64,000 nucleotides of DNA from Saksenaea vasiformis B4078 (taxonomy: Eukaryota; Mucoromycota; Mucoromycetes; Mucorales; Saksenaeaceae), in the NCBI GenBank assembly GCA_000697055.1, contig JNDT01002251.1, positions 62,001-126,000 of the forward strand. The letters run 5' to 3'. The translations under genes and the position numbers were made by a program. Positions 1 through 64,000 of this stretch are shown here, piece by piece; the first letter of the stretch is position 1; every line of letters starts with the position of its first letter. The notes below the pieces were generated by a model. It did not search any database and was not told the DNA's origin. It saw only the letters and a program-made list of their open reading frames with translations.

Positions 1-350
1 TACCGGGAATTCCTCGATTATTTGAACAACTATTGGATTCTCTGCGACCACACTTTCAACAGCTTGTTGCAGCGAAACATGGTCATAACGGAAAATACCA
101 TCGAGTGCAAATTGCCACTACGCTACAGGAAGGCAAGATTGCGCCCTGTTTATCGCAAGTTCAAGACAAAGTGAAGACGAAAAATATCAAAATTGGAAGT
201 TACCCTAAATGGGGCGCGGATGCGCAGGGTGTACGAGTGGTAGTCAGTATTGTTGGCAAAGATGAGGAAGCTGTGCGGGAGACCGCTCTAGAGATCGCGA
301 AAGGAATCGATGGATGGGAATATAGAGCCGAACAAACCTCGCGGTTATAA
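1..350 (+). CDS. Molybdopterin-binding (MoCF/CinA-N-like) domain protein, 3' end only
   Basis: The reading frame is open from base 3, so the gene starts upstream of the window and only about 115 C-terminal residues are seen. The fragment begins with a PGIPRLFEQLL segment. This resembles the proline-glycine loop followed by the long helix of MoaB/Mog and CinA-N type domains. It ends with a small alpha/beta region (IGSYPKWGADAQGVRVVVSI) typical of the C-terminal half of fungal molybdopterin-binding / FAD-synthetase-like proteins of the COG1058 class. Those proteins bind pterin- or nucleotide-like ligands in the cytosol; the exact reaction cannot be read from this fragment. The stop is at 348-350 and no intron is visible. 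The gene runs towards the degraded Fanzor-like sequence on the other strand. Confidence 0.65.
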   Translation, partial: PGIPRLFEQLLDSLRPHFQQLVAAKHGHNGKYHRVQIATTLQEGKIAPCLSQVQDKVKTKNIKIGSYPKWGADAQGVRVVVSIVGKDEEAVRETALEIAKGIDGWEYRAEQTSRL

Positions 351-403
351 CCATACTATTTGTTGGAATCTCTGTTCCTTCTTTTTTCTCTTTTACATAA
401 TAA

Positions 404-1560
404 CTAGGTTAAGGAACTCCTGCCGGTAACAGACGGGCGTTGAAATGATGGTGGCCGGCTATTGTTATGTCTAGCCATATATAAAAATACAATACGCATA
501 TTTGCAGCGGCCATTTCATCGCGATTCCACCAAACCATTCGACATGTTTTTTTTACAAATGAGAACAGCGTGGATTTCGCCAGCTTGATCATAAGCATCT
601 GGCTTTTCTTCTGCATTTTTCAAATGCCGTTGATTGCAGCTTGGACAAATTTGGGAGGACAGGTACTCGTCCACCATCATGATATACGTACCTATGAGGA
701 AGCGTAGTAAACGTCAAGTCGGAAAAATGGTTGTTGAGTACCCTTTTTCCTTGAAGCACCCAGTTTGAATGCCTTTACAATCGACTTTGTTGGGGCAGGT
801 ACCTTCCCAGTCATTAAAACTGAGAACGCTGCATTTCCATAGGCAATGATTATCGGCTTCTCTTTATCTTCTTTCCGGTCACTCGGGTCAAAGAATCGGA
901 ATCTCTCGCGAGATCCATGTTTCTGAACAGACTTCGGAATGTTGTCATTGTATTTTGCACTTCCGCCTAAGAACCGTTTAACAACTTCACTCATTCCCTT
1001 CTGTTTGTTTATATACGTCTTCCATTTGAGTTTTGCAAATCTATATCGATGGAAATTAACTTGGCATTCTTACATATAAAGTTTACCTCATATCGTGGTC
1101 GTAAAACTCCACGACGACTTCATAATGCAGTAAGCGATAAGTAATTGAAGAAATCATGTTCTCAAGTTTCGCTGTCCTAATTGATGGGACCTTACCGATG
1201 ATTTCCTACATCGCAGGCTCTGAACTGAGGAAATGTTTGCGGCATCTATTGGCATGGTTGAATCCACAAAGGTGGTAGTACTCCCGTGAACTTATGGAGC
1301 GTACTCGATGGCTATCTGTCGCAATTCCGTCTGCGGCCACGAAAAGGTCTGTAACGCCGGGGTCAAACCCCCAGACAACCGCGTTTTCCACCACACCACA
1401 GAGATCTGCCGGTGTTGTCGGCTTGCGCTCGGCATCGTACGGTGGTTTGTATTTTTGAATATGAATTCAACATCGACACCGTTAGTGCGGATCTCATCCC
1501 TATTGTACAAAAGCGAATGAGATTCGTTGGATGACGATAAAGTATGTCACCGCAATTCAT
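404..1560 (-). pseudogene. Degraded Fanzor / TnpB-like RNA-guided nuclease gene (transposon relic)
   Basis: Several minus-strand pieces in different frames follow the order expected for a Fanzor (eukaryotic TnpB). (1) At 1510-1400 a beta-strand piece reads IRTNGVDVEFIF. (2) At 1394-1206 a RuvC-I-like motif reads WGFDPGVTDLF, with the first catalytic Asp. (3) At 994-714 a GNAAFSVLMTGKVPAPTKS segment appears. (4) At about 674-636 VDEYLSSQICPSCNQR gives the first zinc-ribbon CxxC. (5) At about 560-420 a second cysteine pair is followed by WWNRDEMAAANM, with the RuvC-III Asp. Frames change at least three times; one change coincides with a run of eight A's near 572-579. No intact ORF can be drawn, so the gene is dead or very heavily spliced. 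Fanzors are known from Mucoromycota. Terminal repeats were not found. Confidence 0.72.
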
Positions 1561-1956
1561 ACTAGAACTCGACGTTTTCTCCCGATAGGCTCTCTAATGT
1601 AGGGAAACCAATTTTTACCAGAGATAACTACTGCAAGAGATCCGGTTATAAAATCATTGCTAGAGGAAGTCATCCCAAGACGAATCGTTGTAAGAAACAA
1701 AGCTGCAGACCTTCGCTTTGCTCAGGTCACAGTCCTTTTAGGTTTAACTATCTTAAAAAACAGAATTTATGTTACAAAAGGAATTACATTAAAAGAGTAC
1801 TGACATAAACGTGTTAGATATTTAGTATAGATATAAATTTTTCTTTTGCAAGTTGCGGGTAGAAGCTATGAACGAATTTGCAAAAAGGAAGCAGTGTATA
1901 TCGAAGCACCGCCTTATTCATCCAATTAGCATTGAAAGTTTGAAGTCAAAGATTTG

Positions 1957-4361
1957 TTACATAATAATGCAGTAGCGTGATTGTCTAGTTGGTAGGACAG
2001 AGATATCATCATCTATATCCACCTCTCTGTCCTGTTTTGGAAATCTCTTATAGTCAACTTGGGACTTCTTGCTCGGTTGATTCAGCTTTTCAGCAGAAGG
2101 CTGGTATCCTTTCGAGGCTGCCTTGTTGAAAAATTCGAGTGCACGCGGATAATCCGCACGTACACCAATTCCTTCTTCGTAATAGGTCCTACAGTTATTG
2201 ATGTATAAGTAAGAAAGCATCGCATTTTTTCCTTCCCCTCCTTCTTACCCCAATGTATGTTCGGCTTTAGCCAATCCTTTCGCGGCTGCACGCTGGCACC
2301 ATCGAAAACCGAGCACAGGTTGACAAACAAGATGACCTGGTATACCTTGTACGTATAGTCTTGATAAATCTAGCATGGCATAGACATGGCCTTCTTCTGC
2401 AGCCTTTGTAAAATGCTGTAAACCTGCGATAGGGTTACGTGGTCTATCCAGTAGTCCTTGCTCATAGGTTTGGCCCAGTCGATAAATGGCATCCCGGAGA
2501 CCATGTTCGGCCGCTCTTGTGAGATAGTGAATAGCCAAGGTCACGTCTTTCTTCGGCATAAGCGAGTCCCTTCATTAACTATTAGCAGAAAATTCTAGCC
2601 AAGAAAAAAAAGTATATTTACCGTGGCAAACCTATCCGCTCTGGTTCATCAGCATAGATACAGCTAAGGATAAACGCAGGTTCGGCACATGCAGCGTCCG
2701 ATACATCAGCAGCTTGCTGAAGATATTGTAGGCCCTGACTAATGTCTCTTTTTGTGTTATACTTCCCTCGGAGCAAAATATTGGCGAGTTTCTATTATGG
2801 CTAGATTGAATAAATAGGAAAGGTAAAGCAACATAACTTACATAAGTCGCAAGGATATGGCCTTTCGAAGCGGCAATTTTGTAACTTGTCACAGCCTTAT
2901 CAAACACACGGCGGCTTTTCCAATACTGAGCCATCTCATAGTGCGCGTCAACCCAACCTGCTTTCGCAGCAGCTTGGAAGCAGCGGACGGCTTTCTGGCT
3001 TTGTGTCTTATGATACCCGGCGTTTAGCGTGGTAGGAGGTCCGTGCATGTACCAGCAACCCTTAATGAATAATGCTTCAGGATGGCCAACCTTTGCCAAT
3101 CTGCTAATCCAATAGCGTGCTTCTGCCAATAAGCGGCGTCGAACGTTAACTGTAGTCACGTTCTTTGAACTACTTCCTTGGTCGTACAGTTGGGCGATCT
3201 CCAATAAATATTTGGCGTAGGTCATTTGGACATCTGTGCTTTTTGTTTTCGCCGCCATTCGACGGTATGTTTTTAAGGCTTCCTTGTCATGGGTCAAACT
3301 AAACGAGGCAATGCTTAAACGGTATTTGGTTCTTGACTCGTCCGTTTCTGGAGTCCGGTCCGGTTCATCTGGTACTTGAAGCGACGTATCTGGAGGTACA
3401 ACTTCTTGCGTGGGAGCGCCTTGCGGTAATTCAGCGGCTACAGAGCCCCACGGTGACGGTATACCGGACGGTGAGCTGGATCGAGGGAGCGATCGTGACA
3501 AACGCTTCTGCTGAGCAGCATCAGCATCAGCGTCGCAGGTTGTAGATGGTGTGTCCGGCACCATGGGTGACCCTAACGTCGTAGTTGCACTGCTACATAC
3601 CGAACTAGGTGACAATGTATCGTTCTTACACAAACGCTCGGTATTCAGTGTCTTCAATGCACCTGCACCTTTGTTACATCGTTCAGTGCTTTTTAAAATT
3701 ATCCCATGTTTGTATTACCTTGATCCGGGATTGATATACGCATCTGACCAGTTGGAGGTTCAAACGGTTTCTCAAGCTTCACAGGCAATGACGGGGATGG
3801 TGGCGGAGATTGCGATAGTAGCGATGCTGCTGTCTCCGTTTTATTGCTTTCCATGAATGACACAGGTCGTTCAATGGCACAAAAACTAGATTGGCTCGCA
3901 TGACGGCTGATATTTGAAGTTTGTATGGCCATGGACTGGTGTGCAAAATTTAGCTGTGAATGACCATTGTTTTCGTTGGAAACCATTTCCGCCGGAAAGG
4001 TGGTCTGCTGTGGATACCACTGAGTAGCCTGATATAACTGTGGGCCGTAAGTAGTCTGATACTGCGGTTGCTGCGAAGTGTAATACATAGAACCGTCGTT
4101 TTGATACGTATGTTGGTAACCGCTATAGTAATCAATGGGTGAATTCTGTGAATACGTATCCACAGTTGGTTTCATCGCCACCCATGAAGATGTAGACATC
4201 CTTTGTTGGTTATCTTCTGGTGTCTTCGGAAGAGGTTTCTTTGATCTGACTGTCGGTATGTATATAGTCGGGTGAGGAAGCGTACCCGTAAATTCTTGTC
4301 TTGGAATGCCATCGCCTGATGGTGGCGCTTGCTGGGAGTAACAGTTTTGTGCATAGACCAT
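1957..4361 (-). CDS. Sel1-repeat protein, Skt5/Chs4-like chitin synthase activator with CaaX box
   Basis: Five exons: 4361-3719, 3662-2842, 2791-2622, 2569-2249 and 2188-1957 (introns 50-60 nt; 728 aa). The first 350 or so residues are low complexity, rich in Gln, Ser, Tyr and Pro. From about residue 355 on there are repeated Sel1 units with A..YLGxxY-type cores (for example AIYRLGQTYEQGLL and AMLDLSRLYVQG). The protein ends in CIIM, a CaaX prenylation box, as in yeast Skt5/Chs4. Skt5 proteins bind and activate a plasma-membrane chitin synthase, and the lipid tail anchors them. Length is close to yeast Skt5 (696 aa). An in-frame ATG also exists at 4439, but 4361 has a good context (A at -3 region) and removes an unconserved hydrophobic lead. 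Which Chs4 paralogue this is cannot be decided here. Confidence 0.82.
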
Positions 4362-4439
4362 TGGAAAGAAGGACACTCGTTTATTGTCAAGCAGCTTTAG
4401 GAGGTAAAGAAAACAACAAGCATTACGGTGTGTATACAA

Positions 4440-5241
4440 TTTACCATTTTAGGACATGTAAACGAATTCCCTTTCGGGACGACTTTGATATCGTACAAGC
4501 GTAATCTGCGCAATCTGTCCCTGGCGTCTATCTATTTGGGTAGTGTCGCTCAACTCTTATGTACCCTTAATGGATGATATGACAATAACAAATCGTCAGC
4601 GTTGTGTAGCAGTTGCCCGGGGGTGCCAACGGACGAATCCAGAGCGCGCTACTTGTGTAACTTGCTTTTGACAGGCAGGCAACCGTAGTTGGTTGAGTCC
4701 TAAGCTTCCATCGCATCTTGGATATATGTATTGTTAAACATGGCACGATACGCCTGGAATTTTCAATAATCGATTGATCCCTTTATTTTCCGAAATGACG
4801 ATCTAAATGTTGTTCTAAACGTATACGGAATCAGCGTAGCGGGATCTTATGCTCCGAGATAGGATGCTGTATCTTTTTGGCAACGACGTAGGTAGGCCTA
4901 GCTTGCACATCACGTAGACAGAATGTGCTATACCACCAGTCACTTGAAGATAGCATGAAAACAGAAATTCTCTGCATCGCATCATTTTGTTTCTGTTTGG
5001 GAAGGAATACGTACATAGAGAATGATGTTAATGAGTAAACATTCCCTATGGAAGACGAAAAATCAAATCTAGATAGTGCATTAGGGTACAATCGACTAGT
5101 ATTACAGAGATATCTGTCTTCATGAGCCGCAGGATATATCGAAAAACTACACAGATGTATCTAAGCGCAGGTTTGTCCCAAATTCCGTATGTCAGCAATT
5201 ATTTGTTTAGATCTTAGCCACTCAGTTTATTGGAGACCCGT
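4440..5241. other. Intergenic: Skt5-like promoter side and 3' side of the FYVE gene
   Basis: About 800 bases between two minus-strand genes. The part next to 4440 should hold the promoter of the Skt5-like gene. A minus-strand open stretch at 4831-5091 (86 aa) has no recognisable motif and is not called a gene. No repeat, tRNA or transposon end was seen. Confidence 0.5.
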
Positions 5242-7659
5242 TTACCGACGAAGGTCGGCGCGGCATGTATCACACACACGATGCGGCTGAGCAGTCAAAC
5301 TTTCTAACGACTCGCGGGGCGCTGTTGGATCGCACAGAATTTGGGAGGCTGCCAGACGCACGCGTGATGTGGAACAATAATCGCACACTACCAGACCACA
5401 ACGGCGGCAATGATGCCGTCTTACAAATAAATTGAACTTTCGTGCACACCGTCGGCAAGTTTTGGCATTTACGTCCGACTCCCATTGGTGCGAGCGCAGA
5501 CGATCCTCACGATGATGGGTATCCAGTGTTTGTTGTTGTGGGTCTGACAAGTCATCGTGACACATGAGATCAACATTATTCATACTTCCACTAATTTGTG
5601 AGGAAGTTTGCCACTCCTCACTCGTCGCTGTCTCGGGTGGATCATGCGACCAGGGATTTGTATCAAGATCAGCGCCGGAATCGACCACAGCTGAGGAATC
5701 TTGCGACGGTATGACAAAGCCTAATTCTTGCTCTAGTTCTGGATTGTGTTCAACGGAGTAAGGGTTAACAGGTGTGGCCAACTTTGGCCCGAGTTCTGCA
5801 ATTTGGGCGTTCAGATCCTCGACACACGCTGAGTAAGATGTGACCAAGGTAGAAGCCTGATGTTTCCGGTATTGATTTTTATCAGCTGTTCAAAAGCATA
5901 ACGTAAGTTCCTCCTATTTTTTTTCCCGGTACTCCTATCATGTTACTTTTAATGCCTGCAGAAAGTATCTGCAGCGATTCTTCATAGGCTCGTAGTTCTC
6001 TTGTCAGTCGTAAAAGCTTTTGCGAATCGGTGCTGTTCGCAGACTGATCTTGCGCAGTAATATCCATAATAGTGCTGCGAACAATATCTTCTGCACGGTA
6101 TAAATAGTAATCCTGCATTTCCTCCTCGTCTTGTTGTTCATTGTTTTCGAGAATATTATAGGCAAGATCCATGCGTCGCTTCATAACACGGATCCATCTT
6201 CGACGACGGACCCATTTGGCGCCGCTAGTTGGAGCAACAGGTGACCAGTTTTCATCTATTTCGTCAAAGGACCTAGCGTATTGCCAGCCTGAACTTGGAT
6301 CTACTCGTGGATCACGGTAATCCACCTCCCAGTCTGTCAACCAAAACCAATTTGAACCGGAAGCGGTTCGTCCACGCGCGCTTGAGGGTAGTTTGACGTC
6401 ATCCAAGGATGAAGGCACGCCCGAAGGATGTAGCGACCACTGACCACGGGTATCCTGTCTTGTTAGTGCTGATGCGCTAAACTGAGGTTGCGAAAATCCA
6501 AGAATAGACGTCGAACGCTGATTTTCATGCATAATGACCAGCACGGTCACATGAGATTGAAATATATCGTAAGCAGGTTGGTCTGGATGGACGAACAGTA
6601 AGCAAAACCTATACGTTTCTTTCTTTTCTACCTGGTGCTCTTGGTGACCATTCTTTTTCAGCCTTCAAAAGCATCTCGCATATGGAAGGTTCTCCAGCTG
6701 CAGCACTGACATCGTAAGCGGTTTCATGGAAGTTATTTTTGATCATCGGGTTGGCATGCGCTTCTTTTAATAGATAGTCAATTATATCCATGTAACCTTT
6801 CGATGCGGCATTAACTGTTATTGGATGTCGTATCCTTAGTCAAGAGCATGTATCCATGTCTAGAGAACTTACTAAGAGGCGTGTGGCCATTTTTACTGCG
6901 CATGTCGACTTCAGCACCCTTCTGTACGAGGAGTCGGACGATAGGCAGACTTCCCCGTGAACAAGCGTTGTGTAATGCTGTCCACCCATCTTTGTCTTTT
7001 TGATTTATGTTGGCTTTTTTAGACAGCAGGTACTCGACCACCGCAAGATGTCCATCATAGGCTGCTTTTAGCAGCGCAGTCTAGTATTAACCAATAGGGA
7101 AAGCTAAGTAAACCCGCTATCATAAAATCATGCGTCGCCCCTTCTTTCGTTCCCTCATTGTCTCTGGATCTCTCACCTCGCCCTCTTTATCCCTTGAATC
7201 GACTAAAACCGAGTACTCTTCTACCAAACATCGCACAATATCTACATGGCCACGGGAAGCTGCCAAATGCAGTGGAGTGATGCCAGTTGAAGATTGTGCT
7301 TCATTAACAGCTTTGAGTGGACTAGACAACGTCTGTAGATTGTGTCTTAACATGGCCAAATTTCCATTAGTTGCTATAGATCTTAGATTAGGCTCTTTCC
7401 CCTCTTTGTTCCTGAGTGGTATCGGCTTAGTCGCCAAGCCTGGATGCGGAAGTTTGATAAAATTGTTGTGAGAATAACCATAATACTGATGCGATTCGCC
7501 AGGTACTGGAGGCGTGCAAAACTCAATGACGGAAGTAAGTGTCATGGCGACGTAAGAAAGAAAAAAGAAATTCAGAGAAAGGGCTTCACGGAAACTCCGG
7601 GATTGTAAGGATATGGTACTGTTTTGAGTGACCTGAATGTTCGGTGTCAACGTCGGCAT
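5242..7659 (-). CDS. Ankyrin repeat - DysF - FYVE zinc-finger protein
   Basis: Five exons: 7659-7177, 7080-6873, 6814-6632, 6582-5947 and 5885-5242 (introns 49-96 nt; 717 aa). Residues about 85-290 carry ankyrin repeats (TGITPLHLAASRGHVDIV, DGWTALHNACSRG, NGHTPLINAASKGYMDII), which read cleanly across three introns. A dysferlin/peroxin DysF-type pair follows around residues 345-410 (NWFWLTDWEVDYRDP, then GWQYARSFDEIDENW, then RRRRWIRVMKR). A short helical stretch leads to a C-terminal FYVE finger with the RRHHCRRCG signature and four CxxC pairs. FYVE fingers bind PtdIns3P, so the protein probably sits on endosomal or autophagic membranes; the ankyrin part would bind a partner. A second possible start is the ATG at 7545 (GCCATGAC context). 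The domain assignment is strong, the cellular role inferred. Confidence 0.83.
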
Positions 7660-9883
7660 TCTCCGGATTCACGTGTGTGACGCCTTCTCCTCCAGGGCCG
7701 CATTAGACGAAAGAGCTGATGCATTGATATAGCGGAAGGCAGACTGGCGCTCCCTCACAACGTCAGTTCCATGATTGCCCTGCTCCATATCTGTCTGCCA
7801 GACAGATCTAGGCAATGGACCAACGACCAGAAGTCGGACCCGCTCATGTGATATCCCTTAGTCTCCCTTCTCTAAGGCTCCTTCTTCAGCATTCCTAGAG
7901 GGCGCAGACCAAACTCTCTCTTGCGCAATGCTGCACGACTCTACGTAATCAGCATGTCCGATTCCAATTCTGGACGCCGTATACTGCGGAGTCAAAAGTA
8001 CACCCACCTACTGCATCTCCGTTTCTGTTTTCGGTGCCGTGTGAATAGAGAGCGTCCTTTTCAGATTCCATCACCTTTTAATTCTTCTCAGCTTTATGAT
8101 TTGTTATATGAACTGGTGTCAACGACACGTGGATCAGCACTGTCGGGTAATAAAAGTTATGGATCGCCAAAGGGCTCTGGTCCATTTGACAGTCAACAGT
8201 TTCCATTCACGAACGAAAAGCTCTAGAATATGTATAGCTAGATTATGTGTATCATTATATATTCCATCGACTTTTTTTTAAATCAAGTCGTTTGGGCCAT
8301 GGATGGCTGATATGATGTTTGGGGACAAAACGGTCGGGGAAAAGTCGTGGACTTCCAACTCGTGAAACGTGGCTTTCACTAAAACACGTGAAACAGTCGT
8401 AGGGTACATTGAGAGAAGTGTCTTTAGTAGCTGTACTAAGGAACGGGTGTAGTTGAGCCATGTCAAAGGCTTGTTGTAGATACAAGAAACTGTAATAATG
8501 CTACTGTTTAGTAAGCATCGCACTTCCCTTGGGAGAGCGTTGATCCGTGGTGAGTGCCTAACCTCAAACTGTGGCTCATAGAACGGTTTCCTGATAGACG
8601 CTATCAGATACGTCGGTGTATTCTTCAAATGTAATGATAAGCATCCAGAATAGACAGGCACACGGCAGATTCAGCTACGCACCCCTCAGACGCCTCAAAC
8701 TCCCGAAAATGACGTAGTTCAACACCTTCGCTGGTCTTGTTCTCAAAAGTACGTTATTGAGCAAAAAATGTGTCAGATATTTGATTAAAGGTACCTCTGT
8801 ATCACTGCTTCTGACGATACGTCGAACGTCCGTCATCAATTCTGCAATGCTTATATGCAGAGATGAGACGGTTTATGGCTCAACCCCAAAGTCATTATTA
8901 CAGTTATGTTGATTGCTTTGAGAGCATAGTGTCACACAGAGACATTCTGAATTGTCACAGCTTCATGCAGATCAACGTGCTTTGATGACTTTCTCTGTTG
9001 TGCATATGTTTTGGACCGATCGTCCATTTTCTTATCGGGTTGAAAAAGTGCAACAAATCACACTACACGTTGACATAGGAATACATTATCAGATGTTGTG
9101 CCGTAGCTCTAAATCGTCTTCTAATTTGTACTGACGCATAGATATCTACAAGAAGATACAGTCCTGGTGTGCGTACCTCTCGACTGGATATGATATCAAG
9201 CTATGGAGAATCAATTCAAACGAACCGCATTGCTAGCTTATGCTTCATAGAACTCCGGTGTTTAAGTCTACGTGAGTCGGACAAGCTGAGGGATGCAAAA
9301 TTCATGGTGTTCTTTTTTCTTAAAGGGAGACAACTTCTCATTTGAAAAGGACTTTAAATATTTGTACTTTCATGTAAAGAAACAATACACTGCAGCTATC
9401 CTTTGTTCTTTTTACATCGCCGCGGAGATGTCCTGAGGTCACGTAGTTAGGTGCATGTTTCCGCAGGCGGTTGGCCTGAACCAGTACTCTTTTGGTAAGC
9501 ATCAATCAAATTTCCTGATCATTTTAACAAATATTTGCCATTCGGTAGTATAAAGTGATTGCTCATTGTAGTTCACAGCGGGCGGTCAATTCGTATATGG
9601 CAATGGAAGCCTTTAAGACTCAACATATTTTACATGGTTATCCAGCGATAAAATAGTTATGGCGCTGCCATCCAGCCTTCTTGTTAGGTCCGGGCTTGCA
9701 ACCGCTTGTGGAATGGAGGCGGTGCTATTTGCACATGTCAGGAAGGACAATTGATTTTACTGACGTCAATTTCGGAGTGGTTGGAGTGCGCGTAGCGAAA
9801 CTCGGCTATATATAGTACTTTTTTCTTTTTTTTTCTTCTTTGCGAAGAGCCATATACAATCGCCAAGTTCTTACTTTACGAAA
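7660..9883. other. Intergenic, divergent promoter region with no assignable gene
   Basis: About 2.2 kb between the divergent FYVE and DIL genes. Open stretches at 7921-8226 (+, 101 aa) and 8661-8278 (-, 127 aa) have no motif I recognise and no splice pattern that extends them. The last 100 bases before 9884 are pyrimidine-rich, with TATATATAG at about 9807-9815, and are probably the core promoter of the ankyrin-DIL gene. Confidence 0.45.
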
Positions 9884-12476
9884 ATGGATACTTCCACAAT
9901 ACCAACTTCTCAAGAAATACTTACTATGCCTCAATCTAAGCCTGAATCTATGTTGAATAAAGACCAAGAGGACACGGAACAAATACGAAAAGAATATGAA
10001 AATATGACCTATGACGAGATGTCACAACGCATGGCGGAGAACTACAAGCAACTAACGGAAATGCTTGGCCATCGCATAAGCACACCTTCCGCTACATCTT
10101 CCGACAAGACAGATGCGCACGTATACGACATCCCAACCGAAGATGATCTCGATGAATTGGCTGACCTGGATGATGATGTAAAAAAGGCCAAACTGGCCAA
10201 AATATTTTGCCGCGCAGCATCCAGTGGCGATGTGGATAAAGTCACACAACTTTTGAATGACGAGACTCTAAGACCATTGATTGATATTGATGCAAAAGAT
10301 GAAGATGGCACGACCCCTTTGATTTATGCTGCGTGCTTTGGCAGGACCGAGATTGCTGAAGCTTTATTGGCAGCTAATGCCAAAATAGATGTCCAAGATT
10401 CAGGTACATTTGCTTCGTTATTTTTTTTTTCCTTTTTTTCTTCTTTGCCTCTGGAAAACTTCTTCCTGATACCATACAGCAGAGATTTAATGGATAAAAT
10501 CATGTAGTTGGCTGGACCGCCTTGATGTGGGCAACAACCAATAACCATGAGGCACTAGTCAAGCTGTTGTTGGCTCATGGTGCATCTTCTCAAACTAGAT
10601 CAGCCAAGGGTATAACAGTGTATGATGTTGTACGTACGGAAAACCAAAAACTTGTCGATATCCTGCCGACAAATCCGCGTGACAGCTATTCGTCTACTTC
10701 CAGCCTCATGGCTCGTAGTGCTTCTTCCGCCTCCTCCAGCGCAGGCGATCTTGATTTCTATTACCAATCAACCGTTGAGGGTTATGACTCTTTTATGGCT
10801 GAAGAAGCGGATAGACGCCAAAAATTATTAGACACAGCCATCGCTCTTGCTGGTGACGACGTTTCGGATCAGGAGGATTACGACGACGATCATGACACGT
10901 TAAACGAAGAAGGTCCGAATGAATTCTATTGGGACAAATGCTTGCCAGACCAGATGTTTGTATTTGGAGCGGATGACCTACCCGGTATTCTCAATATGGT
11001 AATCACCGAAATACAGTTGCCTGTTCAATCCCGTCAAGAAATATGCATCCCTGCAAACGTCGTATTTCTCAGCTCCCGTTTTGCACATTATTACTCCAGT
11101 TCTGAACTCCTTCATGAAGTCTTGGAAGGAGCTCTTATTCGTATGAGCACTGCTGTGAAGGTGAGTGTAAAAATTGCAGTGCCATTGTTTCACAAGCCAA
11201 TAACTGGTTGTAGGATAACGCGCATAACATTCACGTTCTTGCTTTCTGGATTACGAACTTTACACAACTGCTGTACTACCTCAAAAAGGACACCGGGCTT
11301 GTTGTTGACACCGCTATATACCAGCTACGCTTATCCGAATTGATATCAGAGACGTATACACTGATGGTCAATGATACCGAGCAACGCATTCACAAAGTCA
11401 TTGCGCCAGCCATGCTAGACTATGAACAGATTCCGGGCATGGAAGATATTAACTTCGCCGACGACTGGCAACGTTTTTTCAGGCGTAGCAACAGTCGCCG
11501 ATCGACAACGATTGAGGCAACGCCAATGAAGCGCAACGCCAGCATGCCAGTTCACAGCTCCAACGAATTGGCCAATGCCATCTCCCCGCGCTCGATCACC
11601 AGTCTCCTGACTTCCACTTTTTTTGTCCTACAATCGTACGAAGTACATCCAACCATCATCATACAGGCTTTGGCCCAATTTTTCCACTATACTTCTTGCG
11701 AACTGTTTAACCGCATTCTGACCAACAAAAAGATGCTAAATCGCTCCAAGGCAGTACAAATTCGTATGAACCTGTCTCATATCGAGGATTGGGTTCGCCA
11801 CAATCATCTGCCGTCCAGCCTCATTAGCTACTTTAACCCAACGACTCAGCTTCTGCAGCTTCTGCAATGTCTTTCCCAGTTGAATGATATGGATAGCTTT
11901 GTGACAACAGTCAAGAAGTTTGACTCTTTGAATTCCCTCCAGATCAAACGCTGTGTTGTCAATTATCGTTACGAAGTCAATGAGCAACGTCTGCCGGAAG
12001 AGATTGAAAAGTTTGTAACACAAATGGCTGCAGACACAGTGCGGTATAAACAAGCACGAAAATCAAGATCATCTGAACGGTTCCGCAAGAGTGCGCCACC
12101 ATTGACCCGCACACAGAGCGTGTCTCTTGGTCGAACACGTTCGCGTCCTGAAAGTATGTCCAGCTTTGTTGGCTCAATCATGTCTAGCGTTGGTATTTCG
12201 GCATCCACGTCGCTGCCTCCAACAACGCCGTCGTCACCAACAGTTGACCAAGCACCAAAACATAAGTCTGGACAAGAAAATGAAGATGACAGCTATCCAG
12301 AAGTTGAATCGACACATGAGACGAAAGACTCAAGATTTATGTTACCCTTTTCAGTCCCAACTACAGCACATATGGTATTCATTAGTGGATGGGCACCAGA
12401 TGATACCAAAAGAGAAAAGGTTGTTGTGCCAGTCATACCCGAAGAATGGATGGATAAACTAGACAAAACCAGCTAG
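9884..12476 (+). CDS. Ankyrin repeat and DIL (dilute) domain protein
   Basis: Three exons: 9884-10403, 10508-11160 and 11214-12476 (introns 104 and 53 nt; 811 aa). Residues about 105-240 form ankyrin repeats (DGTTPLIYAACFGRTEIA, then VGWTALMWATTNNHEALV joined over intron 1). An acidic, serine-rich linker follows. A DIL domain starts at the second exon junction (AHNIHVLAFWITNFTQLLYY) and includes the diagnostic core CELFNRILTNKKMLNR followed by IRMNLSHIEDW. The C-terminus is low complexity and ends with a short conserved-looking GWAPDDTK...PVIPEEWMD block. DIL domains are the cargo-binding tails of class V myosins. Stand-alone ankyrin-DIL proteins are known in fungi and are thought to act in vesicle or actin trafficking. 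The start ATG follows a T-rich leader. Confidence 0.87.
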
Positions 12477-12647
12477 ACCAACAACAGGGCTTTAGTGTGA
12501 AATGATAGTGTTTTCTCTTCCCTCAAATATCTCATGTATACGCGTTTCCCTTTTTTTTTTATATATATGTAAATTGACCTATGCCATTTCCTTTTTTCTG
12601 CGTTTCTTATCTTGTCACAAATCAAGAATATCTTTATCTTCTAATGT

Positions 12648-13347
12648 TTATTCGCTGTCGTAAATCTTGATTTCATCTTTGTTCTGCACAGCTTTAGTAT
12701 TGGAAGCAGTAGTATCCACGTCGTCTGTGCTATTAGCATTGTCATTCACAGCTTTTTCAGAGCCATTGGATACTGTTTGTTCGCTTTTCTGACTAGAGCT
12801 ATCTTCTGTCTTTGCCTTTTTGTTATCAGTCTGTCCTTCCCTTCGTTGTTTACGTTTCTGTCGTCTAGCTCGGTTCTTTGCTGTTTTGCTTTCGCTTTCC
12901 TCCTTTAACCGTCTTATTTTTTCGTCATATTCACGCTTTTCTCTTTCCTAAACATGTTCAACCAAATGTTTAACATATAATTGAATGAGAAGACTGATGT
13001 ACCTTGCGTTCTTGCTCATTCATCTCCCTGATTCTTGCGTATTCTCGTCGTCGATGCGCTCTGTACACATGAAAATCACCACTACCAGCGCCCGCACTGG
13101 AACCTATCGCAATATGTTCGTTTCGCATGCTTCATAAAGTAGCTGTTGTCTCACCTGGCACATTGCGGACGAAATCCTTGGGCTGCTTCAACATGGACCT
13201 TTCTTTTGGTCGTTCTGGGATGGTGACAGGTTTGTCGATATTTTCAAACAGCTTTCCGAGCTGTCTCTGCTGTATTTCAGCAGGTGTTAAATTGTGTCGC
13301 TTTGCTCTGGCGGCTTTCGTCTCGTTCTGATCTTCATAATCACTCAT
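12648..13347 (-). CDS. PRKRIP1-family (DUF1168) spliceosome-associated protein
   Basis: Three exons: 13347-13155, 13103-13003 and 12947-12648 (introns 51 and 55 nt; 197 aa). After a charged N-terminus the chain reads LGKLFENIDKPVTIPERP and then PKDFVRNVPGSSAGAGSGDF. It continues with FHVYRAHRRREYARI and a long Glu/Lys/Arg coiled coil. The SSAGAGSG-EFHVYR core, followed by a charged helix, is the hallmark of PRKRIP1, a protein seen bound to catalytic spliceosomes. The conserved core is split by intron 1 exactly at the glycine. The start is uncertain: an in-frame ATG at 13521 would add 58 residues. A 39-codon upstream ORF (13643-13524) ends two bases before that ATG. The tail is acidic and low complexity. 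Function is taken from the family; no catalytic activity is expected. Confidence 0.82.
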
Positions 13348-14827
13348 GATGTCTGTGTCAGAAGGCGTCTTACGGAACACCTCATATTTTTGTGTGCACA
13401 AATCTCTGTCACGCTTTTTCAATCGCAGCCCGCTTTTGTGGCGGGTGGATGATAATGCAGTAGAAACGGGACCCTCCTTTGACAAACATTTCCTTTCCTG
13501 CAATAAAGCCCTTTTCGGCATATTCAGCGATTTTTATCTTCTGTTTTCACGCCAGTAAATCTTTGAATAGGTGACAATGGTTGGTCCGTAGATGAAAATT
13601 CCGACCCCACTTTGCGCTTACAGATACCCAGTTTTCCACTCATATCCACCTGTAATTAGCTTCATTAGAGAATTGTAAGATATATATACCCAGTAGCTGC
13701 TTAATGGCGTTAAATAAGTGTTTCTTGAGGCAAATACTGGAGCACGCACTAACTCCCGCGTGCATTTATTGAATATTTTATATAAACTGTACGGGGGTAA
13801 AACTATCGCAGCTCTTTGGGACCATAAGTGTCACACAGAAACAGCCATACCCGTGTATCCTGCGTTTGAAAAAGATCCCGGCCAAAAAGGACAAAGATGC
13901 GCCTATCAACAGAGCATATCTGTGTCAAAGTCCCTGCTGCATAGCCGTAACAAATGTAACAAATGTACGCACTACTCAAGGAAGGGGATGCAGTAGCCGC
14001 CCTAGCGATCTGTTTTGCGGGAATGTCTGCAAAATAAAAAATAAAAAAAAAAGGATCGCCGCTTCTGCCTTTCAGACCTAATTAAAGTATTTCCTCAGGG
14101 AGATTTGCCCCAGCCATAAAAAGCCCTAATCAAAGCCTCAGCCGATTCGACACTGTAATGAAGAAGATAAGCACGTCCACTCTTTTGCCAGTTGTCTGGC
14201 ACGACGGTAGGACGCTTAGTGCACGCCATGACCACGGTCTCGGGCGGTAACTTTCAACCCGACCTGTGAGCTATCCAGTCTGGTAATTCATTTATCATTG
14301 GCTTTGTTCGTTGTATCTGTGTAATCTTGCTCCATTCGCATCCTCCGAAATTCTCTAACAGCTGTCTGTATTTTACAACATTATCTACGCACATTGCATG
14401 CTCTCCGTCAGATATTTATTTTCAATCCATGTTGTTTGCTATTTATTCTTTAGGTGCAATCAAACTGTTGTTTGTGGGGTATGTAAGTCATGAGTGGATT
14501 ACCTGTTAAGGGAACACTCTCACACTACCTGGTGAGATAAAAAGGTATGGCAACAATGACTTCCGGGATGTTGCAGCGCCATGCTCTTTTGTCAAAATCC
14601 TAACATCCATGATCGGCGTAGTCTGAAATGTACAATATATCATAAAACGTCGTCCAAAATGTAACTCCAATATTTTGTTCGATTACCATCTTGTCACAAG
14701 TCGGAATGATCATCTAGTCGCTTGTTACTTGCGGTAGCACCCCATCCAAGAAAAAAAAGGAAAGTTATGAGCGGATAACGTACCAGCGCAATAAACGTTG
14801 CTGCGCTTATTGACAAAGCCAAAGTTA
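13348..14827. other. 5' leader of the PRKRIP1-like gene and an empty gap up to the Tc1 element
   Basis: The first 300 bases carry the alternative start (13521) and a 39-codon minus-strand upstream ORF. From about 13700 to 14827 only short, unconvincing reading frames exist on either strand, and the stretch ends directly at a Tc1/mariner terminal repeat. No RNA gene was recognised. Confidence 0.45.
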
Positions 14828-14858
14828 CACTACCCCCGAAAAAGTATCCGGATTAATT
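14828..14858 (+). repeat. Left terminal inverted repeat of the Tc1 element
   Basis: It begins CACTACCCCCGAAAAAGTAT and continues CCGGATTAA. It is preceded by the TA target site and is the reverse complement of the right end at 16151-16181. Confidence 0.9.
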
Positions 14859-15003
14859 TCCACTTTTGTCAATGCAAGTAACTCAGACCCAAAAACTTAA
14901 CCCTCAAGAAAGTATGGAAAAACACGTAAAAGAGTAATGAAACCCCTTTGGAAGATGCAGAGGACGTCAAATAATACCTTTATGCTTTTATTTTAATACT
15001 TAT

Positions 15004-16083
15004 CTAATAACTTGTGTGTCCTCCTTTGGCCTTAATGGCAGCCTCGATTCTCCGAGGCATGCTCGCCACGAGCACATCCAACTCTTCAACCGTGATTTTC
15101 TGCCATTCTTCATGGAGAACAGCAACTAACTGCCGTTTGTTGTGAATATGGTATCGACGGTCTTCGATACGCCTTTCGAGAGCAAGCCACAGGTGCTCAA
15201 TGGGATTGAGATCAGGGCTTTGGGCAGGCCACTTCATTCCCTGGATGCCATTGTCTTCTTTCCACTTTCTAGCTACTTTGCCAGTATGAGAGCTGGCGTT
15301 ATCTTCCTGTAGAATAAAGCTAGCATCCTCTTCTTCTGTTATTTGTCTCATCCAGGGAAGGAAGCGGTCGCCTAAGGCACTGAATATACTTATTTTGGTT
15401 GACGGACCCTTCTAAGACGACCAAGGGTCCACGCCCTCCTGCCCAAAAACAACCCCAAACCATGACAGAACCCACGCCAAACTTCCTTGTCTGTACGATA
15501 TGGCGTTCTTGATAGCACTCGTTTTCCATGCGAAGTACGCGGACCCCAGCGTCGTTGCATCTACGGACCATATAACGAGATTCATCTGACCAGATGACAC
15601 GACGCCATTGCCCGATGGTCCAGTGACGATGTTCGCGTGCAAACTCGAGGCGACGGCTCTTATGACCCTTTGTCAAGACAGGCTTCTTCGCTGGTACACG
15701 AGATCTGAAGCCTTCGTCGTGCAATTACTTTCGAATGGTGTCTACATGCACATTCACGCCAGCAGCTGCTAAGGCTCTCCTTGATGATATGCATATGGCT
15801 GCTTTGGTTCACGTCTCACGCTCAAACGAAGGGCCTGGACGTTCGTTTGCGTCAACTTCTTAGGTCTCCCGCTCCTCTTGGCAGACTCTGTCGTGCCTGA
15901 TTTCTTCCATCGCTGAATCGAATCACTGACGGTGGAGGTTGGAATGCCCATCTGCTCTGAAATGACTTTCCCAGAAACACCATACTCATGTAACCCGAGT
16001 ATTGCTCCACGAATAACGTCTGAGAGTTCTGTACCTCTCCTGTAATTCTTTTTTACAGGTCGCTTAACGGCATAGTTGGTTAT
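15004..16083 (-). pseudogene. Tc1-like DD34E transposase, disrupted
   Basis: Read on the minus strand, the N-terminus has a paired-like HTH (RRGTELSDVIRGAILGLHEY, then MGIPTSTVSDSIQRWKKSG) and a GRPKK basic patch. The catalytic part has all three acidic residues: WSDESRY, QEDNASSHTGK, and SPDLNPIEHLW. The second Asp and the Glu are 34 residues apart (DD34E). Damage is visible. The frame is open upstream of 15951 with no ATG before a stop at 16089-16087. The frame is lost near 15770, an in-frame TAA sits at about 15725-15727, and a one-base shift lies near 15375. All are simple lesions, so a related intact copy probably exists elsewhere in the genome. Confidence 0.88.
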
Positions 16084-16150
16084 GTTTCAGAATCAGCACA
16101 AAAAAGTTAAAAAATGCAAGTGGTATGCCAAAAAACTTCGCAAACTTAAA

Positions 16151-16181
16151 ATTTAATCCGGATACTTTTTCGGGGGTAGTG
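16151..16181 (-). repeat. Right terminal inverted repeat of the Tc1 element
   Basis: Mirror of the left end. It reads TTAATCCGGATACTTTTTCG and then GGGGTAGTG on the plus strand, followed by the TA at 16182-16183. Confidence 0.9.
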
Positions 16182-16627
16182 TATAAGTGTAGAACGTATA
16201 CAAAAGGTATGCGCATTCCGTACTGAGCCATCAATCAAGTCAAAAGGCTGTTATCCCGAATCTTTTTCTTCGTGTGCGTCAGGGAAATATGGATCTGTAT
16301 TTAATACGTGTGAATCAATAGTCGAATGGAGTATATGATGATGGTGAAGGACAAATCCACTCTTCTTTGAGGAACGTGTGCTTTGGAGAGTAAGCGTTTG
16401 CTTTTGTTTGAGTTTCTGCGGAACTACGTAACTCAATAGAGTTCACGTTCAATTTTTCGACAAGCCCAGCTTTACTTTCTGCAATGGGTGGCGCGCGCCA
16501 CACCAGGAAAAGAACTACTACCACCCGAGATCCGGTCACGTCTATAATACGCGGGAATTTTGAATGAGCGTCTGCATCAATATAATAACGTTGTCGCCAA
16601 TTCCTATGCGCATAAGCTAAGTTAGAG

Positions 16628-16654
16628 TAGCGTAAAAACTTGTTCAATAAGTAG
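16628..16654 (+). repeat. MITE-like repeat, copy A (single end)
   Basis: Contains TAGCGTAAAAACTTGTTCAA, followed by TAAGTAG. This matches the right end of three other copies at 20859-20886, 36821-36848 and 37161-37194. No convincing left partner was found upstream, so only one end appears to remain. Confidence 0.55.
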
Positions 16655-18082
16655 TAAAGGAGACGTTATACGTTAATGGCAACGAATCGGACATACGGCG
16701 TGAACTATCGACGTGAAAAGAGGAAAGTGTCGGATCAACCTTGATGAAAACTTGCAGCTGTACATTCTATCCCAAAAGGGAACTTTGCACTAGATCGTTC
16801 TAACGATATACGTTGATTTCAAGGGGAGCATTACCGAGATTTAACCCGTTTACACGCTCCCTCGGGCGGCACTTTTCTTTTTTTACCCCTGGTACGACGT
16901 AAGACGCAAGCCTTGCTAGGAAATTGGAAAACTGGGATTTGGGAGGCTGAGTAACTCCAACGGAATTTTAACATCGGCGGGGAGTGAACAATTTCCAACC
17001 ACTTGCAGATAAGGTACGATTTCGGGAGCTACCTGCAGCAAGTCGTGAGCTAAAGTCCATTGACGTCTTCTTGCGTTTTATTGACACAATCAACAAAGAA
17101 ATGGGCATACTTACATCATTTACTTTTTTTTTGTTTACATCAATTTTTAAAACAAAGATACAGCGTGTCGTCTGATTTGCTCTGCTCTAAAAGTCGGGTC
17201 GGATCTTCAAACGAAGATGGTTTAGACGCAAACGTCCTGAGAGATCAGCATCCGGCAAAGCGGATACCCCGCTGGATACCGGCACGGACTGGAGACCGCG
17301 GTATCAAGTGTAACCTTTAGACAGATAAGCACATCATTATCTGGGTGAGACCACCTTTCACGAATTGTACAAAATCCTAGATACATGAATTTCATTTAAT
17401 CTTTCTTCTTGTAGAGTTCACTACCAACGTTATTTTCTTTTTCCTTTTTGCTTCACCTCTTGTCACCTTCATTCATGCATTGTGAAATGCTCAGCAAAGT
17501 TAATTCTCAGAAGAAAATGGCGTCAATCACGGTTTGCAGGATGATGCTTGATGGGTGTTCGACGCAGGAAGCCGGATCAATTGTTGCTCTAAGATTTTAG
17601 AGAAGCTAACTAGCTATAAAGAATATTCTTCGGTATCGAATGATGTTCTGTACTGTTTAACCGAGCGAAAGGTCGGTAGGACCATCACGTTCGCGTTTTG
17701 CACACTATATAGCAGACTAGCCAATCGAGTTTATCGTTCTTGAGGGTTAGGGACACAAATCAATGTATACAAGGTTTATACAAGCCGAGATAGTACACAT
17801 ATCACGAAGAAATATATTCTACTCCTTCACTTCACTGACAGATGGCTGCCTGCATAGGCGTGTTCACCAAGAAAAACTGGTAGCTACACCGTCTGGCTAT
17901 GTTTGGGGATTTGTTAGCATGCGTCTAACACACCGCATATTCTGGTAAAATATGATTCCTCACATATATTCTTGAATCTGAGTTAGACGTGGGCGGTAAG
18001 AGATTACCGTCCGTTTTCTTCGGCTAATAATCTCCGGATGGTGGATTTCATTGGTGATGAGGCCTGTGATGATGGGCCTAAA

Positions 18083-18195
18083 AAAGATACAATGGCATCG
18101 TTAAGGATTTAAAGTTACCGTAACACACTGCAACCTTATAGTCCAATTATATCGAGGGGTTCGCGTGTGGTACGGAAATGCATTTTGAAACGTAC
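18083..18195 (+). repeat. Diverged dispersed repeat, copy 1
   Basis: Shares an aligned run with 22470-22580. Both have GATACAATGGCATCGTTAA-like sequence, then ATTTAAAGTT, then CACACT, then CCAATT, then TCGCGTGT. By eye, identity is roughly two thirds. The nature of the element is unknown. Confidence 0.45.
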
Positions 18196-20728
18196 AGAAA
18201 AAGCTCTTCTAACGTGCTCACAGCCACAAGTACATCTAGAGAATAGACCTCGCGTTGGCCCGAATCCCATTTGCACGGGTGGGGTACCATTTAACGCCGC
18301 CATAGCCGCAATGAGCGGACGACATGATCTTGTACAAGCTTTGGTTGGCAATTTTATTTGCGCCCCTACGAAATAATAGAAGGAAAAGAAGGTCCCTGTA
18401 GTCTTTTGTAATTTCAGCTCGTGATCACAAGTAAAAAAAAAGAAATGACCCTACGCCATTCAGGGTCCTTTCCTTCTAAGCCAACCCACTAAAATATATA
18501 CCCGTATATCGGCTGCCAATGTTTTCCAGTCAGCCTCCATAATCCCAAAGCTTATTCCTCGTCGGATTTTCCTCGAGGCGTCGTTCGGCTAAATTTATCC
18601 TTTTTCTTGTCGGAGGTGCTGTGGCCGCTTATCGCTTGTTCTCTATGCAAAAGGATTTTTCTGAACATGGTTACTAAATTCAGTTCTCCGCGGAATGGTA
18701 TAAAGATTCTAGTCATACGGTTAAACGCTCAAAATTGTAGATAAGCGTTTGAACCTTTCTTTTTTCAGATCATTTGCTTAAATTTGGTGCGGCAGAAGAT
18801 ATTTATGGGTTTGATCTATAGACAGAATGAGAAGTCCAGTACATCATAAATGCGTTAGCACCTCTCCTATCTACAGGACCAAGCCATGTTTTCCCCTGTA
18901 GGTGGCAATTTTTCCGACCGATACACCGGCACTGCGATGCGTTTTAGCAGCGCGACTTGAAAAAAAAGTGTAATATTAACACCCTCTCGACCTACTGCGG
19001 GTTCCCATCCGCGATGATGTTACCTAAGCCGGTGAAACCAGCATTGTGGAGAGGTACAAGCTATACCGTTGGATATGGTAATCTGCAGGATATCAGTAAA
19101 CCATATACAGTAGCGGAAATATCTATTCCGTAGTGTCACTGTAAGGTTTCAGAGATATCTGGTTCTGCCAGCATGTACAAAAAAAAGGTCCTCTATTACA
19201 CATCATTTCATGCAATGTCTCTTCGATAAGAAATCAAAAAAATATTTATTATTTTTATTTGGATGGAAATAGTATCATAAACGTCTCAACACGGAAAATA
19301 ACTATATGTCGTCTGTTTATGGGGCAAAATAGCAAGCGGCAGGGAGTGCAGTTGTGCTATGGTACAATTATTGATGTGTTATAGTTATATCATGGTGTCG
19401 CAAGTCAGTTATCCGCGTTTCTAGTATCTACCAAAAGTCTATGAGGTAACTATGTAGTCCTTTCATCAATCATCCGAATCGGCATCCATCGTGCGATTAT
19501 GACACAAAATTTCGGTACAAGTAGGTTTTATTATATTGCATGTACACAACCTAAGCCGGAAGCAGCAAACAAACACAATTGCTACTCGGTTCCACGTTTC
19601 AAAAGCGTGAGGCACGACGAAGGGTACGTGAACTTGCATATTTTATCCATTAAAGTACAAGGGCGTCTAAATAAAACAAATCCATTTTCTGCTTATCCAT
19701 CACGAAGCGCCATCTAAGGATATTTGTTTCGATTGTACAATATTCTTCGTGCACTTGTTTGCAGCTAAACAACATAAGTTGTACAAACGTATCCTTGATA
19801 TTCACACGCCGAGCTGACAAGTTTTGTTTCGATTATCTATGAGGGACTTCACTATTCAGAAACAACTTGTCTCAGTGCTCAAGTGTGATATTTTCCACCT
19901 ATACTTGGTCTTCATTGGGAGCAATAAGCTGTATAACCAAAGAATGCTCTTAATCCACGCCGTTTCATAAGATGTAGGTCTTGTAAACAGATATGCAGTG
20001 CCTAAGCGCCTACCATATCAGGCTATTAACAGAGGAGATTGTGATGTGCTCGTTATGAGTACTTGGTCTACTCTTGCAACCTTGTAGGGCCAGTTTGGTC
20101 GTCGAGTATAAATAGAAGGAGATATTCTTCTTTTACCTTTACCAGAATAGCGACGGTCCGGGCTCCTAGTATAGACTTGTGTTTGTCAATACAGCAAACA
20201 GAGATGCATTCGTCATATGAGCTTTCTTTAAGCAACACATGTGTCAGAAAGTGCTACATTCAACAGAAGTGGATCTGCATATGGCCACATTATTGTTGTT
20301 ATCTTTGCTCAGCACATACTATCCTTTTGGGGCACTACTTCCTATCTGCTTCTTTCACATAAAAATATCTTACAACGTTAGTTAATGTTTATGCTGCATA
20401 TGCAGAGGCCACGCACCCACATTGGACTTCAGGACGCATTTTCATCGGCTAATGCTATTTTGAATTGATACTAAATAAACCTTACGCTAAGGATCAGCGA
20501 GCTTTTGATCAGAGGACCAATTACCTTTACATCAAGTCAAAGATACATTGCATCAACAGCAACCTGCATGATAACAGTATTCAAACGAACACATGAATTT
20601 CTTTTTCTTTTTTTTCGGCGCCCTTTTCTTTAATATGTATTGGGATTGACTGCGCACGTACGAAGTCATGTACCCCTGCCTTTTGAAATGGTGCATGTGT
20701 GGCACTCATGAACGTGCGGGATTGCTCT

Positions 20729-20886
20729 AACCATGAACGGATCTTACGCTATCCAACATCCATAGAGACAATTTGTTGCCATTGATATGCTCATCGTCGT
20801 CTACTCAATTCGTCCCTAGCGCAGGCTTGGCTTTTCGTGGTTGCAAAATTTATCCAGATTAGCGTAAAAATGTATTGAATAAACAG
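20729..20886 (+). repeat. MITE-like inverted-repeat element, copy B
   Basis: The left end AACCATGAACGGATCTTACG at 20729 is an imperfect inverted partner of the right end TTAGCGTAAAAATGTATTGA-ATAAACAG at 20859-20886. The last 80 bases (CTACTCAA...TAGCGCAGGCTTGGCTTTTC) are clearly related to copy D. Confidence 0.6.
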
Positions 20887-22469
20887 CAGGCTTCCAGCCA
20901 TATAGCTTCATGATTAGAGGACGGACATATCGCGGAGAACTGGGAAAATCGCCGTAGATGGATATCCTCTGCATCCGCAAGTTTTTCCGAACGAAGAATA
21001 AGTCTCGTTTACGCGTTTAATCGCGGGTTACTATTTTCATTTCTTCGACCAACAAGCACGACATCTCGATACAGTGCATCTGTTTGGTATTTCTCTATGT
21101 AAACACGTCGTGATGTTATATGTTTGAGAACAAACGGAACCAACTAATTTTGAATCATTAAACGGAATTTCAACATTGGTCGGTTGGTTAGTAATCTGCC
21201 ATGGTGGAATAAGAAATGTGCGATCTCCGAACGGATACGAAAATTCCTTCATGGATGACTTCCTTCGCTCCATTAAACAAGCAAGGCCGAGAAACTGCTG
21301 TTTACATGATGCCTTTTTCTAAAAAGGAAAACAGGAAAAAAGGAAACGTGGACATAGGATATCTCGGTCGATCGAGCAAAGATGGTTTAGCAAAGGGAGA
21401 TGTCTTTTTGTAAATCGATGCAAGTGTTCTGTACCATAGCATCATGGATTTGAAAATCGAATCATTGAGGGTTCATAAGGACTAACCACTTATGCATCAC
21501 CAAATCTTGTGATTCATCCTTACCGTTTTAGGATGCAACCGAACTTTGTACACAGCTTTGCCACAGGACCATATTTTGTTTATTATCGAGGATGCTCGGT
21601 TGGAAACCGGCCGTTCGCTCGTTTCCACTATACTAATATCTCATCGACTTGCCGTGTGTATGTTCAGGATAAGAGGATGGTTGTCATTAAGATGAAGTTG
21701 GTTATCCATGTTTATTCTCAGAAGCGATGATGACGCCAACATCACCTGTGAGAAAAAGAAGAAAAAGGTTATTTTTGTCTGGGAAGTTTATATCCCGGCG
21801 TATCTTTGGAAAAAAAAAGTAACAGCTTCATTGGTTGAAAAAAGAAAGGAGTGATTTGACACTTGAAATACTTGATCCGTCAAATAGGATAGCTATGGGA
21901 TGGGATCGCAAAGAATGCTGGCTGAAAAGTTGCCTTAATGGTACATCCGTTACTTTTAGACCGCCTACGATCGGCAAGCCCACGCAGGCTAAACATATAT
22001 ATATATATATATATAATATCTATTGAGCCAATCGCTGCGCTAGTTATTAAGATTTTCGGGGGGGTGGGGTTACCATTGTCAGCTGCTATGAACACGAAGT
22101 AACGTATACAAGATTAATGAAAGGTCAACATAGCACAATAAGCACGTCATGCATCTTAATTCTTTTTTCTCAAAAAGAACTAGAAGATGTATCATAAGGT
22201 AACTGTCAACTAAGAAGCAGCACTTTATCATTTGTGTATGATAGATGTGCACTAGTGGGATTGAAAGGTATCATTGTTGTCCTACCAAACAAATTAGATA
22301 TTGTTTCTTGGGTAGAGTTTCCCATACTTCTTGTTGCATCTACATCGAATATGGAAAATAGAAGAATACGAAATATGTTCACGTCTTCCAATTCATAGTT
22401 CTCGGCTAAGACAGACATGAACTAGTAGGACAATGGTAGCCACGTTTTTGTATGTAATAGAGGGAATTG

Positions 22470-22580
22470 GAGAAATACAATAGGACGGTTAACAATTTAA
22501 AGTTTCAACGTAGCACACTCAAAATCTTAAACCCAATTGCATCATTGTGGTCTCGCGTGTTATTGAACTTTATTTTGCGA
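22470..22580 (+). repeat. Diverged dispersed repeat, copy 2
   Basis: Partner of 18083-18195, in the same orientation. It includes AATTTAAAGTTTCAACGTAG and TCTCGCGTGT. A TTTCAACGTAGCA core also occurs at 47312-47325. Confidence 0.42.
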
Positions 22581-23097
22581 CATTGATAATTGTACCTTCG
22601 GCTCCCCTCGGCCGAAGAGGAAATACGGCCCCATTATCACGCATCTACTTCGGAATGTGTTGTCTATTGCTCCACCCCCGACGTATGACAACGTCCCATT
22701 GATCACCTAACAAGACGACGATCGTCATTCCCCCCAATCTCAAAATGTCCGCCCAGAAATAAAAAAAAAGTAGTTAGACACATAGGAGCGGATCTAGAAT
22801 GCGAAAACTAAAATAAAAAAATCAGTTGACGTGTATGTGAGCTCAATCAATTTTATTATGAAAAAGAAATGCATAGAATGAAAAAAAAAAATAGTATGAA
22901 TAAACGAGTTTGGGGAGAGATGCAGAGAAATGATAAAGCATAATGGATCCATTCATAGGAGAGGAAGGGAAAAAGGAAAGAGATACTCATAACAGAGGAA
23001 ATAATGACATGTTTTAGGTTGTATAAATGAGAAAAATGAGGTGCTTGTGCGATAGATGTGGGGAAACTGTGAAGGGTTACAACGGCAACGCGTGTCC

Positions 23098-23310
23098 CTA
23101 GTAGTAGGTCCTGGCAATTGGATAGGTGTATCCACCGTACATCAAGAGCATTTCGGATGTATCAACATAGACATCATGGTTACCAAAGGAACGACTAGTG
23201 ATCCAGCTCGATGATTCCCGAGACCAGAGGACTTCAAGGTGTTGTTGCGATTCGGTATCAAAGGCGATCCATTCGGATCCGGCAGCGTAAATCCATTGAA
23301 TTGCAGACAT
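23098..23310 (-). CDS. Small WWE-like single-domain protein, paralogue 1
   Basis: Intronless, 70 aa. It shares with three other genes in the window (30413-30622, 32120-32347 and 52732-52947) the pattern W-x(3)-A-x-GS-x-W-x(3)-D-x(3)-Q-x(3)-E-x-LW, then W-x(2)-S-x-SFGN-x(2)-V-x-(V/I)-(D/N) and a late Arg. The spacing of Trp, Trp, Asp, Glu and the terminal Arg resembles a lone WWE domain, a fold that in larger proteins binds iso-ADP-ribose or mediates ubiquitin/ADP-ribosylation contacts. There is no signal peptide or membrane segment, so it is probably cytosolic or nuclear. A TATA box lies about 60 bases upstream. The WWE assignment is inferred from the pattern only. Confidence 0.75.
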   Translation of the reverse strand: MSAIQWIYAAGSEWIAFDTESQQHLEVLWSRESSSWITSRSFGNHDVYVDTSEMLLMYGGYTYPIARTYY

Positions 23311-24414
23311 GCTAATAAACTTAGGTTTTTTTTTTGAGTTTTCTGTTGAAATGAAAAGAAAATCTACAGCTTATATATTGTGGAGTTTTAGGTGGAGTCT
23401 AAGCCATTATATTGGCTGAGCCAAATTTTCATTGCTCTGAAATAAAATAACTTACTGGAGTCGCATGACGTGCCTTTGGATTCAGTATCCCGCCCTGTCT
23501 CTTTTTTTAGTTACATTTTACGCGCCGACGCTGTTTTTTCCGTGTGGTGGTGGCTGAAAGGGACGGACCCTTGCTTTTGGAAAGTGACCGCTCTTGTGCG
23601 GCGATTCCACAGACACTGCATTTCATGTTGACTTGCTTGCATAGAAGATGGGAATCACTGGACAAATGATCTTGTCGTTTACTCTTTCCCTCATAGGCAA
23701 TTGCTACAACAAAAGGTACATACACACACGTGTCTGCTGCTTGTAGCCTTCGCGGTGACAAGTATGCTTCCAGATTAGACTTCTCATCATCGCGTGGCCC
23801 CCGATTTCGGGCCGACCTTTCATTTCCTCGATCAGTAATCCTTCAGGTGTCAGCCAATTAACCCGATATGCCCTTAAAAAAAACTAGACTAGAATAATGT
23901 GGCCTCAGCCTATCGATATCAATACATGCATAGCATCTGTGCAGCACAGATGCTTGCAACGAAGCTTGCAGATGGGCACTTTAAAACGCCGCGTGGACGA
24001 TAGTATGCATTTGTTAGAGCACACTATTTCTTTTGCCTTTGAGATTATGAGGATAATGCAATTTTTTTTTTTGGCGCGTCATGCGGAACGGCTTGGCTCC
24101 TATGTCCACGGACTGGCAAGGAGACCTACATTTCTTAAGTGCTCCGGAAACGATCACTTGAAATGGGATGCTGTAGCACAAATGGGATCATTTTCTGGTG
24201 ATGCCATCTGCCTGCCTTTCCGTCGATTATGTACGGCTGTGCCTCTTTTATTCTATGCACAGCATTATGTCAATAGCATCAGCCAATAATCCAATTCGTA
24301 TCATCTGGCAATCTATTTCATGATTACTTACTTACATCTACGGTGAAGTACTACGAGGGCATCGATGCAGGATTTCGAGACAAAAAAGAAAAGCCCCCAT
24401 GGTTGACTCCGAAC
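23311..24414. other. Intergenic with a possible decayed integrase-like fragment
   Basis: About 1.1 kb. The first part is the promoter of the WWE-like gene. On the minus strand near 23860-23710 a frame reads WLTPEGLLIEEMKGRPEIGG then HAMMRSLIWKHT and then GYKQQTRVCMYLLL before a stop. This resembles the N-terminal region of integrase-core (DDE) transposon proteins in fungi. It has no start and no catalytic part. The neighbouring 84-codon stretch 23761-23507 lies in another frame. I call this only a possible relic. Confidence 0.35.
23371..23380 (-). promoter_or_regulatory. TATA box of WWE-like paralogue 1
   Basis: CAATATATAA on the minus strand, about 61-70 bases before the ATG at 23310. The other three paralogues also have a TATA element. 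Confidence 0.6.
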
Positions 24415-24960
24415 ATGGACAGTCCAATGTGGGGGACAACGAAGAGGACTGCGGAAAATTCAGGCGAGATAGTTTTACTGTACAAGCAGGACGACCCACA
24501 CATGACGTCCACGGAACAAGATTATGATTTAACCAAGGCACGCGAGCTTACTGCTCCATGGAATAGCGATGCCACTTCATTTCTCACGCGTTATTATACA
24601 CTTTATAACCACCCTACTGAACCACTATACGTCCGCCAAGCGCCCAACAAGATCTGCGTCCTTGGCATCAGTCACGATCATCCAGCTCTGACATCCAAAG
24701 AAGACATCAAAGTGATTCAGCGCTTGGATTGCGGTGGCAAGGTTCTGCCTGACACAACCGTCTGCGATATAGTGGTAGGCGAAACGGTGTATCCTATTAA
24801 GGCCAGGATGCATGGAAAGCTGCTGGAATTTAATCAGCGTGCGCAGGAGCTGCTAGCAACGCGGCCACTCGATATTGGCTTTCTCGTCGTGGTGATGCCA
24901 CGGTGGGAGGATTCGACAAAACAACTGGATGCATTTGCTGTGCAGAATGCATCCACTTAA
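24415..24960 (+). CDS. ABITRAM (FAM206A/Simiate) homologue
   Basis: Single exon, 181 aa, the same length as human ABITRAM. Conserved blocks are SFLTRYYTLYNHPTE, then PNKICVLGISHDHPAL, then a GxV-rich beta region (RLDCGGKVLPDTTVCDIVVG), and RMHGKLLEFNQRAQEL followed by GFLVVVMPRWEDS. The fold resembles a biotinyl/lipoyl or glycine-cleavage-H hammerhead without its lysine attachment site. The animal protein is reported to bind actin and act in the nucleus; nothing in the sequence proves that role in a fungus. The frame is open further upstream to 24343 but the first ATG is 24415 (A at -3). The next ATG, 24505, would cut the N-terminus short. The gene runs towards the 3' end of the OGDH gene. 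Confidence 0.82.
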   Translation: MDSPMWGTTKRTAENSGEIVLLYKQDDPHMTSTEQDYDLTKARELTAPWNSDATSFLTRYYTLYNHPTEPLYVRQAPNKICVLGISHDHPALTSKEDIKVIQRLDCGGKVLPDTTVCDIVVGETVYPIKARMHGKLLEFNQRAQELLATRPLDIGFLVVVMPRWEDSTKQLDAFAVQNAST

Positions 24961-25084
24961 AGAAAATATATATAGATACACATATATTTCTTCAACAACA
25001 ACAACAACACTCAATCGCATATGCGTTGTAGTAATGATAATAATAGATGCAAAATCAAATGTAATTTATTTATGACTTTTGGAT

Positions 25085-28000
25085 TTACCAGACTGGAACA
25101 CCCGAGGTGATTTCCTTGGGGGCAGTGGGCTCACCCAACAAAGCAGAGCTCAAAAATTCATATTCTTCCAACAAGTGCTTCTTCTTGTTACCCGTTGCGA
25201 CGGATGCGGAAGGCTCGCGACCAGTGTATTTCACAGATTTACCTAGAAGAAGGGGATGAGTCACGATTCTGTATCTTTCATATGTTTGTGTATGTCTATG
25301 AACTTACCGGCATGGTGGACAGTCTGTGACAAGGAGGTGGTAATTCTGGATTGGACGTGTTGCCATGCACCCATGTTCATGGGTTCTTCTTGACACCAAA
25401 TCACGTCAGCGTTGGGATATTTGTCGGCGTGCTCCTTAACCTGCTCGTAGGGGAAGGGGTTCAACTGTTCCACACGGGAAATGGCAATGTTCTTGAGGTT
25501 GTTCTGCTCACGGGCACGCAAGAGGGCATAGTACACTTGGCCTGTGCACAGCACGTGCTTAGTGATCTTTTCAGGCGACTCAAGATGCTCGGGATGAGGC
25601 TCAGGAAGGTAGAGTTGGAAGTGGGTGTCACCAGTCATCTCTTCCAACGTGGATCTGGCAAGAGGATGACGGAGCATAGCCTTGGAGAAAGGCATGATCA
25701 ACTAAAAAACAAAAAATGATAGATGTCGCGGGTTAGCAAGACAAAGACGACTATTAGCAAAACAATCATAATAAAAACATACGGGCTTTCTGAATTCACG
25801 GCAGATCTGGCGACGGAGGACGTGGAAGTACTGGGCGGGAGTGGAGGCGTAGACGACCTGCATGTTGCAGTCTTGGTGTTGGCGAGAAAGCTTCTCGGGC
25901 GAGGGGTAGACATATGGGTTGTCGTCGCACATTTGGAGATAACGTTCAATTCTGGCAGAAGAATGCTCAGGACCCTGACCATCATAACCGTGGGGAAGGG
26001 ACATCACCAAGCCGGAACGCTGGAGCCACTTCTGTTCACCTGCAGAGATGAACTGGTCGACGATGCACTGGGCGTTGTTGGCAAAGTCACCGAACTGAGC
26101 TTCCCAGACAACCAAGGCGTTGGGGTCGACGAGGGAGTAACCAAGTTCGAAACCAAGGACACCGAATTCGGACAGAGAAGAGTTGGAGATGGACAAAGCA
26201 CCCTGTTCAGGGGAGATGTGGTTCAACAAGGTGTACTTGTTGGCAGATTCCTGGTCGTGCAAAACGGCATGACGCTGGGAGAAGGTACCACGCTCGACAT
26301 CCTGACCAGATACACGGACGTGCTTGCCCTCCAAAAGCAAGGAACCCCAAGCCAATGATTCGGCAGTGGACCAGTCGATATCCTTACCGTCCTTCAAATT
26401 CTTCTCGCGGTTGCTGATGATACGCTTCAAGTTGCGGTGAACGTTGAAGTTCTGGGGAAGGGTGGTCAAGGCCTTGCCAACCTGGTGCAAGGTTTCCTCG
26501 GAGACACCGGTGGGGAAGTGAGGAAGGTTCTCCTCAGCCAACTCCTTGGGAGACTTGAAACCTAGCACATTGTATTCAGCACCTTTGTGCCTAACTTATG
26601 ATTTTGTGTAAACTTACCAGGCCATGAGCTGGACAACCATTCACGTGAGGTGGGCTTGTAGTCCTTGCTCTTGGAGTAGCTCTCTTCGAGAATTTCCCAG
26701 ACGCGCTTCTTGTTGGCGTTGATCTCCTCCTCAGTGAAAGTACCTTCCTTCTTCAACTGTTCGGCGTACTTCTGGGCAACGGGCACCTGCTTGGAGATGG
26801 CTTGGTACATCTTGGGTTGGGTGAAGCTGGGCTGATCGGTTTCGTTGTGACCATGCTTTCTGTAGCAGACAAGGTCAATAACGACATCTCTGTGGAAGGT
26901 CTGACGCCAGTCGGCAGCAAGCTGCATAACGTAGGTCACGGCTTCAGCATCATCACCATTGACGTGGAAGACGGGAGCGTTGATGGACTTGGCAATATCG
27001 GTACAGTAGGGGGTGGAGCGACCGTAGCGGGGATCGGTGGTGAAACCAATCTGGTTGTTGACGACGATGTGAATGGTACCGCCAGTGGAGTAAGCAGGCA
27101 AGTCATGGAAGCCCATGGTCTCGTACACAACACCCTGTCCAGCAAAGGCAGCATCACCGTGCATCAAAACGGCCATAGAGTGCTTTCCTTCGGTATCGTT
27201 GCTGTAGTACTGCAAGGCTCTGGTCTTACCGAGCACAACGGGGTCGACAGCTTCCAAGTGAGAGGGGTTGGCGACCAACGAAAGGTGGACACGCTTGCCA
27301 GAGGGAGTAGGGCGAACGTAGTTCATACCAAGATGGTACTTGACATCACCAGAGCCTTCCTCGGAGGGAGCAAGGGAACCGCTGAATTCGCAGAAGATAG
27401 ACTCATTGGGCTTGCGGACAACGTTGCTCAAGACGTTCAAACGACCACGATGGGGCATACCAATGACAATGGATTCGACACCCAAATCGACGGAGCGGTC
27501 AATCTATATAGAATTTTTTTTCCCTCAGTCAAACGTCCCGTTTGCTCCTTCTTAACAGTACTTACCATGGCCTTCATACCGGGAATGAGAGATTCACCAC
27601 CTTCGAGACCAAAACGCTTTTCGGAGGGATACTTGGAGGCGACGAAACGCTCAAAGCTGTCAGACCAGGTAAGACGGTCCAAAATCATACGCTTCTCTTC
27701 GACAGAGAACTTGTAGGGTTGAGGGTTCTCGATACGCGAGCGAATCCAGTCACACTGAGCACGGTCGGGAATGTGAATGTATTCAATACCGATGGAACCA
27801 CCTTTCAAAAAAGAAAAACAAATGACGTTTAGAAACATGCACATGCGCACAGACACCCCATACACACAACTAACTCTAAACTATATACAACCGGGCTCTT
27901 GCGATTACTTACAGTAAATCTTTTGCAACACGTCAATGATTTCGCGCAAAGTCAATTCCTTGTTAGAGGTACCGAGAGCGGGCAAGATACCAGGACCAAG

Positions 28001-28573
28001 GGTGAACTTTCTGTCAAGATCCTTGTCAGTGAAACCATAGAAGGAATACTGGAGCTCGGGAGGCGAGGAGTGCTTGAGGTCGGCATGCTGAATACCCAAA
28101 GGATCCAAATTGGCAATATGGTGACCGCGCACCTGATAGGCTCTCACGAGAAGCTGAATCTTCATATGGTCAATAACTTCCTTGGACGAAGCATTAGCAG
28201 GATCGGCAATGGTAGCACCTGGAAGATCGGGAAGACGAGCACTTGCGGAGGGAACCAGGGTAGGAGGGGGAGTGTAAGCTTGGGAGGGAGGAACACCGTT
28301 GGCCATGTTCTTGAAGTAGATTTGCCAAGACAGATGGACACTGGAGGGCTCTCGTAGCCATGCCTCGTACATCTCTTCAATATAGTTCGCAGCATTGCCC
28401 TGTAAAAACACGTCGTTGGACTCGGGAGCAGTCTTGGTAGAGGCCAAGCGCGCCTTGCCAGTATGGAATGAACCCACTGACGCAGGAGTTCGGACAGCCA
28501 AAGGTTTGACTGTCTGTGGAAGATGCCGAGAAAGAGGTCGAGCGGCACGAGAGAGCGCCGTCAAGCGATACAT
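25085..28573 (-). CDS. KGD1: 2-oxoglutarate dehydrogenase E1 component, mitochondrial
   Basis: Six exons: 28573-27913, 27801-27566, 27503-26618, 26561-25783, 25701-25308 and 25242-25085 (introns 56-111 nt; 1037 aa; yeast Kgd1 is 1014 aa). It has a basic, Ser/Arg-rich mitochondrial targeting N-terminus ending near [11 protein letters not shown]. An E1 N-terminal segment follows ([17 protein letters not shown]). The thiamine diphosphate domain contains [38 protein letters not shown] and [18 protein letters not shown]. The transketolase-like second half has [20 protein letters not shown] and [12 protein letters not shown]. The enzyme decarboxylates 2-oxoglutarate in the TCA cycle and passes the succinyl group to the E2 lipoyl domain. 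Codons are strongly biased to C/G-ending forms, as in highly expressed fungal genes. Identification is secure. Confidence 0.97.
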
Positions 28574-30412
28574 GTTTGGACAAAAAAAAAAAAAAGAAAA
28601 GAGTGGGGTAAACAGGAAAAACACACGGGCGCAAACAAGCGTACTAAAATAATAAAAAATTGTTGTGTTGCGGTGTATTCCGATTTTCAATCTCCATTCA
28701 TTTGTTCACCCTCATTTTGCAGTGATGAATCGGGTAAATGTTTGCATAACTTTAAAAACGTTTTTCCCTACTACATGTACAAGAAGTTGTTCGTTTTATT
28801 GTTCCTTCTTCTATTTATGCTATTTTTTTTAACGTTTTAATTATGTCAACCAATGTTGCCCTAGAAACGCCACTTGTCACTTTTTTATCCCCTACAAGAA
28901 CACCGACCGATTTCAACCCCGGCTAGCAAACACATCCCGTAATTTTCCTTGGTTAACCGGACTGTTCCCTCTCTTCTTTTTTTTTTTTCCGGGGTTGCCC
29001 TTCACTTCAGCATTCATGTGACTGCATCGGATCCCAATGCCTTCGATTCCGATGAAGCCGTTCGCGCCAAGGGGACAAAATCATAGCCAATCAAAGTAGC
29101 AGAATAACCCCCACCTCATGGTGAGTACTTCGATGGAAAAGAAAACATTTCCTTTTCCTTAGGCCATCATGTTCGTTTATTTGCTTTCTTGATAAAATTG
29201 TGCATCATCATGATACTTACCTGTGCTCAAACAGTTTAGCAGTGGTAGAAGAGCAGTGGCAGCCATCTTTGTTGAGTTCATTGTCTCTGTTGCACGTGTT
29301 TGAACGCGACATATTTTTTTTTTTCATGTGGCGCTACGAATTTGGTCACTATGGAGAATCCACATGGCCAATAGGATTGGATTAGTTGTTTTGCTACGAC
29401 AGAAAGTTATTTATGTACGTCAGATCGTGAAGAATGACGGTAAACAAAGCTTACCCTATGATTGGCCCCAAAAGATGATCTCCCTGGCTTCCAATTGATC
29501 AGCGTTATTTATAAAGAATTGTCGGTTTCAGCTTCTGTTATTCAATCTGCCTTTCTTTTTAAAGGACCGTTCTCCCAATTCTTTTTTTTTTCTCTACTTT
29601 CCGATAAAAAAAAAAAAGAAAAAAAAAGAAAAAAGAAAACGGGTTTTCACTATTCAGTAAACAGCGCACAAAAGTGTCAACTAAGTGACGTCTAAAACCA
29701 GCACATGGAAACGGAGGAGGAAGATGTCAAGTTCTGAAGCATAAGACACATGTAGATATTTTACGTAACGGAACAAATCTCATGGGAGTAGTAGTATATT
29801 ACATGATATAAGATCATCAGCAACAAGAGATTACGTATACATTACTGAGTCTAAGGGAGGAAGAAAGAAAGATAAGGAAAGCTGTGTTCCTGAGGTCGAT
29901 CATTTATGAAAAGAACAATGAAATGATGTCAAGTTTAACCGATTACCTCTTGAGGAAAATCTCCGAATAAGCGAGACAACGGCTAAAGAACGATCGATAA
30001 AACTCTTCTCCTCTTCCCCTTCGTCAATGACTTGTTGATCGACAATTTTTATTGTTTGTTCTTCTTAGGAGGCGGAAGTCAAATATTTTCTTTTTGATTG
30101 TATGAATAATGACCATAGAAGAAATAGAATTTGGCATAAGAAGCATAGACTACCATAAAAATAAATAAATAATAATAGAATGTATGTTCACGATGGTAAT
30201 GTAGAGAATGGCGATGATGGTGATGATGACGTTGACGATGAGAATGACAAGAATGCAAAGCAAAATTGATATAAGTTAAAAGAAAGCAAAAACAAAGTTT
30301 GACGTGCCGGGAGGGGGACTATGTACGTTTCGTGTGAGGGTGAGCCTTTTTCTTGATTTTGGTTTTTTCGGTTTTTTGGTCTGTACAATGATGAATGAAA
30401 ATGCTGCAAGTT
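28574..30412. other. Intergenic: OGDH promoter side and 3' side of WWE-like paralogue 2
   Basis: About 1.8 kb. The first few hundred bases should be the promoter of the OGDH E1 gene. At 29312-29221 (-) an ATG-led stretch ends in a perfect CACAG|GTAAGT donor, so it may be a 5' exon, coding or leader; no partner exon could be fixed. A-rich and T-rich tracts at 29580-29640 and many AT-rich bases up to 30412 look like 3' UTR. Confidence 0.4.
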
Positions 30413-30622
30413 TTAAGCGTAAATCCGAACGATGCAATATGCGGAGCCGTTGCATATCAATGTTAATTCGGATGTGTTAATGTAGACATGTCCGTTGCCA
30501 AACGTGCGGCTCACAATCCAAGCGGCGCCTTCGCAGAGCCACAGATGCTCTATTTTTTGCTGTGTTGCTGGATCTAATGCCACCCAACAAGAACCGGAAG
30601 CGTATAGCCATTGGACGTGCAT
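30413..30622 (-). CDS. Small WWE-like single-domain protein, paralogue 2
   Basis: Intronless, 69 aa. It starts MHVQWLYASGSCWVALD, then has QQKIEHLWLCEGAAWIVS, RTFGNGHVYINTSE and a C-terminal IVRIY. It is the closest in length to paralogue 1 and shares its central W..S.(S/T)FGN..V block. Only the N-terminal two residues and the Gly/Ser turn before the last strand vary much, so the gene encodes one compact domain and nothing else. A TATA box and a long CT-rich leader (30650-30690 as GA on the plus strand) precede the ATG. Function unknown. Confidence 0.76.
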   Translation of the reverse strand: MHVQWLYASGSCWVALDPATQQKIEHLWLCEGAAWIVSRTFGNGHVYINTSELTLICNGSAYCIVRIYA

Positions 30623-30667
30623 AATTAATGTGTAGCTATAGAATAAAAAGAAAAAAGAAAAAAAAAA

Positions 30668-30690
30668 GGAGAGAGAGAGAGAGAGAGAGA
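30668..30690. repeat. GA/CT microsatellite in the leader of WWE-like paralogue 2
   Basis: Uninterrupted (GA)n of about 11 units, which is CT on the coding strand, between the TATA box and the ATG. Pyrimidine-rich leaders are common in highly expressed fungal genes. Confidence 0.8.
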
Positions 30691-30740
30691 CAGTTGAATG
30701 GAAATGAAGGGAAGAGGTAAAGAAAACGACTTCTTGCGTC

Positions 30741-30750
30741 TTTTATATCG
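30741..30750 (-). promoter_or_regulatory. TATA box of WWE-like paralogue 2
   Basis: CGATATAAAA on the minus strand, about 120-128 bases before the ATG at 30622. Confidence 0.6.
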
Positions 30751-31288
30751 CTTTTCTCTCTATTAACATTTCTTGCCGTGTCCGTCTTTCTATCATAATT
30801 TCCGCGCCACTAATCTCTCCTCGTGAATACGCACAACTACCCCTATTCTGCAAAAAGATAATTTGTGGCTGGCAGTCAACAGGTAAGGAGGCACACTTAG
30901 TTTGTTCGATCGCAAGTAAAGTATGACAAAGGTCCCCGTGGTCAAAAACCCTGTGTGTGTGTTGGGGGGTCAATTCCATCACAAAGCTCGCCAATGAAAT
31001 GATGCTTGATGATTGTCCATTTTCGGCCTTATCACGGACATAAATCTATTCAGAATAGAGAAGACCGACAAGCTGAGGGGAAAAAGAAAAAAAAAAGCAT
31101 TCCTGTCTTTTCTCAAGTTTATTCTTTTCTTAAAAGAAGCTCATATGTTCGCGATTGCGACTTTTAGGCTAGGTAGGAAATCGGAAGAGATGCAGAGGCT
31201 TCTTACAGAAATCAATGGCCAGCCAACCGGAATAGCCAAAGGGAATAGCCATACCGGAAGCAAACCGATGCTGAATCCTTTTTCTTTT

Positions 31289-31327
<39 letters not shown>

Positions 31328-31940
31328 TAGCTATTGGTAAAAGGCGCTGTTGAGAATGATTCACGTCATAAACCAGCAGCCAGGAAGAATAACTGTGACC
31401 CATAAGGAAATCCTTCAAAGTAGGACAGGATGTTGTCATCCAAAATTAAAATTTTAGAGTTTTGACAACCAAAAAGAGCTCATAATAGGCTTCATAGGCT
31501 CTGCCAACACATGTCGACAATTATTACGCCACAACTTGCTTTTCCTTTTTGCTTTTGTTCTTTGATTGTTTATGCTTCACAATTATGACTTTTTGATTTT
31601 GACCTATGATCTATGCACTGCATTAAGCCTTCATGAGGCGCAGCTTTCTGGTCATCGTGCCACGGATTAGGGTACAACAACTTTGATGTGCCCTAAAGAG
31701 TGCCACCCGCCTAATGCAAAGGAAAAAAAAAAAAAGAGAAAAAGGAAAGAAGGCATAAGCATTTGGCATTGATCCTTCTGCAAGACGACGCCGCCAGCCA
31801 AGTTAGATCACTAGACACTGTGCAAATATAGTATCTTCAATGGGTGGCCAACTAAGGACACTATGGCTCTCCTACTTCTGAAAGCTTTTCGCGGCACCAT
31901 TTTGATACATTGTATCTACGTTGGCTGTCCTGATAATGCT
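30751..31940. other. Region between two divergent WWE-like genes
   Basis: Divergent promoter space of paralogues 2 and 3. It holds a run of 34 T's (31291-31324) and short frames without motifs. No third gene is supported. Confidence 0.45.
31291..31324. repeat. Homopolymer run of 34 T
   Basis: An unbroken T tract preceded by T-rich sequence from 31278. It could be the A-tail scar of a retro-inserted sequence on the minus strand, but no such body was identified, so it may be simple slippage. Confidence 0.8.
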
Positions 31941-31950
31941 GCGTATTGCT

Positions 31951-31960
31951 TAATATAAAA
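31951..31960 (+). promoter_or_regulatory. TATA box of WWE-like paralogue 3
   Basis: TAATATAAAA about 160 bases before the ATG at 32120, followed by a C/T-rich leader. Confidence 0.6.
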
Positions 31961-32119
31961 GCATCGAATTTTCTTCAAATCCTCGCTCTTCGTTAAGTAT
32001 CCTATATTGGCAATTCTCCTTCTACACAAGTCCTCTAGCTCCCTTTACAAACGGATTGTCCAATTGATTTCAGTCAAAAAATTACTCTAATTACCTTCGC
32101 AAACAAATCCATCAAGAAC

Positions 32120-32347
32120 ATGCAAAAGAGAACGCAACAAGTATTCTGGAAATTCGCTTCTGGCTCTTGCTGGGTGTGCTTCGATCCTGACACCCAAAGA
32201 ATTATCGAGCAGCTGTGGTTCTCTTCTGGCGCGTCCTGGGTGGTCAGCCGCTCTTTTGGAAACCAGGAGGTTTTCGTTGATCCAACCCATGCACTCTTGA
32301 GGCTTGCCAATGGCGCTCAATTCCCCATTGTGCGCACTTATGAATAG
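32120..32347 (+). CDS. Small WWE-like single-domain protein, paralogue 3
   Basis: Intronless, 75 aa, with a slightly longer N-terminus (MQKRTQQVFWKFASGSCW) than its paralogues. Conserved positions are all present: GSCW, FD, TQ, IEQLWF, SWVVSRSFGNQEVFVD and a final IVRTY. It is arranged head to head with paralogue 2, about 1.5 kb apart, which suggests an old inverted duplication. The leader contains ACAAATCCATCAAGAAC directly before the ATG, similar to the A/C-rich leader of paralogue 4. Function unknown; a WWE-like fold is inferred from the residue pattern. Confidence 0.76.
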   Translation: MQKRTQQVFWKFASGSCWVCFDPDTQRIIEQLWFSSGASWVVSRSFGNQEVFVDPTHALLRLANGAQFPIVRTYE

Positions 32348-32912
32348 CTGTAGTGCTATACTTTCTTTTCCCTTCCTCTAGCACACATATATTCCCTTTT
32401 ATTATTATTCATTCTCTTTCCTTTCATCAGCGCACACATGTTTTTCTTTTCCTCCTCTTCCTATGCTCTTTCTTTGTACGTCCTTTTTTTTTCTTCTTCT
32501 TCTTTTGTATGCCCCTAACAGGTCTCTATGTTAAAACGTACACGCTTGCTATTTTATGCTTCCATTTTATGTCTTAAAACAACTTTATGCTAAACAATAA
32601 ATAAGCTGGGTATATGATCTCTCTATCCGATGATTCTGTACAGTTCAATAAAGTTGCTTGCTTAGTCTTTCTGTACTACATTCTTTCTCTACGACGCCAG
32701 ATTGCTCAGCTTCCTGAGCTTCCTCAGCTCTCATGTCATCGGGTCCCCAAAGGCACAAATAATTCAATGCACGTAGCAAATCGTTACCCACTTTTGAACA
32801 AAAAAAGAAGTTTTTTTTTCCTCTATCGGATTTATTTAACCTAGAAGATAAACAAGAGTACAGTTCCATCCTCCAAAAAGAAATACACACAGACACACAC
32901 CCAACAATCCAT
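32348..32912. other. Convergent 3' region
   Basis: 565 bases between the stops of WWE-like paralogue 3 (+) and the uS7 gene (-). T-rich tracts and an AATAAATAAG at about 32597 fit polyadenylation of the plus-strand gene. No gene is seen. Confidence 0.5.
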
Positions 32913-33698
<786 letters not shown>

Positions 33699-36600
33699 GC
33701 TGTCGAGATCATCGTCAAGTGATTTTGTCCGTTAGTTTGATTGGATGGCTTATGGCGTCTCTATCTTCTCTCTTATGCCAACCTTGTGGATGGATGCACC
33801 TGGTGAATAAAGAGGCCCGAATACGTAGACGCCAGTGCGGCCGCAAAGTGCGTCCAGCCCTTGTGTGACTTGCTTCTTTGGGTCGTTCCGTAGGCCATCG
33901 CCGGACCGATCAAATCCAGGGTCAGCAAAACTGGACGCAATAGGGCCCTTCCCAAAATCAGCTGCATGAGCCACATAAGCACCCTCTTGTGATATGAGAT
34001 GCCGTCAACTTCTCAAAGAATAGAAGAAGCCTTTGCAGCCAAACAAAGCCATTTGACTCGGCCGATGGCAATTTGTTATGGTTTTTTTTTTAAAAAAAAA
34101 ACACTCGTGATGGATTTGGTCCATGCATGCACTACACAGACTCGAAAAACAAAATCGTAGACATTCGTGTTAAACTGTAAAAGGGAATAACTTGTTGGAG
34201 ACAGCTGACTGGTAGATGTAAAGAAGAACGCCATGCGTTAAATAAATAAATAAATAAAATAAAATCTGCCATTGACCTAATTACTTTACATAGCACAGAG
34301 GCAGGAAAGACATACTTGGAAAGAAGGATAAAAAAAGTTGGGTTGGTTTACGGACATGCTTCATGGTACTGATGTATTGTCCAGGAGCAGGTATGAAGAT
34401 AATACCATTTAGCCATTATTATTTGATAGAACCACGAGTGCTCAATGGAATGACAAGCGATGTGCACTTTTCGCATCGTCAATCACGTATAACCGCCAAT
34501 TTATTGACACTATTTCCTGGTGACGACGATGTATCCATTAACACAATCCATGTGGCAAAGAAACAAGGATGTAATCCCCTGATAGCGATCAATTGTATAA
34601 GAGAAGCAGTTAGACTTTACGAGGCTGGCTGAACGGATGCGTCAGGATAGTGGAATAGCGGATTTACCATCCAGATATCATGTCATTGCTCACCTCAGCC
34701 TTGGGCACAGCCAACCTCAATTAGTTCATCTAGCAAGAGAATGTTACCATAATTTTTATATAGCTATCGATAGAAATGACGGCGACTTTTTTGCAGATGT
34801 CAAACACAAAGCTGTCGCGTACTCGACCGACATGAACCTGGATCCTAAGGAGGATTATTTATCAATCGCCGTAGAAATAAATTGCAGCGTATGAAATAGA
34901 TCGGCAGAGAGGCATTGTTTCTCTTTCACAGCCATTACAAGGAATGTTCAACGAAAAAAGGATGAAGGGTCTAACAATTGCTCGTAATTTATAAGCCAAC
35001 AGACACAAGTCGCTGATATTTTGCGAGTTCCTTTCGAAGACAAAGCTTGCCAGAAGTTGTCTTCCTTTCGCTTTTTGCATGAGTGGCTGATAGGGTACAG
35101 GATAGTGAGTGCCATCACGCTTGGACAACTGCTATAGCAGTCGGTCGGAAGATGAAATGTGGACAGAAACGTTGTACACGACCAACTTGCATGTAACTTG
35201 ATATCAGGACTGGTATAGGGAAATTTGATCGTAATGTTATTTTGGTTTATTATTCTTAGCACTGTCTACCCTGAATATCACAGAATATAGCTGCATACGG
35301 AAACATGAAATAGGATCCCAACGGTTAACGTAAAATATCTGCGTTCCGCTTTTTAATGCATGAGATGGAGTAACCACAAAACCACTCCCTGTTTACTCGG
35401 ACCATATACGCTTACAGTCAACGTCTTCGGGCTTCTCTCTATGTTTTTTAGGATGTAAATAAATGGTAGAAACTGAAAATCCAGTCCTTCCACGCTGGCA
35501 TTCCGCATGAATTTGCACTTGCAGAGTTTTCTTGTAATACACAGTAATCCTCGCACAAGGTCATTCTTATTCTTATTTTTAGAATGATAGTTTAGCCTAC
35601 GTGATGGGCAACTCAAAAATTCATCTTGTCTTAATGCTGAATGAGCATTGCATCAAATTAGTATTCCGTTACGTTCAAGTCGGATAAATTTTGCGCTGAA
35701 AAGTGATGAGCTCCTCAGGATCCCATCGGAAGTCTAAATCTATCTCAGGATAATGATGCTATTCCATGAAACAAAATATCCTTTTGCATTAAAGCGCTTC
35801 AGTGACAGTTCCTAGTTCTTCAGCGTCCCATCGGACGGAGTGAAAAATGTCTAAAGATAAGGTTGCACCTAAAAATAATCCGTATCTGAAGGCATGCATG
35901 AATTTCTCTGGCTTTGTTCCTCTTACATCCCCGATACGGATGTCAATTCTTGATCACATATACAGGATCATTCATATCTTTTCAATCTATCGTTTAGCCC
36001 GCATGACCTCTGTCCCGAGCCGTGCTGGCTGTGGTGTAGCTGCTTGTTCACAGCCAGTTAAGCCAATGGTGTCGCCAATGCCATAACCAATCTCTCCGTT
36101 AGCGAACACTTAAGATTGTGTGGCGTATCTACCACAACCCTGTGCTGCTAGTCGCTCACCCTCAGATGTAGTTGACTTCCACAAAGCCGAGCCTGATTGG
36201 CTTGTTTATTCTCAGATTTTGACTTCTCAACTCCTCCTTCTGTCTCTGGTCTTTGAAAAACCGCGATTGCATCCTTTCGGCACCTGCTTGCTGGGGGAAG
36301 ACAGAGATCGATAAAAGATAAAAATACTGGATTTTGAGCACACATTTACGTCATCCGAATATCACTTTGCGTCGACATCAACTCAATCTTGCGGTGAGGA
36401 GCAGCGTATCTTTGCGCAGAGAATCATGTACCTTTACTTCTAAACCAAAAGTGTATTGCGCTGGTCCATTGTAATAGATTCCCCAACGCACCAATTGGCA
36501 TGAATTCCTTTTTTTTTTCCTTTGGTTCCGTTTCCCACATGTAACATCCCCGGTACGTGCTGGGGTTGACTATACACACAGAAACTCATGTCTTTTGATC

Positions 36601-36772
36601 GATTGTTTTAGACCTCTGGTCGTAAAAGCATGACACTGGCGACTCATTGAAGTCGTTCACTCCCACTCCCACCCCACCCCCACCAAAATGGTGCGGGGTA
36701 TGGCACCTGCGAATGCGTAGGATTACCCTTCCGGGGTAAGTAAACTAACATCCAAGTATTATTCCATTTACT

Positions 36773-36848
36773 AACCATGAACAAATTTTTATGCTGTCCA
36801 TATGAATTTTGCGTCTTTTCTTAGCGTAAAAATTTGTTCAATAAACAG
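36773..36848 (+). repeat. MITE-like inverted-repeat element, copy C (internally deleted hairpin)
   Basis: Only 76 bp long. The left arm GAACAAATTTTTATGCT (36779-36795) and right arm AGCGTAAAAATTTGTTC (36823-36839) are inverted partners with one mismatch, separated by a 27-base loop. The outer parts, AACCAT and AATAAACAG, match the other copies. Confidence 0.65.
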
Positions 36849-37022
36849 TGGAAAGGAAGAAACTTCAGACTTGCTTAAACGACTGCTTTAAGAGAATAAG
36901 AAACGAAGCTATGTTGTCAAAATAACCCTTTGTTATTGGGGTGTAGGCCTCCCTCCTTTTGCGTTTTTCGTCGCCATACTGTTCGGCGATTAAGATGGCA
37001 TCCAATATCACTTCGTTCATTA

Positions 37023-37194
37023 AACCATAAATGAATTTTTATGCCGCTCAAGTCCACCGAGGAACCAGATTGATGTAAGTAGAAACTCAACGAAGTAATG
37101 ACGCATATACTCAACTTTTCCTTAGCGCAAGTTTGGCTCTTTGTGGACGCAAGGTTTATTTAGCGTAGCGTAAAAAAAATTGTTCAATAAACTG
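37023..37194 (+). repeat. MITE-like inverted-repeat element, copy D
   Basis: The left end AACCATAAATGAATTTTTAT (37023) and right end TAGCGTAAAAAAAATTGTTC-AATAAACTG (to 37194) are imperfect inverted partners. Its last 90 bases align with copy B at 20.8 kb by eye at about four fifths identity. Confidence 0.6.
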
Positions 37195-37241
37195 TATTAC
37201 AATTGACAAATCACACACTCTCTTTGTCGAATGGCGTAGGC

Positions 37242-37242
<1 letters not shown>

Positions 37243-37283
<41 letters not shown>

Positions 37284-37305
37284 GTGTGTGTGTGTATGTA
37301 TGTAT
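37243..37305. repeat. TG/CA microsatellite
   Basis: About 30 TG units with a single CG interruption, grading into TGTATG units, directly downstream of the alpha-arrestin gene. Confidence 0.9.
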
Positions 37306-37354
37306 GCTTGTTTGTATATACGTGTGTACAAGAGGAAGTGGGTAGGGAAGGTGG

Positions 37355-38754
37355 TTATTGCACAGCCACTTGGCTTGTCCCAGAATCCGATGACGTAACA
37401 TTGATTTCAACATTGCAATCACTTGCCACCAACGTGGAGCTCGTTGAGACCCTTCGTGAGGATGTGTCGGTTAAAGTTGGTACCATCAGATGACCTGTGC
37501 CATCCTGCATTGCTCTCGGGCCTTCATTGTCTAATGGCGTTGGATCGACTGGGCTTCCAAGCCAGCTTCCTTCTGTGGAGAAAGGACTTACTGGACTGGG
37601 AGTTGGGGATTCAACAAATGGAATGAAGGATGGTGCGTCTGGCTGTTGGCGGAAAGACTGAACTGGAATCTGGAGCTGGGGCAAAGTACACGTGCTGGGT
37701 ACGGTTGCGATCGTGACAGGCAGGTTGAGATTGATACTCTCACTTGCTTTAGAGAATAGCCAGCTATTGGAGGAGGAGGCATTTTTGATCGGTATGGATA
37801 CGACCACCTGATAGACCAAGTCAAGACAATCACTTGAAGGGACGCAGGATGTGGGAATAGGGAAGCGAAAGACAGAATGATTATCTACAGTGTTCTTTGC
37901 GATGGTGACAAAAAATGTTTCTTCATAAAGCGCATGTTTCTTTTTTCCCGCTTGCTGGGAGACCAAGGCGATGTGGACGTGAGTCAAGCGGTGATCGGAT
38001 TTGTTGTTCGTAACCAGTTTTACAGTACATGTATCGCCTAAACGGGAAATTAAGGTTTAGTTTTTTTTTCTTAAATTAGAAAATTTCTCCTTTTTCCGTT
38101 TAGCTAACCTGGCAGATAGGCTGGCTGGATCAACTCTGCGCTAATTTCGATGTTGGCCCGAGTAGCCTGGTCTTTCGATGTCTCAACAGTAGAACAGCTG
38201 ATCAAGGGCAAGTATGTCACTTGAACAGGTCGTGTTTCAATCACACCGGCTTCTAGATCCAAAAAGCCTTGCAGACTATAATCGACAGAGTGACCTAAAT
38301 GAGAATCGTGCATGGAGGGAGGATAATTGACGTTCGGTAACTGAATAGCGAACAGATGCATCTGACTGCCTGCAGGTGTTTGCTCAGGAGTATCTTTTTT
38401 GAATGTTATCCGCGATCAGATTGGGGTTTACATGCTGCGCTTTGCTTTTGTTACCTTTTGCTTGCCAGACGACATTTTCCACAGAAAACAAATGATTCAC
38501 CTTCTTGTTAGATAGGTGCTCTTCACATTTAAAAACAACCCGAAGTCGCCGAGCAACCAAACTTTTGTTTAAAGTCAAAGCAATAGACCCTAAAAAAGGT
38601 AGAATAATGACTCTCAGTATAATCTGGAAAACAATATCTTTCTCCGTTTACCATTTACTACCGAACCCGGTCCAAAAGCCACTGGTTTATTAAGGCTACC
38701 GGAGTTGATGGTGATAGAGAAGTTTTGGACAGCGTTCGATTTTGAGAAAAACAT
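37355..38754 (-). CDS. Alpha-arrestin (arrestin N- and C-domain) protein
   Basis: Four exons: 38754-38652, 38589-38455, 38369-38109 and 38037-37355 (introns 62, 85 and 71 nt; 393 aa). It starts MFFSKSNAVQNFSITINSG. The arrestin N-domain is typical: NGSIALTLNKSLVARRLRVV, then KGSQMHLFAIQLPNVNYPPS, which is joined correctly only by splicing GTAACA (38454) to CTGCAG|GC (38370-38369). The C-domain follows across exon 4 (TCTVKLVTNNKSDHRLTHVH). The tail of about 110 residues is Pro/Ser/Thr rich. Fungal alpha-arrestins recruit Nedd4-type ubiquitin ligases to membrane transporters for endocytosis. I see no PPxY motif in the predicted product, so ligase recruitment may differ here. Confidence 0.85.
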
Positions 38755-39330
38755 AGCAAAAAGCAAAAAAAAAAAAAAAGTAAAGAACAAAAAAAAAGAG
38801 AGAAAGAAAAAAAGACGCACCAAGTGTTAAAAAAAAAAGGAGTGACATCATATAATCGAAACCAATCGGGCGTTGTATAAAACTCTCAATAAAAAGAGGG
38901 TTTTCGCACAAAACAGCCATCTATTTCGAGGAAGCATATAAACTAACTCTCGATGCAATGAATGTCTCATGGTGAGATCGCACAGACCACAATGCTGTAC
39001 CCACGCTAAGTCTCAGCTCAAAGAAATGACGTGCGAGAAATGGTGCAAGTGTGAAAGAGATGACCACCGATGACACCTTGTGCACATATCACGATTCATG
39101 GACAAGGGTTATCTTTCGTGCGTTTTAGTATCTTGTATTATATTTTATCCTTGGACAGACACATCAATGTATGAAACGCTGGTTATACCAAAGTAATAAT
39201 AGATTGCAGCGAGGGACATCCACCCAGTTTTTTTTTTTTTTCCTTTTTCTGACCGGTCGGTCCAATATTTAACCCCGGAATTTTTCCATGCCGAAATGCT
39301 CTATGACGACTGCTTTCATTTTCCTGGTCA
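38755..39330. other. Divergent promoter region
   Basis: About 575 bases between the alpha-arrestin start (-) and a small plus-strand ORF. The arrestin leader is purine-rich on the plus strand (AAAAAG tracts). No gene or structured RNA was recognised. Confidence 0.45.
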
Positions 39331-39666
39331 ATGGAACAGACATCCAAGACGAGTGCTTTGATTTTGTCACACCCTCTGCCAGATTCTTTGGCTGATGATT
39401 ATGAATATCGCATATATGATAGAGGGATTCAAAATAGTGTGACAGAATATGGACCGTGTCCCATTGTGTTCATGTCTCGCCATCAAGGATTTCAATGGAA
39501 TGAAGAATTGTTTGTTGGTGCTTATCGCCGAGATGCCGGTTTTGAATGCCACAAAAGTCACGGACGTCAATTAAGAGAGGAAAAAGTACTGAATGCTGTC
39601 AAGACGAAGCAGCGAGAGGTCCTTGATATCCATCTTTCCAAAGCCGAGAGTGACATCTGGCCTTGA
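39331..39666 (+). CDS. Hypothetical protein, 111 aa
   Basis: Intronless open frame starting MEQTSKTSALILSHPLPDSL. It contains a compact, non-repetitive region with aromatic and charged residues (YEYRIYDRGIQNSVTEYGPC, then FMSRHQGFQWNEELFVGAYR) and a lysine/glutamate-rich C-terminal helix. Composition and codon use look coding, and a pyrimidine-rich leader precedes the ATG. There is no signal peptide, membrane segment or known motif. I do not recognise the family. Another small coding gene begins 123 bases after its stop on the same strand. Confidence 0.55.
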   Translation: MEQTSKTSALILSHPLPDSLADDYEYRIYDRGIQNSVTEYGPCPIVFMSRHQGFQWNEELFVGAYRRDAGFECHKSHGRQLREEKVLNAVKTKQREVLDIHLSKAESDIWP

Positions 39667-39789
39667 TAAGGGAGGCTGAACGGACCAATCAATTTTTTTT
39701 CCCGCTCTTTCCCGCTCAGAAAAAAAAAAAACATAATAAAATTGCTGGTATTTTCCATCTTCTTGTAACTTCCCTTCTCTCCCGTTTCC

Positions 39790-39939
39790 ATGTATTCCCG
39801 TTTGACCCGTCTGGCTACTCTTTCAGCCTTTTCGCAAGTTGGCAAGAAGTTCGTCTTCTACTCGGGCGCAGGTGCACTGGTCTATGCTTACGTTCAAGAA
39901 TGCAAGGACGACGTACTCTTCTATACCAAAGCCAATTAG
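39790..39939 (+). CDS. Small (49 aa) single-membrane-span protein, probably mitochondrial
   Basis: A short ORF reading MYSRLTRLATLSAFSQVGKK and then FVFYSGAGALVYAYVQECKDD, ending FYTKAN. The N-terminus is basic with Arg/Ser/Thr and no acidic residue, like a matrix-targeting or inner-membrane signal. One hydrophobic segment follows and then a short acidic/aromatic tail. This layout is that of small accessory subunits of respiratory complexes or ATP synthase, but no specific subunit was recognised. Codons are optimal (GGC, ACC, CGT, AAG), and a C/T-rich leader ending TTTCC precedes the ATG. Those two points make me think it is real despite its size. Confidence 0.55.
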   Translation: MYSRLTRLATLSAFSQVGKKFVFYSGAGALVYAYVQECKDDVLFYTKAN

Positions 39940-41130
39940 ATAACATCTATTCATAATTTACTTTTTGCATGTTCATATCAACATTACTCTTTTAATTTCA
40001 TTTATGTACGTGTTCTTTAATGTCGCTGCAAGCAATCTAATATCATTTTTACTGTTTGCGGGATGCAACGTGCCTTACAACGTGCAAAGTCGCGCTCTAG
40101 CTGCAAAACAACCTCATGTTGATCAAATTAGAATATTTTTCTTTTTTGCCTTTTAAGAAAAAATGTATTAAGACATAGAATCTCGTCAGACCTACAGATA
40201 TGCTGTTCATTTGAAGTGATGTTCGCTGTATAAGGTTAGGGGAGGATTATCATTGCAGAAATTAAGAACGCGAAAAACTTTTGGTTATCTCAGATCAAAA
40301 TATTATTGGGGTGATCCCACATACGCAGTGCTATGAAATCTCTTTCAAGACAAACGCAACATCTTTTCCACCATTTGAGCGAGGCACTCATGGCAAAAGA
40401 AATCAGCTTTTCCGTACGTCCTGGAAGTATAAAGGTTAAGGAGAAGCACGTCATCAGGGCTGGTGTCCTTAAAAGTCGTTGCGTAAAAAAAAAAAAAAAC
40501 CTTGATTTGGCAAAGCTAGCAAGCCGAATGAAGTAACCCTATCAAGAAAATGGACGATTGGCCATAGAGCCGAAATGTTGCAACCCGGCAAGCCCAACCG
40601 CACACAGAGGGACAGAGAGGGAGGGAACTGGCGAAAGGTGTTTTCACAGTAGATTCTCAAAACAGAACTACAGTAATTTTGTTGTACTTAATGCCGGCGT
40701 TTACTGATAATGCCACCCTTGCAGATGCGCAGAGGTGGAAAAGAGATATACTGAAAAGCCAATACAACTTCAGGCTGAAGACAGAGGCAACCCCTATCAC
40801 ATGTCTCTCGCACACGATTTAATCTTTTGTGCCGATTCATTTCATATCTAGGGACATGACTGGCTCTCACTTCGAGTGAGCTTAGAACAGGTTTATCTTG
40901 ACTGGGCCAAAGGTTGGTCCAATCCGAATAGTATCCATTAATCGAAAAATAGCAACGATAACGCAATAGAAGAAGAAAAGAAAAAAAAAGGAAAAAAAAA
41001 AGAAGGAGTTGGAGGGGGGAAAGAAGAGAGACAGAGAAAAAGAAAAAAAAAACAAAAACAAAAACATACAATAAAGAAAAAGAAAGAAAGAAAAACTAGA
41101 GAGAGAGAGAGCGCGCGTGTGTGTGCGGCC
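39940..41130. other. Intergenic, no gene recognised
   Basis: About 1.2 kb between the small plus-strand gene and the 3' end of the APSES gene. Purine-rich tracts (40970-41110) next to the APSES stop are probably its 3' UTR. The rest holds only short random-looking frames. Confidence 0.45.
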
Positions 41131-42940
41131 CTACCACGGTTGTGCAGGGTTGACCATTTCATCGGTGGGGAATCCTGTCCTGTTGCCACTGTTATTGTTA
41201 TCTTGTTCGGTTCCTTCCTGTTCAGATTTTACAGGGCGGTAATTGACCGTTGTTTGCAACATGGAGACCATAGGTGGCGCATGCATCTTGTTGTTGATTG
41301 CATACGGATGATGGCGTGGACTCCCAATACGGCCAGGGACACTCATAAGTAGACTGTTCCGACGTGCCGGAGGTGGCGAAAGAATGGACGAGTTGTCCAG
41401 ATCACCCGAATTAGAAGAGCCATACCGATCCCTGGTATCTGTCATTTTGTAGCCCGAGAGTTGTTGAAGCGAAGACCGTTTGAGATTGGGTGAGCTAGTT
41501 TCCGATAGATCTGCATCTGGGGTGTGTTGTTAAACTGACGTATTCTTTCTTTTTTAAGTTTCCTTAACTTTTTTTATTTTTATTTTATTTTATTTTTTTT
41601 TACTTACCATCTTTTGGTGCAGCAAGGTCTTGTTTCGATGTAACCTGTTTCTTTGCTTCATCGACAGAGGGAGGTTCATAGTACATATTCTTTGAAGAAG
41701 GTATACCATGTCCATGGTAGGAATCGCCGACCAAACCACCGACGGCAGCTGTTGCGGTCGATGAAGGTGTGGATCGATAATCCATCGATTGATAGGAATT
41801 GTACATATCATCCATGGAGGAGCGATATACTAGGAAGAGAATGAATTTTCTGTATGAATAAATAAACCTATACCATGTTGCTGTTGACCTAGAGTGTCAT
41901 GATACGAATTTGGATCCCATGAGGACACGGGTGGTCGGAAGGCGCTAGGAACAAATCGGTTTGATCCCATAGGATGGTGATGGAATGGCGAGGTGTACAT
42001 GAACATGCTAGGATCATCTGCAAACAACGGGTAAAGAATATCTTGAATCTTATACTGGGAAGCTAATGCCTTGGCTCGAGTGAAGGTGATCCTGCCATAC
42101 AAAGTTTAGACGGTGGACTGTCGAGATAAGGTCAACCCTTACCATACGCCTTTGAGATGCATTGCTCCGACCTTCACGACGACTCGTCCCTTTTCGTTTT
42201 TGAGGATGCCATCTCGTTTGCCTCGCGACATGCCTGCCACATTTAGCAATTTGGTGCCGTTGACCATATCGTTGTCTAGCAAAAAAAAAAGAAAAAGAAA
42301 AAAGTGAGATCAATTTGCCAAGGAGAGAAAAAGAAGAAATTTACCTTGTCTTCTTGCAACGCAGATTCCTTTGGCGTCGACCTGGTAACAGAGCGTTGCT
42401 TCATCTTCCCATAGCGTTGTCGTTAGCTTTGGTCGCGGGACCAACCCATGATTGGATAGATAGGACAGACCGTAGGAGTTGGACGAGTAATGATGATGCG
42501 AAGACGGAGTGTGATAGGCGTCAGTATTTTGCTGTGTTGTTGTTTGTGGCACAAAATAGTGCGGCGAAGTGTATGTAGCTGCAGTTGCGCTCATTGGCGG
42601 TGATGTGGGAGTAGGTGAACTCATCAAACTATTGGGTTCACTGTTGTTGTTGTTGTTGTTGGCAGTTACGGTGGCAAAATCTTGCTGTTGTTGCTGCGGT
42701 TGTTGCGGTTGATGATGTTGATGCCATCCTGAAAAAAAAAATCCATTTTTTTTTTCAGTCGGCTTTTTTAAACTTATTCTTTGTCTTACCTCCGTAACCA
42801 TGATAAAGCGATGGCATCGATGCTGGTCTTCCAAGTGCGTGAGGGCTCGTCTCAGCGCTGCTGTTGTCATGTGGTACCTTCACCTGCGGGTGATGTTCAT
42901 AATGATAGTGTGGCGTCTGCGGAGAAGGGTTGGGATACAT
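41131..42940 (-). CDS. APSES-family transcription factor (StuA/Efg1-like)
   Basis: Six exons: 42940-42790, 42728-42345, 42275-42143, 42091-41874, 41829-41608 and 41516-41131 (introns 44-91 nt; 497 aa). A Gln/Asn/His-rich N-terminus precedes an APSES DNA-binding domain of about 100 residues. Diagnostic parts are [76 protein letters not shown] and [14 protein letters not shown]. The domain is spread over three exons and reads through perfectly. StuA, Efg1, Phd1 and Sok2 bind DNA as basic helix-loop-helix-like factors and control morphogenesis, sporulation and dimorphism. No ankyrin repeats follow, so it is of the StuA type rather than the Swi4/Mbp1 type. The upstream region is unusually long and microsatellite-rich. 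Confidence 0.92.
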
Positions 42941-43389
42941 TACGCAAAATAGATTCTTCGTTCCTTCTTTTTCTTTTTAGCCAGTATCAAATGAGAGAAA
43001 TAAGAGATAAAGAGGACAAGGTCTTTTGATCTGGCGAATGGTTCAGTGGCGTTGGGGTGGTGAGAAAACACACTATAACAAAAAAAATCAGTTGTAAAAG
43101 AAAAGGATATATACAAGCAAAGAAGAACAAAGCAAAAATAAAAGAAGATATTATTATTATTATTATTTTCTTGCAGGAGACAGGGGATAGGAGGCGGCAG
43201 AAAAAAATGCTAAAATGAAGAAGTAGATTTAAAGATTAAAGAAAGAGAGAGAAGAAGATTCTTTGGTGCCCAAGGGTTTCAAGGGGTGGGATACAAGGGA
43301 GAAAAGACCAAGGAGAGAGAAATGAACTTACGTCTTTTCCTATAGAGAAAAAGGTGATAGGACGCGCGCGTAAAGTTGTATCTGTTCGA

Positions 43390-43425
<36 letters not shown>

Positions 43426-44722
43426 TTATGCGTATTTATATAAATGACCTCTCTGTGTGTGAGTGAGCGAATATGTGTGCGTGTGTGTGTGGGGGGTAGT
43501 GTGAGTGAGTAATATATGTGTGAGAGTATAGATATATAAACTGTGTGTTTTTTATATGTATGTCACGTAGATCGATAAGAAGCAAAAGAAAAAGAAGAAA
43601 AAAAAAAGGTAAGTGATCCTGCTTTTGGTACTTATACCCCTTGTCTTGATGACGGTGAAGCAACTCATGGACCTGATGATGTCAGGTGGAAACAGCTTTT
43701 TTCTTTTTCTTGTCTCTCTTTTTTTTTTTTTTTTCCTTTTTTTCGCTTTTTTTTTTCTTTTGATGGGAGAAGCCGGCATTGCCGCCCCGGTGAGTGAGAC
43801 TCTAAATGACAGAATTTTAAATATGGCTAATCTGGGCTCATAGGACGCCATAGCGGTCGTAACATAAAAAAAAATGGGAAAGAGGAAAAGAGAGAGAAAG
43901 AAGGAAAGTGAAAATAGAAAAAAAAACAGACAGAGGCAAATCCGTAACTATGGTCACTGCCATGTTATGCACATTTACGCTCGCTCTCTTTATGCAATCG
44001 TCGAATAGCCTACAGGAGGCAAACCAAAAAGGGGGGAAGCAACCGCACAAAATAAGGGTCCAGAGAAAGACGCAACGCTTACAAGATAGATGGATATAAC
44101 TGACGGATAGATCGGCATAATGAACTACTCGGTTAGTGGTTTGCCTTTTGAATAGCCGAATATTTTTTTTTCTTTTGGGTTTTTATGCAAACACAAAAAA
44201 AGTTTCCCGGACCGAGAAGTTTAATTCATCCATGTCATACGCACAAACAAATGCAATCTTTTTATGCAGAGGAGTCAAAAAGAGACTGTTTAAACCTGCA
44301 TCAGGGCAATAATCTCTTGTCTCCCACCGAGAATTACCTCGCCACCCTGACCACTGATTCAGCTAGCGAAAAGGGGGAGACCAAGTAACCAAAGCTGGGG
44401 TTTGGGTTGTACGTTCGTATTAGGGAGAAACAATCGATTCTCCGATCCCCTTTCTCTTACATTTTTGTTGTCACTTACACTTTGATTGTATGACAAAAAA
44501 ATTGAAAACCATCAACGAAAGACTGTTGCACTTTGTGTTGCTGCCAAACTAAAACTATACACTGTTGAGAAAAAAAAAAGGGACGGTAACCAATCCTTGT
44601 TCCCTAGACAACGTCTGCTTTTTTTCTTTTCTTTCCTTTCTTTACCTTTTTTTTTTTTACGTAACTTTTTTTTTCTTTTCCTTCTTTTTTTTCTTCTTTT
44701 TTCCTCATTTGAATTAGGAACC
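42941..44722. other. Long shared promoter region of the APSES and MIT-domain genes
   Basis: About 1.8 kb between two divergent genes. It contains TTA repeats (43149-43167), a TA microsatellite (43390-43426), GT-rich stretches (43456-43510), long A/T tracts and, next to 44723, a T-rich leader. No coding exon was supported. Large upstream regions are usual for StuA-type genes. Confidence 0.5.
43390..43426. repeat. TA microsatellite
   Basis: About 18 TA units with one interruption in the promoter region of the APSES gene. Similar TA runs occur at 21995-22015 and 53180-53200. Confidence 0.85.
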
Positions 44723-47187
44723 ATGAGTCATGACGCATTACCCTTGTCACCAATGATACCTGATACTGTTTGCGCGTCTCCATCATCTTCACCAGCAATG
44801 CCCATTCCACCACAAGCATCATCATCATCATCGAGGCATTTGTCGAGAGTCATCTTGCGTACTGCACTTCAAAAAGCAAATTCTGCAGTCCTTTGCGATT
44901 CATCCAACGACGTTGCGGGTGCCATTGACGCATATACCGAGGCTATTACTTTACTCAACCGAGTGTTGGAAACAGTCGAAAAGGAGAACGACCGACGGCG
45001 TTTACAAGAAATTGTGAGTTGAAAAAAAGGGACAGGCGTTTTCTCCTTACCCTTGTCTATTTATAACACGCGAAAAGAAGAAGAAAAAGAGAAAAAGAGA
45101 AAAAAAAGGAAGAGAGAAAAGAAAAGAGAGGGAGAAGAGAAGAGAGACAGAGAAGAAAGAGAAAGATGGAAAGATGGAGAAAAAAAGGAAGAAAGGGGAA
45201 GAATGCAAGCCGGTCTTCTTGCATAAAATATAAGCTGATCTTACCTTCTTTTTTTTTCTTCGTTTCTTAGCACGATTCATACTCGGAACGTATACGATTG
45301 TTAACTAGTCTTTCACCAAAATCTGAAGATAATGATCCATACGAAACATTCGACGACAATACGCCGACAGATCCGAAATCATCATGGTTGAACAAACCCG
45401 CTAAGCGGAAATACTCACGTAGTAACGGTCAGCCATCTCATATTCGACGCACAACTTCCACGTCTTCTATTGATAGTCTGATCTCAGTGGATCTTAAGAA
45501 TTCACAGGATATATCGCTCATTTCACCTCCACCATCTGCTCGTTCTGGAAGAACCTTCGGGTTTGCACGGGTAGGTCAACGGTCCTCTCCACAACCTCCA
45601 CCTGGTGTACTCCAGCCTTCTAAAAGTACCCCGGTGCAAACCCGTCCAATTGTTGAACGTGAAGCTAAACGACGGAGTAATGGTTACACCGATCTACATA
45701 AAACCCCACCACCTCGACAAGGTTCCATTGTAAACACCTTAATTCTCGACCAGTCAAATCGCTGTAACTCAACCTCCTCTTCCACCTCTACCTCCTCTTC
45801 TTCCTCCTCGTCATCCTTATCAGATGAAACTACCGTCACTGTGCAGCCAACCATGGCCTTACCCCCTCTTCTACCGCAAAAACAACAAGATACACCTCAG
45901 AAAAAGGAAAATGACGAAGATGAGGAAGAAGAAGACCAAGAAGAGGAAGAACCAAAACCTCAGACAGCCATACGCGTTCGCACCAGTAGCTTACCAAAAT
46001 TGCAACTTGCTCGCCCATCGACACCCGTGACTGATCGGGAAGCGACAGCACGTCGGCTTCCAATGCAGTCTCCGCCGCAAAAACAACCTGACCCACCACC
46101 TCAGCTGCCATCTGCCACCGCACGTCAAGGTAATGGTCTAGGCAGTATGCGAAAAAAAGCGAATAGACTGTCACGATCGAGTATGGATGGACTACCCCGT
46201 AAAGAAAAAGGCCAACTCATTTTCGGCCTGTTCATGAAAGACACAATGTCACCTCGTTCAACTGCCTCTTCTTCCTCCTCTTCCATAGACTATTTTTGCA
46301 CGAGACATGACAGTAGCATATCACATCCCTTAGGCACGAGTCAACACCTTCAGCTGATCCTTTCGCTTGAACGAAGTATGGTTCACGGGGGCTATGTTAC
46401 ACAAAAACTATACATACCAAAAAACATATGGTACAACGTCAACCGACCATACCTTCTTTGACTCATTGCATCTGATAGGCAACAACCTAATATTCGATTG
46501 CCATCCATCGATGTCAAAATGGCAGCATGTGAGACATTGATGGTCGACTTGTCACGTTTGGAAAACTGGACGACTTTGGACAACGTCACCGAGAGCTTGA
46601 AACTTGTTCAGCTTTTAGAAGACACTGTCGACCTTCTCCAAACAACTATATCCAAAAAGTTGAAACGTGATAGCATGTCTGATCATTCACCACCCACACA
46701 ACATGCCCATGAAACAACAACAAAAAAATCCCAAACCTTCATGGCGTGGGGTACCAAATTGACTAAATCCGTGGAGCGTATGAATGCGTTTAGCCTGACG
46801 AAAGCGTAGGTGACCCCAAACAAACAAAAAAAAAAGCCTGTGGAATAATCTCTTGGCTAAAAATGGTAACCATAGGGAAGACCAGTACCGTCATTATACA
46901 GAAAACTTGCAAAAATTATTCCTAAAAACGCATGTCCTGGGTAATGTAGCTGGGAACTCCCTATCATTGCCTCCACTCATCCTTCTTCTCTTGTAGAGAC
47001 CTGGATCCAGTACTATACAACTATGAAGACCGAAGAAAACAGTCATCCTCAGTGCACCGTCGTTCTTCAAAAGTTAACCAAGATTTGCGACATGATCAAC
47101 TTGGTTGTTGGTGGCTTTGTGATTCGCGATGTGGCCGTCCTTCTTGGAAAATGGCTAAAACGTGGTGGATCATGGGCCAACGAATGA
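44723..47187 (+). CDS. MIT-domain protein
   Basis: Five exons: 44723-45013, 45271-46430, 46479-46805, 46876-46940 and 46997-47187 (677 aa). Residues about 45-110 form a MIT three-helix bundle (ILRTALQKANSAVLCDSSND, VAGAIDAYTEAITLLNRVLE and then HDSYSERIRLLTSL across intron 1). MIT domains bind ESCRT-III tails. A long Pro/Ser/acidic linker follows. A conserved C-terminal module includes LYIPKNIWQQPNIRLPSIDV, KMAACETLMVDLSRLENW, KSVERMNAFSLTKAEDQY and GGFVIRDVAVLLGKWLKRGG. The 65-nt exon 4 restores the frame between two otherwise incompatible exons. Splicing at 46431 removes an in-frame stop. Intron 1 is 257 nt and nearly all purine, much longer than the others. Probably an endosomal or cell-division protein; the role is inferred. 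Confidence 0.82.
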
Positions 47188-47299
47188 TAAACCCCATTTA
47201 TTCAGCCTATTTACTTAATTCTACAAATAGTATTTATTCTCTTTCTGTCTGTGTGTGCGTGTTTTATGCTTGCAACTTTTACAAAATACACTCTCCCTG

Positions 47300-47403
47300 A
47301 AAACACTTAAATTTTCAACGTAGCATGAAACGTAGAAGAGCAATGAAACTTCTTTCAAAGCTGTAGAAGTCGGCAAAGAAACACGTTTATGCTTTTATTT
47401 TTC
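47300..47403 (+). repeat. Fragment related to the subterminal part of the Tc1 element
   Basis: Aligns by eye with 14897-14998 of the Tc1 element: both have AGAGxAATGAAACxxCTTT, then AAGxxGxxAAA and TTTATGCTTTTATTTT. Identity is roughly two thirds. No terminal repeat is left, so it is an old fragment of a related element. Confidence 0.45.
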
Positions 47404-48011
47404 AGAGCCTTCGGAACTGTAGTTGTCATGCAAAGCAGATTACCTTAGAGCCTGCCCTAAATTTTTACTAGTCTACGGTTGTGTAACATACATAGTCCTT
47501 AAGATAAGCGCGTTGTCAAGTTCTCCAGTCCCACGTTGAACGATGTTTACACTGCTACTTTATACAAATTCTTCTCCAAAGAACTATCCTTTCCAGCGCA
47601 GTTTTATTAGTTGTTAACTGTTGGTCAATTTGGAGAAACGCTCGACCATCCCTACCAAAACAATCGGCGATACCTGCGAATAACGCTCTTTCTGATATGG
47701 TCATCATTTGGGAGAGGGCATGATCAGCCACGCATTTTCTTTTCTTATTTAACACTGTACTTCGTCTTAAATTCCAGGTTGTGGAAGAGGACTTTATAGC
47801 TCACAATGATGATGGGAGACGATTCCGATTATGCAATACCGAATCTCCGACAGTGTGTAAGCAAAGATGGTTACCGTACGCTTTTATCAGAACCAGGTTT
47901 CACATTGCAATATGAGATGCATATATACTACTACCGCAGGTTACGCTTTGCTATACAGCGGGAGGTGTAATTTTTATGGTTTATTAAGGATGATGCAAAA
48001 GAATTCATTTG
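47404..48011. other. Convergent intergenic region
   Basis: About 600 bases between the MIT gene (+) and the folylpolyglutamate synthase stop (-). Only short frames without motifs are present. Confidence 0.45.
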
Positions 48012-49829
48012 TTACTGAGGCGGGATACCAAGTACCGTTAACGTATTGCCCACCATGATCAGACTACCCGTTGTCAGAACCTGGACTTTTCGATCTCCAT
48101 GATTGGCATGGTCGATAACCCATTCTACAGCGTCTTCAATCGTTGCAACCGTATGTACATTCTTTTCATTGAAGGAAGGGACAATCTTCGACCATGTCTC
48201 CACCAACATTTTCTGTGTCTCTTTGATTTCTTCCGTAGAGACCCCAACACTGGTGTTATCTATAGCAACACCCCCTTTTAGTTTTTCTCTTTTCTTACTT
48301 CTTGTCTTCACTCACCTGAAGAGAAACCACTTCGGAAGGTGATGTTCGTGGTAAATACAACATGGTCAAATGGCATGGACGCTACTGCGCCCAGAAGCCT
48401 TTGACCGTCACGGCCATGTGTACAGTTAAAGATGAGAACACGCGAAGCGGATTGGTCTGCAAGAGGAGTGAACCAATCAGCGCACACCTGCAAGCTTTCC
48501 AGGGTATGGGCTCCATCCAGGTACCACAAAACTTTCTGAGAAATGCGGTCACCATACTTTGTCTCACCAAGATCCAGTTGTTGACCACGTCCTGGCCAAC
48601 GAGCTTGTCTCAGCCCTTCGACAAACTCGGCAGGTACCGCATCTGAAGACACACTTGTGCTTTTACATCTTTCTAGCCATAATCTGCACAGAGCAATGGC
48701 CACCAAAGCGTTATATTTTTGATGTGTTCCTGCCAAACCTAGGATGCCTGTCAAAAATGCCAACATTCCCACTCCCCTTTCTTTCTTTCTCTTACCCATC
48801 TCAATGTTTCTTAATGCATCTGCTTGATCCGTATGCACGACTGTCAAGGGAGCCTAACGAAAAAAAGGAAATGAGCAAACTACTGCTTTTTTTTGTTCGG
48901 TACCTCTTTGTCTTGTGCTCTCTGCTTAATGACTGCCAAGGCCTCGGGTGCTTGATCGATCGATACGACCGGTACATGTGACTAACCCAGTTCGTTGTCG
49001 TATCTTATGATATGATCTCCCTTTTACCTTAATGATACCGGCCTTGTGCCAGGCGATCTTGTCGATCGTATCGCCAAGCACGCTCACATGATCCAAACCC
49101 AGCGCTGTGATACCGCAAACGACGGGTCGTTCGACGATGTTGGTGGAATCGTACTCTCCACCCACGCCCACTTCCATGATGGCAACGTCCACCTTTTCTT
49201 GCATAAATGTATGGAACGCTAACAGCGTGAGATAGCGGAAATAGGTAGGTTTGTCAGGATGGGTTCTCGCGTCTTTAATGTCTTTCTTTTCATCAGCTAC
49301 TGTCAATGCTTTCTGTTTCGTGTTTTCCAGTCGTTCCCAAACATCCTGTGAGTATTTTGCAAATTTCTCTTCGCTGATCGGGCGGCCATTGATTCTGATT
49401 CTTTCGCGTACGGCGACCAAATGAGGTGAAGTAAATAGGCCAGTTCGCAGTCGTGGTTTATCTCCCGTAGGGAAATGCTCCAGTATCGATTGTGTCAAAG
49501 CGCAGGTAGATCCCTTGCCTTTTGTCCCAGAAACGTGGATGATATTCAAAGCATCAAAATCTTTCGTCTGAGCAAATCACGCGGATTAAGCAAATAGCCA
49601 GGGGACATATCAAAACACGCTGCTACCTCATAACCAATCCTTCGAACATATTCTCTCATTTCTGGAAGGCTAAAGTCATTCATTCTTGGACCAGCCTTGC
49701 GTAGTTGCTGGAGAATCGATGCATTGGTTTGCAATGAGTTGAGTTTTTCAACAGCTTCCTAATGGGGACATGAGTCTCTTTCGCATGAGCAGCGTGACGA
49801 TGGCACTATACCTTGTATGTAAACGTCAT
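48012..49829 (-). CDS. Folylpolyglutamate synthase
   Basis: Seven exons: 49829-49812, 49758-49627, 49567-49028, 48981-48904, 48853-48796, 48747-48316 and 48259-48012 (introns 46-59 nt; 501 aa). It begins MTFTYKEAVEKLNSLQTNAS. The P-loop reads NIIHVSGTKGKGSTCA, followed by FTSPHLVAVRERIRINGRPI, VDVAIMEVGVGGEYDSTN and ALGLDHVSVLGDTIDKIAWHKAGIIK. The C-domain has WYLDGAHTLESLQVCADWF and VLTTGSLIMVGNTLTVLG. The enzyme adds glutamates to folate using ATP, which retains folates in the cell. Intron 48748-48795 is exactly 48 nt with no stop, so skipping its removal would insert 16 residues; the family ending of that loop (MGILGLAGTHQ) supports splicing it. There is no long mitochondrial leader in this start. 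Confidence 0.93.
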
Positions 49830-52635
49830 GGTGGAGTAATGACGAGGGTATGCTAACAATCTCGGCCTTAGTAACAAGAAAGTCATAAACTTATAGGTCC
49901 CAACACACGCCAAGCGGCGATTTCGGAGGGTGTGTCACAAAGCGATCTTGCAATGACAAGAAGCTATTGAACCCCGCCTACTGATGCCAAGCCACATACT
50001 CGCCGTAAATCTCAACTATCGCGAACCGCCAAGGATACGTACTACAATCCATATCACGACAGAAAGACGCTACCGTTGCTTGCTGAGATGTAATGTCCCC
50101 GTTTTTGGTATGAAACGATGAACAGTTTGATTTTGATGCCGATTGCTTTATCCCATTTTCAAATTCCGAAGGAGGAATGTAGATGTCGCATTTGATTCGT
50201 CGATTTGATCTGTCGCAATGCTGATGATCAACCTGCTCGTTAACGCATGTCCTGTTTGTGTACACATGGTCAGTCAACTATTCTTTAGCAGTTCTTTATC
50301 AAAATAACTTTTATATCATTTACAATGACCATGGTTTTACGGTATGACTTCCGTTTCTGACGCGATTGAGCAATATTTTGCTTGACTATGAGATGATGTT
50401 AGTTAGACATGGCCATAAACCATATCTCGTTACACAAACGCTGTATTGAACATTGACTTTCATATTTTATTCTTGATGCACAAGTATCTTCTTCTAAACA
50501 CTTTTGTATGGGGGTTAAGCCCAAGCGATTTCAAATTCTACTACTGGCTTTAACTTTTCCGAAGAGCGCCTTGAACAGTTGCTTGAAAGAAGAGAAATTG
50601 GAAGGCGGAAGCGTCGGGATACAGAAGAATACCATTAAGCTAAAGTGCCAGAAAGCTTTCGTACGGACAGTAGCGAACAGTTGAATGAGTGTCTATCGAA
50701 AGTCATCAATAAAGTGTAATACTTCAGATGTAATGAGAAAGTTCCTGAGTCAACTGGCTATAGTTGGCATAATTTGTAGCTGATGGTACAAAAGTGCCTT
50801 TTAAGAAATGCGATGAGAAAGTGATGTGTCTATTTATCACATTGACGGTTGAAACGTTGTTATAAGATGTCCCTCTTTTGCGATGCGAAGCGGACTCGCT
50901 CCTTAAACAGTGAAATAGTATTCACATAGGTTATATCCTTTATAACCTTTACCGTGCTATATCATGCAATGGATGAAGGTTATCGTGGAACCCATACGGT
51001 CGCTGCCGTATTCAAGGCACGTATGTCCTATTCACGAGATTGATCCGAGAAATAATAAAGGGCGTGATTCTTCTCAGAATGATAGCGACGCGTAGACTAG
51101 TTTACTTTTCCGTCGTAGATAGGAGTCTGCAGAAAATCCGAGATTACTATATCGCAGCTGCGGATCCGTAAGCTATCCGATAATGCGATGCAGGTTTCCC
51201 CCGGTGAACCCTGACGTCAGATCATAGGATGGATCTGCGCTAGAGGATGAGAGCCTCGATGTAGGGGAGATTACCTACGTCAACGGTCATAGATATTTAT
51301 CCCGCAATAGCTGCATTCGCTAACATCAATAAATCAGTGAACAGCCGTGAATTAGGTGTTATGCGCAGGCTCACGATCCAAAACAGCATATACCGCCAAG
51401 GTATTGCTTTGTGATCTATGTTTATTAACTGATTCTAGAGCGTGGACCAGTATCCTCCCGTACAACAAGGAGCAAGTTAAAATCATAGTGCTACGCACAT
51501 ATGCTTGGCTGCAGGGCGCTCTAAACGCAGTGACTTATCGCATTACCACCCGTCATGTAGTTGTATCAAAGTGAACTCATTTGTTCGTCATAGCATCGGC
51601 TATCAGACGTACCGATTACATTGTAGCCATAAGGCGTCGACGTGGAGAATGGATGAACAGATCCATTAACAAGGAGTAATTTTTATGCAAATACAACTCT
51701 AATACTCTCAATTGTTCTGAGATCGCTACGAACGCTCGCTGAGATCTGGTATCCTACTTGCAAAGCGATAGACGATTAGGTTCAAAATCCGCCATGCTCT
51801 CGTGATAGTCTTAGATCGTAAGAATGCTTAACTGACCTCTTGCTACGCATTAGAAGTATGTCTCTTTGGGTAAATAAGAATATTCCAAGACCTATGAGCT
51901 GACCAAGCATGATTGCGACTTTAATTTTTTTGTTCGATAAGCTCTTTCCGGGATCTCACCGGAGATTAAAAATTCTCGTATCATGGGCCTTTGTACACAG
52001 ATACATCGTTGTGTACGCTGGTGTATGTAAGAAATCACACTCTCATAGTAAAGCACAATGACATTCTAACGTAGAACTGTCTCTATCCTGAGAGAAGAAG
52101 ACAAAATAGAGGACATGATTTTTTGACATGTCAGCCTTGTCCTACTTACTGGTAGAGGAGGAAGTGTACGGATGGACAATTGCAGTAATGATATCATCTT
52201 GTGTACCTTTGCCAATGTCTTCGGATTTTGACAGAGATGACAATGAGTACGGAAACAATTCCGAAAAAGAAAAAAACAGGGTTTGCGAATGGTCTCCGAA
52301 AGCTACGCGGATCCGATTGGTTCGCGTTACCCAAGTGCCACTGTGGCGAGAACATCTTGGCTTTTTAGTCAATGTGCACACACACACAAAATCGCTGTCT
52401 CTCAAGTGGCGCTTTGCCTTTTTACGGCAATTGATTGCCTTCCTTTGTTACACACTCCCTGACTTTTTGTTCTTTGTCTCTTTGCATTTTCTATCTTCCA
52501 CTAGTGTTGTTTACTGCTCAGCGTTCTTGGTGAAAATCGTACAATGCACTTTATGATTTCATTGGCCTGCTAGCGTCTTGTCACTTGTCTTCGTGACAAT
52601 ATACTCCTTGGCATCCTGTCGCGATTCAGTGTATA
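49830..52635. other. Gene-poor region, about 2.8 kb
   Basis: No gene could be supported. A plus-strand fragment near 50540-50640 reads FSEERLEQLLERREIGRRKR before a stop and looks like eroded coding sequence. The open stretch 52128-52556 (+, 142 aa) overlaps the upstream region of the next gene and has mixed, non-coding-like composition. Confidence 0.45.
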
Positions 52636-52640
52636 TATAC
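52631..52640 (+). promoter_or_regulatory. TATA box of WWE-like paralogue 4
   Basis: GTATATATAC about 95 bases before the ATG at 52732. It is followed by an A/C-rich leader with AACAACAAAACAATCAAGAA-type sequence typical of strongly expressed fungal genes. Confidence 0.65.
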
Positions 52641-52731
52641 GTGGAAGACGTTCCGCCAATTCGACTGCATTCAATACAAATCAATCAACACGTCTTCATC
52701 ACAACAACAAAACAATCAAGAACCTGAAAAA

Positions 52732-52947
52732 ATGATCGCTGAATGGGTATACTCCGCTGGTTCCTGCTGGATCGCCTTTGACCGCACCACTCAAGAAAAG
52801 ATTGAAAAGCTCTGGTTCAATGGATCCGACGGTTGGATCGTCAGCCCCTCCTTTGGCAACAACCAGGTCCACATTGACATGTCTCAATTGCTCTTGACAA
52901 GCGACAGCGGCTCCGAGCACTTTATCATGCGAAGGATCCAAAATTAA
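52732..52947 (+). CDS. Small WWE-like single-domain protein, paralogue 4
   Basis: Intronless, 71 aa. It starts MIAEWVYSAGSCWIAFDRTT, then QEKIEKLWFNGSDGWIVSPS, FGNNQVHIDMSQLLL and a late MRRI. It is the most diverged in the C-terminal strand but keeps every shared position of the family except the aromatic before the last Arg pair. Codons are the most biased of the four (ATC, GCC, GGT, AAG, CTC), which with its TATA box and A/C-rich leader points to high expression. An AATAAA lies about 170 bases after the stop. Function unknown. Confidence 0.78.
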   Translation: MIAEWVYSAGSCWIAFDRTTQEKIEKLWFNGSDGWIVSPSFGNNQVHIDMSQLLLTSDSGSEHFIMRRIQN

Positions 52948-53399
52948 CGCACAGACTCTCACGTGCTACGTTGACATCATCTTTATGCCCTTTACATTTC
53001 ACATAAAACCTTAGATTCCCATTTCCCATTCATGAACCTTTTTTTTTTCTTCAACAATATGCCCCTATGTTCCCTATGTCTATCCTTTTTAACCGTGGTT
53101 GATGAACTATGACAAAGCAATAAACACTATGCACAATTTTTCTTTTTTTTTTTTTACGCACTGACAAAATGGGTATCTTTATATATATATATATATATAT
53201 TCGTAAATTTGTTCGTAGTACGATGGTAGGTCACACTACATCTAACGTTTTACAATATAGCAGAAAGAAAAAAAAAAGGGGGAAAGGGAAAATGTGACAA
53301 AGCGTAAGTGTATATTAACAAAATCACATAAACGTAAGAAACAGAAAAGGAGAAGAAGGAGATAGCAAGGGATGAAGATGTTATGTTCTATCGCTGTGA
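52948..53399. other. Convergent 3' region with TA microsatellite
   Basis: Between WWE-like paralogue 4 (+) and the Gid4 stop (-). It contains CAATAAACA at about 53119-53127 (likely poly(A) signal) and a TA run at 53180-53200. No gene. Confidence 0.5.
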
Positions 53400-54403
53400 T
53401 CAACGAAATTCAAAGCTTCCGAAACAGCGGTTCTCTACGTGCTCTAGCACCAATTCCTGGTACCTAAGGATTCTTTGTTTAGTGATGGATTTCGTTATAC
53501 GTTGCTTTCATTTACCATTGTGTATGATGGCGAAAGAAGTAGAAGCCATTGATTTTGTTCGTCGATCGCTGATAACATATATAGTAAAAACCAGCAAAAC
53601 TTGCGCCATCAATGGTTTGCACTCGATGATCCGGCACTAAGAACTTTTCTTTCCATCGCATATAAACAAAGTCACTTTCGACCGGATCATAGACGAAGCC
53701 ATCCTGGTTAAAAATGGATATATAGGGTTCAAAAGACGGAAATTGTCTCTGGAAGGCAGAAAAAGTTGAGTTGTTTTGAACAGGTAGTATAATTTAGAGG
53801 ATTATTACCCAATGTAAGACATCAATTGAATGTTGTGCTTGCCATTTGCGGGTGAGAAAGGAATATTTTGGACCGATAATTTCACCTTCAAAATAGGTCT
53901 ATTGATTGGTTGGAGGGTGAGTTTGCAACAAGTGGGAATTGTGTTACCGTAAGCTCGGGGAACTCTTCAGTCAAACCTGAAATGTTTAGATAACCACCCA
54001 TCATACTCTCATTAAGATCAAGATACTAATTGAAAGAAAAAGAGTTCAATCAATAAATCCAATCAGATGGATTCTTCTTTACCTGGATATCAACGGTCAC
54101 TTCATAACTTTTGTTTCCACATTTTTGTATGCCCTGGAACTTGGATCCAGCGTAAAGTGAACCCAACCGAGAGTTTCGCAAACGTCGATCAGATAAGTCT
54201 ACCCAACGTTCGTCTTCTGCACGACTGGTCAATAAGGGCAAGTGTTTCTTTTTTTTCGAAGCAAGACTAGGTCGGTTTGGTTTTTGAACAGATTTCGACT
54301 TGCATCGTACGATATGCTTAGGATGAACACACATGCAGTTGGAATCATCGCAATGTGGACAAGACGTAGGTACAGAATGAGTTTGTGTAGATGGAATCGG
54401 CAT
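53400..54403 (-). CDS. GID4: Gid4/Vid24-type substrate receptor of the GID/CTLH ubiquitin ligase
   Basis: Five exons: 54403-54083, 54025-53948, 53898-53809, 53748-53516 and 53463-53400 (introns 49-60 nt; 261 aa). After an N-terminal Cys/His-rich and basic region, the Gid4 beta-barrel begins with [20 protein letters not shown]. It continues with [68 protein letters not shown] and [13 protein letters not shown]. It ends WYQ...GSFEFR, the usual Gid4 terminus, which is supplied by the last 64-nt exon. In yeast Gid4 recognises N-terminal Pro degrons of gluconeogenic enzymes. All five exons join in consistent phase. Confidence 0.95.
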
Positions 54404-55081
54404 GATGTTAATGAGAAGAAGAAGTAAAAAATTTTTAGCTGATAAAAAAAAGTGCTCTTATTTTGTAATGAATTTTGTGGTGTCAATTCAAAAAACTGAA
54501 ATTCTGTCAGAATAATATGCTTTTTGAAACCCCAAAACCCGTTATATACCTTTGACTAGTGGAATGTTCGAAAGAACTCACTTTGAAATCTACATTTCTG
54601 TTCTTACTTCCCCCTTTTCGTTATGCTCTTTCATTTACTGTTTACACTGGTGCATTTTATCCCACTTGCTCCAATCCATTTCTGGTTATACATGCTCCTT
54701 GTTTCACACAATGTGATTGTTTGTTATCCACTTACGAGCATTTGTTTATCTTTTTTTTTTCCTTCTTACGTCGTACAAAAGGTCAATGTGCCCAATCACT
54801 GCTGCCCATACATCACCAAAAACATACAATGCACTTAATTGCGTGCTAAGATTAGTCGATTGCACGTTGCATTTGCATCAATAATCTAAATCAGAATGAT
54901 TTTGTGGAGAAAAATTCATCATCCATGTGCGATTGTTTGGCTAATGCTAAAGCTGCTATTCAAAATGAGAATCACGAGACAAACTGTAAGCCCAATACCA
55001 AATTCTTACCGATGAACCTTCCGCGCTGAAATGCATAAACATGTGTGAGAATGTGACTTTTTTATCCTTTTTTTGACGACG
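54404..55081. other. Divergent region upstream of Gid4 and CENP-S genes
   Basis: About 680 bases. A plus-strand stretch ending at 55036 (CDCLANAKAAIQNENHETNC...) is open for some 55 codons behind a possible TTAG acceptor near 54857, so an unassigned last exon is possible. No partner exon was found. Confidence 0.35.
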
Positions 55082-55666
55082 ATGGACGAACAGGTTAAGA
55101 TGATCGCCCCACTAGCTGCATATGTCTTATTACTACTCTATAGCCATTAAGAACTGCGGTTTGGTATATCGTAAACCAGATTGCTCAGAAAGAAGGTGCG
55201 GATAGGACCAAGCAATTTCTATTTCTTATACTATTATAGCCGATTCACTTGACAAAACGATCTCCAAAGGATGTGTAGCGTCCTTGGCTGATGTCGTCTA
55301 CCAACAAATAGGTACATGTCGTGTTCATTCACTCATAGACTCAATTCACTTTTGCATAGAAACCATGGCACTAGATCTCGAAGCATTTGCCCAGTAATTA
55401 TCTTCCCCTGATTCAAACCTTTTTTTTTTCTCATACTGTGTAGGCATGGCAAACGATCAGCCATCTCCATGGAAGATGTCAAGGTAACATGAGGACAAAG
55501 CCTTCATCTGTTCTTACGTTTTCCCTTCTCCTAGTTATGTGCTCGAAGAAATGATCAGCTGGTAATAACTGTGATGCCGTAATGAGAAAGCACTGAACCT
55601 TTCTAGTCCCAACTCCTTTCTGAAGCTGCCACACGCATCGCTTCAAAGACACAAAAGAAAAAATAA
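55082..55666 (+). CDS. CENP-S / MHF1 histone-fold protein
   Basis: Seven small exons: 55082-55093, 55144-55195, 55240-55311, 55360-55393, 55444-55483, 55535-55561 and 55607-55666 (introns 44-51 nt), giving 98 aa. It starts MDEQPLRTAVWYIVNQIAQK. The histone-fold core reads SLADVVYQQIETMALDLEAF and then AQHGKRSAISMEDVKLCARR. It ends with a basic SKTQKKK tail. This matches CENP-S/MHF1, which pairs with CENP-X/MHF2 at kinetochores and with the FANCM/Mph1 helicase at stalled forks. Every junction has GT...AG and consistent phase, and no other reading would keep the histone fold. Because no exon exceeds 72 nt, ordinary ORF scanning misses it. It ends 30 bases from the stop of the opposite-strand gene. 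Confidence 0.87.
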
Positions 55667-55696
55667 ACCATACTCAAAGAAAAAAAACCTTTCTTT

Positions 55697-56227
55697 TTAT
55701 CGTTCTTTCACAAGACTTGATTCGCTACCTGGAGGTAGATGAATCTGTGTCGTCATATCATTCTTCAGTATGTCTGCATGTGTGCATTTCACTTCTGCAT
55801 TTGGATCACCCACTCCTGGAAACAAGCTCGTTACTGCTTCCACTAAAGGTGATATTGCTCGTTCGGTTTCGTGACTTGTTGATGGCCATTGTGGTGGAGG
55901 AGCGGAGGCGGCACGGGGACGGTCCTCTACTTCTTGTGAACTTCTTCGATGTTTTGCTTTTCTCTCGCGTGCTTCATGGACGGCGTCCTTGACAAAGCCA
56001 GCAACATCTTTTACATAACCGACCACACCAAGCTTTTCCGGTGACAGGCTATGCTGTGACATATGACGTTGGTCGTCTTCCATATTTTGTGGTCGAATCT
56101 TGTGGGTTTGTCCAAATGGACGCTGTTGCGGTGCCAATGCCATGTCCATGCTAATATGCTCAGGAAACATCGTGTCTTCCTCCTCCTCGTCACGATCTAT
56201 CTTAGCCATAGGTTCTGCTGGTTGCAT
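55697..56227 (-). CDS. Hypothetical acidic/basic low-complexity protein, 176 aa
   Basis: Single exon. It opens MQPAEPMAKIDRDEEEEDTM, has a short helical patch (LGVVGYVKDVAGFVKDAVHE) followed by a basic ARERKAKHRR stretch, a proline-rich linker and the end DMTTQIHLPPGSESSLVKER. The middle amphipathic helix is the only ordered-looking part. No known domain was recognised. Codon use is consistent with coding and the frame has no break. It is convergent with the CENP-S gene, stop to stop, and its promoter faces the unassigned region at 56.3 kb. Confidence 0.55.
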   Translation of the reverse strand: MQPAEPMAKIDRDEEEEDTMFPEHISMDMALAPQQRPFGQTHKIRPQNMEDDQRHMSQHSLSPEKLGVVGYVKDVAGFVKDAVHEARERKAKHRRSSQEVEDRPRAASAPPPQWPSTSHETERAISPLVEAVTSLFPGVGDPNAEVKCTHADILKNDMTTQIHLPPGSESSLVKER

Positions 56228-57347
56228 CGGGAATAGTAATTATAATAAAAGAAAGAAGCTTTTTCAATTTTTTTTTTTTTTCGCATGGCGTGTGCGTGAA
56301 TGTGTCTTTTTTATCTGACACACCATTGAAATGCTCACGGTCACAAATGGAACATCACCAGATGAATTGGGAGCTGAACAAATGCTGGAATCGCATGATT
56401 TGAAGGCGGTGTTTGGTAAGTCGATGATGACAGGCTTAAAAAATTCATGCTTCACCTATCATTGGAAGCATGTGCCCTGTCCACACAATTTTTCAAAGAG
56501 GCGGGTCATCCCACAAAAAAGAAAAAAAAAAAAGGCAGAAAGTGAAAAATCCTAATCACGTCCAGGCACGACACACCTGACACAAATTGAATTACACATA
56601 AACGAAAAATGGCCGGCTATTTACTAAAGTCCATAAAGATCCATTGTTTTTCTTTTACGTCGTGTGAACCAGTAGGACCACTTGGTGACTCCGATGGTCT
56701 TGAACTGTTCCCGTTTTTACGGGTCTCTGTCGGACCAGCGTACTACGAAAAACCGTCGTACAGCTCAGCCTTCTATCGAATGGGCTTTCACCTCGGCTTC
56801 ACGACTAAAAGCGGGGTTACAAATGAGATGATCATGGGTACCTGCGATCATGTAAACCTTGCCCAGCCTTCTCTTTACCGTGAACCGCGAGATGGAAGTG
56901 TGTGTCCATCCATCATCTACCTCACTAAAAAAGGTGCGTGTGTGATTTATGCAAAAAGTTGTTACTAATCCAATGGATGACCCGTTGATCTCATTTCCTC
57001 TACGCAAAGACCTATCTTATGTGCGGTAAACATGTTATACTGAATGTGAAAAACTTGAACCTTATAGAATTTCTGTAGTTCCTCATTATGCAGATACGAA
57101 AAGAAAAGAAAAAAAACAAAGAATGATGCGCATAGCTCAGCAGTGCTGACCTTCCTGCCCTGAATTGCAGTGTATGGAAAGCTGGAGGAAAATTATACTT
57201 TTTGTACATGCATTTTATGCAATGTTTCGTTTTGTTTGTTTTGAATGAATTTGCATTAAGATACAGGAAAAGATTTATGGCAGAAAGATGAAATGGAGAA
57301 TCGGATAATACTTGATACACAGGTGATTATTATAAAAATTCAAGAAA
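56228..57347. other. Region with two unassigned plus-strand open stretches
   Basis: A 74-codon stretch at 56331-56555 begins MLTVTNGTSPDELGAEQMLE and contains a good donor (G|GTAAGT at about 56416), so it could be a first exon. A 119-codon stretch at 56609-56968 starts MAGYLLKSIK. Neither has a recognised motif, and no splice joining them was convincing. The last 300 bases are the 3' side of the chitin deacetylase gene. Confidence 0.35.
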
Positions 57348-58877
57348 TTAAGCGAGGAAGGCGGCGGCAGCAGCAGCAAGAGCCAAACCGGCACCAGTAG
57401 CAGTCAGGCGACCACCAGCGTTCTGGGGCTTGTTCTCTCCAGATTGCTGGGCGGCATTGGAAGCATCGGAAGCACCGTTGGCAGATCCGTTGGCAGATCC
57501 GTTGGCGGATCCGTTGGAAGAGCCATTGGGAGTGGTCTGAGCGGAACCGGTGGTGGTGCTCTTAGCAGCAGGAGTGGTGGTGGTAGCGGCAGCGGTAGTG
57601 GTAGCAGCGGCGGTAGTGGCGTTAGCGTTGTTGTTAGCACCATTGCCTTCCTTGTACGACTGCTGGCCAGTACATTGGCCGACAGTAGTCACCTTGTAAG
57701 CACCTTGGAGCTTGGGCAACACACGGATAGCAGCATCAACGGTAACCTTGTAAAGATCGTGCTCGAGAGAGATACCACCGACCTTGGCATTCTTAGCTTC
57801 ATCGACCCAGGCGGTGACGTTGCTGTCAATCCATTGGGGCTTGAAGGACTTATCTTCACCAGCCTAAAAAAGAAAGAGTTGGTTAATAGGCTGGTATTTT
57901 TTAGCCGAACGGGTAAACATACCTTCCAGTCATCGGTATCGTGGTTCCAAATGACAGCTGAAATAGAAAAGAAAAAGTGATTAGTAAAATGTTGATGACA
58001 AAGGACAATGCTTACGAGTGAATCCGAGAGCCTTAGCAACGTCACGGACACGGTCATCGATATCACCATAGGGCTATACACAATTCTAATGTTAGCGCAT
58101 GTAAAAAGATAACCGCGCCCCTGTATTTTATTTTCCGAAGAAAGAAAAACACAGAGGTTAGAGAGCGATTGTGTATCTTGACTTACAGGTCTGAAGAATC
58201 TGGGAGAGACACCGGTGACTTCCTTGATGGCGAGTTCGTTCCACTTGAGTTCGGCAACGAGCTGCTCGTTGGTCAAGGTGGTCATGTAAGAGTGAGACCT
58301 AGAATACATTTACATTTAGAAACACGTACAATAAAAAAAAAAAGAGAGAAAATAGCTTATTTACCATGTGTGCATGGCCAATTCGTGACCAGCCTTGTAG
58401 GCACGGGTGGTAAGGTCAGGGTAACGGACGACCTGGCCACCGATCATGAAGAGGGTAGCCTTTTGCTGGGTCTTATCAAGGAAGTCATACAAGGCTGGGC
58501 TGAATTCGGTGGGACCATCGTCGTAGGTGATACCCCATTGGCCCTTGGGGCAAGCAACGATATCGGTATCGCGAACACAACCGGTCCAGGTCCAGTCGCA
58601 GTAGGGGTCAGCATCACCCTTCTGTTGTGGGCCTAAGAAATCAGGTAAATTAGAATCGCAAAAAGACAATGCTTCATGTGAATTTACCATCATAGCCATT
58701 GGCCTTGAGAACAGGGGCCTTTGTAATGTTGGCGTTCTTAATCAATTCCATCCATTCGGGCTTAGGCTTAGGAACACTGCCGGGATCAGGATAAGTCTCC
58801 TTGAATTGGAACTTTTCTGACTGAGCATTGACGGCGGAAAGGGCGACGGCAGCAAGAACAAAAAGCTTGGGCAACAT
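57348..58877 (-). CDS. Chitin deacetylase, secreted, probably GPI-anchored
   Basis: Six exons: 58877-58688, 58632-58365, 58298-58187, 58073-58016, 57957-57923 and 57863-57348 (introns 55-113 nt; 392 aa). It begins with a signal peptide (MLPKLFVLAAVALSAVNA). The NodB domain shows all five motifs of family CE4: ITYDDGP with the metal and base aspartates, HTWSHSYMTTL with the metal histidines, RPPYGDIDDRVRD, the DTDDWK motif and LEHDLY with the catalytic histidine. It converts cell-wall chitin to chitosan, a dominant polymer of zygomycete walls. The last 110 residues are Thr/Ala/Ser/Asn/Gly-rich, with imperfect GSANGSANGSANG repeats. They end in a hydrophobic tail (ALAAAAAAFLA) that fits a GPI signal. 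Strong codon bias suggests high expression. Confidence 0.95.
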
Positions 58878-61800
58878 AGTGGGAAGGAAAGACGAGGCGA
58901 AAGATGGACAGTACAAAAAAAGAAAGCTTTTGCTTTTATACGCATCGACAAGCGAACTTTTTTTTTAAACTAACTTTTTTGCGCGGACCCGTACGCGCGT
59001 GGGCCATTTTGCAGGAAGCTATTTTTGCAAAGTCGAGTGGGACAAGATGAATTCCAGGAACAAGACAAACATTATCCTCTTTTGACCGGACCGAGGTGAC
59101 ACTCCACGCTGATTGGCTAGTGTCCTTGATTTTATCCAACTTTGGCTTAAGTTTTCTTATTTACCTTTCACAAACAGTCAGTGTTGCCCTAATTTTGTCT
59201 ATTTCTGTCGTCTTGGACATCGATCATCTTGCCTAAAAAGTAAGTTTTTCTTTTTCCTGTTAGCCGGCGGAGTCGTAACGCACACGGCTGTTGGTCATCA
59301 CTTCACAGCCATCCTAAGAATGATGACATTTTTCTATCCTTTTTTTGCGCCACAAGCCCAAACACCGCGTGAACGGTAACCTTTTTGGTTTCAATTCGCT
59401 TGTTTGGAGACGGAAATGGTCAGAAAAGGTAACTTAATTACTTGGACAGTGAAACAGCCGTCACCTGGCAACCGCGAAAAAAGAGCATAGTAAGTTCCTT
59501 TTTTCTTTTGCCATGGTCCCCAATGCTTTAGCAAATAGGTGTACTATGTTGTCACGCCACGTGGGTTAATAATAACCGGGGACGCGGAGCACCGGAAGTA
59601 GAATTGTTGCACCGCATCAATGAAGTACATAGGCGGAATGCCTCTATAGCTGCTATACTGTGTGAAAGGATGTCGGAGAAGACAGAAAACAGAAGATGTG
59701 GGCACAAGGTTGGTTGCCTTGTTCAGGCGATGCCGAAAAATGAATGGAGATCAATGAGGGAGAAAACGCTGACTTTGTATCGACGGAGATACAACTTTTT
59801 TTTAAAAGCGTACACAGTTTTTTAACACTCGAATCGGTATTTTTCGGTTCACAGCCTCCTAGCGGCAAAATTATAATACGTGTCCGCAGTAGTATTTTTA
59901 TCGCCCGAAGAGTAGATGAATAAAGCGGACAGCAACTATTGCATCGTTGTAGCACCTCTCCCCGCTGTCGTACAACAAAAGCAAAGATGCACGTCCATTG
60001 AGACCGTCAAAGCGAAAAAGCAGCATCATCCGATATATGAGCATTGTTCTCTTATTTCATGTACCGCAACTACGACGGTGTTTGAGTGGTGACGGGTTTA
60101 ACCGCACGACTACTTTTGAATCTTACTCATTTCTCGGTTTTGAAATCCCTACTATCACGAGTCGGTGTGATAACGCAGAACCATCCATGCCGTTGCCTTT
60201 GTCGTACCTTGACATGTGTAATGCGTCAAATAAGCTCCGATATACAAAGTGTATATGTAGATCAGCGCTCCAAAAAAAAATGCATCTCTACGGTGAAATA
60301 TCATGTCGTACCCCTGATATAAGGTCTTGCATTCAACTAAAAAAAGCAACAGTTACCAATCCAAGCCTGTCAGTTCAGTGAACAGAGACAATGATGTGCT
60401 TTGTATACGTATATCGCGTCGAATGACCGAAGATAGTAGATGATCTCGCAAACCGCTATAAGTTAGCTTAAATTGCTGACTGTCAAGATCAGATCCTTCT
60501 GCGTTTCAAGTTGCTGCATTTCAAAAAAAAATAATCCCTGTCAGAGACTTTTCCCACATTCTGCTTGCTTTCCGTGGCTCACAATCCTTTTTAACAGTTA
60601 CGAGCTTTCCAACAGCACTTGGAGGATTAGAATATATTCAAAGTGCTTATGTACTCATATGTTCCGAAAACGCGAGCGTGGGCATGATGTCATTCATGTC
60701 GCCGATTTCGCGCTCTTTGTAAGAGTGACATGCTCATACCCACTTCAAAAGATAGAAAATATACGCGTATTAGCAGACCATACGATATGACTGTATTACT
60801 AGCAATTAAGTAAAATGATCAAATACTAATTTATGGAAGAAGAAAAGCAGAATCTACTGAATTTTCACCGTCGCGAGTTGAACCAATTGATCTGCGATTT
60901 TTTTTTCTGATGTGTTCCTGACATTGAAGTCAACGTTAAGCATCTACAAGAGAAGGGGTGAGAAATAAGCTTCTATCTCTTTGATAATCCGAATGCACGA
61001 ATAAGTGACCGAATTCGGCATCAAATTGGTGAGCAAAATCTTATTTTACGGCTTGGCTGTTATGTAGGACGACCAAACTCTAATGCAGCACATCAATTAG
61101 GAATCTAGTAGCAAGTCGCTCTTGTTATGGTAGCATGGTGAAACATGTATGTATCCTTTACTTTTACCAGTGTAGTAAAAAAGGAAAAGGGATTATCTAG
61201 GCAACAGGTACATATAGGAATCCAGGTTCCTGATTGACTATTTTTCCTTAAAAGATAGTCTATCGGGAACTGACGTAGTACAGGTCCTTGATGGGCTTTT
61301 TTCCCCTTAACGACAAGCAGGCGATCAGCACCCTCTTTTCCGTAGTAATACTCATCCTGCATAGATCTTGTTGCTTACAGCATACTACACAATTAATGTG
61401 AACATTTTTTTCTTCTTCTTGCTTTCTCCTGAGACTGAGTTAGCGTGTGCATACTCAATGCACAGCATTCGCGGTCGTATCAACAAAAGGGAATTGGTAC
61501 GGACACTCAGCATCCGCCTCTTAGGGATACTCATGTAACATAATTTAGAGAACCGTTGAATAGATAGCTTGGAATTCTCTAATGAAATCTGATCATATGC
61601 AATATCAACGAGTGTTCGAGTCTCCGTGGATCGGCTGTTCAGGCTTAGATAGATGAACGGGATGATATCTGCCTATAGGTGCTCGATAAGGACTTAACTC
61701 ACGGACACTCAAGTCACAGGCGCTCATCTTACGGACGCTAGCTTCAGAGATACCCACGACTAGGCGTCTATTTGAGCACAGTCATACTTGCATCAAAATT

Positions 61801-62369
61801 CGATAATATGTTTGCCCACCCGCCGGCGAAAACGAGTTACATGAGTTTCCCTAAGCGGAGATTCTGAGCGTCCGTAGTAATTCCCTCAACAAAACTCTAA
61901 CCTTCAACAACTTCCTTGAGCAATCTCTTAGAAGACGTACCGAAACCGACCCGCACCTTTTGAAGCCATACCCTTGCACAACGGCGCACCCACCGAAACT
62001 ACCTTAAGCGTTATTGATTTCCGAGCCGGGAATTTGGTATGCCTCCCAACAAAAAGGATCTTGGGGTCCACAGCTACGGACCATAACAATCATTTTGGAC
62101 TGGATATCAATAACAAGCACCATGCATGAAAGCTATAACTTGTTAGATAGCGGGCTGTGTAAATTATGGGCCTTGAGGATTTTGAGCCAACTTTGCGAGG
62201 GGTTCTTCTTCGACCCAACAAGTACGATGGGGTGCGGTAGAATATTCTCCCCTATCCAACGAGTTGAAAAGAGAAAACATCGTGACGGTTTTTGATCGGG
62301 ACACACTCTCCCGCAAATACCCTTTTTTTTCCCTTGTTTTTCTTCCTCCGCAGACCTGATTCTTAAGCC
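58878..62369. other. Gene-poor region, about 3.5 kb, between chitin deacetylase and PDX1 genes
   Basis: The first 200 bases are the chitin deacetylase promoter and leader. At 60834-60911 (+) a short ORF MEEEKQNLLNFHRRELNQLI is followed at 60926-61109 by a frame reading DIEVNVKHLQEKG, a stop, then EISFYLFDNPNARISDRIRH, which ends at a stop. Together they look like a decayed or heavily spliced gene of unknown family. A minus stretch at 61362-61105 (MQDEYYYGKEGADRLLVVKG) was not identified. The stretch 61400-62360 holds nothing I recognise. Confidence 0.4.
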
Positions 62370-64000
62370 ATGCTTCGTCTAGTCAGTCGCTTTGTTGGAA
62401 CAAAGCCTAGCTTTGTGTCCGGTAGTTCTTCTTTCATTACAATAGGTGGCATGAGGCTTATTTGTCTATTACAGGATTCCACACGTCGGCATCGCGTGCA
62501 GCGGTTTCGAAGTTCAACCTGCCAGCCATGAGTCCAACGATGACAGAAGGCACGATTCACAAGTGGATGAAGAAAGAAGGTATGTTTATGCAAACTATGA
62601 TGTACAATATGTTGATACATGTATTTTCTTTTCTTTATTTGCTTAGGTGAAAGCTTTGCGGCTGGCGACGTTCTGCTTGAACTCGAGACAGATAAGGCCC
62701 AAATCGATGTGGAGGCACAGGAAGATGGTGTGCTTGCAAAGATCATTGTAGGTTTTGTGTAAAATACGAACAAGCAGAAAAAAGTTAATCAATCATATCA
62801 GCTTGCGGAGGGTCAAAAGGCACCTGTAAACACCCCCATTGCCTTGCTGGCCGAGGAAGGAGACGATTTGTCCAACCTAGAAGTACCAAGTGAAGAACCA
62901 GCACAAGCTGTGGAAAAAGAGGGTAAGAGAAAATACAAGAGGAATCATGTCAGTAAACCGCGTGTTGTGACGTACAGAGGAACAGCCCGCAGCTGAGGCC
63001 GCACCAAAGCAACAGCCTGTTGTTCCATCCATGGACCACCACGATCTTGATACCAGCAAGTTGAAAAAGCCACTTTCACCTGCCGTGCTGAGTCTTGTGT
63101 TGAAGCACCACATCAAGGATCTCGATGCCATCAAGGCCTCTGGACCTGGCGGACGTATCCTCAAAGGTGATGTGCTTGCTCATCTCGGTTTCATTCCATA
63201 CAAACCTGCACCAAAATTCAAGACATCTGCAGCTCCTCCCCGAGACGAAATCGTGATTGCCAAGGTACGTTGCTTTTTCTGTCTCATTTAAAACGCGTAT
63301 ATTCATATCGAGTCTGCCAGCCCGCCGCACCAGTTGTGAAGGAACAGGAAAAGGTCGTGCTTCCAAATTATATCAGCAAACAGGTTGTCGTGGATGACTT
63401 GTTGCAATTGCGCCGTACATTGAACGGTAGGTCATGGGAAGTTGGAAGGATGAGAGAGAGATGCTTATTTCAGAAAAGAACAACATCGATCAAACGTGAG
63501 CGTAAACGATTTCATTGCTAAGGCTGCCACGCGCGCATTGCAGGACGTTACTGCAGCACGCGCTAGCAACAGCAGCAGCAGTGGAATTGTACACAAGACC
63601 AACGCCGCTTCATTCTCCGAGACTTACAAGGGAGGTGCATTCAAGTAAGTGTATATACGGATGGCTGGAAGGGAGACTGATCTTGTACTAGGGTCTTCCA
63701 TCTGGCTCCTCCCGTCTATGATTTCATCACGGATTCCTACGAACCTGCCAAACCTTACACACTCGATGTGAGCTCTAGTCGCCGCACCTATCTGGATAAG
63801 AGCGAAAAGAGATCAGCCGATGATGAGATGATGGACCTGATTGGTTTCCTTGGTGGCGAGCCAGCTGCAACACAACCACGCGCGATCAAGCTGACCACAG
63901 AAGATGCCCGAGTGAACTTTGCCGAGCAGCCTGCAAAGTACAGCCACCATGTTGAATTGAAGTTGCGAGGTGATGCTCCGGGTAAGATCTTGAATGATAA
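62370..64000 (+). CDS. PDX1: Pyruvate dehydrogenase complex protein X (E3-binding, lipoyl-domain protein), 5' part
   Basis: Eight exons are seen: 62370-62421, 62475-62579, 62647-62747, 62802-62922, 62978-63264, 63321-63426, 63479-63644 and 63692 to beyond the window (introns 47-67 nt). A mitochondrial leader ([20 protein letters not shown]) precedes a lipoyl domain with the DKA attachment loop ([17 protein letters not shown]) and an E3/E1-binding domain ([20 protein letters not shown], then [18 protein letters not shown]). The following part ([20 protein letters not shown]) lacks the start of a catalytic E2 core and fits fungal Pdx1, which docks E3 in the pyruvate dehydrogenase complex. The acceptor of exon 7 must be the AAAAG at 63478: the nearer CAG would put a stop in frame. 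The 3' end is outside the window. Confidence 0.9.

Follow-up and report, generated by a model that had tools for sequence, protein, structure and literature searches.

The window, the whole 64,000-nucleotide stretch of Saksenaea vasiformis B4078 DNA analysed here, carries four short genes, W1 to W4, that a previous sequence-only reading had described as a dispersed family of solitary WWE-like mini-proteins. All four open reading frames (ORFs) were found, open, encoding 70, 69, 75 and 71 residues respectively, and each lies downstream of a TATA box:

23098..23310, minus strand: W1 (P0001), solitary WWE gene, 70 aa (ORF; Pfam WWE; AF2 model; Apophysomyces ossiformis homologue)
23371..23377, minus strand: TATA box TATATAA of W1, 67 nt upstream of the ATG
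30413..30622, minus strand: W2 (P0002), solitary WWE gene, 69 aa (ORF; Pfam WWE score; likeness to W1)
30741..30747, minus strand: TATA box TATAAAA of W2, 125 nt upstream of the ATG
31954..31960, plus strand: TATA box TATAAAA of W3, 166 nt upstream of the ATG
32120..32347, plus strand: W3 (P0003), solitary WWE gene, 75 aa (ORF; Pfam WWE score; likeness to W1)
52632..52638, plus strand: TATA box TATATAT of W4, 100 nt upstream of the ATG
52732..52947, plus strand: W4 (P0004), solitary WWE gene, 71 aa (ORF; Pfam WWE; likeness to W1)

W2, W3 and W4 are 48%, 44% and 43% identical to W1, and the four proteins align end to end with 19 invariant columns. Their one-domain build also holds, the ORFs spanning 69–75 codons with no second Pfam match over its cut-off, and no RING, HECT, Deltex or PARP catalytic domain was found joined to the WWE domain in W1–W4 by Pfam at its cut-offs. 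The contrast between these intronless genes and others with several introns fits the ORF map of the one neighbour examined, a 2-oxoglutarate dehydrogenase gene identified by eye, which in that map, made without gene models, falls into at least five stop-to-stop pieces. Pieces of a Tc1/mariner-like transposase, likewise identified by eye, lie in several frames at 15004–16086 of the window on the minus strand.

Two extra genes of the same kind were located on contigs C273 and C521 of the source genome (38.7 Mb, 666 contigs), and the same set of six was obtained with three different queries against the contigs, so that the several copies originally proposed for one genome now number at least six. 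A weak seventh copy on C648 (L008 1119–1235; E 0.149), left out of this count, surfaced with the first of the three queries only; it contains two in-frame TGA codons, lies approximately 1.1 kb from the contig end and, from its sequence, is possibly a decayed gene. The Pfam WWE model reported a single locus in the genome, a 304-aa ORF on C443 (L001 1264–2178) with one WWE domain at 28 bits, beside which a second WWE-like stretch is discernible by eye; this genome search is insensitive, since W1–W4 themselves went unreported by it.

The TATA boxes noted upstream of the four window genes extend to C273 and C521 (six of six), with one single TATAWAW per gene within 300 nt upstream, at 64–166 nt. 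The same pattern occurs in 5.3% of random window segments of 150 bp and 7.0% of those of 200 bp, and at 50–180 nt upstream of three of the 36 ATG-started window ORFs of at least 100 aa, a rough control because this set includes false starts and exon pieces; the chance of all six genes falling among nine TATA positives of 42 is 84/5,245,786. The claim of biased codons finds no support in GC3, a crude measure and the only one tried: the four genes have values of 0.50, 0.52, 0.56 and 0.68, and two pieces of the dehydrogenase gene 0.65 and 0.62. The TATA boxes are the sole basis for the high expression that had been thought possible, GC3 giving it no support. Among the six pairs of W1–W4, dN is 0.38–0.58 and dS is 1.5–2.6 in four pairs and saturated in two; across all six genes dS was computable in seven of 15 pairs, and in each of the seven dN/dS is below 0.5, at dS values (1.5–5.0) near saturation. 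Because dN lies far under dS among the pairs, the W1–W4 ORFs, judged on their sequences, are not chance.

Three protein searches yielded 39 relatives at a threshold of E 10, with the weakest match at 3.7e-19; the searches take only lengths of 0.55–1.75 times the query, so that larger proteins with a WWE domain could not appear. The nearest named relatives belong to Apophysomyces (order Mucorales), with a W1 homologue of 70 aa and 87% identity in A. ossiformis. Organism names are attached to 21 of the 39, all fungi, from 14 genera (Apophysomyces, Backusella, Parasitella, Phycomyces, Mucor, Sporodiniella, Pilaira, Choanephora, Blakeslea, Mycotypha, Hesseltinella, Umbelopsis, Rhizopus and Cunninghamella), and 18 carry none; the named genera other than Umbelopsis are members of Mucorales. 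The fungal family that had been predicted thus has relatives across Mucorales and in Umbelopsis. A scan with one peptide pattern gave no viral match and 12 prokaryotic matches, none of which was confirmed as a relative. In the family alignment of 45 sequences (the 39 relatives and the six Saksenaea genes) W6, G11, W14, E26 and F42 are the same in every row, and the motif W-V-Y-A-S-G-S-x-W is almost invariant. A tree of these 45 rows over 66 columns places W1 with A. ossiformis and Apophysomyces BC1015 (98/81), places C273 and C521 with two Apophysomyces entries, Phycomyces and Hesseltinella (97/81), and sets the Umbelopsis type apart (100/98); W2, W3 and W4 are joined at 88/88, a placement that is unsure, with W3, W4 and one other row long-branched. 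The W1 and C273/C521 lines appear to be retained in other species, while W2–W4 would be faster-evolving duplicates.

The WWE identity first proposed is backed by Pfam matches together with the predicted fold. Against the curated cut-off of Pfam WWE (PF02825), 21.1 bits, W1 and W4 score above (23.0 and 22.4 bits) and W2, W3, C273 and C521 below (14.3, 17.5, 19.5 and 15.8 bits), and 40 of the 45 family members match at E 0.1 or better; XPB_C was also matched weakly in five of the 45, at best with E 0.0033. The AF2 model of W1 (pLDDT 93.9) has the WWE fold, the WWE-like six-strand half-barrel covered by a helix being present in the predicted models, and the WWE hallmark of two tryptophans and one glutamate is found as W6, W14 and E26 in all 45 sequences. 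The best Foldseek row has an E-value of 0.0017, with none at 0.001 or better, and searches of PDB sequences with family members or profiles gave nothing below E 0.09, with several non-WWE proteins at similar E-values. The evidence for the fold rests on the predicted models, because a profile comparison with RNF146 reached only 27% probability over 46 columns. On these models W1–W4 are predicted to be WWE-fold proteins that stand alone, each consisting of a single half-barrel cup above one helix, with no further parts.

The ligand cup was assigned by alignment, not from coordinates. The RNF146 residues in the proximal-Tyr, adenine-Gln and proximal-Arg roles are presumably Tyr144, Gln153 and Arg163. 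A conserved Gln of WWE domains that read poly(ADP-ribose) (PAR) pairs with adenine, one Tyr and one Arg hold the proximal phosphate of the ligand, Tyr107 gives RNF146 its iso-ADP-ribose specificity, and the distal phosphate is held in RNF146 by Arg110 and Trp114 plus Lys175 outside the domain (PMC11269756). The profile alignment with RNF146, the one of 27% probability, is ungapped over Y8–Y107 and G11–R110 and sets Y48 opposite Y144 and E53 opposite E149, so that column 57 corresponds to Q153 if no gap follows. The register of column 63 was taken from the ends of three structural alignments (residue 70 with 170, 1683 and 834), giving R163, R1676 and R827; columns 57 and 63 are separated by a hairpin whose length is not that of RNF146, and the profile alignment ends before it.

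In this register the Tyr107 site (Y8) is Tyr in 44 of 45 sequences and Phe in one, and the Tyr144 site (column 48) is Tyr in 37 (W1 and W2 among them), Phe in seven (including W3) and His in W4. The Gln153 site (column 57) has no Gln among 44 residues, one of them the last of a partial entry (M 11, L 11, H 7, T 5, I 3, A 3, S 2, N 1, F 1), and the Arg163 site (column 63) no Arg among 42 (Y 30, F 7, M 2, H 1, V 1, L 1); all 45 sequences have Gly at the Arg110 site (G11), and none of the 45 has Trp at the Trp114 site. Net charge, a crude argument, is negative in 30 of the 45 domains, zero in five and positive in ten; the RNF146 domain has +3. The lining varies between members: columns 48 and 63 are both His in W4, column 63 is M, V or L in sequences of the C273/C521 type, and the five of the Umbelopsis type carry an Arg one residue ahead of column 63 and are net positive. 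The PAR-contact residues thus appear to be replaced by a conserved, largely aromatic or hydrophobic lining (Y8, Y/F48, mostly M/L/H57 and mostly Y/F63).

These pocket residues speak against the ADP-ribose-binding role suggested by the sequence-only reading, and because of them a PAR reader is not preferred. The mini-proteins might have kept the ability to read ADP-ribose, ADP/ATP or PAR and, as free proteins, compete with those that depend on PAR, which we consider unlikely: the WWE fold and the equivalents of Y107 and Y144 are kept, and the two retained pocket tyrosines may allow weak binding of ADP or ATP, but the adenine Gln, the phosphate Arg and the R110 and W114 residues are all missing from the aligned sites and most domains are negatively charged. 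The ligand itself may exist in Saksenaea, since a gene at C429:7001–13000 (L025) matches the WGR, PARP regulatory and PARP catalytic domains and C357 has a macro-domain match; ankyrin-like repeats are also visible by eye in the PARP gene. No PARG match was found in the Saksenaea genome, an uninformative result as 14 control genomes also gave none; a published survey likewise reports no PARG for Mucor circinelloides and Rhizopus delemar (PMC4245714). PARP is patchy in Mucorales and Phycomyces blakesleeanus is reported to be without it (PMC2964712), although the protein search found a mini-protein copy in Phycomyces nitens, another species of that genus; this would argue against a general PAR role if P. 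nitens also lacks PARP.

Comparably doubtful is the idea of detached subunits, in which the WWE protein would dock in trans on a putative E3 ligase or other large protein without a WWE domain of its own. WWE domains do occur in six human E3 ligases (PMC11269756), and the C443 ORF is the one WWE locus that Pfam reported in the genome, but a search that missed all four window genes says little of what else is there. That W1–W4 are non-functional or unexpressed is very improbable; the possible decayed copy on C648 is in keeping with it, whereas the invariant residues in relatives over Mucorales and Umbelopsis, the lower dN than dS in all computable pairs, the agreement of the start codons and the TATA boxes are not. 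From the sequences, a non-PAR binder or adaptor is most likely. As a specific proposal, to which we give roughly an even chance, each mini-protein would be a bare WWE fold whose cup has stopped reading PAR and now takes up a different ligand, in all likelihood a segment of a protein or a small molecule other than PAR, gripped by the aromatic cup together with the conserved YASGSxW loop; with neither enzyme nor second domain it would serve as a soluble adaptor or decoy, in the latter case occupying a partner, and the TATA promoters would give conditional, strong expression. More tentatively, and at somewhat less than even chance, the family may be a Mucoromycota-wide one of free-standing, TATA-controlled, locally amplified WWE-fold proteins, fungal reader or adaptor modules with the cup rebuilt for a non-ADP-ribose ligand.

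The bare WWE domains form a genuine family, conserved in Mucoromycota, and its cup appears to have been rebuilt. No description of solitary WWE proteins was found in the literature on WWE domains in fungi and Mucoromycota, judging by titles, the openings of abstracts and portions of two articles on PARP evolution. WWE domains have been studied mainly as PAR readers within large proteins, and a bare-domain family whose cup seemingly lacks two key PAR contacts would provide a clean small system for other WWE ligands. The label 'WWE domain-containing protein', a source-given name only, is carried by at least four of the 39 relatives, and the entries of Mucor, Hesseltinella and Umbelopsis so named are family members of 65–98 aa. 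In RNF146, HUWE1, TRIP12 and DTX1 (Pfam PF02825) the WWE domain sits inside ligases, whereas the mini-proteins are free-standing at about 70 aa, share 11–19% identity with them and, in the alignment, have the adenine Gln and phosphate Arg replaced. The WWE domain of PARP14 (PDB 1x4r) is part of a large multi-domain PARP, in contrast to the free-standing mini-proteins, and is described as a diverged domain that does not bind PAR (PMC10450202); its Arg site has changed in the same way as that of the mini-proteins.
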